Below, in pieces: positions 1 through 64,000 of a stretch of 64,000 bases of DNA. The position numbers were made by a program, and so were the translations under genes. This DNA comes from Scenedesmus sp. ARA3 (lineage: Eukaryota; Chlorophyta; Chlorophyceae; Sphaeropleales; Scenedesmaceae): positions 1 through 64,000 of the forward strand of contig RWJK01001651.1 in NCBI GenBank assembly GCA_004335835.1, read 5' to 3'. The first letter of the stretch is position 1; the number at the start of each line of letters is the position of its first letter. The notes beneath the pieces were generated by a model. That model saw nothing but the letters and a program-made list of their open reading frames with translations, had not been told where the DNA came from and searched no databases.

Positions 1-2488
1 AGCAGCAGGTCAACACCACCGCTCCTGTTGAGCCAGAGCAGCAGGCCAACACCACCGCTCCTGTTGAGCCAGAGCAGCAGGTCAACACCACCGCTCCTGT
101 TGTGCCAGAGCAGCAGGTCAACACCACCGCTCCGGTTGAGCCAGAGCAGAAGGTCAACACTACCAGTAACCCTGGTGTGCCCACATCCGCAAACACTTCC
201 ATTGCTGCCCCATCCAGCCCAGCATTGGGGCAACCAGCAGTGGCTGACACCACAGCCTCTCAGCAAACCAACGCGTCTGACTTGGCTGTCGTACAGCCTG
301 CTGTCACAGCAACATTGACAGGGCGGCTTTTGAACTCAGCTGGTGTCAAGAACTGTGTGGTGAGTGTATACAGCTTAGCTGCAAGCATTCACATGCCTTG
401 ATACTTATACTGGGTGCTCCCCTTCCTGTTTCCTTAGATGGCCTGTCATAGAACGCATCGTAATGAACTTCATTGAATGTGCTGTGCTGCAGGGCAAGTA
501 CACGGAGCTGTCATCTCAACAGACTGTTCGTACCCTGGCAACAAACTCTGGCGGCGTCTTCAATGTGACGGACCCCAAGGCAGCTGTGTACACTTTTAAA
601 AAGAGCTACAAAGGCAGCGAGTGTGTCGACGCCATCACCAGTGAGTCCTGCAGTCACCATGCATGGCCCTTGCTGTGCGACACAGCCATGCCGTTAGCAC
701 CTGACATGCCAGCATGAATGCTGCAGCGTATGCACGGAATGTTTTACCATGCATTCTGGGACCAACCGGTCATCAACTGGCATTTGTTGCTTGGAGCGCA
801 CCGGCTGCCTTTGCTGCTCAGCTTGTCGGTTCATCAATGTTCAATTGTTTCCTGCTGCTGCAGACGTACCTGTCACGTTCCCCTTCTCGCTGAGGGTGCC
901 TGCTGCAACAGATGCTGCCATCACAGCCATCTCTTTGCTCACGGTGCCAGCTGCTGGCGATACATCTGTGGAAGCCAAGTATGCGTCCTCAGCATCCCCT
1001 GGCGCGGCGGTACCAACCTACCTGTGGCGTCATGCCTACAGCATGTATGGATTTGACACCACTACTTCCACTGCAGAGGTGAGTGGCCCTGTGGTTTGTG
1101 CAGTCGTCATGGTGTTTATCCCTCAGTGCTGTTAGGCAACAGCTTGTATCTAAGGTACAGCTACCAGCTGTACTTGCTTGGCTTCTTGCACCATGCACTG
1201 CTGGTGTCTTGCAGTCAATGCTCATCAATGCATGTGCTGCCCTGCAGGCTGACTTCCTATCACTTGGCGGCACAGCCTTCAAGCAGCGTGCAAATGGCCG
1301 GTCATCTCCCCTGCTGGTGGCAGTGCTTGCCAGCAATGCACAGACCATGTCCACCTTCATCTCCACTCAGAACCTGATGATGGGCTTGCTGGGTAACACC
1401 TATACTGAAGATGCAGTGGCGCAGGCTGTGGTGGCTGCTGCCTACAGCACCTTCAAGGCTGTGGATGCCAAGGACGCCTCCAAGACCCTCACCAACCAGG
1501 AACACCTGGTGTCCCTGTACACTGCTGCCTACAAGGCCCTGACAGGCTCTTCCAGTGCAGCCACCCGCAGGCGCATGCTGGCTGTCCTCAGCCCAACAGA
1601 GTTGCAGAGCTTGTTTGGTGCTGTGGCTGGTGCGGTGTCATCCACCAACACACAAGTGCAGCAAGTTGTCAACACAGCAAAGCAGGCAGCCGCCGACCCC
1701 ACCAGCAGCGCCGACACATCCAACATGATGGTGACAATGACCAAGATGGCAACCGTGCAGCAGCAGTCGCTTGCGTCTGACATCAGCGACCTGGCTACCA
1801 CCTTTGCAGCCAACCCCGCCATATTTGACGTCACCTCCCTGCAGAACGTGCAAAACGTGAGATTCGGGATTTGGCGGTTGACGTGCGCTTGCTGATGCAT
1901 GGCCTGCATGATTTCAGTTGTTCCAGACACACCGGATGAGAAAGATAGCTGCATCAACTGATCATGTGAGCACCTCAGCACCCTCGATGACAAGCTGCTT
2001 GCAAAATGCCTCATCTCACGCATAGCCTGCCTGCTGCTGCCTTCCCACTCTATGCGTGCCTGCAGTCCTACAACGGCCCCTCCCTAGACTCCAAGCTGGA
2101 GGCCGTGACCATTGACAAGTCTTCTGTTGAGTCTGCCATGGCTAGCGTCCTGCCGCCTGTTCCTGTGGCTACCAATGCCGCGGCCGTGCCTGAGGTGACT
2201 AGTCTGCCTGCCCCGCTGCCTACCACCAGGAGCACAGGCAATACAGACCCAGTCGCTGCTGCCACTATGGCTTGGGTAGCAGGTCCAGTGATTGGCGGTG
2301 TTGCGCTGGTTGCACTGGTCTGTGGGGCGCTGTACTGGTGGCTGGCGCGCCGCAGCGCACAAGCCAGGCAGAGCAGGTACCACGTCGGCGCGGCAGGCGC
2401 CAGCGCAGGCCAGGCAGCACCAGCTGCAGCTGGCAACCCCACAGAAGCCGCATCCTCCACGCGTGCGCATGCTTCTCTGCAGGAATGA
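1..2488 (+). CDS. Type I membrane surface protein, 5' part missing
   Basis: This is the 3' part of a gene that begins before the window. The exons I read are 3-359, 493-640, 864-1078, 1248-1856 and 2066-2488, all with GT-AG borders and matching phases. The first visible exon carries a 12-residue tandem repeat with NTT sequons, and the last exon carries a membrane span near residues AWVAGPVIGGVALVALVCG followed by a short basic, Ala-rich tail. This suggests a glycosylated ectodomain with a small cytoplasmic tail. The last four exons match the last four of the minus-strand gene at 12419-19688 in order, phase and nearly in length (148/145, 215/215, 609/606 nt), and the first visible exon ends in the same conserved motif as that gene's exon 15. 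The two genes are therefore paralogues. I recognise no named domain, so the function is unknown; a wall or adhesion role is only a guess. Confidence 0.8.
3..170 (+). repeat. 36-bp coding tandem repeat (PEQQVNTTAPV type)
   Basis: About four and a half copies of a 36-bp unit encode a 12-residue repeat of the form [E/V]PEQQ[V/A]NTTAPV. Each unit carries one NTT N-glycosylation sequon. The array is cut by the left edge of the window, so the full copy number is unknown. The minus-strand paralogue has no such array at the matching place. Confidence 0.9.
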
Positions 2489-4753
2489 GCAGTCGTGCAT
2501 CTGTAGTGCACCAAATGTGTTTCTGTTCCTATTGGTGTGTTGAGTCCTTTTGCATGTGTGCTGAACGCAATGTGTAGGACAGCATGTGTTTGCAAGGTGG
2601 CTGCATTTCTCAGCCCAAACAGCCTTACAGCACTTCCAGCAGATTTTGTTGAGCTCAACCACACGTGGTCAAGGTTTCAGCAGCTGCTTGGCCTTCGTGC
2701 ATTCCTTTCCAGCAATTTGATGCTTTGGGCAAACGGTTGCGCCTTGCCGCTGTCTGAATTTACCCATTGTTTTCTGCAGAAGCAGATTAATCAGTCGCAA
2801 GAGGTCCTAGGATGTTTTGAATAGCCAGCGCGTGTGTGCTGATTGTGGGATCCAGTTCTAGGTCATCACAGCAAGGACATGCAGATGTGCTGATTGGTTC
2901 TGTTCATGCAGGTGGTGTTCTGGCCACCATAACGATTACGTTCCTCTTTGGTGTGTGTCATTGGCACTCATTCTTCCAGCAGCAGATGTTGACAAGTAGC
3001 ATGTCTTCGAAAAAAATGTGTTGGAAACCCAGTGTGTGCGTGTGTGCTGATCAAGTGTCATTTCATGTCTAGGGCATCCCAGCAGGAGTGTGCAGATGTG
3101 CCACTCTCAGGCTGATTGGCTGTGTTCATGCAGGTGATGTTATCACCGCCATTATGGCCGCGTCCTGCCGTGCCTTGTTTCATGCCTGGATATAAAAAAT
3201 GTTCCATTTGCAGCCTGTGCTAGTGGAGCACTTGTGCTTCATGCATGCAGCGCTCACTTGAGGCCCATCACTATACTTCTCCCTTACGCAATTTTTCTTT
3301 CTGCAAACGCATGTTCTTTTCAGTCGTGATTGCCTTTTGATGTCTTGAAAAGCTGGTTTGTGTGTGTGCGCTATCAAGTACTATTAGTGGACTGTCTTAG
3401 GCCATTGTAGAAGCAGACATGCTGATGTGCTGAGCGTGCGTGTTCATGTAGGTGGTGCTCACCACCATGAAGTGTACGTGTTTCTGCACTTTGTGCGATC
3501 CCTGGATTAGAATAGCATGCAAGTGGATGCTTCCCTGTACAGCCTGCGCCAGCGGCAGGCTTCATGCATACAGCGCTACTTTAGGCGCATGAACTTTACC
3601 TCTCCTCACGCATGTTGTTGCATCACATACTACCATATCCATTCAGCACCAGCGCCATGCTTGCACTTTATCCAGTCAAGCACTCACCAGTCAGCCTTGT
3701 CCTGCATGTTTGGTTTTGCACTGCCATTATGGCAGGACAGCGCCTTTCAAGCTAACTAAGCTTGCTGTGTGCGGCCTTCAAAGCTGGAACAGCTGTTGTG
3801 GCCAGATACATACTTTTGATATCTGTGAGTCCAACCGTGTTTGCAAGCTCTTTGAGTAGCTGTGGACACTTTGTGTTGTGACCATGGCACTCGCCATTTC
3901 AGTGCATTTGATATAGCTAAGCAACAAGCAAACTCTGAAGATCTGGTTGCTGCTGTCGCTTGTGCAACGGTTGAACAATGTTCTTGAGTGTGGTTGATGT
4001 TCAATCTCCACAGTTTTGTGTAGACGGACTTAGTTTGGTGTACCACATAACATCCACCATTGGTTACTCTAGAATTGAGATCTCTTATGCCACATAACAC
4101 ATGCTGAGTGACCAATAGTCTTGACCGTGAACTTCATCAAGGAAACCACACTGGATTGTTCTCAGCTTTGAAAAAACCAGATAGCAGCACCGAGTCAGCA
4201 CACACCATTGTACAGTGTACTTCAAAAGCACAGTTGCCATTGCAGAGGCAAGGCTTGCCCAGCACTCACACCAACGCCATTTCTAATGCGTTCAAAGCAG
4301 CAACATGGACAACAACTCTGTGTGTCGAGTTTGCATGCAGCTGTCCAGTTGGCCCTGCCAGGTTGGATCAGGCTGCACATGTTATCAGGACCAGCGTCAT
4401 TCTGGTTTGCGTGCAGATACCGTGGGTTTGCATCACTTGTGCATGATGAATACGCTGAAGGGATGGAGCTGCTGCAGGCGCACTGTACTGGCCCCTTATG
4501 TGGTGGTGACGGTCGTGACAGCAGCAGCTGCCAGCCTGGCACTACCATGGCAGTTACTAGGGTTATGTGTTGTGCCCATTGTGCTGGTCGATTGTGCGTT
4601 CAACGCCTAGTTTGCATTATTTTTGAACTGTTTCATCATTGTTTGCTAGCTGAGATACCAGCACGGCTCTTACAATTGAGCTTCTCTCCACGTCCTGCAA
4701 CCACGCACTCGCGTTCCAGCCTCAGCGAAGCAGGCTTCTCAGGCGTTTGCTCG
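2489..4753. other. Intergenic region between surface protein and DDB2
   Basis: I see no supported gene here. The stretch from about 2825 to 3700 is a diverged tandem repeat, annotated separately. The part after 3750 should contain the DDB2 promoter and 5' UTR, but no clear core promoter motif stands out. Confidence 0.5.
2825..3700. repeat. Diverged intergenic tandem repeat, three units
   Basis: Three units start near 2829, 3040 and 3361. They share, in order, a GTGTGTGCTGAT-like start, a GCAGATGTGCTGATTGG-like block, a GTTCATGCAGGTGRTG-like block and a CACCRCCAT-like block. Units two and three also share a later CCTGGAT to CATGCATRCAGCGCT section. Unit length varies from about 210 to 350 bp through indels. 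There is no coding signal. Confidence 0.6.
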
Positions 4754-6728
4754 ATGTCACATAAGCGTGCTCGATACGAAAGGATAGTTTTAGTAGAGCG
4801 AGATGCAGCCGAGGAAGACGAATCCAGCGAAGAAGAGGATGATGATGACGAGCAGGAGCAGGAGCCAGAAATTCAAGCGCAGCAGGCAAAACCAAGCAAG
4901 ATCTCAGTAGCGTTGAGGACTGGATCGGGGTTGGTTTGCCATGTGAGTGTAGTTTATGGTGGCACTCATGCAGCAGCTGTCATGGAGCAGGGAAGGTGGC
5001 TCTTGTACTGCTGCTACTGCCTGCTGTTGCAGGGTCCCATGCAGCCCAGCCACTTGTGCTATCTTTGCAACACCGCATGCAGGTGCAACGCAATTTACAG
5101 TTTCAACTAAACACAAAACACGCAAAACACAAATTTACGCAGTTGCACTGATCAGCAGCATTCGCACCCTGCCTGCTGCTGCACACACATCTGCACAGCA
5201 GGAGCCACAGGCAGCATGCATGCAAGTCCGTGCCATGCAGCTGCATTGCTTAACAAACCTGAAACTGCACTGTACAACTACAAATCGCATCTCTTATTGC
5301 ACAACACATCCATCTAGCACAGAGTGCATTCAAGGAGGATCCACGCATGGCTAAGTGCTGTGCTGTGCAGGTGTGTGGGCAGCGGGGGCACAAGGCTGGC
5401 TTTGTTGGGGCTGTCTACATGGACTGCCCAAACAAACCCTGCTACCTCTGCAAACAGCCAGGACACACCACTGCCAGCTGCCCACACAACATGAGCGTGA
5501 ACGCAGCAGCAGCAGCACCAGCAGCAGCAGGAGGCGGCAGGGGAGGGTCCGCATCACCGGCACACCTGCTGCTGCGGAGAGAGCAGGTGCGGACGCTGTG
5601 GCGCTCCAGCGCAGGGCACCTTTCTATGGCCTGTAGTCAGCAGCAGTAGCGTACACTGCATGCGGGCTTCACCTCCCCGTGTGTTCAACTATGCTGCGCC
5701 TTCTGTCCTCAGCTTCCAACAAGCACATCTACCATTGCTACATTGGTATGCCTAAGTTATGCAAAGCCGTGCAGGACATCACTGTCCAAACACCCCCGTC
5801 CCCACAGCCTCGTTCAATCCAGTCAAGTGCTGCCTTCTGTGCTGTGTGCTGTGTGTTGTGTGTTGCAATGCTTTGCTTCTGCAGACGGGGCAGCAGCGGC
5901 GTGGCCCGCTGACCACCCCTGCCTCGCCCCCCTGGCAAGTGGAGGCGGCCATCCTCAAGCTGCACAGCAGGCGCGTCTGCTGCTTGGCCTTCCCCGACAA
6001 CAGTGAGTTGATATGAGTCAGTTTAAAGTGTCAGCAGGTGTGTTCAGCAGATGGGTGCTTGTACAGGGAGTGCAGTGCAGAACAGTGCACAGCAGGCGCG
6101 TCTGCTGCCTGGCCTTCCCCGACAACAGTGAGTTGCGCGTCAGGGGCTTGCAGCTGTTTCAGCATGTATGTTGTCTCGCAGCCAGCAGACAGGCGCGTCT
6201 GCTGCCTGGCCTTCCCAGACAACAGTGAGTTGTGTGTCAGGTGTTTGCAGCTGTCCCAGCATGTATGTTGTCCCGCAGCCAGCAGCACCCTGTAGCCAGC
6301 AGGCAGGCGCGTCTGCTGCCTGGCCTTCCCTGACAACAGTGAGTTGTGCGTCAGGGGCTTGCAGCTGTTTCAGCATGTATGTTGTCTCGCAGCCAGCAGA
6401 CAGGCGCGTCTGCTGCCTGGCCTTCCCAGACAACAGTGAGTTGTGTGTCAGGTGTTTGCAGCTGTCCCAGCATGTATGTTGTCCCGCAGCCAGCAGCACC
6501 CTGTAGCCAGCAGACAGGCGCGTCTGCTGCCTGGCCTTCCCCGGCAACAGTGAGTTGAACTTGACGAAGTCAAGCTCATTTGTTGTGGAACACATGTTTC
6601 AGCAGTAAGGTACAGGAGGCGCGTAGCTCTTATGCGTGGCACTCGCATGGCAGTGTGAGTTGCAGGCAGCCAACTGCAGCAGGCTCCAGCTGTGCTGTTA
6701 TGTTTGATTTTGTGAAACCTCTGCTGCC

Positions 6729-6767
<39 letters not shown>

Positions 6768-7338
6768 TGACAGCCATGTGCTGAGTGGTGACAAGAAGGG
6801 CCAGGTGGCGGTCTGGAACTTCACACAGGTGGGAAGCCATGAAGTTCCTGGCGTGAAGTTCACGTGCATGTGCTGCTGCAGTGTATGCAGCAGAAGCTGT
6901 GGCATGGCTTGAGCTGCATGTGCAGCTGTTCTGGTTCTGCGTGATGCATGCTGCTGCTTGCCAGGTGACCGCATGGGGCAGCGCAGGCCCTGTTGAAAAG
7001 TGATGTGCTGCACATGCTGTGATATATACTGTTTTTAAGTGCAGCGAGAATCACGCGCGGCAGGCAGGCACAGGGGCAAGATCACTACAGTGGCAGCGCC
7101 CCTCGTGCGTGCAGACATGCACGCACGCGAAGAGCAGTCCATTGTATGCGTTGTACGCTGCTTCTGTTGCTGTTGCAGGTGCTTGGCCGCACCATCTATC
7201 GCAGCATACTCCAGGTTCTATCCAACATCGTCTGACAGCGCAAGCCTGCTGCTGCTGCTGCTGCTGCAGGTGCATGACCGCACCATCTACAGTGACACAC
7301 GCCAGGCGCTGGTTTAACGGCATCTGACAGCGCACGTT

Positions 7339-7371
<33 letters not shown>

Positions 7372-9096
7372 AGGTGCACGACCGCACCATCTACAGCAAC
7401 ATCCACCGGGCGCTGGTCAACAGCATCCGCTTCGCCAGCTGGCTGCCTGGCGGCTTCAGCTGCGCCTCTGCCTCATCAGACGGCACAGTGAAGCTGTTTG
7501 ACGTTGAAACAGGCGAGTGCTGCTGATGCTGGCTGTTCTCGGCTTTCAGTTGGACTTATACACCGTTTCACAGCATAGTGAAGCTGTACGACGTGAAAAC
7601 TCGTCTTGATGTTGCTCATGTTTACACATGCATGCTTATTGAGCCGTTCTGGCAGTCTGTACCCTCCGTGTGTTATGGCTGCCGATGTTCCCCTGCTACT
7701 TCAAACAAGCACAGCCACCACCTGCAGCTCTGGCTCCCACAAGCAGATGGGTGTGCAAGGTGGATGGTGCGCAGCAAGCCAGTTCGTACACAGCCAGGCC
7801 TTTCGGACTTTGAACCCATCTGCCCATCATTGGAAAGCATCTGCCGATTGTCTGGCGCTTTTGCCTGCAGGCGCCAGCAGCGAGCTGCTGAACCTCAACC
7901 CGTCGGGCTGGAGCCGGGGCTGTGCGTGGCACATGTTCTACGGCGCAGACGCCAACAGGGAGCTGCGCCTGGTACTGGCAGGTGCGGTGGCTGGGGCTGG
8001 TTACTATTCCATTATGGTTGCGGATGCTCACTTATGTGCAGCAGTAGATGGGTGCAGACACCAACAGGGAGCTGCGCCTTGTGCTGGCAGGTTCGGCTTG
8101 CGCAGTGCGGTTTGTGTGCAGGGCGAGACTGATCAACACCGGGTGTTGCTTTAATGTACCATTACACATGTGGTCGGCAGCCAGCGCGATGTGAGCAGTG
8201 AAGGGTGTGCGGCTGCCTTAGGACAGGCGGATGCGACCATTGTACCCATTGTAGCAGGGGCACAGCATGCTGGTTGCATCTGGTGTGCCTGACAAGCCCC
8301 TTTCGTGTTCCAGATACAGCAAGCACATGTGGCGGCATGCAGGCTATGTGGGTTGCGCGCTGCAGGTGACAGTGATAGCATGGTGCAGTCGCTGGACCCC
8401 ATGCACCCGTCAGCCTGTGTCATCATGCTTTGCTTTGTTATCGCGCAGTTTGCAGCAAGCGGCGCACGTGCAAGACGCTCTCCTTGCTTCTGCTCTGCCT
8501 GGCAAGGCCTGACTGGCACGCACCTTGGTTCATGCGGCTGCATCTCCTGCTGTCACTTGCAGGTGACAGTGATGGCAAGGTGCACCTGCTGGACCCCCGC
8601 GCTGCTGGTGGTGCCCTGAGCAGCCTGCAGCTGCACAAGCCGGGCTCCAAGGTCAACGCAGTGGCAGTGAACCCTGCAGGAGGGGCCAGCGTGGTGCTGA
8701 CAGCCGGTGGGTGTTACAGACTGCAGCCAGCCTGGCTGCTGAGGGCCCTGACACTTGCGGATTGGGGTTCCTTGCTTCTCTGATGTCAAGTATGCGTAGC
8801 TTCAAGGTCAACGCAGTGGCTGTGAAACCTGCTGGAGGGGCCAGTGTGTGCTGACAGCCGGTGGGTGTCAGTGCGTGACAGCATATTGTTTTGATACTGT
8901 TGCTGAGGGCTCTGATGCTGCCAGACATGCCAGGTTTTGTGCATGCAGTGGCACACCAGTTGTTTAATGCCTGATCACAGGCTGGCTTTCCTCCGCTGCC
9001 TTTGCTGCTACCCTGCAGGCAATGACCACACCGCCAAGCTGTTTGATGTGCGGAAGCTCAGCAGCATCAAGCCGCCGGCGTCTGACCCACCACCCT

Positions 9097-9139
<43 letters not shown>

Positions 9140-10419
9140 TGCTGCCAGTCCTGGCAGCGTCCGAGGCAGTGGCAGTGGCAGTGGGAGTGGCAGAGGTAGA
9201 GGGGGTGCCCGTGGTAAAGCGCGGCAGCAGCAAGCAGCAGCAGCAGCAGATAGTTTAGATAGTGATCAGGATGATGATGAAGCAGCTGCTACCCCTGCAT
9301 CAGGCAGGGGCAGAGGTAGTGGCCGTGGCAGGGGTAGGGGCAGCAGAGGTGGTAGTGGCAGCAGCAGAGGCGCCGCCTCACCAGCAGCAGCAGCAGACGT
9401 CATAAGCAGCCCAGAGGACGCACAAAAAGCAGCCAAGGCAGCAGAGCGAGCAGCAGCACGAGTGCGGTCGCAGGCAGCCGCAGCAGCAGCAAAAGCAGCA
9501 GTGCCTGCGCTGTTGGCCACTATGGCACATGGGCGGGTGGTGAACCATGCTGTGTTTAGCCCCTCAGGGCGGCAGATTCTGACGACCTGCCAGGACAACA
9601 GGCTGCGTGTGTGGAGCAACCTGCTGGCGTGTGATGGGCCCCCTAGCCGTGAGATCGTGCACAGCCACGACTTCAATAGGTGCGCATGCTGAATGGTGCA
9701 GCCTCATGCCTGCTTGTTGCAACGGAGCGGGTATGAAATTGTGGTGTTTTGCACATACTGCTGCGCAAAAGGAGGCGTCTATCAGGCTGCTGGCTGTTTG
9801 GCTGATGTGGTAGGCAGGGCGGGTGGGCTGGTGGGCTGCTGGCGTGCTACATCGTGACAACTGCCTTGCTGTTGTGCTGGCTGCAGATGCATGACCCCCC
9901 AAGGCTGAGTGGTTCCCCTCAGACCCCTCGGAGTGCAGCTTGTATCCCTTGTGACTCGTGCCTTGCTGCGCCTGCCCTGCTGTTGTGCTGGCTGCATGTA
10001 CCTCACCCCCTTCAAGGCAGAGTGGTTCTCTCAGAAACCCCTTCAGAATGCAGGCTTGTATCCCCTATAGCATGTCCCTTTACTGCATCTGCCCTGCTGT
10101 TGTGCTGGCTGCAGGTACCTGACTCCCTTCAAGGCAGAGTGGTTCCCCTCAGACCCCTCGGAGTGCAGGATCATCTGCGGCAGGTGGGGCACATCTGCTG
10201 CTTGCCTGCAGCTGCGAATGTGGACAGCTGGGTCACTGCTGGGCATGGTGCATGTGCTTGGTGCACACATGCGTTGTATAACAGCCAGGCTGTTCTGCAG
10301 CAGCTCAAGGTCAAAATGCAGCACCTCTGCAGTTCGCATTTTGCTGGGTGAAGTCTTCACAGCACTGCAGGCAGTTCCTTGGTATGTAAAATACGCGTTG
10401 CACAATATCAATTGAATGA

Positions 10420-10453
<34 letters not shown>

Positions 10454-11359
10454 GCCGCTGCTGCTGCTGCTGCTGCTGCCGCCACCGCTGCTGCTGCAGG
10501 TACATCTCTGAGGACTTTGGCGGCGTGGCGCTGCACCCAGTGGACATCATTGATGCAGCCAGCGGCAGGCTGCTGCAGCAGCTGACAGACCTGAACCTCA
10601 ACACCATTACGCCTGTGAACCTGCCCCACCCCCACCTGGACATCATCATCAGCGGCAGCAGCAGGTGCGGCTGTTGTGTGCTGATTATCATTGTATGGAC
10701 GGTCTGCACACAGCGTAGAGGGATGCTGGGATAAGGTAAGTGCAGGGCTTGCTCAGCAGGTGCAGCAGATCCCTGCTCAGTGCACAATGTGGTGTAGAGT
10801 GGCAGTAGCAGTGTCAGTGTGCTTTTCACACGATTGTTGCAGGATCATGCACATCTGTTTTCTCCTTCTGAAAGACGTGGCTGTGTGCTGCTGCTTGGCT
10901 GCCTGCTGTCCCTGGCATGTTCTGTTTAGGTCGCTGTACAAGTGGGTGCCGCAACCCGATGATGACGAGGATGCAGACAACATGATAGATCAGCGCACAG
11001 GGCGGCCAGGCTCCAGCGCAGCGGCAGCAGCAGCAGCGGACTTGGTGAGGCGAGCAGCAGCCAGCAGCAGCTTTGTGGCTGTGGATGCTGATCCAGGCGG
11101 CAAAGGCAGCAAGGCTGCAGGCAGCGGCGGCAAGGCCAAAACAAAACAGGCAGCAGCTGCTGAGACTAGTCCGGCTGGTGGGAAGCGCAAGGCGGCAACT
11201 CCTGCCAAAGGTGCTGCAGGAAAAGGCAGAGCTAAAGCAGGCAGGAGCGGCAGCAGCAGCAGCAGCAGTAAGGCCAAGCGCAGGGCTTCACAGGCTGATG
11301 GCAGTGATGATGAGGATGTTGAAGAGGAGGAGGAAGGAGTTGAGGATGACAGTGATTGA
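4754..11359 (+). CDS. DDB2: DNA damage-binding protein 2 (plant-type, WD40)
   Basis: DDB2 is the damage-recognition subunit that pairs with DDB1 in the CUL4 ubiquitin ligase and directs global genome repair of UV lesions. The exons I read are 4754-4942, 5371-5586, 5885-6002, 6767-6828, 7374-7512, 7871-7981, 8563-8706, 9019-9679, 10115-10183, 10500-10664 and 10930-11359. Together they make 2304 nt, 767 residues, in frame throughout. Residues 1-60 are acidic. A CX2CX4HX4C zinc knuckle sits at about 87-102, preceded by an imperfect knuckle, as I recall for plant DDB2. WD40 blades follow, including SGDKKGQVAVWNF, LLNLNPSGW and HTAKLFDVRKL, the last being a DDB1-binding DWD box. Exon 8 adds about 130 residues of Ala/Gly/Arg-rich sequence inside the propeller. 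The C-terminus is a basic then acidic tail. Intron 5 looks like GC-AG. Ghost exon copies occupy several introns. Confidence 0.92.
5963..6557 (+). repeat. Six-copy array of the DDB2 exon 3 end plus donor site
   Basis: The last 40 or so bases of exon 3 (encoding RRVCCLAFPDN) plus the donor GTGAGTTG recur near 5963, 6087, 6184, 6296, 6393 and 6508. Copies two to five are built as two repeats of about 211 bp, 6131-6342 and 6343-6554. Every copy keeps an apparently usable donor. Only the first copy is continuous with exon 3. Confidence 0.9.
6730..6762 (+). repeat. (CTG)n run abutting the DDB2 exon 4 acceptor
   Basis: An uninterrupted CTG run ends directly in the CCAG acceptor of exon 4 at 6766. 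It takes the place of a normal polypyrimidine tract. Confidence 0.85.
7164..7425 (+). repeat. Three-copy array of acceptor plus DDB2 exon 5 start
   Basis: The acceptor CAG and the first bases of exon 5 (VHDRTIYSN-like) occur near 7176, 7267 and 7371. The second copy has an in-frame TAA soon after the shared part. The third is the copy joined to the full exon. CTG runs of growing length precede copies two and three. Confidence 0.85.
7513..7870 (+). other. GC-AG intron 5 of DDB2
   Basis: Exon 5 ends in CAG followed by GCGAGT, a GC donor with otherwise consensus bases. The acceptor is at 7869-7870. This junction keeps phase 1 and restores the DDB2 reading ETG-ASSELLNLNP; no nearby GT donor gives the right frame. 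A decayed copy of the exon 5 end lies at about 7573-7605. Confidence 0.7.
8040..8870 (+). repeat. Ghost copies of DDB2 exon 6 and 7 borders
   Basis: A copy of the exon 6 3' end lies at about 8040-8095, after that exon. A copy of the acceptor and exon 7 start lies at about 8360-8415, before that exon. A copy of the exon 7 3' end, with its GTGGGTG donor, lies at about 8802-8870, after that exon. All are diverged and frameshifted. Confidence 0.8.
9881..10190 (+). repeat. Three-copy array of DDB2 exon 9
   Basis: Nearly the whole small exon 9 (YLTPFKAEWFPSDPSEC) with its upstream TGCTGGCTGCAG acceptor occurs three times with a period near 115 bp, at about 9881, 9988 and 10100. The first two are decayed; the second has frame-changing indels. 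The third keeps frame with its neighbours. Confidence 0.85.
10421..10499 (+). repeat. CTG/CCG-rich triplet run before the DDB2 exon 10 acceptor
   Basis: A stretch made of CTG triplets with some CCG runs into the CAG acceptor at 10497-10499. Confidence 0.85.
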
Positions 11360-12418
11360 TAGCTTAGAATTCCTCAGTTAGGCTCCAATGCGCACTATGC
11401 ACTATGTGGGTATATTGGTAGCGTGACCTCATTACGGGTATGGTTGTACAACATGTAGGGGTGATGATTAGCACCATCGGGGTATGGGTAAAGGGCTAAC
11501 GAGGTAACAGTTGGTTGTCCTGCCATGTTGGCTCGCACTTGTGTGATACCGTACCGTCACATTAAAGTTCGGTGTTGGCTGGCTGACTGTCCACTTAGAA
11601 GCCATGTAACGATTGTATACTAGTAGGCTGCAGATGGGCCGTTCAAATGTTTACTACTAATGCCAGCCCCAGCGTGCCATAAGCATATATCGTACTTCTG
11701 GTGTAATCTGAACTGACAGGAGGTGTTGCACATGTCTTATGCACATGCAGCAGCTGCGGCAGCTCACGCCAGGTGCAGTAACATCATTGAGCCATGATGA
11801 CTTTGGCAGCAGACATTGTTACCAGGCATTGTGCATCGTACTGCTAGGTCAAAACCCAAGAACTATGCCTTGCGCTGGTGAAAAACAGTATCCTACTACA
11901 CTTGTGCTACCTTGACAACAAGACCACACAACACATTGCAGACATGGCTGGCCTGGCCTGCAATGCTTATTAGAACCCTAAATCATGTGTACTACCAAAA
12001 CAAAAAACACCCCACAAAACCCACCCCCAAAGGAGCAAGCAATAGTTGAATGCAGTGACACTTATTCAGTGACGCTGATCAGGAAGGACACATACTGGCA
12101 TGCAGATCATCTGCCACAGAACCTAATGTGAAAGTAATGCATACGACGCTGCCTCTCTGCCTCTCAAAGTTGTGTTGGATGGTGATCACTTCCATGCACT
12201 CGCTGACTCAACGTGGAGCACAGGCTGGCAGCTGCAGAGTGGTCAGAAACATCTGCTCATGCTCAAACACGCCGATATACAGTGCTGCAGCAAACCTGCA
12301 CCCAGATGGGGTGTTGACAAAGTATCCAGCAAGCATAATGCTTGCCTGGCAGTCATAATTCAAAGTTGTGTTGATGTATAATTGCACATGCTCATCATTG
12401 CAGCACTGCCTACCACTT
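11360..12418. other. Convergent intergenic region, DDB2 and surface paralogue 3' ends
   Basis: No coding signal is visible. The left part is the DDB2 3' UTR up to a TGTAA signal at 11605-11609. The right part should hold the 3' UTR of the minus-strand surface protein gene. I found no TGTAA on that strand close to its stop. Confidence 0.5.
11605..11609 (+). terminator. TGTAA poly(A) signal, DDB2
   Basis: TGTAA is the usual chlorophyte poly(A) signal. This one lies about 245 nt after the DDB2 stop codon, a normal 3' UTR length. Confidence 0.5.
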
Positions 12419-15400
12419 CTAGTTCAGCGTGGCCTGAGCCCTAGGGACGCCAGTAGAGGACCCGCCTTCCCTTGGGGTGGCCCCATCCAGGTCAGTGCGT
12501 GCTTCTGTCATTGTGTCCATGTACCTGCTCTTGGCCTGGACTCCCTGGCCAGCATGGCGCTGATGCAGCCACCAGTAGCCTGCCCCCAGCAGCGCGAAGA
12601 ACGCAATGCCACCGATGACCGGCCCGGCAACCCACCCATAGTAGGTCGAAGCAGAGCCTACTGCCACAGGATCAGATGTTGTTGGCTGGGTGCTCACCAT
12701 GGCAGACTCCACAGCAGCCGCGTCGATTGGCACGGCCGCCAGCCTGTTGGCAAGAGCGGCGCCACTGTAGCTCTGCAAGAGGGAAATGAACAGCAACAAA
12801 GTGGTTGGTGAAGCTCTGCTGAATAGTAAATCATTACATGCATGTTTCAGCTATTTTCAAGCAGTTTCACTTGACTAGTGCTGCATCATCGCCCAACTTC
12901 TGTGAGCCAGCGGCCAGGCAAGGCAGTCAGCAACTCACATCCTCCAGGCTGGTGATGGGCGTTGTGGTGGGACTGGCGGCGAATGAAGTAGCCATGGTGC
13001 GGATGTCCGAGGCAAGGGACTGCTGCTGAACTGTTGCCATCTTGCTTACAGTAGCCATCAAGTTGGTGGTGTCGACGTTGCTGCTGGGGTCTGCAGCTGC
13101 GGCGGCGGCGGTGTTAACAACCTGCTGGACATCCTGGTTGGTGGATGAAACAACGTTGGCAACAGCACCGAAAATGTTCTGCAGCTCTGCCGGCCCAAAC
13201 GTGGACTGCAGCAGGTGCCTGCCAGAGGCAGGGACGGAAGCAGAAGCGCCTGTCAGTGCCTCGTATGTGGCAGTGTACAGCAGCACGAGGTTGTCTTTCT
13301 TGGTGAGGGTCTTGGAGGCGTCCTTGGCATCCACAGCCTTGAAGGTGCGGTAGGTAGCGGCCACCACAGCCTGAGCCACTGCATCTTGTCCATAGCTGTT
13401 ACCCAGCAGGCCCATCATGAGGTTTTGTGTGGAGACAAATGTGGACATGGTCTGTGTGTTGCTGCCCAGCACTGCCACCAACAAGGGAGATGTCTTGCCA
13501 TTCCGCTTGCTGAATGATGTGCCACCAAGGGACAGGAAATCAGCCTGCAGCAGTTCAACACACACAGGATGAGGTTGCCGGCAGTTTTGACACTTTGTTA
13601 CGAACATGCCTTGATAGTGTAAGGCACAGGCTCGCTGTAAACTGGATAGTCATATTTGCACAGGATAATGACGGTAGCAAGCAAATAGGTAGCAGCGCAC
13701 CTCGCCATTGGCAGCATAACTGCCATAACCAAACATGCCGTAAGCATGCTGCCACAAGTAGGACGGCACTGCCTGCTGAGACGAGGCGGACGACGCATAT
13801 GTAGCCAGTACGGAGGCATCGTTGGCAGCAGGAATGGTCAACAGGGAGATGGCAGTGACGGCTGCGTCAGCTGCCGCCGGCATCCTCACGTAGAATGGGA
13901 AGGTGACGGTGACATCTGCGGCAGAACGATAGCAGTTGGTTTGTATTTGAAGCATCACTGCATCCACCAATGCACAGATGCAGCAGCAACGACAGCAGTG
14001 CCAGCAGCTTGAACTATCAGGGACTCACTGGTCAGTATGTCCACGCAGGCACTGCTCTCGCTGTTCTTGAAGGTGTAGGCGGCTGCCACAGGGTCAGCCA
14101 CACTGAAGCTACCCGTAGTGCTGGTTGTCAGGTCGCGGGCAACCTGCTGAGATGGAAGCTCAGCATACTTGCCCTGTAGGGAGGGCGACATGAGCACAGT
14201 GGCATGACAGCAAGAAGCACAGTAATATGTCCTGCTCTCACAAATGCAAACATTGCATACACAAATGCTCGGAGCTTTGCTGCAGACAGCAAAATACAAA
14301 GTAGTGCCATGAGGCACCTACTCACCACGCAGTTCTTGACACCAGCTGAGTTTAGCAGGCGACCTGTCAGCAGTGGGATTGATGTGGATGGGGTAGCTGC
14401 AGGGTAGCTGCCGGTCTCCAAGACAGCAGTCTGGTTGATAGGGGCAGTTGAGATGACTTCGGTCAAGTTGGTGTTGTACTTGGCAAATGCGGCGGTCGAT
14501 GCTGGTGTGCTGCTGCAGCACTGCTTGGTGGAGTCGTACAGATCGCTCTGAACCACCCGAGCAATGCGAGTGATGGTCAGCAGATCTTCCTGGAGAGATG
14601 GTGGCACTGTGGCGTAGCCATTGTAGGCAGCCTGAAAAGCAGAGGATGAAAGTAACAGACACATGAGACGCAAGAAACTTCACAGCTGCGGTAACAGCAA
14701 TCAAAGCAGCTGCATCAGCTTGGTGAAAAGACACATTGTGTAGGACACGGTCCAAATCAGTGTTTCCGTCAGGCCACCTACCTTCAGAGACACCAGGTTT
14801 GCAGTGATAGTCACGTATGCCTTGGCAGCGGCAGCTGCGCAGGTGCCGCTGAGGCACCAGGAGCTGGCTGACAGCACATCAGTGAACTTTGCGGAGTTCT
14901 CCAGCACCTCAGCCTTGAGAAGTGCAGCGGACCACTGCAACAGCAACAGCAGAGCAAGCTTTGTCATGGACATGCCAGCAGCTCAAAGCAGTTGTAGTGG
15001 ATTCAGGTGTGGTGGTGCAGGATGACTGACGCAACACGGCTTGAGGCACAACAGAGCAAGAGGTTGTGCTTTTCAGTTGTGCTTTTCAACTCACCTTGGC
15101 GTACAGTTCATTGGACATGGTTGTGCCCTCACACTCTGCCAGTGCACGGGCAACACTCAGTGCGCCCAGCACCTGAGCATTCGCGGCTAGGATAGTCACG
15201 CCAGCAGTGACCTGGCTGGCATTGTCCGATGTGAGCATCCGCAGGGGGTCTGCAAAAGGCAGCACAGAACAGCAAGGCAGCAGCGGCAGCACACAGTCAG
15301 GGCTTGAACGTGATGAACAATGCTGACCACATGCAGCCTACAGCTGAGCCGCCGCGCACCTGAATTGATCATGCCCTGGGTGTACTCCCCGGTAATTTTG

Positions 15401-18400
15401 GCACCCATGCCCTTGTAGGCGGCATCATACTTGGCTTGCAGCTGAGCAGCAGTGTCTGCTGCTGAGCCCTGTCCCAAGGTCGCCATGGTGAGTGGACTAA
15501 ACACCACCTGCTCAGCCCAGTTTTCCTGCGAGTTGATGTCACTAGGGAAGGGTGTCAGGCCGCCAACAGGGATCTTGACAGGAAGGAGAGTCCAGGAGTC
15601 CAAGCAGTTGACCTCTCCATTGTGGTTCTCGCTGCTGCCCTGCCATGCACCAGTTGCCAAGACCTGCAGATATCAAACCACCAGAAGCAGGAGTTACACC
15701 CCAGCTATGAGACACTACAGCAGCAGGTTGAACAGACAACAACTAGATGGTACCGTAATAGGCAGGCGTAACGCGTGCTAAATGATCTTCTGGGCCCCAC
15801 CACGCAAGCAGTCTGTTCTCAGCTGGCAGTACTCACATGTCCAGGGCCTGTGACGTTTTCAACGCCAAACGTCCCACGGGTGACGACAGTCCCAACATCT
15901 GGTGGTCCTGTTACAAAGTCCTGCAACAACAACACAGCAGTGTTCAGATGCCAAACTGTGTAGTCCATCGTGCAGTTGCATGTTAGGGTGCTGCCATCTC
16001 AGGAGACGTTGACACTACAGCCCTGCACCAGCTTTGATACGATCATGCACAAGAACATTGTACAACATCTCACACCCCTTACCTTGTACATGATGCCGTG
16101 ATAGTCCCTGTTGTAGTAGTAGCCATTCAGTTTCATCTTGGCCTGGTCAGCAGCTGAGAGGGCAGTGTACTGGTAGAAGTCTCCCTGCAAACCAGCAACC
16201 AGACAACAATCAGCCGTGATTCACAAAATGCGCTTAATTATGCAAGCATCAGTAGCCCTTGCAGAGACCGAGTACAGAAGCAGCCTATATGTGAGCTTGC
16301 AACACATACCGCACAAGAAGACAATGCGCCAATTCCGCGCAGAGAGCTCTGCAGCTTGGTGTTGCCCTTGCCCGCAGGAGCGGCAGCGCTGGTTGAGAGA
16401 GGGCTGATGGCTGGTAGGATATTGCCGCATGCATCAAGAGGAGGAGGTTTGGTCACAGTCCACGAGTTGCCGGGCAGAGTAGCTCCACCAGTGTTGGCAT
16501 CTGAAGGAGGATTGCCTCCGGGGTACCAAGTGGTGTTGCTGGGCAGGTTGCTTGTGTTGGTCTGCGGGAGCAGTTGCAGTAGGAGCAGTTGCAGTGGCAG
16601 CAGTCACCCAATACAGCTGCTGCAGGAGGCTGAAATAGTGTTGCAGCGGTGCAGTCATACTCCCCAGCATGAGCGAGCTGTTAATTGCACACGGCATATC
16701 ATGCAGGTTCACAAGGGTTATTGGGATATCAGTGCAAGCATATTGTGACCTCACTGCTGTGCCTGGTGGAATGATGACAGTGGTGGTTTTGTTGTCACTT
16801 GAGCCCACAACAATGGTTCCTGGTGGCAAGTCTGCCACGTTGGAGGAAGTGGAGTTTGTGCTGTTAAAGATCGTTCCTCCTGGCAGGCACACGCCAGCAC
16901 CAGCAATCTGCTGCAGAATTGCTGACGACAGCCCCGGGTTCATCACGCCAAGGAGGCTGACGTCTGTCACTGGGATATTGTTGACGCAGTTGGTGATCAA
17001 AGTGCCGATTGATGTGCCAGGGGCGCTGGTGCCAGTTGGTGCCAGCAGCAGAGAACCCAGGAGCAGAACACCGGCCGGGACGGAGAGCACTGCAGGGATG
17101 ATGCCGATGAGGCCCAAAAGACCAAGCAGGCCAAGCAGACCAAGCAGGCCTGGCCTACTCGGCACCACCACGGTGGGGTCGTCAGAAGGAGTGGGCATGT
17201 TCACGTTTGTCATGCCTGCGGCAGAAAATCATGTGGGTCAGGTTTGCAAGGTGCAATTCGAGTAATGAGCGCAGGCACAACATGCAAGCTTGGCAATCAA
17301 ATCATGTGGCAGAGTATTGTATGTACAGACTCCACTCACCACTGCTCATAAGGTTGTTGAACACCTTGAACTGTGTGAGGCCCGTGGTGCTGAACTTGAG
17401 GGTTAGAGAGCTGCCGCTGAAATCCTGCAAGCAGAGAGAGTGATTGTGTTTCAACTCTGAAGCTGAAGAGAAAGTAGGTGCTGACCAAAATTACAGTACA
17501 CAAATTGTGGAATTGCATGTGCGTTACTGAGCAGCCTCTGCTTGCTGGGGCAAGTGTAAGAGGAGCGCTCACCTTCTTGAGCTTTGAGATCCTCTCACTG
17601 ATGTCCACAGCGGGATCTGCTGCAAGGTCACTTGCCAGCTGTCCAACAGCCGTTGCTGCAGCACCGTCTGCAACGAAGCTGTGAATGGCCATGATTGTTG
17701 CCATCGGCATTGTAAAGTTGAAGTCTTCCGTCCCCTGGTCAGACATCTTTGCAGTGGCAATCATGCTGCGCAGGCGGCTGTCCAGGTTGTCCACTACCTG
17801 CAAGCAGCAAAACATATGTCAGCACCATATGCATGCAGCTAGGCAGTACAACAGCCTGCACTTGCACAGGATGCCACCATGACATAACTGGTACTAACCT
17901 TGGCAATAGCCGCGAATAACTCAGACAGCTTGACAGCTTTGACAACTGGCACTGCATCACTGAACTGGGTGGCAATGTTGGTGTACGTCTCGTTCAAGAT
18001 GCCCTGGATGACGTCAGCATCTCCGGTTTTGAAGTAGGATGTGGTGGGGTTGACCTTCAAGTGGTCAAAGATGTTGGTAAGCAGCTCGTTCATCAGGGCG
18101 TCCTGGACTTGAGCAACGTCTGCTGAGGAGCCCAGAAGACGTCTTGAAGCTCCAGACAGCCCCAACAACGGGACCAGAGTGGAGCTCAAGATTGACATCA
18201 CCCCTGCAAGCTGGATGTTGGTGCCGTAGAATGCAGTGACAACTGGCCGCGCAATTGTAGCGCCCTCAAATGTTAGCAGGTCCATGCCCAGGGCCTTCTC
18301 ATCATAGCCGTACTTCTTGAAGACATAGCTCAGGAGTGTGCGACTGCCGATGGCTTCTGGGTATGAGATGTCGAGCTCCTCCAGCACGGCAGGGTCACGA

Positions 18401-19019
18401 GCAGCAGCCAGGGAGACTGATGACATTGGCGTAATGAACGCTGTGGTTGTTGGAGGGGCGAGCACCAAGCGGGGGATCCACCTGCAGGCAGCAATCCATT
18501 TTTGAAGCACCAGCAAGATTCAGATTCTGCACTCATCAGTAATCATACTGTAAGCAAGCAATTCATGCAGGGCCAGAGTAAGTGTTATGATAACAAATCT
18601 TAAATCCTGCAAGCACGCAGAGAAGCCTGCAAGCAACCTGCACCTGATACGGTGGCGCGTTGTCTGGTCCTTGCAGGAAGCACTTGGAGCAAGCGCATAA
18701 AACGCCAGGGTGCCGCTGTTATATGTAACACTGCCGTCGGCATTTGTTGTTTGAGTGTTGTCGTTGTCACAAGCCAGCAAATCAAGACGATTCACCTGCA
18801 GCAACCAAGCACATGTGTGTTTTCAGACGAAGGTTCTCAGACGGAACACGGCCCAAAACAGGGTAAGCCTGACTGGAAACACGCACCGTGCAATCCTGCA
18901 GCACGCCTGCCACCAGGAACGTTGCCTGCACGGGGTCGGCACTGCTGCTGCAGACTGGGTCGCCAGAGCGGTCCTGGCAGGCCAACCTGCATTGGAAGTG
19001 GCAAGAAAGGGTGTTAAAA

Positions 19020-19063
<44 letters not shown>

Positions 19064-19688
19064 CATGTAGGTAGGTGGTTGCGAGTGTGCCCAGGATGCC
19101 GGCAATCATTTCAGAACCATGCCGCCGTCCCCAAACATTTGAAACATTTGATGGCTTCTGCTGGCACAAGTGTCTGGGTAAAAGCATGCACACGAAAGCA
19201 ATATCCTGCAAGGTGTGCGCGGCAGCAGGCACTCACCCGGGCGATGTGTCAGCGCAGCCCAGGTTGTCCCCAGAGGAAAAGGGTGAATTGCCATAGGAAC
19301 CAGGCGTGGAACCATAAGTGCCAGACGTTGAGGCCGCCTGCAGGGTGCGGCTGCCCAACACGTCATGTTCAAGCTGCTTGTAGTCAGGCAGGGGCTCAGG
19401 GTTGATATTGGCAGCACCTGCAGGATAGCATAAGGCAGCACAGCAGAACAGGTCAGCACTGCAGGAGAGAGGCATCAGCTTATATGCCCACGCACACAGT
19501 ATGCAGCTAGCTCCTGCTCTTTGCTGTTATGTCGCCGTCACACAACCGGTTGCTTTATTGCGCAGCCAATAGCATGCAGTGCTACAGCTGCTGCAGTAGC
19601 AGCACTGGCACGCCATGATTCAGCACTCACCAAGCTCTGCGCCCCAGACCACGAGAGCCAGAGCTAGAAGCACTAGTCGCCTCATCAT
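12419..19688 (-). CDS. Large type I membrane surface protein, 19 exons
   Basis: This gene encodes 1506 residues from 19 exons (4521 nt) that keep frame throughout. The exons are 19688-19631, 19417-19237, 18986-18887, 18795-18644, 18481-17899, 17797-17573, 17424-17340, 17215-16755, 16561-16310, 16184-16083, 15920-15837, 15663-15360, 15249-15095, 14934-14782, 14631-14326, 14173-14029, 13915-13701, 13544-12939 and 12772-12419. It starts with a signal peptide (MMRRLVLLALALVVWG) and ends with a membrane span (WVAGPVIGGIAFFALLGAGY) plus a tail of about 50 residues. Exon 8 holds a very hydrophobic Leu/Gly stretch that might be a second membrane segment. Sequons and Cys residues are scattered. Exon 15 and the four exons after it match the partial gene at the left edge. 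No known domain was recognised, so the function is unknown. Its introns are short and lack ghost exons. Confidence 0.85.
17050..17165 (-). other. Long hydrophobic Leu/Gly segment in exon 8
   Basis: The coding strand carries a near-perfect 9-bp repeat giving GLLGLLGLLGLLGLIG, followed by about 25 more hydrophobic residues. The total of about 40 residues could span a membrane twice or bury in a domain core. It sits in the middle of an otherwise secreted-looking chain. Confidence 0.7.
19021..19059 (-). repeat. (CTG)n on the sense strand near the exon 3 acceptor
   Basis: The plus strand reads CAG, so the sense strand of the surface protein gene reads CTG. The run lies about 35 nt upstream of the acceptor of exon 3. 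It is the only long triplet run in this gene's introns. Confidence 0.8.
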
Positions 19689-21041
19689 ATCACTGGACGG
19701 CGGATGAAAAAGCGGGCAGCGGGTCAGACCAAGAAATGATTGCCAGCAGCAAGACGAGGATGGTGTAGCCGTTTGTCGAGGCATCGCCTCGTGTGTGGCT
19801 GTGATTATATAAGTGCCCAAGACTTCATGTATTGAAAGCCGTTCCAGAAGGTGCGACGCTATCTGCTCACGCAAAAGTCACTGCCGGTCCCTCTGCTCAC
19901 CTCGTCGCTTGCAGAACTGCTGGGCTGTTGTGATGATGTAAATGAATTTGAAGTTATGCTTTCAAACGTTTCGACCCTATGCTGCTTGCTCAAGCGCTAC
20001 AGACAGATATGCCTGGGCCTAGCTGAGCAGACAGCTGAGAGCTGCGCCTACGTGTCGCTTTATGTGCACCAGCTGGATAGCTGAAGCAAATGGTCATTAC
20101 TAACAACAGGTCGTTCTGTGAGCCGGCTATTTATAGGCGGTCCAAGCTGTTATGTTTGAATGAATCGCACATCAGCAAACCCTAACCACTAGTGAACGGA
20201 CCCAGTCGGACACGATGGAATACTAAAAATAGTATGTTAATGTTTCTTACGCTGTTATCAAAGACGCGTTGGGCATCGCGTGAGACTGGAAGCCGCAGCT
20301 GCACGCCTGGTCCCGCACGTGTGTGGTCCCGCACGTGCGTGGCCCCTTGGTTGTCCGGTACTACCAGTGGTAGCTGATGCCTGCACGATGGATTGTGCCA
20401 TATGGCACCACAGGCTGTGCTTTGTTTGCTGCTGAAAGGTTTTGCATTAGTGAACAGGCTTTCACGTAGCTCCAACTCAGTCACTTATCTGAAGCTGGAC
20501 AAGCGCACTGCGCTGCTGCAGCTATGAGGTTGGCAAGCTGGCAACCTCGTCGTGAGGCACCAGCACGAGGCCCACAGCCAGCTATGAGAGCGTGGCGTAA
20601 CATTGACAGTGCTGTGAGATGTACCACATCCCGGTTGCAACCGTGCAGTAGCAGGAGAAACCAGTGCGCTGCCGGGGCTTGGCTGATCATCAGCTCAGCT
20701 TGGCGGCCAGACAGCCTGCCTGTCAGGCAGAAGCCTTTGACATGTAAACGGGTCTTTGAGACGGTGGAGCCGTATCAATCCTTCCTTTTACATATTTCTG
20801 CAAACCAGCAAAGACTACAAGCAAGTGGCCTTCAAGGCATGCCATTGCGTGCCTGCACCCCCCCCCCTCCCTGCACATCTGCTTGTCTACATCATCTGGT
20901 CTGGATAGGATGCAACGATGCTGGCCCGCCACAGACGCCACGCATGCAGCATCACATTTCTACTGCACAGCGCCAACCCATGTCCATCTCGCAGGATGGC
21001 ACGCTGCATCATCTGAGCGTCTGCAGGACGCTCAAGCTGCC
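19689..21041. other. Intergenic: surface protein promoter and WD40 gene 3' UTR
   Basis: I see no supported coding exon here. The left part must hold the promoter of the surface protein. A TGTAA on the minus strand at 20792-20788 may be the poly(A) signal of the WD40 gene, about 250 nt after its stop. Confidence 0.45.
20788..20792 (-). terminator. TGTAA poly(A) signal, WD40 gene (candidate)
   Basis: TTACA on the plus strand reads TGTAA on the minus strand, about 250 nt past the stop at 21042. Confidence 0.4.
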
Positions 21042-22121
21042 TCAACGCGGCTTGCTGGCTGCGGCTGACAGGAAGTGCAGCTGGCGTGCGCAGCAGACTG
21101 CTAGCAAGTCTGCACTGGGCTGCTGCTGCTGCTGCTGGCCCTGGCTGACCCAGTCCATTGCATGCACCGCTGATTGTGTGCGCAGGGTGCTGAGCAGGTG
21201 CCCCTTCTGCAAGCATGGCAAGAACATCATGCAAGCCGTGGCTTATAAGTCATATGTGCTTGATGTAGACGGTTCGGACTCCTGGACTGTGCGAGACAGG
21301 CGTTGTCATTGGTACACGCCACCATGTTCATGCCGTCGCAGGCTGCAGGGTCAGCATGTACATGCCAGGTCACGCAGCAAGTCAGGTGCAGCTACTAAGC
21401 TTCTTGCACAGCGCCTGTTGCGGCTACCTACTAGCTATGTCGTTCCTGCAAGCAAACATGGACCAACAAACGCAGAAAAAACAGGCCCCACAGGCAGCTT
21501 CCCACACCATAGCTGCGCAACATATGTCCCTGCACTGCTGCGCAGCTCGCACCTTGTTGTAGAGCCGCAGCTGTGGCTGCTTGCCGCTGCCGCCTGCTGC
21601 CAGCAAGCCCTCAGCTGCACATCCCGGCGGCCCAAACCTTGCTGCATACAGCATGCAGGCATCCTGCTGCGGCTGGTAGAAGGGCAGGTTGGTCAACAGC
21701 CTCCCACTGCCAAAATCCCACAGCTGCAGGACAGGCAGAGAGGCAGACGCACGCTCATGCTTGCAGGACCACTGTGTGCCATGTACAGCTTGCAGGATCT
21801 AGCAACCTGCAGGACTAAGCAGATGCAGGCACACTGCCGCAACACGTTTGATGCAAACGCTGCTCTACAGAACGCAGCCTTGCGCAGTCACATGCATGTG
21901 CCGCACACTCGCCAGGCCAACTGCATTGTCGCACATTTGCCTCCAGCCTCACCTGCAGTGGGTGCCTGTCTCTCCAGCTGCCAGTGAGCACTCTGCTGCC
22001 CTGCACATCCAAGCCGTCTCCACAAACCCAGCTGCCACCTGCTATGCTGCGCACCGAGTGGCCCACTCGTAGGTCCCACACCTGTACAGTGGCATCCCAG
22101 CCTGCACTCAGCAGCACCTGC

Positions 22122-22156
<35 letters not shown>

Positions 22157-25090
22157 TGCGGCCATTGCAGTATCAACATCATGCAGGACACAACCATCGT
22201 CCTGCAAGCACAGAGGAGCGGTTGAACAAGTTCAAGCTGCCAAGGCTAGCACAGCTGTAGTGGCACAGCAGCAGGCAGTTTCCTGCAAGCAGCACAGCCA
22301 AATCAACCAGCAGCAGCCGCCTGCAAAAGGTGCTACCCTGTGCAGCGCAGCATCACCTGGCAGTCCTCGGGCTTCCATGCCAGTCCAAAGCAGCAGCAAT
22401 CCCATGCAAGACAGCACACCATATCCTGCAAACTCTGTAGCGCATTACCTGGCAGTCCTCAGGCTTCCAAGCCAGCCCAAACACAGTGTTGCTGTGCCCG
22501 CAGCAGTCCTTGCCATCACCGCCAGTGAGCCGCAGCAGCGGCGTGCGCTGCTGGTCGTCATACACGCGCACCGCCATGTCGGTGCCTGCAGTGGCAAACA
22601 GCTGTACAACATGTGCCAGCATGTGAAGATCAGCATCAGCAGTAGCAGCAGCAGCAGGATGCATGCGAGTCAGCATGTCAGCACGGCATGGCAGATGCCG
22701 TTGGTGCTCAGAAGGTGCAAAGGTAGTTTCCTGCAAGCTGCAACGGGATCATGCATGTGTGACAAATACTCCTCACGCTGGTGCTGGTGTCCTTCTTTCT
22801 ACATGTACTGCAGTGATACAGCTTGCAGGAAGGCGACTGCTATGCCGCTTGCAGGAGTGCAGCTTGCAGGAACGCAATTGCTGTGTACAGCGTGGCACGT
22901 TGGCAAACATAACCACCACCAGTGATTTTTAGGGCACCAGCTGCATGGCAGCCACTCTTGCCAAGCGTAGCCGCTCTCTTGCATTGTTGCCGCCGACAGC
23001 AGTCGCTGACGAGACACAAATCAGGCGCCTCACCTGCCCATCTGGCCTGATGCTGATGTTGTTGATCTTGCTGCTGCCCTCATCACTCTGGGCCACTACG
23101 CTGCGCGTGCCTGTGTGCACATGCAGCAGCTTGCTGCCCTGCAGTTGGCAGCAGCAGCAGCAGCAGCGTAGGCTAGGTCATGCACATGAAGGCTACAGTA
23201 GCTGATAGAGGTGACACACGGGGTGACCTCAACTCACTGTTGCAGACTGTGTGGGGCAACAGGCCTTTGTAAGCAGCCATGCCCGCACAGACAAACAGCT
23301 TGCGACACTGTCTGCTGTGTTTATTAACAGAAGGACAGCCGCAGGCAGGCAGAGCAGGTAAAGCAGTTCTGCTACCTGTGCTGCTGCTGCTGCGGCGGCG
23401 GCGTAATACCGCAAAACCGTGTGTGCGGAAGTGGCAGCAATGCAACACAGCTGCTGTACAAAAATTGCAGCTCTGAGGGCGACACATGATGTAAGAGGAC
23501 AAACATGATGTGCAGTGCACAGGCACACAGCCCACATGCAGCAGTCCAACACAGCACGTCCCCATACGGACGCAATGCATTGCGTGCTGATACAACGCTA
23601 CACTGCCGCACCTTTGCGACTAGCAGCATGCTACGGTTGGCGGCACCACCAGCAGCGGTAGGCAGCCGGAAGCGCACAGCTGTAACCACAGCATCTGGTG
23701 CTTCCTGCAGCGGCAGGCTATCCAACACCTGCCCGCTGCTGGCGTCCACCAGCTGCATACACAGGACAGCAGACATACATAACAGCAGCCGCGGCACGAT
23801 CATGAGGCAGCAGGTGAGATCACGTGCTCAGCTCAAGCGTCCTTGCAAATGCATCATACATGCGGCTGCGCTGTGCACATATGTGAAAGCCAGGTTGTGG
23901 CATCCATCTGCACTATGAATGCATGTGTTGAGTGCACTTGGCAACCACTGCACAAGCCCATACACCCCAGCAGCTGCCATAGATCCCTGTGACACAGCGT
24001 CTCCTGCCTGGCATTGATGCACAGCTGCAGCAACTTCCACTCCCGCCAGCAATGCGCTGCTACCCCAGCAGCACGCACCAGCACTTGCCCCAGCCTGCAG
24101 CCCACTGCTGCTGTTGAGGTGTCCCTGGCTAGGCTGATGCAGGTGGCCTCCTGCCCCGGCTCCAGCTGCACCACACGGCCTGCGCATGGCAGCAGTAGTA
24201 GCAGCAGCAGCAGCGGCAGCAGCAGCAGCAGCAGCTTGGTAGGACTGGATGATCATGCATCATGGCAGGTTGCCAGAGACATGCTGCTGGCATGTGTCGA
24301 GGCTGGTGCTGGATGAGACCCTGCATGCATGGTGTGCAGCACAGCCCCTGAGCTGTTGCCTCATTGCCTGGGCCAAAAAGGCCTGACACCACACAGCTGA
24401 GTCCGTGATGCACTCGACATGTGCATTCGCTGTCATGTGTTGCATGCCCAACCTAGTGTCCAGCCTAACCTAGTGTGTTGTGTGTACATGGAACGGTTTC
24501 ACAACGAGCATCGTATAGATAATAGCAATCTCAGGCCAGGCTGATCTGCTCAGGGTGAGATAGACACTGCATTACTATCTGAGGGCAGCTCAGCAGCCTT
24601 GACGGCACTAGCATAGTAAAACATGATCCAGCATCACGTATCATGCTCGCTAGCTGCTGCACAGTCACCTGGCTGCAACTGTTCCCCATCCTTGACTGCC
24701 TGCAGCAGGAAGTTTAGCGGCTCTGCCTCAGGCTGGGGTGTGTACTTCTGCTGTGCTAGTTCACTTCGCTGCTGCGAAGAAAGGGATGAATTGAACAGAT
24801 CTGCAGAAAACACAGGCTCCTCATCACGGATGTGCTCCCTGCAAGCAGCACGGTCGGTGCACAGTTCAGCAGAGAAGCATTGCTGTGCAGTACTCTACCT
24901 GCAATGCTGCGTGCGATCACAATCACCCACCCTTCATCACCGGAGTATTCCATGCGTGCAAAAACCAAAGTTACTGCTTCAGCTCGAGCAGGATTGGGCG
25001 ATCCCTGACAAGCTCTCGGAGCCCGCCTTTTCACACGACTTCACAGTACGGTTGCAGCAGGCAGCGCACAGTTTTCAGGTTTAATTGCAT
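21042..25090 (-). CDS. WD40 repeat protein, 5' end unresolved
   Basis: The exons I read are about 25023-24975, 24838-24669, 24179-24079, 23752-23612, 23138-23034, 22601-22449, 22117-21953, 21723-21553 and 21206-21042, with phases that agree. The first two exons give a helical N-terminal region (LRELVRDRPILLELKQ, then EHIRDEEP). The rest form a WD40 propeller: TCISLARDTSTAAVG, SIRPDGQLFATAGTDMAVRV, GHSNTVFGLAWKPEDCQ, LLSAGWDATVQVWDLR, VCGDGLDVQGSRVLTGSW, LQLWDFGSGRL and a last blade SAVHAMDWVS to LLAVCCARQLHFLSA. The blade order resembles a conserved WD40 family of protists, but I cannot name it. The 5' end is open: an ATG at 25090-25088 is in the right frame but a TGA at 25033-25031 intervenes, so another exon or start is likely. 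A ghost of the 22449 exon end lies near 22340-22385. Confidence 0.75.
22122..22155 (-). repeat. (CTG)n on the sense strand upstream of a WD40 exon
   Basis: The plus strand shows a CAG run; on the gene's own strand it reads CTG and runs into the CCGCAG acceptor of the exon that starts at 22117. Confidence 0.8.
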
Positions 25091-25679
25091 CGGATTCGTA
25101 CTGCAAACGTTTCTCGACAAGCTCGAGAGTGTCAGAGCAGATGTTAAGAATGTGGAAGGCTGAGGGCAGGCAGGAGAGCATAGATCGGCCTGTAAAGGCC
25201 ACCGAACTACCTGAGAAACAATTCTTTAAAGTATCTCGTCGAGTCTGCATTAATAAGGGTGTTCGTAACCACGACAACAACAGGCAATTGAGCTGAGCAG
25301 CCCCTTATCTGTATCGAACATTCGAAATGTTTATAGCAGCATAATCATTTCCCTTAGGTTTTAAACACACCTGCTGGTCGCTGCTAAACACTTCTAGGAA
25401 CATCTGTAGCTGTGTTGGCGCTTGCGGGCTGCTTTGGCTGTTTGAGGTGCGCTTCTGCGAGCATTCTCGGCTTTAGGCATATATACCTTGATACTGAAAT
25501 AGCTGCAGCAAGTCCTGCGCTTTCTGATGCACAGCAACAGCAGTGGCAGCAGCAGCAGCAGCACATGCACTACCTTACTCTCACTGGTAGCTGCCTGCAA
25601 CTGCCTTTGTTCCCCTTTTGTTGACGACTGCGGCCATCACTCCTGCAGCTAGCATAGCTTAGCAGCAGTCAGCTGCAGC
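25091..25679. promoter_or_regulatory. Divergent promoter region, WD40 gene and BuGZ
   Basis: The WD40 gene runs left and BuGZ runs right from this roughly 590-bp gap, so both promoters must lie here or partly overlap it. I could not place a TATA box or a defined motif with confidence. Confidence 0.45.
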
Positions 25680-27287
25680 ATGGGGCGCAAGAAGAAGAAA
25701 AGAGAGGAAGACCAGAAGCCCTTCTGCTGGTACTGTGACAGGGAGTTCATAGATGAGCCTACACTGGTGCAGCACCAGAAGAGCAAGCACTTCAAGTGCG
25801 CAGACTGCAACCGCAAGCTCAACACGGCGGGGGGGCTATGCGTGCATGCGTACCAAGTGCACAAGCGCACCGTTACAGAGTGAGTAGGGATTAATGGCTA
25901 CTGACAGCACAGCCGATCACAATGACAGTCCAGCCCCAGTCATGCAGTCTGACATGCATCTGCACATATGTTCAACTGCCTCGCATAATTTGCTGTCATT
26001 GTTTGCTTGCAGCAGGGTGGCTGAAGTGTGGATTGCTGGATTCTGTCCACCCTCTGTTGTCGGCTCTGCAGCACATGACGCACGTACAAAGCTGCCCATT
26101 GCCCTCCTCACCCCTTGGTGCTCCTGGTGCAATATGTTCTGCAGGATCCCAGCAGCGCTGCCAGGCAGGACGGGTGTGGAGCGGGAGATCTTTGGCATGG
26201 CTGGCGTGCCTGCGGGCGCAAAGCCCGGCAAACCCTGGGGAGACGGTGCGTGGGCTGCTGCTGCTGCAGCCGCTTGTACGCGCGTTTGCAAGGTTGAGAG
26301 GTGGTTGTTGGGGCATGTGAATGCAGCAGGGATAAGCTAGATAAGCTAGAGTACGAGCAAACTGGAGAGGGACGCACCGGCAGTGACCATGTCCGCAGCA
26401 GGCACCAGCAGCTGCATGCTGATCTGCAGCCGATCGACTGTACAGCAATGTGGCATATAGCAGAACCACTTGCCAACCTGCCCACCACACATTGCGTCAT
26501 TAGTTGCACTTGAACGTGCAGTCGTATCATCTGATCGCAAAGAATGTGTATATATTTTGTGCTGCAGAGGGCGAGCCGACCAGCAAGAAAGCCAAGACAG
26601 AGCCAGAAGCAGCAGCAGCAGCAGCAGCAGCAGGCAGCGGCCCGCCACTGCCACCTATGGGCATGCATGGCGGCCCTGGCAGCAACGGCATGATGGGGGG
26701 CCACATGGGCGGGCCTATGGGCGGGCACATGGGCCCTCACATGGGCATGGGCATGCCACCTGGGCCTCACATGCCTGGCATGATGCAGATGGGCGGTGGG
26801 CCGATGGGCGGCGGGCCGATAGGTGGTGGGCCGATGGGCGGTGGGCCGCCGCCGCACATGCGGGGGCCGCATGGTGGGCCGGGCATGGGCCAGCCGCCGC
26901 CACCTGGCATGGGCATGGGGCCAGGTGAGAGTGTTGGCTGCATGGCAGGTGGTTGGTACAGCGGGTGGGCGCTGCTTCTTTCTTGTTTATGATGTTGTTG
27001 GGGTGCGGCTGCGCGTGCTGTGTTCATGTGCAGTGGCCGGGGGCAGTGCCAGGTGCTGCTCGGTGTGTGAGGGCAGTAGCGGCAGAGAGCTGGCTGTAGT
27101 GGGTGGTGCATGGGGCTGTGTGCAGTTGAGAGGCAGCAGGAGGAGCGCGTGCTGGCGTTTGTGATGTCAGCAGCGTAGCATAACTCGCCACACTATGAAC
27201 TACCACCTGGGTGCTTGAGCTGTGCGCAGCAGCAACGCACACCATGCATTGCTGCCACGCAATAGCTACATCGACAACTGTGCGGCG

Positions 27288-27326
<39 letters not shown>

Positions 27327-28960
27327 AGGCGGCATGGGCCCCATGGGTCCCCCAGGCTTCATGGGCGGCCCGCCACCAGGCATGATGGGCGGCCCACCGC
27401 ATAGACCGTGGGTAGCAGCGGAAACTAACAACGCAACAGCAACGTGTACACAATGCTCAGCCGCCAGTGCACATCTGCGCCTTTCAGCGGCTCACGTGAT
27501 ATGCCCTCGACACATCTGCCTGTTGCCGGCTGTGCTGCGGGTGTGCCTGTCCTGCTGGCTTGTGCGCTGTTGTAGGTGATGTTGCTTGCTTTTGTGTGGT
27601 GATGCTGTCTGAGCAGCTGCATAACTGGTGCAGAGCAGCACATGTAGTATCTATTTGTGTTTTGGCATCGGTTCAGCCCTGGCAGGCCATATACCGCATC
27701 TGGCAACTCGCACATACACTCACATGTTAGAGCACTCACTGCAGCACCCTGCATTGCCTGCTGCTGTCTGCCGGCATCCCTCCTCCCTTTCCTCTGCAAG
27801 CAGCTTTGGCAACCAGCCGCCACGCCCGGGCATGTTTGGGGGCCAGCCGCCACCCCCCATGGGCAGGCCTGGAGGGCCCGGCGGCCCCAGGGGCCCACCA
27901 GGCGGCCCTGGGGGACACATGGACGGTCCCGGCGGGCCCCGGGGGCCACCAGGCGGTTCAATGGGACACATGGACGGTCCCGGCGGCCCAATGGGTGGCG
28001 GCCNCCCGCCTGGCTACGGGCCTCCTGGCGGGCCTGGCGGCTATATGGATGGCCCGCCACCTCCCGGCATGATGCACCCAGGGCCACCACCAGGTGCGGC
28101 GCTTGAGTTGAGCTGTTCATATGTGTGCTGCTGCTGCTGCTGTTGCCGTGCTTGGCATAAGCCTACTGCTGACCTGGCACAGCCTCGCTGCCCACCTGGC
28201 ACCAGTGCATGTGATGTTGCTGACCTGGCACAGCCTGACCGCTGACCTGGCATAGTCCTACTGCTGACCTGGCATAGTCCTGCTGCTGACCTGTCATAGC
28301 CCTACTGCTGACATGGCACCCGCTTGCCGCTGTCCTGCATGTGATAGGCTGGTGTGGAAAGGCAGTTTCAAGGCATATGTTATGCTGGTGCCTGGCACAC
28401 CCTCATGTGTGCATCAGGCACAGCCATTGCTTGCACCACGCGCATGTGTGCGATGCTGTGCGAGCACCACGCACCACCCACAGTGCTTTGAGCAGCTTTG
28501 AGCAGCTTTGAGCATGTACACAAAAGCTCTGACAACTGTGTGTGGTACTGATGTGCTGCTGTGTGCAGTCATGCCCATGCGGCCGCCAGGTGGGCCGCTG
28601 TTCCCCATCGGGCAGCAAGGCCCACACAGCGGAGGCGGCCCTGGGCCAGCAGCAGCAGCAGCAGCAGGCCCCTCAGGCCCCAGCAGTGGCGGCCCTGGGC
28701 AGCCGTTGTTCCCTGTGCTGCCTGGCAGTGCTGCTGCGCCAGTGCCAGCAGCAGTGCCGGCGGCAGCAGCAGCAGCAACAGCAGCGTCAGCGGATGGCAT
28801 GATGTTTGAGTCGAAGCTGGTGTGGGCGGATGAGCAGTACTCTTTGGAGGAGCGGCGGGCGATGCTGCCAAAGTATGCCAAGGCACGTGCAGCCGCAGCA
28901 GCAGCAGGGGCGATGTCGATGGGTGCTGGCAATGGAGCTGCAATGGTGCTTGCGCCATGA
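25680..28960 (+). CDS. BuGZ / ZNF207 / SUF4-like C2H2 zinc-finger protein
   Basis: The exons are 25680-25879, 26145-26245, 26568-26924, 27329-27407, 27804-28093 and 28569-28960, giving 1419 nt and 472 residues in frame. It opens with MGRKKKK and two C2H2 fingers (C16, C19, H32, H37; C40, C43, H56, H61), then [20 protein letters not shown], the signature of the ZNF207/BuGZ family that includes plant SUF4. The middle is a very long Gly/Pro/Met-rich region. Near the C-terminus, [20 protein letters not shown] resembles the Bub3-binding GLEBS motif of BuGZ. Family members bind Bub3 and spindle microtubules in animals, or regulate transcription in plants. Both roles are possible here. One unresolved base lies at 28004 in exon 5. 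Confidence 0.88.
27290..27327 (+). repeat. (CTG)n run abutting the BuGZ exon 4 acceptor
   Basis: The CTG run continues directly into the CAG acceptor of exon 4, which starts at 27329. Confidence 0.85.
28004..28004 (+). other. Ambiguous base N in coding exon
   Basis: A single N sits in the Gly/Pro repeat of BuGZ exon 5. It keeps the frame, so it is a base-call uncertainty in a repetitive, GC-rich stretch rather than a gap. Confidence 0.95.
28165..28318 (+). repeat. Short tandem repeat in BuGZ intron 5
   Basis: About five imperfect copies of a CTGCTGACCTGGCATAGTCC-like unit of 22-26 bp fill the start of the last intron. No coding sense is visible. Confidence 0.75.
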
Positions 28961-29037
28961 GCATCAAGCTGTGTTGCGGTCGTGTACACACAAACTTTGA
29001 GCATACTGAGATGTGGTAGATGGGTAGATGCAGCAGC

Positions 29038-29042
29038 TGTAA
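29038..29042 (+). terminator. TGTAA poly(A) signal, BuGZ
   Basis: This TGTAA lies about 78 nt after the BuGZ stop codon. Confidence 0.55.
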
Positions 29043-32000
29043 CGTACAAAGGGATGTCCAATCGCCTGCAGATCTGTTTGCTTATATTCACAACATCAGC
29101 AGCTCTGGCGTTGTGTGGTAGCTCTGCACTCAGGCTGTTGTGTGTCCCAGAAGACCTTTCAGGTGCTGCAATGCAGCAGCTTACGCTTCTGTCAACAGCG
29201 TCTGTCATATAGAGATCATGTCAAGATAAGGCGTATGATTCCGAATGGTTGGGGCGATTGGATATGTTACGCTACTGGCAGATCGTTGCAAGCCTATGCA
29301 AGCTTTCTACCGTTGCCAATGCCGTTGGATGAACCACTGCCAACTTCGCCTCACCACCAGGCCACACATCCAATGGCAACAGCACCAAGGCATGTGGTAG
29401 CGGGGGCCAGCCTGTGATAGGCAGGTGAACAAGACGTCAGCCTTATGGGATAGAAAAGAGAGGGAAAGCGGCAAATTGCCACGCCAGCACAGCGTATCGT
29501 AACTTGGCACGGCGCGCAGCTACCAGCACGCTACGACCTTGCGGACTTGCCACTCCCTGGGAGTACATAACCCAGCCTCAAACCACAAATTGTCAATGTG
29601 ATTTTGTCAAACTGATTGATGCAAGCCTGCACCAGGGCCACGCAGCTGTGGGCACTGACGATCCGATCCGACGAACACCGACTTCGTTCACGAGGCGAGC
29701 TGCTGCTGCGGTGCCATAACTGTTCCACGCGCCAACGCGTGAAGGGCTTTGCCCATGCAGCCGCTGTTGTGACGCAGCACAGCAGGCCTGGTCGCCTGGT
29801 GTCACCTGACCGTGGCAGCTGCAGCTGCACTGGCTGGCAGCAGCAAAGCAGCACACACAGCACTAGTGCTGCAGCTCTTTCATGCACGCCCGGGACTGCA
29901 GTCCAGCATGCCTGCATGCACCTGCAACACGCCTGCTTGCACCTAGAAGCACCACACACTCCAGCAGCCCCCATTTACCGCCCCTTGTCGCGGCATGCCA
30001 TGCCCACACTGAACAGTATGGGCACATGGGCATCGGTTTGGTGTTTTGACCACCCCTGGCACACACACCCTTCTGCCAGTGCATCCCCTGGCGCACCCTT
30101 GCGCATCATGTGTATGCAGCGGTTGGCAGCAGCACCATGCACAGCCCCTTGACTGTCTAGAAAACGCCCCACGCCCCATGGGGTCTGCTGACACAGACCC
30201 CAAACTTTGGGGAGTTGAACTCCCCACACAGCCCCCACTCTGCCCACACCATGCATGCCATGTTGGCGGGTGCACTCGCAACCATTGCGGGTGGGTATGT
30301 GGGTGACCCACTGCATCCACAGCTTTGAGGAGGGCATGCAGGCTCAGCTCAAATGGAAAGACACAGCATGACGTCAAGCATACATGTATGGTCGCAGAGC
30401 TGGCACTGCACAGCTTGGCACTGCACAAGCTGACAAAGCAGCTACTCTGAGCAGCGCCCAGTTGGAGTAGTAGTAATCCAAGCATGCAGTGCGGCTTCAA
30501 GCTGTTTGAAGTTCAAACATATATGGCACTGATGAGCATGCATGTTTGGGCATGCAGCACAGAAGACAACATGATGCCGCAGCCGCGCAGCATCCGTAGA
30601 TCATGGTGTTGAATGCAGCAGTCAGCAGCAATACTGCGGAAACTGCATCAGCATATGATGAGGGATGCAGATAACGACAGCTGAGGCATGAGGCAGCTCT
30701 CAGCAGCAAGCATCCAACAAGAAATGGTATCAACACATGCGGAGGCACCACATGGCTGAACACCACTCTTCGGGTTTGCAAGAATGAACAAAAGATGGTT
30801 GAATGATTAAATGAAACAAGACCGCCGCATGGATCAAACTGCGCCTGGCACTGAAGCACGCATTGTTGTGCTTGTCAGCAGGCAATGCTCTGCTGTCGAT
30901 GCACATGCACATCCTGTGCAGAGCAGCAAACAGCAAGAAGAAGCTGAAGGCCGGCCAGCGGTGTGGCTCACCACTTTGCGTGCCATTGAAGGAGCCAATG
31001 TGTTGTTTGCCAACAACCATACCATGCCTGTTGATGCAAATGCTGTGCTGTGTGGCAGCACAAGACAGACGAGGATGTCCGCCTGAAAACTCAAGGCAAT
31101 AGCCTGAACCACAGGCTGGGATCCCCCGTACAGGCGAGTTCATGGAACAGGAGCCCTCCGCCAGGGAGCGCAATGATCTTGCAATAATGATTGATCATAA
31201 TGATTGATCATAACCACTGGGAAAGTGCCAGGTATGCCAAAAATAGCCTGAAAGAAGCCACACCACAACATGGATCACCACCACCAACCACCTAGTGAGC
31301 ATAAACCCAATCCTAGCCAAACAGATCCGTTCAAACCAGTTTTAAACCATACAAAACTATGTTACATATACCCTGCACCAGACATCCCAACCAATCAAAC
31401 ACATCAAGCTGTTACAAAAGTCCCAACCAAACCAAAATGAAGGTCTCATCACAATGCCAACAGACTGCATGAAGCGTAACTCGAAGAAAGAAAAAACGTG
31501 ACGAGCGCATGAGGAGACAGGTCACAAGATAATGAAGCGACAGGCACACCACTGATGTGATGTAACCGTGCCAATGCTGTCAGTAAACCGATGCAGCCCT
31601 CCATTGGCATACGCAAGGGGTGCGTTGAAAGGAAGGTGTGCACACACGGAACGCTTCAACTCAACAGCTGCCATGTAAGGCCACACTGCTGTTGTGCAGC
31701 ACTCAACCTGCAGCTTGGGAAGACCACAGCTAACATGCACCGCATGCGCTGACCACACAGCACCAGCGCCGCTGTCAGTGCCAGCAAAAACAGCTGCCAG
31801 CCCAACACGTGCAAGCATATGCGCACAGCATGCCAACAACGCGCGCGCAGCATATGTGCGCGCTTCGCTGTGAGGGCGGCAAACGTGCGTGCAGCCAACA
31901 TGCGCACAGCTTACAGCTCAAGCTGCCGTTTCAGGTTGACCGTACACTGCATGTTGCAAGTACAAGTATGCCGACTGTGATAACAGCAGCGCAGCACAGC

Positions 32001-32609
32001 ACCAGGTCCAGGCCTTGTGCTGCTGTCAGCTCAAGAAGCCCTATCACTACCACATCCTTCATTGTGTCATGCTTGCATCAAGCTACTTGCAGCACCCTGC
32101 ACTCACAGATATCCAACTGCTCCCAGCGGCAGCTGCTGCTGCAGCAATGCTGTGAAGGCGCAGCTAGCACCAGCTGACCACTCATCTTGCATATGATAGT
32201 GGCTGTCCATCAGCGCAGCTGCACCAGAGTATCAGGTCAACCCAGCACTCAAGCGCTGCACCAAATGGTACAATATACTGCAGATTCATCATGTGTAGGG
32301 CTTTGAACAGGCCAGCAGCTATATGAGAAGGAAGGCTCACCAGCACCACGTCAACTGCCTGCCGCTGCCTGGTCAAGACACCTGCTGTAATCACGCGCAA
32401 CAACCCACGCTGCAGTCGCTCCTACGAGCGCTGAATTCTGCGACCACTGTTCCTGCCAGTGCTGTTTCCTGCAAACGCCTGGGCAGGCGCCCCTGCAGGG
32501 ATGATCGCTGCAAGGCGCGCCATCTACTCTTGTACGCGCTGGCTGCTGCAAGCACCAGCTGCTGCAGGCACCGCTTCCTGCAAGCGCAGATCGCTGCAAA
32601 GCGCCCCAT
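29043..32609. other. Gene-poor intergenic stretch
   Basis: I found no exon chain or domain in these 3.5 kb. Open frames on both strands (for example minus 30500-29943) have biased composition but no recognisable family and no supporting splice sites. A 13-base direct repeat around ATGATTGATCATA lies at about 31186-31212. The part after 32460 holds two diverged copies of the sequence at the candidate ALY 3' end. Confidence 0.4.
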
Positions 32610-32985
32610 CTACTCCTGCATGAAGTCGCCCTGGGGTGCGCCCCTGCCCCTGAAGCTGCCACCTGCTGCCGCTGCTGCTGCTGCCTGCTGCGCCTGCCTG
32701 CTGACACTGCAGCAGCAACACACATGGCAGTGGCGATGGCAGCGCAAATTTAAATGTAAGAGGGTGCGCAGTAGCAAAAGGGTGATGCAGCAGGTGTGGC
32801 AGAGAATGCTTGCACCCTGGCCGGTGTTGCGGCAACTCAATTAGCAGGCTGCACGCCCCACCAACACAGCCCGCAGCACTGCCAGGTACCAGTCTAGACA
32901 GCAGTAGCGAGCACTGACGCGTGGCGCTGGCAAGCCCTGCCTGCAGCAGAACCACATGCGACTGCACGACAACCTGCAGCCAGCC

Positions 32986-33430
32986 TCGCACTTGATGCCG
33001 CTGCTGCGCGCCTTCATATGTGTGCGCGCACAATACTGCGCTCCCACCACCATGATGCACACAGCAATGAAACAGCCTCGCCGACACAGCCTAAACCACA
33101 GCGGCCGCACTCACTTGATGCCGCTGCTGAGGGTCTTAAAAGTGCCCCGGGGCACTGCGCTCTCCACGACCTCGATGCTTACGACAAGAAGTCAACAGCC
33201 TCAGTAAGGCGCAAGCACAGCAACTGCACTCACTTGATGCCGCTGCTGAGGGTCTTGAAGGTGCCCCGCGGCACTGCGTTCTTCACAACCTCGATGCTCA
33301 ATGCTGAGAACAACAACAATGACAGCCTCAGTAAAGGAAACTGCTGCGGCCGCACTCACTTGATGCCGCTGCTGAGGGTCTTGAAGGTGCCCCGGGGCAC
33401 TGCGCTCTCCACGACCTCGATGCTCATCTT
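32986..33430 (-). repeat. Ghost copies of the ALY exon 4 end plus donor
   Basis: The segment encoding VPRGTFKTLSSGIK with the following GTGAGTGC donor occurs at about 33355-33430 (joined to exon 4), 33229-33300 and 33108-33180, with a shorter remnant at 32986-33015. The extra copies all lie downstream of the true exon on the gene's strand. Confidence 0.85.
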
Positions 33431-34318
33431 CTTGTTGTCCAGGGCCACGTTGTTGTAGCGGTTGAACGCCGCCAGCGCGTCGCTGCGCTTCTCAAACACC
33501 ACATATGCTGTGCCCATGGAGCGCCCGCTGCAAGCGCAAAAGAACGTGAGCACAACAATGTCAGCACAACACGAAGTAAGCCATGTGCGAACGGCGGACG
33601 GTACGGTGATCATGGGGAGCCCGCTGCAACAAACAAAGAAACAGGAGGTGGGAGGCAGGCAGCAGGTGTAAGGTCAGCGCAGTGATCTTCTTGTTGTCCA
33701 GGGCCACGTCGATGTAGCGGCTGAACGCCGCCAGCGCGTCGCTGCGCTTCTCAAAGACCACATATGCGGTGCCCATGGAGCGCCCGCTGCAAGTGAGAAG
33801 ACAGTAAGAAAAACAGCAGCAAGCAGGCGATATGTCAGCAAGGCACATACAGGCCAGTTTGTCGTAGTGGATGCCGGAGTCCTTGATGGTGCCCACTGTG
33901 CTTAGTCACCACAACGCCCTGATACACACACGCGCCAGCGCACCTCTTGATGTAACACACAAGCCAGAGTCCTTCATGAGGCAGACACCAAGATCTAATG
34001 AAAAGAGAAATGCCGACAACAAACTCATCAGCAGTCTCGCCTCTTATCGTAGTGGATGCCAAAGTCCTTGATGGTGCCCACGCGCATGCCACGCAGTCGC
34101 ACCGACTCTAGCACAAACACACGCTGGAGTGCTGTGCCCGCATGTCGAACACAACATTCACAGCATGCTCAGGTAATTGACAACATGAAGCAGCTCATCG
34201 CACCTCTTATCGTAGTGGATGCCTGAGTCCTTGATGGTGCCGACTGTGCCGAACAGCTCCTGGATGTCCTCGTCAGTCACCTTGAAGTCCAGGTTGGAGA
34301 TGAAGCTGCGAACGTGAC

Positions 34319-34352
<34 letters not shown>

Positions 34353-35399
34353 GTGTCAGTGGCGGCAGCAGCACGTGATGTGCTCGCAGGTCACCTCAAA
34401 TAAGCGGGTCAGAGGTGAAGCTGCAGGGGGTAGGCAGGTATGAGCGCATGGCAAGTTCACAGCCGGATCTAATCCATCGTGACACGGCACGCTGGCAACA
34501 GGAGTGCCAGATCAGCAACAGCAGCTGCAGTGGAACAACTCGAGACACATCACAACCACTCACAGCTTGGAGGATGTGCTGCTTGAAACCACGGAGCCGT
34601 CAAAGAGGTCGTTCTGCCACTTGCCGGACTGCGGCGCTGGTGCTGCTGCTGCAGGCACGGCAGCAACAGCAGCAGCAGGCGCAGCCATGGGCACGCCGCC
34701 TCCCATGCCTGCTGCCATACCCATGGGGCCCATACCCATGCCCATAGGGGCGTGGTAGGGGGCCTGCTGCATCATGCCGGGGTGCATGTTGCCCATGAAT
34801 CGAGTCTGCATGCCGCGTGGCATGCCCATACCCATGCCCCTGCCTCCCATGCCACCCCTGCCTGCCATTGGAGCCATACGCATGCCCATGCCCCTGCCTC
34901 CTGCTGGGCCCCTTCCGCCCATCTGCGGGCGAGCGCCAGCGCGTGGCACGACGCGAACATCGGGCTGGCTCTTGGGCCGCTGCTGCTGCTGCGATCGGGA
35001 AAGGCAGGGGCAGGGGGTGCGCGGGCAAAAGTCAGGTGGTTGACAAGGACAACTGTTAGGGTCTACAGGTCCCGCAAAGCAGCAGAGCATGTATAACTAA
35101 ACAGTAATTATGCTTCTGAGCATCGTACACAACGATCGCATGGCCCTGCGCACCTTGCCAGCACCAGGCTTGGCTACACCGCCCTTGGGCTTCAGCTGTA
35201 CGCCAGTGCCCTTCTTTTGCTGGCCAACTGCAGGCTTGGCTGCTCCCTTGCCCCCTGCACCCTTCTGCTGCGTGCCCGGCTTTCCAGCCTGCTGCCTCTT
35301 CTGCGCGCCAGGCTTGCCTCCAGCCTGCTTGCCTGCTGGCTTTGTGCGGCCTGATTTCTTGATCAGGTCATCCAGGGACATGTCCAGCTTGTTTGACAT
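33356..35399 (-). CDS. THO4: ALY/REF mRNA export adaptor (THO4 family)
   Basis: ALY links the TREX complex and UAP56 to spliced mRNA for nuclear export. The exons are 35399-35154, 34988-34564, 34305-34204 and 33527 to 33360 or 33356. Residues 1-12 (MSNKLDMSLDDL) match the UAP56-binding motif of the family. A Lys/Gly/Pro-rich region and a Gly/Met/Arg-rich region follow. The RRM begins with FISNLDFKVTDEDIQELFG (exon 3) and continues with GRSMGTAYVVFEKRSDAL (exon 4). The frame after SSGIK reads TGA, giving 314 residues. Alternatively AA|GTGAGT is a donor, and a last exon ending at 32610 (GRGAPQGDFMQE, stop) would be in phase. The usual second UAP56-binding motif at the C-terminus is not visible. 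Both RRM exons have decayed copies beside them. Confidence 0.85.
33680..34085 (-). repeat. Ghost copies of ALY exon 4 start and exon 3 end
   Basis: A copy of the acceptor plus SGRSMGTAYVVFEKRSDAL lies at about 33787-33690, upstream of the true exon 4, and keeps a TTGCAG acceptor but no good donor. Short copies of the exon 3 end (GTIKDSGIHYDK) lie at about 33900-33850 and 34085-34030, downstream of exon 3. Confidence 0.8.
34320..34349 (-). repeat. (CTG)n on the sense strand at the ALY exon 3 acceptor
   Basis: The plus strand reads CAG ten times; on the ALY strand it is CTG, about 15 nt before the acceptor of exon 3. Confidence 0.8.
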
Positions 35400-36105
35400 A
35401 TTGGCGGGTCGATCGAGAAGAAGTGAAGAGCAGAGTGTGTTGCACAACAACGAACACCTTCGATCTGTAAAGCTAGTCAGTGCAGGTGATAAGGCAATGC
35501 TTGTCGTGTCTTTGGCGTACAGCTGAGTTCAAGGCACGGAGTACTGTCACCACAGCATTGTCATTTCGCACCTCTGCTGGGGTTTTATAGCTGCGCTGAT
35601 TGCTCCTTAACCTGTTAACACTGTATTAACGTTGCTCTAGTACCTGTTTAGTTGTTCTTCTGCTTGTCAGAGGCTGCTGGTGTCACCCAGTCTTCTGCTG
35701 GACTTCAGCTTGCCTGTTGCTGAATACGTGTGTTCCGATCCCAGGCTTGCAGCCACCAGCTGTTGTGGGTGCTTCTGTGTCCAGATTGCCCCTAGCTGTG
35801 CAGGCAGGCAACACAGCACAGCAGTAGATCCAGACCTGCCCTCCACTGCAGCGGGTCATTCAGCTGCACACAGCACTGCTGCCGCATCTGCATCGTACGG
35901 TCACATGCTGACAGCCTGAAGCACAACAAAGATCCTGGTGCGTAGCAAAGCAGCTGGAGGGGAGGCGCTGGCGCTGGCAGTGACAATTTGCCATCGAAGT
36001 GTGCTCAGCGGAGCACTTGCAGCCTAGCAGAGCACATTGGCTGGCGCTGTCAGCTGCATTGCTGTGGGCCTCATCCTTCTGACCAGCCATTCAACAAGCA
36101 CCTGA

Positions 36106-36152
<47 letters not shown>

Positions 36153-36620
36153 CGCAGCAGCGACAACAGCATCTGATAGCTGGTGTTAGCGCTGAGGTTC
36201 ACACACACCAGCCCAGCGCAGCCGCCCGCGAAGCAGCATACCCGTTGCTGTGCGATTATCCAGCAGCACGTGAAGCAGCCAAGGCCACGTGTAAATTGAC
36301 CTGAAGATCTGCAGCTGCAGGGAGAGAGACCAGGGGCGCAAGTACACAGCACAAGCAGGCAGCAGCAGGCTTGCAAAGCTGAAGACGGCCACGCAGCTGG
36401 GCCCCTTGGAGCCGTGTGAACAGTGAAGCAGTGCGGGCAGTGTGAATGACAGATGGGCCAGGCAGCAGTATGTGTGCCTCACAATAAACGGTTGCTTTGT
36501 AGACAGCAGCAGCAGCAGCTAAGGACACGAACTCTTCGAGTGGAAGTAGCAACACGCATAGAACAGCAACGGCAAGCCGGAAGCAGCAGCACGCACTGCG
36601 GCGTAAGACAGTAGGCAAGC
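35400..36620. promoter_or_regulatory. Divergent promoter region, ALY and RD-rich gene
   Basis: Two genes start away from each other here. The gap of about 1.2 kb carries no exon I can support. A (CAG)n run at about 36108-36150 has the polarity seen in exons of the plus-strand gene and may lie in its 5' UTR. Confidence 0.45.
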
Positions 36621-37594
36621 ATGTCAGACAGCCAGCGCAATGGCGGCAGGGCAGGCCGAGACGGTGGCGGCAACAGGGAGGTGCCAGGCAGGGAGCAAGA
36701 CAGCAGCCGCGGCAGAGACCGCCCACGCACTGCACCGCAGCAGCAGCAGCAGCAGCAGCAGCGGCCACGCTCGCCACCGCGCAGCAGCAGAGGTGACGAC
36801 AGAGACAGAGACCACCGCAGGCCGCTGTCACCTGGCAGGCGCCTGCCGCCGTCCCCCAGGCACCGAGAGCCGTCCCGCGAGCAGCAGCAGCAGCAGCAGC
36901 AGCGGCGTCCTGAGTGGGACGAGCGGCAGCAGCGAGGGCCGCCGTCCCCACACGGGCCGCTGCCGGCCCTGCACAGCTTCCCACGGGACAGGGACAGGGA
37001 CAGGGATGGCCCGATGGATGGCCCTGGTCGTGTAGGCGGTGGTAGTTACAGGGACGGTCCTGCTTGGGACCGCAGGGACAGGGACAGGGGCCCAGGGCCG
37101 GGGGCTTTTCCTCACAGAGAGCCACCGCGGGACGGCAGAGATCCTCACAGGGACTACTGGGACAGGGACAGGGACAGGGACAGAGATAGGGACAGGGACA
37201 GTGGCGGCTACAGAGGGCCACCAGGTGGCCCCAGGCCCTTTGCAGACGGCTGGCGCGGCGGTGGTGGTGTCCCGCCGCCTCCCGCTGTAGCGCGAGAGCG
37301 CAGCAGCAGCCGCGAGCGCGGCCGGGGGCCGCCACAGCAGCAGCAGCAGCAGCAGCATGGTGTGAACGCTGGCGTTGAGGGCGGCAATGCGTTTATGCTG
37401 CTGGAGCGCTTCTTGAGCAAGCACGAAGCCTTGAGGGTGAGTGGGCATGCAGCTGCCGCGTGTACACCCATGCTCAACCCTGCTGCTGTTGTCGCTGCTG
37501 TGCTGCACACCACAAGCTCACGCACAGGCCACAAGTGCCCCAAGCCCAGCCAACGAGAACACAGTGCACCTCCAGTACTGATAACATAGTTACC

Positions 37595-37641
<47 letters not shown>

Positions 37642-37724
37642 TTGTTTTTCTCGCAGGCTACCATGGCCCCAAGTGCCAGCCAACGTGCACATGGTGCACC
37701 TTCTGTGCTGATAACATTCTCACC

Positions 37725-37782
<58 letters not shown>

Positions 37783-40700
37783 CTGCTGCTGCGCTGCCTA
37801 TTTGTACACGCGCAGGCCACCATTGCCCCAAGCGCAGCCAATGTGAACACGGTGCACCTGCAGCGCAACGACGCGCTCGGCTTCATCAACGTGCAGCAGT
37901 GGCTGGCGCAGCACCTGCGGCTGGAGCTGCAGCTGCTGGCAGGCACATATGTGCTAGTGCCTGCGCATGACATCCCGTTGCTTGGTGAGTTGCATAAGAG
38001 GTGTGGCTTGCATATTAGTGAGCAGCAGCTGCACACCTAGGGCGGCAGCTGCAGCTGCTGGCCGGCACATATGCGCTGTGCCCATACATGACATCTCCAT
38101 GGTTGGTGGGTTAGCACAGAGGTGTAGCTTGCCACACTAGTCAGCTGCAGCTGCAGTGGCTTGCACAGCACCCAGGGTGTCAGCTGCAGCTGCCGGCAAG
38201 CAGATATGTGCGGGTGCCTGCGCACGGCATCGCGCTGCTTGGTGAGTTGCGGCCGTTACTGCTGCTGCTGCTGCTGCCAGGTGATGGCGGCGATGCGGAG
38301 CGTGCAGCGATCCCTCTGCGGGTGCGGCAGGTGGCTGCAGTGGAGCTGCCGCCAGCAGGCTTGCAGCAGCAGCAGCAGCAGCAGCAGGCTGCTGCGTCGG
38401 CGCTGGTGCTGCTGGAGGGTGGCGGGGAGGTGGCTGCTGGGCGGCTGGTTGAGGCGCCGCTGACAGACATGACGATCGTGCCAGGTCACCAGGTGAGAGA
38501 GAGTGAGAGCAAGTGAGAAGGAGTGAGGATGTGTGAGGGATTTTGAGAGAGCAAGTGACTCAGAGGGTGGTGGAATTGGAGGCGGCGCTGACAGACATGA
38601 CGATCGTGCCAGGTCACCAGGTGAGAGTCTGTTGGTCGTGGTGTCTTATGTCTGCTAATCTCGTGGTGTCCCGTATCTGCTTATAGTAGTGTCCCATGCC
38701 TGCTGATCTCGGAGTGTGCTGCTGCATGTGCTGTGCTGCTGTATGCGCTGCGCGCCTTCTTGCGCGCAGGAGCAGTGCTGCGAGGTGGCTGTGCTGCAGT
38801 GCCAACAACCGCTGGCAGATTGGGCAGATGGTGCGGCAATGGCTTTATTGGCCCTGCTGTGTGCTTGCTGCTTTCCTTTGCGCGCGCAGGAGCTGTGCTG
38901 CGAGCTGGCGTCGCTGCAGTGCGAGCAGATGGTGCCGCTGCTGACGCTGCAGCAGCTGGCGCACACGGTGTGGCGGCTGCAGCTGTGCACCGACTTGGAG
39001 GGCATGATCGCCGCATTTGACAAGGTGAGCTGTTTCCTTTCTTGATCAGCCAAGCAAAAGTACAAGGCATCTTGGGTTGAACGCTCGCTTCCATGTATGG
39101 CGTGTGGCGGCTGCAGCTGGGCACAGACCTGGAGGGCATGATCACCGCTGTGACAAGGTCAGCCGTAGTTTTTTCCTTTATTTTTCTACAAGCAATAGTA
39201 CAAGGCTTCTTGGTTTGGATATTTGCTTCCATGTATGTGTATGACGTGTGGCGGCTGCAGCTGTGCACCGACTTGAGGGCATGATCGCCGCCTTTGACAA
39301 GGTGAGCCACCTCTTGCAAACCGCGCTGGCGGTTGGATGTTTCTTTCGATGTGCATATATGTCTCAGCACTGCACAGACCTGGAGGGCATATTCACCGCC
39401 TTTGACAAGGTGACCCATTTACGCCGCGCTGCGCTGACACTTACTGGTGCTGTCTGCTGATGTCTGGTCATGCTGCACATGCCTGCGCTGCGCTGTGCGC
39501 TGCTGCCCTGATGGTGCTGCGCTGCTGTTGTAGCATGCTGCATGTGCCTGCGCTGCGCTGCCTTGCGCTGGCACGTGCCCGTTCTGTTCGCTGCATGTGT
39601 CTGCAGCGGCAGCAGCAGGGCCTGCGCAGTATGCGCCTGGATGCGGACACAGAGCGCAAAGCTGACATACAAATCGCTTCTCTGCTGCTGTTATGCAACA
39701 TGCCTGCAGGAGCCTAGACGACGCAGCCACGCAGCATATGACACCACTGCTGACTGCCCTGCTGCTGACCATGTGGCTATGCTGCTGTGCTGCTGTTGCC
39801 TCAAGCCCCTGCAGGAGCAGCAGCATAGCCTGAGTGAGCTCGGCCTGGAAGCGGACACGCAGCACAAATCAATGCTGCTGACTGCACTGCCGCTGACTGT
39901 GCTGCTGTGCTGCTGTTGTTGGCTCATGCCTCTGCAGGAGCAGCAGAACCTGAGTGAGCTGGGCATGGACGCAGACACGAAAGCCAATGCAGCCGCCAAC
40001 AGCTACGCGATGATGCGGGCTCGCATCCAGCAGCTGCCACAGCCCGCCTTCATCACAGAGGTGAGGCGCGCATTTGCTTTCCTTTCATAACCCAGCTTGG
40101 GCTCAGAGCATGTGGCTGCGCACTCCTCATTTTGTGCTATTAAATGCCTCGTTCAATGCCGATGTGCTGAAGATATTAATTGCTCGGCTGCCGCTGCAAG
40201 TGCTAGCGTTTGTGAAGCAGCAGCGTAGGGGCCTGGAGGGGCTCCAGCTGCGGCTCATTCTGGTTCTGACCGCCCCATGCACTGCTGGTATTTTTGTGCG
40301 CTGCTGCTGCAGGTGCTGGCCTGCCTGAGGAGCTACCTCATTAAAAGCTGATGTGCTAACGATTTTGATAACTCTGTTTTGTGTATTGCTGCAGGTGCTG
40401 GCGTATGTGGAGCAGAAGCCGAGGGGCCCTGAGGGCCTCAAGCAGCGGCTGAATTTTGGTAACAACCAATCCATGCGCTGCTGCTATAATTGTGTGTGCG
40501 CTGCTGCTGCAGGTACTGGCATATGTGGAGCAGCAGCCTGGCCGCATCGAGGAGCTATCGCACCAAATGCTTATGTGTTGGTGTTCTCTAATGTTTATAT
40601 TTGGCTGTATTTGGCTGCTGCTGCAGGTGCTGGCGTATGTGGAGCAGCAGCCGGGGGGGCCTGAGGGCCTGAAGCAGCGGCTGGAGGCAATGGACGCCAC

Positions 40701-40809
40701 CTGGCAGCAGTACAGGCAGGACATGATGGCAGGCAAGCTGCCGCAGCATCTGCCGCAGCAGCAGCAGCAGCAGCAGCAGGGCTTTTTGGGTGCCATGGCG
40801 CCAGCTCCT

Positions 40810-40844
<35 letters not shown>

Positions 40845-42480
40845 GGGTGAGAGCTTCGGCAACATGCAGCACCTAGATCTGCAGCAGCAGCAGCAGCCAT
40901 ACAGCCAGCAACAGCCTCAGCAGCAGCAGCTGCTGCCAGGGGCTGGCTCGGTAGGGTTTGATGCTGGCGGCGGCGGCTTAGGCCCTGGTTTAGGGTTTGA
41001 TGAGGACCACTTGTTTGATGACCCTACAGGCCTAGGAGGGCTGTCTCCTCTCTCTCATGCTGTGGCTGCTGCTCCATCAAGGACCATTGCAGCACGTGCT
41101 GTGCTTCAGGGGCAAGGCAGCCTAGGGTTTGGCATGGCTGCCGGCGGCGGTTTGGGCGGTGCTGGCGTGGGCAGCTTCCAGACGCCTACACAGCAGCAGC
41201 AGCAGCGGCAGCAGCGGCAGCAGTTTGGTTCAGGGCCGCCGTCTGGAGGAGGGTTTGGTGGTATGATGCAGCAGCAGCAGCCTGCAGATTTGCAGGCATT
41301 CATGACAAAGTATGACAGCAGCGGCGGCGGCGACAGGGCAGTGGGGCGCAGCAGCATGAGCGGATCTGGGTTGCTAGATGCAGCAGCAGCAGCAGGTGGT
41401 GGTGGCGGTAGTGGCAGTGGGGCGGGGCCGAGCGCAGATTACAGCTACTGGGTACAGCAGGGCGACAGGACAGCAGCACAGACATACCCCCGCACACGCA
41501 GAGCTCAGGGACTCATGATGCAGACAACAGCATCCGCATCTGCTGCTGCTGCTGCTGGCCGCCCTCAGGGTCCGGGGGGTTTAGGGTTTAGCCACGGCAT
41601 GGGGCCACCTGGTGGTCATACCCTGAACCCTGCAGGCAGCGGCGGCGGTTTTGGCTGGGAGGGCCCGCCAGCTGGCAGCTTTGCTGTGCCCCCAGGGCTA
41701 GGCAGTGGCGGTTTTGCAAGCCAGCAGCAGCAGCAGCAGCGGCCTGGCGGCAGCAGCGCAGGTGCTGCCAGGGTGTCTGTGTTAGACCGGCTGGGACCTG
41801 CAAATGCAGATGACAGCCAGCAGCAGCAGCAGCAGCGGCCGCGCAGCAGCAGGCATGAGTCGCCGCAGCCTTTGCGTGGTGGCAGCGGCAGCAGCAAGCG
41901 TGGCCGCAGTCCTGAGCTGCATACCAAGCGCGGCAGGGAGACCAGTAGAGACAGGGACAGGCAGCGCAAGGAAGCTGACAAAGACAGGGAGAGAGCCAGC
42001 AGCAGGTGGGTTTGCTGTGCTTGTATCAGCACACTGTTGCAGTGGTGCAAAGCGGGTGCTGCGCGCATGCATGTCTCTGCTCAAGCATGTGCATGTTTGC
42101 AGGACCATGCATGCACTCTCGCTAGGCGCGCAGCAGCTGCTGCCTTCTGCCTCTGCACCTTGTGTCACACGTAATCGCCAGGTGGAGCTGCAGTTGTGCT
42201 GCCATGGCAGCGCTGCGTGACATGCTGTGCAATATGTCACGGTTGCTGCTGCTGCCCCTGCTGCTTGCAATGCTTGCAGGGACCGTGGCCGCAGCAGCGG
42301 CAGCAAGTGGCAGCAGCGCAGCAGGAGCAGGAGCAGAAGCAAAGGCCGCAGCCCCGCACCCCCGCCAGGCAGCAGCAGCAGCAAACATGCAAACCATGCT
42401 GGCAACAGCACGCGAGACAAGGACCGACAGGACCCCAGACCGGCAGCACGGGAGCGCAGCAGGGATCGTGAGAAGGCCCC

Positions 42481-42522
<42 letters not shown>

Positions 42523-45011
42523 CAAAGATTCTGGCGGCCGAGACAAGGCTGCTGCTGGCAGCGGCGGCGGCAGCGTCAGCAGCAGGGATAAGGAGAAGGA
42601 CAGGGACCGGGATAAAGCCCACAACAAAGATGGCAAGGGAACTGTCAAGCAAGTGCATGTCAGCAGGCCCCCACCGCCTGAGGTAGCAGACATCTTGCAA
42701 AGGCTGCTGCCCCAAGGCCCGCACAGCGCTGAGAAGGGCAGCAGGCAAGCCTTAGAGCGCCTCCGCAGCCGCAGCCGCAGCCGCAGCCGCAGCCGCAGCC
42801 GCAGCGCAGAGCGCCGCAGGAGCAAGCGCAGCCGGGGGATCTCACCTCCTCCTGTTGCACGCTCGCCGCGCGACGCGGCAGCAGCAGCAGCAGCGGCGGC
42901 GGCGGCTGGGCCGGGTTTCAGGGTTGGCAGCCCTGCTGCGCCGCGAGTGGACTTGGAGGAGGCCCGGCGGCGCTTTGCTGGGCGGCTGGAGGGCGCTGAC
43001 GCGCTGTTTGGGCAGGTGTCAGCGGAGGCTGAAACACGGGAGTGGCTGCACAGGTGGGCGTGCTGCTGTGCATGTGACTGCAGAACCCGTGGTGTGCACC
43101 ATCAGGTGGATGTTGTCTCCTGGCTGCATGGCCTGCTGCGCCTGGAGCGCGCTTGTTGCATTGTTGTTACATCATGAACATCCACACTTCCAGCGTTCAC
43201 TCTACAGCCCTGGTGCTGTGTGTGCTGTGCAGTGTGCATGCTGCCTGCAGGCTGGCTGACCTAATGCACAGGAAGCGCATTCACAGCAATGACACATCAG
43301 CAACAATCATCGCTTGCAGCTTTCACTCTTCAACCCTGGTGCTGTGTGTGCTGCGTGCTGCCTGCAGGCTGGCTGACATGCTGCGCAGGGAGCGCACGCA
43401 CAGCGTCCACCTGGGCATGATTGTCCGCCACATGCCCATACCCATGGAGGTGAGCGCAAGAGTGTTTGATGCAATGCTAATGGCAGAAACATTGCATTAG
43501 CTGTGGTTTGCTTGCAGCTGGGTGTCATTGTCCGCCACCTGCCGATACTTATGGAGGTGAGGGCAAGTTTTTTGATTGGTTGTTTGTGCAGACAAAAAGC
43601 ATTGTGCTTTGTGTACACCTGGGCGTCATTGTGCCTGCGCTGCCTGTGTTCGCCTGATCCCATTGCCCATATCACACAAATGCAACAGGTGTACAAGCGC
43701 TGGGGCGGCGTGAACAGTTTCCTGTCCCTGCACCTCGCGCTGACCTACCAGCCCGCCACCAAGCTGGCGGGCCTGCTGGAGGGCGTTGACCTTACATATG
43801 TATGTTTCCAACTTGCGTTTGTTTCCACGCCACCTGGTGTGCAGGCACTGGCACGGCATCTTTTCTCTTGCTTCCTGGCGCTGACGCATGCTCAACACTG
43901 CCTGTGCCTGCCTGCTTTGAACATGTACTTGCTCAAATTTTAATGCTCGCAGGTGTACAAGCGCTGGGGCGGCGTGAACAGGTTCGTGTCGCTGCACCCC
44001 GCGCTGACCTACTAGCCCGCTACCAAGCTGGTGGCCCTGTGTTGTATATGGGACACCTCATGCCCATGCCTGCGTCCTGCTGCTCACAGGTGCACCGGCG
44101 CTGGCGCAGCATCTGCTCTTTCCTCTTGCTGCAGCACACATTGCTAAATGCTGAGGGCTGCCTGTGTCTGCCGTGCTTTTGCTATGTACAAACAGGTGTA
44201 CAAGCGCTGGGGCGGCGTGAACGCCTTCCTGTCGCTGCACCCCGCACTCACCTACCAGCCTGCCACCAAGAAGGTGGGCCTGCTAAAAGGCATTGACCTG
44301 GATGCAGTGCCCATGCTGCCACCCCCAAGCCGCGAGCAGCAGCAGCAGCAGCAGCAGCAGCAGTGGCGGGAGCCGCCTGGCCGGCGCGGTGAGTCGCCGG
44401 GTAGTGGCCCGGGCAGGTTTAGGCACGAGGGGCCGCCACCTCCGCATTGGGAGAGAGGCGGGCCACTGTCCCCGCAGCAGCAGCAGCAGCGGCAGCAGGG
44501 GCGCTTTGGTGGGGGCTTCCCTGGCAGCGGCGGCAGCAGCAGGGGCAGGAGCCGGAGCCCTGGCAGCGGCCGGCCTGCAGCAGCAGCAGCAGTGATACCG
44601 GCGCTGCAGCTGGCGCAAGAAGACCCAGCAGCTAAGGAGCTGAGGGAGCAGGTGCTTGCGTTTGCGAGCTCGCTGCGGCAGCAGCTGGCCGCAAACCTTC
44701 CGGAGCATCAGTTAGAGCTTGCGGACGCTTATGCGCTGCTGCCGCTGCAGCTGCGCGATAAAGTAGCTCCCGGCTCGCCAGTCGACATGCAGAAGTTCCT
44801 GGAAGATAACATTGGAGGTGTTAAAGTGGTGCGGAAGGACGGCCGCATGCTGGTGCAGGGTTTGGAGCCGGGCCAAAACCGCGAGCCGCAGCCGCCGCGG
44901 CAGTGTGCGTACTGGGATGCTGGAAGCTGGCTGGGGTGCTTCAAAGCAGCGCGCTGCAACTTCAGGCACGCGCTGGGTCCGTCAGACAAAGACCTCAAGA
45001 TGTGGATCTAG
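36621..45011 (+). CDS. RD/RS-rich nuclear protein with C-terminal CCCH-like finger
   Basis: The nine exons are 36621-37436, 37816-37984, 38281-38492, 38890-39024, 39938-40060, 40627-42005, 42280-43053, 43368-43449 and 44196-45011. They sum to 4506 nt, 1501 residues, in frame. Residues 1-272 are rich in RD dipeptides and poly-Gln. Exons 2-6 hold a helical region (LTLQQLAHTVWRLQLCTDLEG, FITEVLAYVEQQP). Exon 6 is long and Gln/Gly-rich, and exon 7 carries a run of about eight Arg-Ser dipeptides. The C-terminal exon has VYKRWGGVNAFLSLHPALTY, then CX10CX5CX3H (C1467, C1478, C1484, H1488). RS/RD tracts and a CCCH-like finger suggest a role in pre-mRNA processing; this is inference. I recognise no named orthologue. 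Most of its introns carry ghost exon ends. Confidence 0.8.
37527..37815 (+). repeat. Three-copy array of CTG tract, acceptor and exon 2 start
   Basis: Copies of the exon 2 start (GCC...CCAAGYGCMAGCCAA type) follow CAG acceptors at about 37527, 37655 and 37812. Long CTG runs (about 37596-37638 and 37726-37775) lie before the second and third copies. The block of CTG run plus exon start has thus been repeated as a unit. Confidence 0.85.
37985..38280 (+). repeat. Ghost copies of the exon 2 end plus donor
   Basis: Two copies of the exon 2 end (LQLLAGTYVLVPAHDIPLLG-like) with a donor lie at about 38041-38112 and 38172-38252, downstream of exon 2. Both are frameshifted or substituted. Confidence 0.85.
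38578..39415 (+). repeat. Ghost copies of exon 3 end and exon 4 borders
   Basis: One copy of the exon 3 end lies at 38578-38626. One copy of the exon 4 start lies at 38766-38823, upstream of the exon. Three copies of the exon 4 end (WRLQLCTDLEGMI and the GACAAG|GTGA donor) lie at 39092-39160, 39241-39305 and 39362-39415, downstream. Confidence 0.85.
39598..40625 (+). repeat. Ghost copies of exon 5 and exon 6 starts
   Basis: Copies of the exon 5 start (EQQNLSELGMDADT-like) lie at about 39598-39655 and 39808-39866, before exon 5. Copies of the exon 6 start (VLAYVEQQPGGPEGLKQRL-like) lie at about 40190-40255, 40306-40335, 40390-40455 and 40507-40560, before exon 6. Most retain a CTGCAG acceptor. 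Confidence 0.85.
43236..44195 (+). repeat. Ghost copies of exon 8 borders and exon 9 start
   Basis: A copy of the exon 8 start is at 43236-43290 and a copy of its end at 43512-43565. Copies of the exon 9 start (VYKRWGGVNSFLSLH-like) lie at 43685-43790 and 43950-44035. The first exon 9 copy is open for about 35 codons; the second has an in-frame TAG. Confidence 0.85.
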
Positions 45012-45093
45012 TGAGGTTTGCGTTGGGGCTCAGAGAGAGTGAATTACTTTTGAGTTGTGGAGCATTGGGGCAGCTGTCCAGGATCTCTGTAGC

Positions 45094-45098
45094 TGTAA
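45094..45098 (+). terminator. TGTAA poly(A) signal, RD-rich gene
   Basis: TGTAA lies about 83 nt after the stop codon. A second TGTAA at about 45296 follows a decayed copy of the gene's 3' end. Confidence 0.5.
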
Positions 45099-46737
45099 AG
45101 GCATGGAACTTAGGACCCGGGCAGCTGACTGGGGTGTGTCAAAGTCCGCAGTCAGCCTGCGTTGCATGTTCAGGCATGCGCTGGGGCCGACTGACGCGCA
45201 GCTGAAGATGTGGATCTAGTGATGATGGAGCAGTGGTTGCAGGTTAGGCTCAAGGAGGGAGCTGCTAGCACGGTGTGCAGGACGTAGTGTGGGACTGTAA
45301 AGATGGACAGTCTAGCAATGGTCCCAGGCTTGTTGCACTGCAACAGCTGAGCTGCATGTACATGCACTTGGCAGGGGTGTGGGATCAGGATGTTCACCCT
45401 GGCTCGACCGCAAAGCTTCGGGTCTTGTGCGGAGCTGTGCAGGCCTGCCTAGGCAGGACAGCTCCCGTTGTGGACCATCAGCATTCACTCTGGTTTAGGG
45501 ACAATCAGGTTTACCTTGTGAGGTTGCGCGTTTTGTGGGTAGCTGTGTGCAGGATGTGTGCCAGTGGGGATGTACAGGGATGGTGTGTTTACTATGAAGG
45601 GCTCATGTTGCTGAGTTGTCTCGGGCGCTTGGCAGTGGTGCAAAAAGTTTTTGGGACCAGACATGAAGCATGCTGGGCCACAAGTCTGCTGCGGCAGCAG
45701 GTGTTCAAGATACTGTGCTTGTTGAGGATGCCGCATTGTTAGCAGTGCTGGTCGACGCAATATGTTGCATTGTGCTTGTGCTTGTAATGAATGCATTCGG
45801 CAACTTTTTCTTATCTGGTCTACCACTGGTAGATGCAGATGATCTGCATCCCTACAGTCACAACGGCAGCGCAGGTCACGCGACTGTGTGTGAGAGACTC
45901 TCTCTGAGAGGTTGTGAATTGCAACGCTTGACAATATTACCTTCCTTGCAGCCTGTTCCTTGACTAATATTTGCAAGCAGTATCAAGACACCGCATGAAG
46001 GGTGTCATGTCCAGGGTTTGTGTCGCCTGTGGACTGTCATCAAGAGCGTACCGTTTCGATGAAGCTTAATACACATAAACTAGGAAATATTCACGCGTAA
46101 ATCACAAGCTGGCACCGGCTGTAACCAGTGAAGAAGGTTTTCAGCATTGCAGTACTGTACTGCTCTCTTTGATCGTTCTGTGGTTGTTGGATTGTTCAAA
46201 ATCCCAAGCCATCTTTATAGAAAACCAATTGCAAGCGAATGAATGGGTGTATGCGCCCTCACAAGAGCCAAGACAGTACACCAGACATGCAGCTGTGGCT
46301 AACACAGTGTCATACCAGCATACTTGGGGGGCCTTACCTCTTACACGTTACTTTGAGATCTTACGATTCGTTTCGACTTAAGCGTCAGCTACGTACATGA
46401 ACACTGAAATCACCCACCACTGGTTGTCATCGCCGGACTGCACTGTCAGCTGCACTTCTGCAACAGCGCCGGTTGAGTTGATACGCCGTTACATTGTTGA
46501 CCAGTAAACTTTGCGGAATCCTCACTGTCTCAGCTAGGGACATGCCCATTATCGCCGGTAGTGTCGGGATCATTTGAATCGTTTCGCCTCCGCGACAGAT
46601 CGGCACGCAGCCTGAGTCACGTGGCATAATTGGTTACAAAACAGTTAGAATCAATGCCTTAGCTGATATCTTGCCAGAATTGGCAGTCAAACTCTTTGGC
46701 GGGAGCAGCAGCACCATCAAGCACCCCGAGGAGGTGC
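45099..46737. other. Intergenic region with a copied gene end
   Basis: At about 45150-45225 lies a decayed copy of the RD-rich gene's last codons, including the ATGTGGATCTAG stop context. The remaining 1.5 kb shows no exon I can support. It should contain the promoter of the GT61-like gene. Confidence 0.5.
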
Positions 46738-47611
46738 ATGGCTTGCTGCCCAGCAGCGTTGGCTGCTTGTGTGCTCCTGCTGCTAGCATTCAACAAAATA
46801 TTATGCCATGCTTCATCAAGCGTGGACAGTGGCAGCTCATCCAGCAGCCAGACAGGCAGCAGCAGCAGCGGCAGCAGCAGCAGCAGCAGCACAGGCGGGC
46901 CAAGCCAGCTTGCAAGAGCTGCTTATAAAGGCAGGCAGCAAGGAAGCAGTGTCAGCAGGCGGATGCTCGCTGACGCTTCAAGTGAGCCCTGCTATTTGTT
47001 TGTCCTGCAGCGGTGCCGGCCTTGTGGTGTGTTTGCAGCTGCTCACCTGCCACCTGGGAACTGCCAGTTTGCTGCGGCAGCACTCCTGCTGGCCTATACT
47101 TCAGGGTGACCAGAACACCAGAACTAGTGCTGGCTGGGGATTTGTTTAACTGGTTTATCAACCCCTTAGAGTCAGCAGCACAGCCAGCTGCTACTGCCAC
47201 GCGCCATGCACCATGCTGCATTCCCAGTCGTGCTGATTACGTCTGACAAAAGATAACCTGCTGCCGCGCCTGCTGATCATGCATGTTCCAAGCAGCACCA
47301 CAACTGCCAGGTCCACAGCAGCCCCTTGCACAAGCTGCAGCAGACGCAGCGCCGCGAAAGAGCCGAGTCACGTGCACAGGCTCCACCTTCAGCAAGCAGT
47401 CCTGTATGTTTGAAAACGTGTGCCTGCAGCCCAGCAGCAGCAAAGAGCAGCACTTGACCGCCTGGCTGATGGGCGCCGAGAAGAGCCAGGAAGCAAACCA
47501 ACAGCACGCAGCGCTGCTGCAGCTACACTTGCAGCACGCCCTACAGGAGGAATACAGCGCAGTGCAGGTCAAGGTAGCCACGCTATCTGCTGCTGGCTCA
47601 GAAGGTGCTCC

Positions 47612-47649
<38 letters not shown>

Positions 47650-49125
47650 CTAATGCGAACCTGCCAGCTGTCAGCAGCAGGAGAAGGAGCAGGAGCCGCA
47701 GCATCGGCGCTGCTGCCACCCTCAGCAGCTTCCTCCTCCTCCTCCGCAGCAGCAGCAGCAGCAGCAGCAGCAACGCAGTGGAGCTGCAGGCTGACGCGGC
47801 CTTAACGCGTCTGCTTTCGCCATGGATCCTTGTTTGACAATGTTGTGGCGCACTTCACGCCACAACCAGAACAGCTTTGGCCACTGTGAGGCCTTGCCTT
47901 GACCAGGTTATATTCTCTCATGGCTTAATGAGGCTTTGGCTCCCCAAACAAGCGGCTGCATGGCCGGGTGGCGCGCAGCCACACCAGTAGGTGTGGGGTG
48001 ACGTGCTGTGGTTGAAGCACATCATACGCTCGGCAGCTGGCAGGCAGCTGCCCTGCAGCGCTAATGCTTGTGTCATGCTTCTATCAGGCTAGGCTGGACT
48101 GTCGCTTCATTCCCAGAGGCAACCCTGGCTGACACTCGCTGCTTTGTCATGTGCTGTGTCGCGCGCTGTCACCCTGCGCTGCATGCAGCACTCTTCAACG
48201 AGGCCCAATTTTTATGAAGCTACCTTGCTGCCGCACTTGCAGAGCCAATAGCTTGCTGCCAAGCACATGTTGCAAGCGTCTGGTTACCCCATGCTGTTAC
48301 TGTGCTTTGCTGCAGCACTTGTCAACGAGGCCAATGTGGTTGTGAGGCTAGGTTGCCCTTGCGCTTGCAGGGCTGATAAGTTAAGCCAATAGTTGCTGAC
48401 AAAACGCGTTGTATGCCTGCTGACAAAAAAATGTGTTGTTCGCGTGCCCCATGCTGCCGCCCTGCGCTGCATGCAGCACTTGTCAACAAGGCCTATCACA
48501 CTGTGACGCTATCTTGCTGCTACACTTACATAGCCACCACCTTGCTATCAAAACCGTGCTGTATGCCTCTGTTTTCTGTCCTATGCTGCCGCCCTGCGCT
48601 CGGTGCAGCACTCGTCAACGAGGCCTTCCCCATGTTCCTGGTCCTGCAGAACCACTTCCTGCAGCAGCAGCAGCAGCAGCAGCAGCGGCGGCGGCAGCAG
48701 CGGCTGCAGCTGCTTGCAACATCCACACTGGAGCCAGTGCTGCGCAGCGTGGTCCGTAACACATTAACAAATGACACGCAGCTGCTGTCTCAGCGGCTTG
48801 CAGGAATTGCAGCTGCAGGCAAGGCTGGCATCTGCTTCCGGTGGCTGCTGTTGGGCGATGGCGGCTACCACGTGAGCTTGTTGCTTCTATGTTGTCTGTT
48901 GATCGATTCGCTTGGCTGTCACTGCGCAGCACCCGTACAAATTTTAATGACAGCTGTCCAAAGTGCTGGCTGCTGCTGCAAACCACCTTGTCTGCTCCTG
49001 GTGGCACAGGCAGCCAGCTGCGCCCCGCTTGCCAGTATCTGGCAGCGGCATGCTGCTCAGTACGGCAATGCATCCAGCTTCTCTGGCAACTGCTGCATTC
49101 ACTGACATTTCGTTGTATCAACATG

Positions 49126-49181
<56 letters not shown>

Positions 49182-50302
49182 AGGCGGCCAGTTATGCCTC
49201 ACTGGCCAACAGCAAGCAGCGGCATGCTGCTCAGTACAGCGTTGAGCCCAGCTTCTTCAGTAGTGCCAAGTGGTGGGCCTTCAGGCAGCACGTGATGCAG
49301 GTGCGCAGGCTGGGAGTGAGGCATATGCTGTGCATGCAGGACTGTGTGCTGTGCATGCAGGACTGTGTGCTGTTGACACAGCAGCAGCTTGCAGCTGCAG
49401 GGTGCCTGCCTGTCTCTTTGGCTGGCCAGTCTCTATGTAGATGAGTGTGAGGACTTCCGGCCTTTGCAGCAGTGCTCGTTGGTGGACCTTCAGGCGGCAC
49501 GTGATGCAGGTGAGCGGGTAAAGATGAGGGGGGGAGGGGGAGAACTTTGGGTGTGAGGAGAGGGTTGCGGCTGTTGGCGCCCCCATCTGCAGTCCTCCGC
49601 AACAGCGCCGGCTACCTCGCTTCGCTCGGCATGGAGGACGCTTAAATAGTTATCTTACACCGGCTGCATGTGCAGTTGTCTGCTTGCGTGCAGGAATGCC
49701 CTTATTCGCTGCGCCGACACCACTGCTGCTACACGTCTGCTGCCTCTGCTGCTGTTGCTGCTGCCTGCAGTTGCATGGTGTGTCAGAGGCGACCCCTGCT
49801 GCCGCTGGCACCAGACCGCTTGTGGTGTTGAATGACAAGCGGCACGGGCCTACAGGGCAAGAGGATAGGCGCATGATCCTTGACATAGACAGTGTGGCAG
49901 CAAACCTGTCAGCTGCATACCCAGGCTGCGAGGTGAGGTGTGAATTGTGCAGTACTGGTGGTGGATATGTGTCCCGCAGGAGTGCATTGAGTTGTTGTCA
50001 TTGCCCAATGAGCCTGTTATATTTCGGCTGCAGCAACGTGGCAGCCAACCTGTCAGCAGCGTACCCAGGCTGTGAGGTGAGGATTGGGCAGAGCTGATGC
50101 TTGTTTGATGGTCTGCTGTGATGAATGGTGGTCTGCCCTCGTTGTGGCCTTTTGCGGGCCCAATACACATGTCAGCCAACCTGTCAGCCGCACACCAGGC
50201 ACCTGCTTTTCAGCTGCGGCTGCGGCAAGGCAACCGTTACTTGGCACTTGCTAGCCAAATCGACACCAATGGCGCCGCTTAAAACGTGTCATGCACCTGC
50301 TG

Positions 50303-50342
<40 letters not shown>

Positions 50343-50755
50343 TGCAGGTGCGTGCGGTGCGGCTGTGTGACCTGTCATGGCTGGAGCAGCTGCGCCTGCT
50401 GTCACGCACCTCTGTGTTCATCACCACGCAAGGCAGCAGCGCTTTCCGGCTCGTGTTTTTACCTCTGGGAAGCACAGCACTCATCGTGGGAGGCCCCGAA
50501 ACAGGAAGTTCTGCCTGGAAGAACTTCCACGAGCTGGACCGCTGGTTCCCGCTGAGCTACGTGCAGTTTTCACGCTACGAAGTTCGCACTGGGAACAAAG
50601 AGGAGTATGAAGGGAAGGTGGTGCCAGGTATGTGGCAGCCACCGTGGACGGAGCCGATTGCGCGGCGCGGGTGGTGGCTGTACAATGCGAATGTGAGGGT
50701 GGGTTTGGCGCGGCTTCAGGCTGTGCTGGATTATGTGCTGCCGCAATACTACTGA
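46738..50755 (+). CDS. GT61-like glycosyltransferase, type II membrane protein
   Basis: The first exon (46738-46981) encodes a short N-terminus with a signal anchor (AALAACVLLLLAF) and a Ser-rich stem, as in Golgi glycosyltransferases. Clear later exons are 48609-48871, 49184-49300, 49771-49932 and 50348-50755, all in phase. An exon near 47297 gives SCMFENVCL, like the Cys-pair motif of GT61 enzymes. The C-terminal part reads SRTSVFITTQGSSAFRLVFL and GSTALIVGGPE, the position of the conserved donor-site region of GT61/DUF563. Such enzymes add xylose, arabinose or GlcNAc to glycans in the secretory pathway; the sugar cannot be told here. The region 46982-47600 is unresolved: one solution needs a 29-nt intron (46982-47010) and the donor before 48609 is uncertain. 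Ghost exon copies occur before and after several exons. Confidence 0.72.
47613..47648 (+). repeat. (CAG)n run, probably coding poly-Ser
   Basis: A CAG run on the sense strand reads as poly-Ser in the open frame that follows the SCMFENVCL motif. It has the polarity typical of exons in this window. Confidence 0.7.
48163..48640 (+). repeat. Four-copy array of acceptor plus ALVNEAF exon start
   Basis: GCAG followed by CACTYKTCAACRAGGC occurs near 48190, 48314, 48478 and 48607. All four keep the acceptor. Only the last runs into the full exon 48609-48871. The first three lie in the upstream intron. Confidence 0.85.
49012..49510 (+). repeat. Ghost copies flanking the exon at 49184-49300
   Basis: A copy of the exon start (KQRHAAQYSVEPSFFS-like) lies at 49012-49080, upstream. 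A copy of the exon end (WWAFRQHVMQ with donor) lies at 49480-49512, downstream. Confidence 0.8.
49127..49182 (+). repeat. (CTG)18 abutting a GT61 acceptor
   Basis: One of the longest pure CTG runs in the window ends in the CAG acceptor of the exon starting at 49184. Confidence 0.9.
50033..50200 (+). repeat. Ghost copies of the exon end at 49932
   Basis: VAANLSAAYPGCE plus the GTGAGG donor is repeated at 50033-50085, and a shorter remnant lies at 50168-50200, both downstream of the true exon. Confidence 0.85.
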
Positions 50756-51530
50756 GCAGGGTGCCAGTGATGTCTGGTCTTTTGCACAACCCCGCTTCCA
50801 TGTGCACATGCCATCAGCACACAAAACTGTAGAGTTTTCCATGTGCACATGCAAGAATCAAGACATAGTGTCCTATTGCATGCTGTAGGCGTGTGTACGT
50901 GTGCAGCATCAACTGCTGATGTAGGTAGCTGGTGCAGTGTGTGCGCGCGTGGTGGCTGTACAATGCGAATGTGAGGATGGGGCTGGCGCGGCTTCAGAGA
51001 GTGCTCGACAATGTTGAGTGCAGAGTTACGCCATTGAAAGAGCAGGTTTACAAGTTGGCCCTGGCACCATCTTCGATTATATGAGCCACAACAGGGTGGA
51101 CGCATGTCATGGGGTTTGTGCTTGGGCTACTGCAGGAGCAGACGGTCCACGTATTTTAGGCTGTGTGGTTGGAGCTGCAGCACTGCCAGCAGTGCCTGCA
51201 ACAAATGTGGTGGTGGTGTGCAACACACTGACGATAATGACAGAGAGATTGCATTCAGGTGCATGTAAGCTTATGCATTGCATCATAGTGATCGTGCTCC
51301 CACCAAGACTGCAAGCTTGCAAGCATTGCAACCCATTTGCACCCGTGGGTCATCTTTTCACTCACTGCTGGTGCAGGTTGCCAGTGATGGCTCCAGTCTT
51401 ATCTCTTGGCACAACCCCGCTCCCATCCATGTGCAAATGCCAGTGTCATCTGATCATGTCCTATTGCATCCTGTTGGCATGGGTGCATGTGCAGCATCAA
51501 CTGCTGATGTAGGCAGCTGGTGCAGTGCTT
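50640..51530 (+). repeat. Duplicated 3' end and 3' UTR of the GT61 gene
   Basis: A copy of the last coding part (WWLYNANVR-like) lies at about 50949-51015, past the true stop. Two 3' UTR blocks, 50757-50820 and 50886-50940, recur at 51374-51440 and 51475-51530, a spacing of about 600 bp. A TGTAA at 51264-51268 lies between them. Confidence 0.8.
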
Positions 51531-52199
51531 GTATGCAGGCATGATTGCCTCAACACATCGTGTCCCATTGTGCATTGTGCACTGAGATGGAGGGGGGGGG
51601 GATGCTTTCATGGCTTGCATGCATCAAGCCTCGCTGGTTTCAGCTTGCTGCTATGGGTCAAGTTCTGCGTGCAACCAGCTATGGGTCAAGTGCTGCATGC
51701 AACCGGCCTCTCTTGTTGCTAAACTCACTGGACAGACCAACGCAGGTATCAACAGTTGTTTCAACCTTTGCTGCGGTTAAAGCAGCAGCAAAGCCATCCA
51801 ACACCTGCTGAGTATAGTCAGGAGCTTGCTTAGCAAACCAGTGGGCATCACGTGGAGCTTTGTTGAGTGAGCTGCGGCAACTGAGCTGAATCAATATGGC
51901 AGGCATGTGTCTGCAACACATGCTGCAGTCAATGCAGGACCTGTCCTGAAACTGCATCGTGCGCTTGTGGGTACTGCCAACAACAGCGCTGCGGGGATGC
52001 ACCCACAGAACCCCTTGAGCTGTGGCACCGCCATGCCATATGCCGTGTACTCTGTAACATGGGGTGTGCGTGTTTGGAAGATACTTGTACTTTTTGTGTG
52101 CCAGTGATTGCTGCAGTGTGCTGTGATGCAGGATACCACAGCAACTAGCATGCCATTTGGGACGTTTTTCAGTGTATGGGCCCATACTGCGGCATGATG

Positions 52200-52320
52200 C
52201 TTCGCCTTTTGGCTTTGCCTTTTTCGCTTTGCCTTTTTGGCTTTGCCTTTTCGGCTCTGCCTTAAGGCTTCGCCTTGAATGGCTTTGAATTTTGGCTTTG
52301 CCTTTTGGCTTTGCTGATGT
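52200..52320. repeat. GGCTTTGCCTTTT microrepeat
   Basis: About eight imperfect copies of a 13-16 base GGCTTTGCCTTTT-like unit lie in tandem. On the minus strand they read as a Lys/Ala/Pro/Gly-rich stretch. Confidence 0.85.
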
Positions 52321-52739
52321 CAACATCTTCATTATGCACATGCCTGGCTGGCCTTGCATACAGTCAGTTTGACTAGTTTGATTGTCTTGTGGACACACTT
52401 CATTGGCTGCAGTGTACTGGGTGCCCCATTGCCGCGAGCCGCTGCACCTGTATCTTGAACTATATCTGCACTGCCCTTCTTTGATTGTCACAAGCGTGTT
52501 GACATGGCTGCGCCGCCCTACTGGGTTGCTAGTGTCCCCATAGGTGACCGTAGAGGATGCCGCTGGGCCGCGTTGAATGCGTGTACAGTGGGGGCGTTGC
52601 TGTGTTGAATGGATGTATGAGCTACGCGTGGTGTGTTCACACTTCACAGCAGCGTAAGTGAAGGAAGGGGACGTGTGTGGCGATGAGGATACCTCATGCG
52701 CCTCCACGCCTCCTACCAGCTGTGTTGGTGGTATGCTGT

Positions 52740-53345
52740 GCAGCAGCTGCCTGTCCTCCCCACCTAGCCGCGCCAGCCGCCCAGCACAAGCAGAGATGCA
52801 ACATGCGCGGAGCGCCCGCATAACACATCTCAACCCGCAGCAGCTTGCCCACACCACGCAGCTGCGTCACCGGCCAACCACGAGACATCCTGCTGCAAGG
52901 GCAGAGCGCCGGCACTACACACCTCTCAACCTGCGGCAGCGAGCCGCGCCTGCAGCAGCTGCCGATGCTCCCCACCCAGCCCTGGCGCTGCCTTCCAGCA
53001 CAAGCAAAACTGCTGCATGCGCCGAGCGCCAGTTCTACACACCTCTCAACCTGCGGCAGCAAGCCGCGCCTGCAGCTGCGCCAATCGCCGCTGCAGCAGC
53101 TGCCGGTCCTCCCCACTCAGCCCCGCAGTGCCTTGCAGCGCAAGCGAACCTGCTGCATGCGCCGAGTGCCAGCACTAAACACTTTACTGTGCGGCAGCCA
53201 GGCGCGCCTGCAGCTGCGCCAGCCGCCGCTGCAGCAGCTGCCGATCCTCCCCACTCAGCCCCGCATTGCCTTCCAGCTGCCGCTGCAGCTCTGCTGCCTC
53301 CACCCGCATCGCCTCTCCATCTCGCTTTTGCTGGGCTTCGGCTTA
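52740..53345 (-). repeat. Four ghost copies of the PLAT gene's last exon end
   Basis: The segment encoding LSGEDRQLLQRRLAQLQ and the following RLAAA-stop recurs at about 53330-53190, 53165-53040, 53005-52910 and 52800-52735, downstream of the true end at 53415. The copies get shorter and more diverged with distance. Confidence 0.85.
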
Positions 53346-53414
53346 CTCATCCGTCAACCATAAGAAAAACTGTAAGAACATAAGGAGATTCCGAAAGCGC
53401 CAGCACTACACACA

Positions 53415-56400
53415 TCAACCTGCAGCAGCCAGCCGCACCTGCAGCTGCGCCAGCCGCCGCTGCAGCAGCTGCCTGTCCTCCCCACTCAACCCTGCATTGC
53501 CTTCCAGCTGCCGCTGCAATTCATCCGCCTCCACCTGCACTGCCTCTCCATCTCCCCGCTTGCTAATCTTCGGCTTACTCAGCAGCACGGCCCGGCCCCG
53601 GCCCCTGCCCACCCAGCCGTTGTTAATAACGCTGTTACTGAAGCTGTAGCTGACGCCCTTCAGTGCAGCCTCCACTGTCACTTTTTCCAGGCACCAGCCG
53701 CCGCCGATGCTGCTTCCCTCTGGCTCCTGCCACAGCAGCAGCGCGGCCACCTCCCCCAAATCACCTGCCTCTGATAGCACTGTGAAGGACTCAACACTGC
53801 CTCTACCAAAGGAGCCGCGGGCTCGGGGCAGCTCTGCATGCAGCAGCACAGGGCCCAGCGCCGCATCACTGCTGCTGCTGCTGCTGTTAGGAGCTGCTGC
53901 TGCTGCTGCTGCCTGCCGGCCAGCAGGCACAGGCTGTGCCCAAGGAGGAGCTAAACTCTTGCTGCTGCTGCTCGATGCTGCTGCTTGCCGGCCAGCAAGC
54001 GAGGGCCGAGCAGCCTGCGCAGCATGAGAAGGAGCTGGTCCCAGCAGCTGCAGCACGACCCTCTGCCCTGCCGGCAGCCCTGCACTGATGCGGTCTGCTG
54101 TGAAGAGCTGCAGCCGGTACTCTGCTGCCTTGTGGGTGGGCTTTGAAGCCACCAGCTGCACCGGCAGCATTGCTGCGCCACTGCCACTGAGAGACTCGGC
54201 GCCATATGCAGCTGCCAAGGCCCACTGCTGCTGCTGCTGCCCCTGCTGCTGTGACTTTGCATCTTGTGTGTCTCGCTTGGAGGCCATCAGCTGCACTGGT
54301 GTCAGTACACCGCTGTCACTCAGGGACTCGGTGCCATATGCAGCTGCAGTCAAGCCCCACTGCTGCTGCTGCTGCTGCTGCTGCTCCTCCTGCTGTACAT
54401 TGGGAATTTGAGTGTCTTGCTGCAGGCTGTCGCTGCTGCTGGTACTGCTGCTGCTGTGCATGAGTGTGTGGTAGCTGGCTGCGTCTGGTGGCGCCTGCAG
54501 CGACGTGAACTCGCCACCACCCTGCGCAGCAGCAGCGCACACACAGCGGCAGCGATGGCAGTTGGTGTGTTGAGCTGCGCTTGCAACTGGCGAGCGCTGA
54601 TGCTGCACAGTAACAGCAGTCATATCATGTGTCGGACACACATCAACAATCATCCTCACCTGTGCCTCCAGCAGCTGCTCCTCAGTGAAGCTCTCCACGC
54701 TGCTACTGTCATCATCCTCAGCGCCACACAACAGCTTGGCCAATGCCTTTGGCCGATGCCTGCCTTGCAATAGTGCCATTGCAGCAGCAGCCTCACCTGT
54801 GCCTTCAGCAGCTGCGCATCCTTGGTGAAGCTCATCGCACTGTACACAACAGCTTGCTGCACATTTTGTGCCAAAAACCTTACAACACTCACCTAGTAAC
54901 ACACGAACAGAAGTGCAGCAGCCTCACCTGTGCCTCCAGCAGCTGCTCCTCAGTGAAGTCGTCATCCTTGCTGCCACACATCAACAAATTGTGTGCATGC
55001 CTCGCCAACAATGGTTGCAACCCAAGCAGCAGCCTCACCTGTGCCTCCAGCAGCTGCTCCTTAGTGAAGCTCTCGCCGCTGCTGCTGTCGTCATCCTCAC
55101 TGCCACACATAAACAAATTGTGTGCATGTCTGTCATACATCACTTCCACTGCAGCCTCACCTGTGCCGCCAGCAACTGCTCTTCCTCAGGAGAACTCCTC
55201 CCACTCTACACAACAGCTTGCCTCACACATGCATCGCAGCCCGCACAACTTCAAGAAATGTAAGATTTTGCAGCAGCCTTACCTGTGCCTCCAGCAGCTG
55301 CTCCTCATTACGACTCTCCACACTCTATGCAGCAGCCGGCTTTGCACGATGCATCGTAACCTGCCCAAGATCATACCAAAAGAGGTGCAGCAGCCTCACC
55401 TGTGCTTCTAACAGTTGCTCCTCAGTAAAGCTCTCCACGCTGCTGCTGTCGTCATCCTCGCTGCCACACTCCAGCTGCTGCACCCACTCACAAAACCGCA
55501 CAGCCTTGGCAGCGCTGCCCGCCCTGCCGCTGCCAGGTACAGCAGCAACTATCTCCAGCTGCCAAATACCTGCAACTAGGCTGTTTGCTGCTGCCCCTGC
55601 TGCTTCTGACTCGCTAGCTGTGGCAGCCGCCGCCTCTGCTGCTGCATCCTGCTGCTGCTCTTGGCCCTCCCCATCATCCCCAGTGAGGGACGCCTTGGGG
55701 GTAGGCAGCCGCTGCCTCACCCGGCCCTGACTCGAGCTCGAGTCCTGCCTGCTGACCTTCCTGCTGCTGTCACTGTCCAGCGGCTGCGCTATTTGGCCAT
55801 CTGTATCAGAGGCAGTGCTGCTGCTGCTGCTGCTGCTGCTGCCTGGTTCGCTGCTGCTGTCCTGGTCCCAGTCTATCAGCGGCACTAGTTTTACTGTCCC
55901 AGCACTTCCAGAGACCCTCCTGCTGCCCTTTGCAGCAGCAGCAGCAGCAGCAGTGCTGGCTGTGCCAGCTGCAGCCTTTTTGGGCGAGGCAGCATGCCGC
56001 TGATGCAGCAGCAGCGGCTGGCAGCTATCACCGGCGGCAGGCGCATGCAGCAGATGCTCACTGTACGGCGGAGGGTCTGACAGAACTGGAGCGTCTGCTG
56101 CTGCTGCTGCTGCTGCAAGTGGTGCTGTTGCTGCTGCTGCTGCCTGCCGCCTGGCGGCTGGGCTGCTGCGCACAGTGCCGCCTATGCTGCCTCCAGTTGC
56201 TGCAACACCCTCAGCATCACTGCTGCAAGCCCTGTACAGCAACAGCTGCGGCCTGCTGCTGCTGCTGCTGCTGCCTAAACCTGTTACTGCATGTCCTACA
56301 ATGGGGGACCCGGGTGCTGCTGCTGGCATCATATCTGGCTCACAGCTGTGTGCCCTGCGCACCGCCAGCAGCTGCCGCACGTGCTGCTGCTGCTGCTGAG

Positions 56401-59400
56401 GCTGTGTCTGTGCCTGGCAGCAGCGCGGGGAGCCTCTGTGCTTCAATTTGATGTCGTCTAGCGGTGCTGCTGCTGCCAGTGCTGCCGTCTCTGCTGCATC
56501 TTCTTCTGAAGAGCACGAGGCAGTTGATGACGGTGCAGACGCATCCACAGCTGCTGAGTCGCCATTGGTGGTGACCGACGCTGACATGGCGGCGGCTGCA
56601 TCATATGCAGCAGCACATGCTCGCTGCTGCTGCTGCCCCTGCTGCAAAGGTCCCTGCTGCGCAGCATCTTGCTGCCGCAGCTGCTGCTGCTGCTGCTGCA
56701 GCTCCCAGGCACCCTCCTCCAGCTGCTGCTGCTGCTGCTCCTGCTGGTGCTGCTGCCAGCTGAGTGTGCGCCGCGGCCAGAGCTGCCTGTCCTGCTGCTC
56801 AAGTACCTCTGCTGCCGGCATGTAGGTGAACACATCACTGTCATGCTGCTGGTCTGCCTGCTGACTAGACAGCGGGGTGAAGCTTTGCAGCTCATCGTCA
56901 TATGAGACATCGCAGCGCTGCGCTTGCAGCAGCCAGATCGCCGGCAGCTGCACTGCAGGCTGCTGCTTCTGCTGCTGCCAGCCTCCCGGATGCTGTAGAT
57001 CTTCTTGCTGCTGCTGCTGTTGCTGCTGGGGGTCAAGTGGTGCACACCCTGCATCTTGCAGCTGGTTATGCTGCTGCTGCTGCTGCGGCCAGATGTCATC
57101 TATGCTGGCTGCTGCAGCTGCTGCTCCTAGCTGCAGCCCACCCTCTGCAAAGCCATCATCAAATGGGTTGTTGCTGCCATTGGGAGGTAATGCTGCCTCA
57201 GCTGCTGCTGCTGCTGGCATTGCAGCACCACATGCAGCAGCGGCATCAAATGCGACTGCAAAGGGGTTGTTGGAGCGGTTGGCCGTGGGCAGGATGCTGC
57301 TGTTCTCAAGTTCCTGCAGAGCTGGCGCTGCTAGCGCTAATCGTCCCGAAGCACCCGCCATGTGATGCTGCTGCTGCTCCGTTTGCTGCTGCTGCTGCCT
57401 TGCAGAGTGCTGCCGGAGACTGGCAGCACTCAGCGCTGGCAGTGGGCAGTTCTCCTGGATGCCACTTGCCACCATCCTCAGCTGCCTCGCCCCACCCACC
57501 CCGCCACCCTTGATCCACGCCGTGCCGCTGCTGCTGCCGCTGCTGCTCACTGCAAACTGCCACCACTCGCCAGATCTCACGTGCTGCAGCAGCAGCCACT
57601 CCAAAAGCCACGCTGATGCATAGCCCCGCCCATCATGCCAGATGCTGATACTGCTGAAACCTGAGGGCTCGTGGTTGTTCAAACAGATCCAGTCATGCTG
57701 TGTGCTGCCAGTGGGGAGGCTGCAGCGGGCTCCGTTTGCTAGCTGCAGCTGGTGGCTGGTGCCCGAGGCTGCTCCTGTGAGACTGAGGCTGACCTGAAGG
57801 CGTTGGCATGCAGGTGGGTGCAGTGGGCAGTAGTTGAATACAATTGCAAGCAAGGCATGCAGGAGCAGGTGCCGGAGGCTGCTCCTGTGAGGCCGAGGCT
57901 GACCTGGAAGCACATTGACAGTTGAATGCAGTCGACATATGTTTAGTGGAGTGCAACTGCGATGCAGTTGGTGGCTGGTGCCTGAGGCTGCGCGGATTCA
58001 ACTGAGGCTGACCTGGCAGCAGATTGGCAGTTGAAAGCAGTTGGCAAAGAATGTTCAGTTCAGTGCAAGTGTGATGCAACAGGCAACTGGCCGTGTTGGT
58101 CATGGCAGAACATACACAGGCTGGAGACAGCTATCCTAAAACTGCGGCGCAACTGCGTCGGCGCCTGCTGTGGTCCTGTGTGGAGCTGGCTGCTGCAGCA
58201 GCCTGTGCCAGCGCAGCCCCTGAAATGCTTGGCAATGCACTTGCGCAGCGCTTTGATCATCAGCAAGGATGCGTGCCAAACGTACCGCCTGCTTGTAAGG
58301 GCAATACATTGTTGATATGCCTATTTGGTGCAGAGACGCTACATTGCAGGACAAGCGTGTAAGGACACTCTGACAAACCATATACACTTGCTGTTTGTTA
58401 CCAAGTGTGTATCATCATCAAAGCAACCGGAAACAGAGCAGGTAGCCAGTCAGGGCGCAATCCGCTGCTCACCAGCCATAGCAATCATGCAGCTATAGCC
58501 AACAGCTGCTGCCAGCTGTTCAGAGCTGCAAGTGCGCCACCCAGATTAACAGACATTGATGGATCCGGCCGATTAGGGCTTCAATGCAGCCTACCCACCC
58601 AAACAAAAAATGCTGTGCAACAAGCTGTGGCGCGCTGCGAGTGTGCATGACCACACTACTACTGTGCACATCAAATTGATGATGATGATCTGCCGGAGCA
58701 GAGCACAGGAGCGGCACACACAGGAGGAGCAGGGCAGGCTGCTGCTCAAGCAGCAGCATGCTGCCGCTCACCTGTTTGTTGCTGGCTACGTTGGACACCA
58801 CAATGGATTGCAACAATTGTAACACCTGAGATCGAGCTGCAGCTGTCTAGGCAGTTCTACTGGCACCACACAGCACCTCCCAATGGAGTGATTGCGCAGA
58901 AGCCAGGAACTTGGCGCCAAGGCACACGCAGCGGCCCAAATAGCAGTCATAAGCGTTGTGCTGAGCATGCGCTGCGCATGTTAAGCACAGTCACAGTGCA
59001 GGTGGGTAACAAACGCCCAGAAAAACCCTCATATCAGGGCACAGAAGGCAGTACAAGTAACACATGCATACTGCTAGTGGTGTGTTGCTGACTGCCTGCA
59101 GCTGGCTGCCAAAGCGGTGCCTTAGAACAGCAGCTGCGGAAAGCCAGCAACGCATGTATGCAAACCACGCACAACCAGAACGCCTGCACTCTTAACCCTA
59201 CTACTACTAGCTCAAAAGCCTTGCGCCTGTTTGTGTGAAGTCACCCCGTTAATCACATGTGAGGAACAGCATGAGCTGGCCGGCCTACTCTACCCCAGGA
59301 GGAATTTAGTAAAAGCACGGCTGTCCAAAACTTGTTGGTGCTGTCACAGGCGATATATGTGCGGTGGGCGAAGTGCTCCCATCGCCAAATGCACGCGTTA

Positions 59401-61566
59401 GCCAGGCGCGCACAATTGCACGCCCATCGCTCCACGAATCCATTGCTTGTGGTTTAATTGCAGACTGCGTGAGGTTCGACCACACACAGCCAAGCCATGT
59501 AGTTGAGCCACAATTGAGCCAGCAGCAGCCCTCATCGGCTTACCCTGGTGCGCGTGCCAGCTCCGTGCTTGCTGCTGGTGTGCAGGGCCAGGCGGTAGCT
59601 GCCAGCGCCAGCAAGCCATGCTGCAGGCGGCGGCTCACCAAGCCAGGCAGCAGCAGCAGCAGCAGCACTGTCTTCATCAAGCTGCTGCTCGCCGTCTGTC
59701 TCAAGGTCCACACTGCCGCTGCTGCAGCAGCTGCCGCCGTTGTCACTGCCGCTGACGCAATCTGCGCTATCCTCGGCATCACAGCCAGCTGCAATGCTCC
59801 ATGCGTTACCGCCGCCGCCTGCTGCTGCCTCAGACTGCTGCAGCGCGCTAGGCTGGTTCAGCAGCTTACTCTCTGTGCCATCGCCGCTGCTGTGGCTGCC
59901 GCCCTGCAGTCCATTCGCCTGGAGTGCTCCACCCAGACTCCTGCTGCTGCTGTTGCTGCTAAGCTTCCCAGTCAGTGGCTGTGCTGATACTGCTGGTACT
60001 GCCGTAGCTGCAGCTGGTACTGCCTGCAGCACGCCAGCTGCCGGCTCGCTGTAAGCAGCGCCTTGCTGCGCAAAGGTGCCCTGACTGTTGTGTGCTGCAG
60101 CTGCTGCCAGCTCTTCTTCATAGTCATCTCCATCTTCTGATCCACAGTAGTCATCATAGGGATCATACGGCTCGTAGCCAGCGCCTGCAGTGGGATGGTG
60201 TGCAAAAACAGCCACGCAAGGTAAAAAGAGATTGAGCAAGGATACAGCCTGCATTTATCATCATAGGGATCATATGGCTCATAGCCAGCACCTGCAGTGA
60301 GGCAGGTGTGGTGGGTGCAGGCACAGCCACACGACGTCAGCCCTGCCCTGCTGCTGAAGCAACAGCGGCATCATCTGAATCAACTGCGCTGCAGAGTGTG
60401 TGCTGCACTACGTTGCACTGCAGCACACACAACAACTCACGCTACTGCTGCTGCTGCTGTGCGCACTGCTCACCTCCCGTCATGCGCATCACTGGCAGCT
60501 CGTCATCGCTGCCAAATGACGCCCTGCCGTCATCCAGGTAGCCGCCGCCACCATCATTATCATCACCATCACCACCTCCCCCTTGGCCCTTCACTGCTCA
60601 CCTCCTGTCATGCGCATCACCGGCAGCTCATCATCGCTGCCAAATGACGTCCTGCCGTCATCCAGGTAGCCGCCACCACCATCATTATCACCATCATCAT
60701 TGGCCCCCTCACTACTTAGCAGCCAGCTGGCACCTCCATCCAGCTCATGCGCCAGCTCCTGCAGCCCCTGCTGCTGCTGCTGCTGCTGCTGCTGACCTGG
60801 CTGCCGCCACTGCTGCTGCTGCTGCACTGGCCGAGGGTTGCCTGCGAGGGATAGCTCCTCAGCGCCCGCAGCAGCAGGGTTGGTGTACTCCACAAATGCA
60901 GAGCGCTCCACTTCCTCCTCCTCAGCCTCACTCGCGCAGTAGCTGCTGCTGATCGCGCTGCTGGCGTCGCTGCTGCTGTCACAAGGCACCAAGCTGCCCA
61001 CCAGCTGCTGCGCCCCTGCTGCTGCTGCTGCAGGTGGATCTCGCGCAGCAGCTGCTGCAGCAGCAGCTGGCTGCCATGCTTTGTCTGTTACATTGGACTC
61101 CAGCAGGTCACTGTCTGCCTCGGAACCTTCCAGATCAAGTGGTGCTCCAGTTGACAGCTCAGCAAAGCTTAACCCTGGGCTCAACGGCGCCACACCTGGC
61201 TGCTGCTGCTGCTGCCAGCCCAGGTGTGCTGTTGCCCCTGACAGATCACCATGCACTCCAGCCTGAGTGTGTAGTGGGCTCACAGGGGAGGACCAGGCTG
61301 AAGATTGGTTAAAGGCAATTGCTGCATTGTCAGAGTAGGCATAGCCAGCATAGCTGCCAGCTGCTGGCGAGCCGGGCGCACTGCACTGAAGTTCACAGTC
61401 CACATCACTGTGCGCAGCGCTATGAAGTTCACTGTGAGGGTCGTCACTGCCAAAGTCGCTGCTGCCGTTGCTTGCTGCTGCTTCCGCGGCACCAAATGCG
61501 CCCTGGATGGCTGCTACCGCCTGCAGCTTGAGCAAAGGCGGCTCGGGACTGCTGTGCCTGCTCGCG

Positions 61567-61604
<38 letters not shown>

Positions 61605-64000
61605 GTGTGGCGCGCCTGCTGTTGCATCTGCAGCTGCTGCTTGACCATAGCTGTGTCCAGCATGCACGTCTGCCGCAGGCGCTTCACAGCCAAAAGAATC
61701 GTACGATTCTCTGGCGCTGGCAGCAGCAGCGGCTGCCGAGTGCAGCGCTGCGGCAGCAGCAGCACTCGATGCAACCGCCAGCCGTGAGGGTGTAGCAGCA
61801 GGTGTCACTCCTGGTGTCACTCCTGCTGCTGACTTAGTAGGAGTGGCAGCAGGAGCACATGGCGCTGCTACTGGCGGGGACCAAGGAGCCATAGGCAGCG
61901 GAGGCAAGCCAGCGCCGCTGCTGATGCGCGCTCTCATTGCACTGCTGATTTGGCTGAGGCCACCCTCGCTGCTGCTGCTGCCGTCGTCACTGCTGCTGCT
62001 GCTGTGCCGCACACCTGCTGCTGGTGTTGCTGCATCTCGCTCGTCCTCCTCAAAAGTGGCATTTCTGTATACTGACAGCGGCGTGGATTGCACCAGCGGG
62101 CTCGCCGCTGCCACTGCTGCTGCTGTGTCAGCTGCGCCGTCGGCTTCTGCTGCTGCTACTGCTGCCGCAAACCCTAAGCCCTGCTGGGAAGAGCGCCCCA
62201 TGCTGCGCAGCATTACATTGTCTGACACCCTAGGCGTGCGCGCGCTACCGCCCACCGACCCGGGCCCAGTTGCATGTGACAGCCGTGCAGCTGACATCAC
62301 GGCACTGTGGCTTGCTGCTAGCATATCCGGGCTCGCCTGCTCTTCATCGTTAAACAGGCTGTTCTCAAAGATAGCGCTCTCACCCAGCGTGCTGCTGCAT
62401 GCTGACAGGCCGCCGAGTGCAGCGCCAGCTGCTGTTGCTGCTGCTGCTATGCCGCCTGCTGAGGCTCGCAATGAGCTGCGCTGCGAGCTTTGTCCTGACA
62501 ACAGCTGCTGTAGGCCCTCGCCAGCATGCAAACCTCCCTCGCTGACAGCAGCAGCAGCTGCCAGCACTGCTGCTGCTGCTGCTGCATCATCCTGCACAGA
62601 TTCTGTGGCAGACATCCACGCATTGCTGCTGCTGCCGCGCACGGCGTCCACTTCAACTGTGTCATACGCAGCAGCAGCTGCTGCTGCCTCCTTGAACGAA
62701 GGCGAGTTCAGGCTGTCAATGCTTGCGCGCATCTGCTGCTGCTGCTGCTGCTCAGGCTCCCAGTCACCACTAGAGCCAGTACGCCTCAAGCTGCGGCTGG
62801 CGCTATCGGCACGCCACTGCCGCCTGCTGCTGCGCTGCAAAGCTTCTGCTTCTCCTTCTGCATCTCCCCACGCTGCATTGTCTGTGACAGCTGCAGCTCC
62901 GCCAGCTGCTGCTGCTGCTGGAGAGGCCTGCGGCGTCAGCAGCAGCCCGTGTGACCTAACCAGCGCTGCAGGCGGGCTCAGCATCCCCACCTGCTGCTGC
63001 TGCTGAGTCAGTGCTGCTGCCCTGGCTGCCTGCAGCGCCGAAGGCAGCGATGGCAGGCTCTGGTGCACCAGCAGTGGCGGGGTGAGGCCTGCAGGGCCTG
63101 GGGAGCTGAGGGTCGAGGGCACAGGGCTGATGGGGCCGATTGCTGCCAGAGCCTCCTCCAGATCCTCCCTCAGGGACTTGGCCTGTGTGGGGCAGCAGGA
63201 ACAAGCAAACAAGCAGCAACAATGAAGGTGGCAGCAGCAGTGTCAGCTTAATAGAAGCACAGGTGGTGCACATACACAGATGCACACATGCCCTTGCACA
63301 CGACCGCTCGGGCGCGCATGCTCGCAAGCAGTCAACCCACTTTGGCGCTTGGGCGCATACCAATTCACAGACCACTTGCGCACAGAAGAACATGCAAGCA
63401 CATCACTTCGCATATGTTTACACTGAAGAATGCTGCGCCTGCGCATGTTTACAAAACAGCTGCAGGAACCACAGCATGCCCTGACAACTGTCTGCAACCA
63501 CTTGTTGCTGTGCTACAAGCTGGGGCAACAAACGCCACAAGCACAAATGCAGAACAGGAACAAAAGACGCAAGCTGCATTCATTCTATCACTTCTTACGC
63601 ATGCTGCATGGCGTGACGGCTACTTCAGAACCGCACAATACAGCTCTCGCTCACCTTTTCAGTGGCCGTGGCTGCCTCCAGCAGTGCTGCCTTGACATCA
63701 TCTGCTGCCCGCGCCAGGTTGGCAGCTACATCCTGCACCTGGTGCTGCAGCTGCAGCATGTCCTGCTGCTGCTCATCCTCACGCGCCTGCAGCTCCAGCA
63801 GTTGCTGCTGCAGCTGCGGCAGCACCTGCAGGCGCTGCAATGCAGCAGCAGCCGCCTGAGCGCTCGATTGCTGCTGCTCCTGCAGCAGCTGCAGCTCTTG
63901 CCGCGCCTGCTGCAGCTGCTGCTGCACCTGCGCCAGCGCAGCAGTTGATGCCTGGGACTGCTGCGACAGTGCAGCATCCTGCTGCTGCAGGTTGCGCAGC
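53415..64000 (-). CDS. Giant low-complexity protein with two PLAT-like domains, 5' part missing
   Basis: The exons I read are 64000-63655 (cut by the edge), 63182-60602, 60184-59544, 57793-55400 and 54521-53415, all in phase; about 2350 residues are visible. The first exon is a Gln/Leu coiled coil. Exon 2 is an 860-residue Ala/Ser-rich chain. A PLAT-like beta sandwich starts at the exon 3 end (SYRLALHTSSKHGAGTRTR) and continues in exon 4 (SLSLTGAASGTSHQLQL, SISIWHDGRG, SGEWWQFAVSS). A second lies in the last exon (EYRLQLFTADRISAG to AALLLWQEPEG and GGWCLEKVTVEA), split by a low-complexity insert, and is followed by a coiled coil (ELQRQLEGNAGLSGEDRQLL). PLAT domains bind membranes or partner proteins. 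No lipoxygenase, lipase or channel domain is visible, so its role is unknown. Confidence 0.72.
54653..55470 (-). repeat. Seven-copy array of the exon end SVESFTEEQLLEAQ plus donor
   Basis: The end of the 2.4-kb PLAT exon, encoding EDDDSSSVESFTEEQLLEAQ with a GTGAGG donor, recurs at about 55470-55400 (the true exon), 55310-55275, 55185-55158, 55110-55034, 54975-54917, 54835-54796 and 54730-54655. Copies have point changes and indels, but nearly all keep the donor. All lie downstream of the exon. Confidence 0.9.
57793..58020 (-). repeat. Ghost copies of the second PLAT-half exon start
   Basis: The CAG acceptor followed by GTCAGCCTC and a little more exon occurs at 57793, about 57903 and about 58013. 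The outer two are remnants in the upstream intron. Confidence 0.75.
60256..60670 (-). repeat. Ghost copies at the exon 2 / exon 3 borders of the PLAT gene
   Basis: The exon 2 end (DDGRTSFGSDDELPVMRMTGG with donor) at 60670-60602 is copied at about 60545-60475. The exon 3 start (GAGYEPYDPYDD with acceptor) at 60184 has a copy at about 60296-60256. Each copy lies on the intron side of its parent. Confidence 0.85.
61566..61601 (-). repeat. Coding triplet run, poly-Ala in the PLAT protein
   Basis: The plus strand shows CTG; on the gene's strand it reads CAG, in the GCA frame, and encodes an Ala run. This is the exonic polarity. Confidence 0.85.

Follow-up and report, generated by a model that had tools for sequence, protein, structure and literature searches.

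Copies of exon ends recur in adjacent introns of Scenedesmus sp. ARA3, mostly at a spacing near 130 bp

Introduction

Why should the introns of a green alga hold repeated copies of the ends of their own exons? The question is raised by the window, a 64,000-nucleotide stretch of contig RWJK01001651.1 from Scenedesmus sp. ARA3. A sequence-only reading of this stretch held that in six of nine genes a segment covering an exon end and the adjacent splice site had been copied in tandem two to seven times. It further held that copies of 3′ exon ends lie strictly downstream and those of 5′ ends strictly upstream, that the copies decay by degrees and supply spare splice sites, that CTG/CAG runs could seed them, and that transposition, retrocopying and classic whole-exon duplication do not explain them. 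Here we call the copies ghosts and the exon ends that they resemble live, and consider how frequent ghosts are, how they are arranged and how they may have arisen.

Methods

The assembly holding the window comprises 87.27 Mb in 1,567 contigs. We analysed 230,145 bases in total: the window, nine kinesin genes (L018–L026) and the stretches L002–L017, which comprise pieces of other contigs and the sequence that continues the window. The sampled stretches beyond the window amount to 155 kb and come from evenly chosen contigs rather than from a true random sample; L013 is mostly N (9,608 of 10,000 bases) and was left out of many counts. Genes were predicted with our own small gene finder, trained on kinesin exons of this genome, whose exons in L018 and L021 broadly agree with profile matches when compared by eye. 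Its consensus is CAG/GTGAG at donors and TGCAG/G at acceptors, with a median intron of 282 nt and a median exon of 152 nt. Because it sometimes labels ghosts as exons, live and ghost may be swapped within arrays.

Triplet-rich probes were removed from most probe counts; the first probe table kept them. In the copy-block analysis, targets with at least 35% predicted exon were dropped, leaving 98 of 188 blocks, from which came 66 exon-by-direction cases and 52 families that were analysed further. The intron census excluded introns with any N or with a flanking exon shorter than 45 nt, and the profile of identity across junctions was anchored on exon sequence alone.

GC content is ~57% and introns are long, which resembles the values given for Tetradesmus obliquus in PMC5966456. 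Kinesin homologues in Tetraselmis and Dunaliella salina stand at 65% and 63% in protein comparison, and a Pfam scan of 20 window ORFs gave matches for 5, mostly weak. The window also contains a tandem repeat with a 36-bp unit inside a predicted coding exon (1–196), a lone N within zinc-finger gene coding sequence (position 28004), and inverted paralogous gene segments with ~70% identity across 1 kb (842–1850 and 12936–13938).

Results

We confirm that exon-end ghosts are real and genome-wide, and are not peculiar to this window. At least one ghost copy of an adjacent exon end is present in 42 of 232 predicted introns. The window contributes 14 of its 64 introns to this count, the other stretches 24 of 129 and the kinesin genes 4 of 39. 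With 36-nt probes, a same-strand copy within 700 bp was found for 45 of 242 exon 3′ ends and 45 of 244 exon 5′ ends, compared with 21 of 242 intron starts, 25 of 244 intron ends and 18 of 200 intron middles (~18.5% for exon ends versus 9–10% for intron probes). Exon-middle probes had a local copy in 12 of 111 cases, a figure that is probably inflated, since this table was not filtered for triplet repeats. Decoy probes made of reversed flanks gave 0 copies within 700 bp in all seven probe classes.

After filtering, self-alignment of the window, the check proposed with the original reading, shows 23 clusters of local direct repeats, and many of these lie at exon ends. Six of the seven merged gene blocks carry at least one exon-end copy, the block at 25680–28960 alone having none. 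The scan gives 2 to 6 copies per exon end, close to the number first reported, and the graded decay is also seen, ghosts in the window matching the live end at 21/36 to 36/36 bases. That the copies are an assembly artefact is the least probable of the explanations considered: N-run gaps are present in the assembly, but the copies bear private differences, span several independent contigs and show the codon-position pattern described below.

On the forward strand, the live 3′ exon end of a WD40-repeat gene lies at 6002 and is followed by ghosts whose ends fall at 6127, 6224, 6338, 6435 and 6549 (5961..6558; 33–35/36 bases); the intron flanks are common to the ghosts and have no significant likeness to the live-end flank. 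An acceptor array at 7157..7463 (self-alignment and probe match) has its live acceptor at 7373, preceded by 5′ ghosts at 7269 and 7178, and is followed by a donor pair at 7942..8096 (live donor end 7981, ghost 8090, 33/36, flank unrelated). One exon carries both kinds of ghost (8361..8868), with acceptor 8562 and 5′ ghost 8365, donor end 8706 and 3′ ghost 8860. In the acceptor array at 9858..10168 (live acceptor 10114; 5′ ghosts 9997 and 9886) the nearer flank is homologous, as in a plain tandem. Exon 37816–37984 (37480..38250; self-alignment and probe match) has 5′ ghosts at 37656 and 37527 and a 3′ ghost at 38241. Donor ghosts recur at 38450..38627 (live donor end 38492, ghost 38620, 35/36 exon bases, intron flank unrelated) and at 38968..39420 (live donor end 39024; ghosts 39157, 39301 and 39409), and an acceptor array spans 40147..40683 (live 40626; 5′ ghosts 40512, 40394 and 40199 at 26, 33 and 30/36). 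At 43250..44299 exon starts are repeated at 43250, 43367, 43688, 43952 and ~44191, and which copy is live is uncertain. A donor pair lies at 44915..45222 (donor end 45010, ghost 45218), repeats 5′ of the acceptor of exon 48609–48871 lie at 48150..48626 (self-alignment spacings 128, 288 and 420), and two donor ends lie within 49184..50211, namely 49300 (copy 49509) and 49937 (copies 50081 and 50211). At 50665–51014, a coding stretch near the end of a glycosyltransferase-61-like exon is recopied 278 bp downstream, past the stop codon, a duplication of the ghost kind but at a gene end instead of in an intron.

On the reverse strand, a donor pair at 22356..22481 has its live donor end at 22448–22449 and a ghost at 22356 (30/36, spacing 92). 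An RNA-binding gene, which we take to be ALYREF-like, contains two donor arrays: one at 33855..34249 (live 34203–34204; ghosts 34040 and 33855, 34 and 31/36; flanks unrelated), the other at 32989..33426 (live 33359–33360; ghosts 33233, 33114 and 32991, 35, 34 and 25/36), in which the intron parts are partly homologous. An acceptor pair at 33527..33815 (acceptor 33527, 5′ ghost 33786, 34/36) has an unrelated flank with a polypyrimidine tract, and its ghost is labelled an exon by the gene finder. Self-alignment reveals an array at 52739..53581 across the last exons of the 53184–64000 gene block. At 54630..55476 the donor end predicted to be live is at 55399, with copies at 55282, 55038, 54927, 54796 and 54659, several of which the gene finder labels as small exons. 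An acceptor pair occupies 60150..60309 (acceptor 60184, 5′ ghost 60291, 30/36), and a donor pair at 60464..60719 (end 60601, ghost 60473, spacing 128) shares ~98 exon and 10 intron bases at 94% over 108. Beyond the window, exons seem to be duplicated entire, both splice sites included, in L003 3876–5149, L005 6400–7541 and L016 6693–7155; these arrays are possibly real exon duplication instead of ghosts.

With equal adjacent flanks, 3′ exon ends have a downstream copy in 23 and an upstream copy in 3 of 186 cases, and 5′ ends have an upstream copy in 18 and a downstream copy in 2 of 188, so that the direction rule, obeyed by 41 cases with 5 against, holds but is not quite strict. Of 66 exon copies in non-exon DNA, 52 hold the expected end on the expected side; two of the remaining 14 are purely interior, the others being whole-exon, wrong-side or ambiguous arrays. 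Below 1,500 bp, a search independent of gene models gave 182 direct and 2 inverted repeat events. Both counts (182 versus 2; 41 versus 5) show the placing of a junction-crossing tandem duplication, direct and adjacent to its source.

In our argument the rule needs only tandem geometry and selection, with no special mechanism, because a duplication spanning a junction leaves the protein intact only when splicing uses the first donor or the last acceptor; were a second donor in use, intron together with a stretch of exon would enter the message. For one intron the use of the first donor past three ghosts is supported by P0121, a database protein antisense to the locus. Its splice join removes whole the 653-nt intron at 32707..33359 (reverse strand), which encloses the ghosts at 33233, 33114 and 32991: 159 of 160 residues match the join 32706–33360, whereas the three joins made at ghost donors match 148, 149 and 136 residues and the unspliced sequence matches 128. 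P0121 is probably transcript-derived, because its join is absent from genomic DNA, and we infer that other introns behave alike. P0122, a more distantly related protein that aligns at 85% across 18% of the query, contains no second in-frame copy at the protein level, and a second array, searched as antisense protein, gave no match.

The median ghost spacing is 129 bp, with 74 of 93 spacings within 90–175, and local direct repeats found without gene models peak at 100–175 bp, lesser maxima lying near 260 and 400. Among 79 events spaced 85–185, 29 are exon copies in noncoding DNA, where random relocation gives 21.2 ± 4.0 and 18 of 500 relocations reach 29; a further 29 are wholly noncoding (36.3 expected), 14 otherwise touch a junction (12.4 expected) and 7 are wholly exonic (9.1 expected). 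Local, recurrent copying in tandem direction is thus supported, but junction targeting is weak: the excess is a modest ~1.4-fold, and the process is mostly not a junction process. This lies near the outcome that the sequence-only reading had named as fatal to itself, copies no more frequent at junctions than inside introns; on the other side, exon-end probes do exceed intron probes. The exon-end excess plausibly arises chiefly because live exons change slowly. Triplet runs occur in 16 of 42 ghost-bearing and 47 of 190 ghost-free introns (1.51 versus 0.95 per kb), too weak an excess to sustain the proposed CTG/CAG seeding.

Introns with one ghost have a median length of 397, compared with 265 for ghost-free introns, which fits one extra unit of ~130. 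A first run of an intron-length model favoured the addition of 130 nt; with long introns capped, a length-biased addition of 55 nt also fits (KS P 0.35–0.82). Spacing is a multiple of three in 4 of 34 families with unrelated flanks, fewer than expected, but the filter drops copies labelled as exons and no inference is drawn.

The copied segment had been described as an exon end plus its splice site. The exon end stands, but mostly only a few intron bases accompany it: in most two-copy families the common block is the exon end and few intron bases (mostly 0–14 nt at donors). Exon and intron parts are both clearly homologous, as in plain tandem duplication, in 18 of 52 families. In 34 the exon part matches (up to 100%) but the intron past the splice consensus is unlike, with intron homology undetected. 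Across the 25 donor families with unrelated flanks, intron-side identity is 0.74 over bases 1–5, 0.35 over bases 6–10 and ~0.25 beyond. Significant intron homology is lacking in 13 of 14 families with exon identity of at least 0.90 and is found in 17 of 38 at lower identity. Residual homology in the 34 unrelated flanks has a mean z of 0.87, versus 0.40 in control pairs (P 0.08).

Ghosts and live ends differ at 25/388, 24/387 and 52/386 sites in the three codon positions (6.4, 6.2 and 13.5%; 33 families); by this pattern the ghosts look unconstrained, with the live exon drifting at third positions. Since the ghosts do not look old either, their flanks should differ by little more than 12%, yet they fail to align. 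Plain tandem duplication followed by neutral decay alone would account for the 18 plain families and for the direction rule, but is contradicted for the unrelated-flank families by exon identities of 90–100% beside unalignable introns. As an explanation of all families it was rejected, because at exon identity of at least 0.90 the intron should align and in 13 of 14 families does not, and as a sufficient account we judge it very unlikely.

The same 13 families would be expected if a single event copied an exon end of ~25–110 nt and the splice consensus, but no more of the intron, into the intron next to it. Such an event might involve template switching where microhomology resembles a splice site, templated end joining, or an RNA or cDNA template ending at the junction. 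Such copying also explains the sharp boundary in intron-side identity better than homogenisation does. By itself it leaves unexplained the confinement to the adjacent intron in one direction, the 90–175 bp spacing and the real-like polypyrimidine tracts before ghost exon starts, and we regard it as doubtful, if worth entertaining.

Of 33 donor-side ghosts, 29 retain GT and 27 reach a donor score of 3.9 or more, as live donors do. Fifteen ghost acceptors with unrelated flanks, a few of which may be real exons, have a polypyrimidine score of 0.80, where live acceptors score 1.12 and random intronic CAG −1.07; 0 of 5,000 resamplings reach 0.80. In the tested families, no splice site was found at the inner edges of ghosts (0/25; 1/8 above the background 90th percentile), and ghosts as micro-exons with two splice sites were rejected there. 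The notion of spare splice sites is not supported as proposed: ghost sites score like live ones, but the sole splice-joined protein found skips them. Donor scores and good acceptors would suit ghosts that are functional alternative exons or splice sites under selection; inner edges that lack a splice site, a codon pattern without coding constraint and the skipping of ghosts in that product make this scarcely probable. The inner edges also speak against tandem or mutually exclusive exons, some whole-exon arrays excepted. A processed retrocopy is likewise not what is seen, since 29 of 33 donor-side ghosts run into GT and only exon ends are copied.

Arrays take the form (XY)nXZ, the outermost flank being unlike the inner ones. 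Flanks are homologous in 33 of 73 inner pairs and in 10 of 65 pairs that include the outermost copy, although pairs are not independent, and in 4 of 28 two-copy families. Within an array, similarity to the live end is equal for the nearest and farthest ghosts (mean 0.85 each), the nearest being higher in 11, lower in 10 and tied in 2 of 23 arrays. Distance from the exon thus does not reflect age, and the proposal that new copies are always added at the live junction is not supported, similarity showing no order with distance.

In a genome-wide search, ten spacers matched only their own loci, which leaves no introner or mobile-element signature among them; against the other sampled loci, 56 of 66 spacers had no match and 10 had short matches of 20–77 nt. 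Of 12 outer flanks searched, 11 matched nothing in the genome beyond the locus they came from. The twelfth, in L017 (G000:C1440:27932-28062), is ~80–83% identical to a dispersed repeat also present in G000:C1340, C964 and C1316. Neither a mobile element nor genome-templated filler is supported, the searched spacers being without a source elsewhere, and an intron transposed from another gene was rejected as the ghost flank, 11 flanks being sourceless and the twelfth a dispersed repeat. As far as tested, the exclusion of transposition and retrocopying agrees with the retained GT and with the locus-unique spacers and flanks. Array form, functional-looking outer acceptors and an intron shift of ~130 would nonetheless fit an insertion with long target duplication, in which filler arrives with a 30–110 nt target copy, the outermost copy is the original site, the live one is new and inner units multiply. 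This reading, which we consider quite improbable, leaves the filler sourceless and predicts an age order along arrays where none is seen.

Discussion

We tentatively favour, at somewhat short of even chances, tandem duplication of ~130 bp combined with exon-limited homogenisation. Local tandem duplication with a step of ~100–175 bp recurs across the genome, as spacing, orientation and direction show, and duplications within exons would presumably be purged by selection. Boundary-spanning copies would survive where splicing continues at the first donor or last acceptor and so hides the extras in the intron, as in the one intron documented by P0121. Inner units would then multiply by unequal exchange or slippage, as the homology of inner flanks suggests, while the intron part of old copies would diverge beyond recognition. 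Finally, gene conversion or unequal exchange within the stretch that still matches may repeatedly renew the exon part of a ghost from its live counterpart, which is the weakest step.

Exon-limited refreshing is favoured because it reconciles the regular spacing, the direction, the unique flanks and the absence of an age order, which is expected if ghosts are refreshed at random. Several observations tell against it. Residual flank homology is weak; polypyrimidine tracts persist, though a long-neglected flank should have lost them; homology between outermost and inner flanks is rare, contrary to what plain tandem duplication would lead one to expect; and the ghost-length test also permits length-biased insertion of ~55 nt.

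We think it unlikely that copying is splice-aware, a joint claim in which exon ends enter adjacent introns as copies that always stop at the splice junction on one side, seeding and refreshing splice sites, from an RNA or cDNA template or by exon-confined conversion, and introns grow by ~130 bp per step. If ghost formation is general in the lineage, its introns are enlarged in ~130-bp steps, and the process can be traced by the spare splice sites, real in appearance, that it leaves behind. The ghosts would then document small tandem duplication and its filtering by splicing, and would be raw material for exon or splice-site change. Because they resemble small exons, ghosts mislead gene prediction.

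Tandem arrays are known to undergo concerted evolution through gene conversion and unequal exchange. As in such arrays, the copies here resemble one another more closely than their surroundings would suggest from their age, and array edges differ; homogenisation appears, by contrast, solely in the exon-derived part of the unit.

Recurrent exon-end ghosts at a fixed intron spacing were not described among the matches listed, which covered titles and abstract openings of openly licensed papers; the genome-wide frequency, the ~130-bp step and the exon–flank asymmetry, none of them described in that literature search, appear to be new here. Already in print are boundary-crossing tandem duplication, intron gain involving AGGT and small tandem duplication by break repair. 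In the potato RdRp gene a tandem duplication crosses an intron–exon boundary; as here, the segment spans the acceptor and brings splice signals into the new copy, but that was a single event that produced a new spliced intron and changed exon structure (PMC4974935), whereas the algal copies are hidden in an existing intron, recurrent and genome-wide. Intron gain through tandem duplication of an AGGT-bearing exon segment, or through double-strand-break repair with direct repeats, is similar in that local duplication or repair provides splice sites (PMC3443670); here existing introns enlarge, and what is copied is the end of an exon together with its splice site instead of an internal exon segment. 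CST–Pol alpha fill-in at 3′-overhang breaks yields small tandem duplications, likewise local and in direct orientation, with overhangs of ~50 bp among its substrates (PMC8355091), whereas the algal spacing is mostly 90–175 bp.
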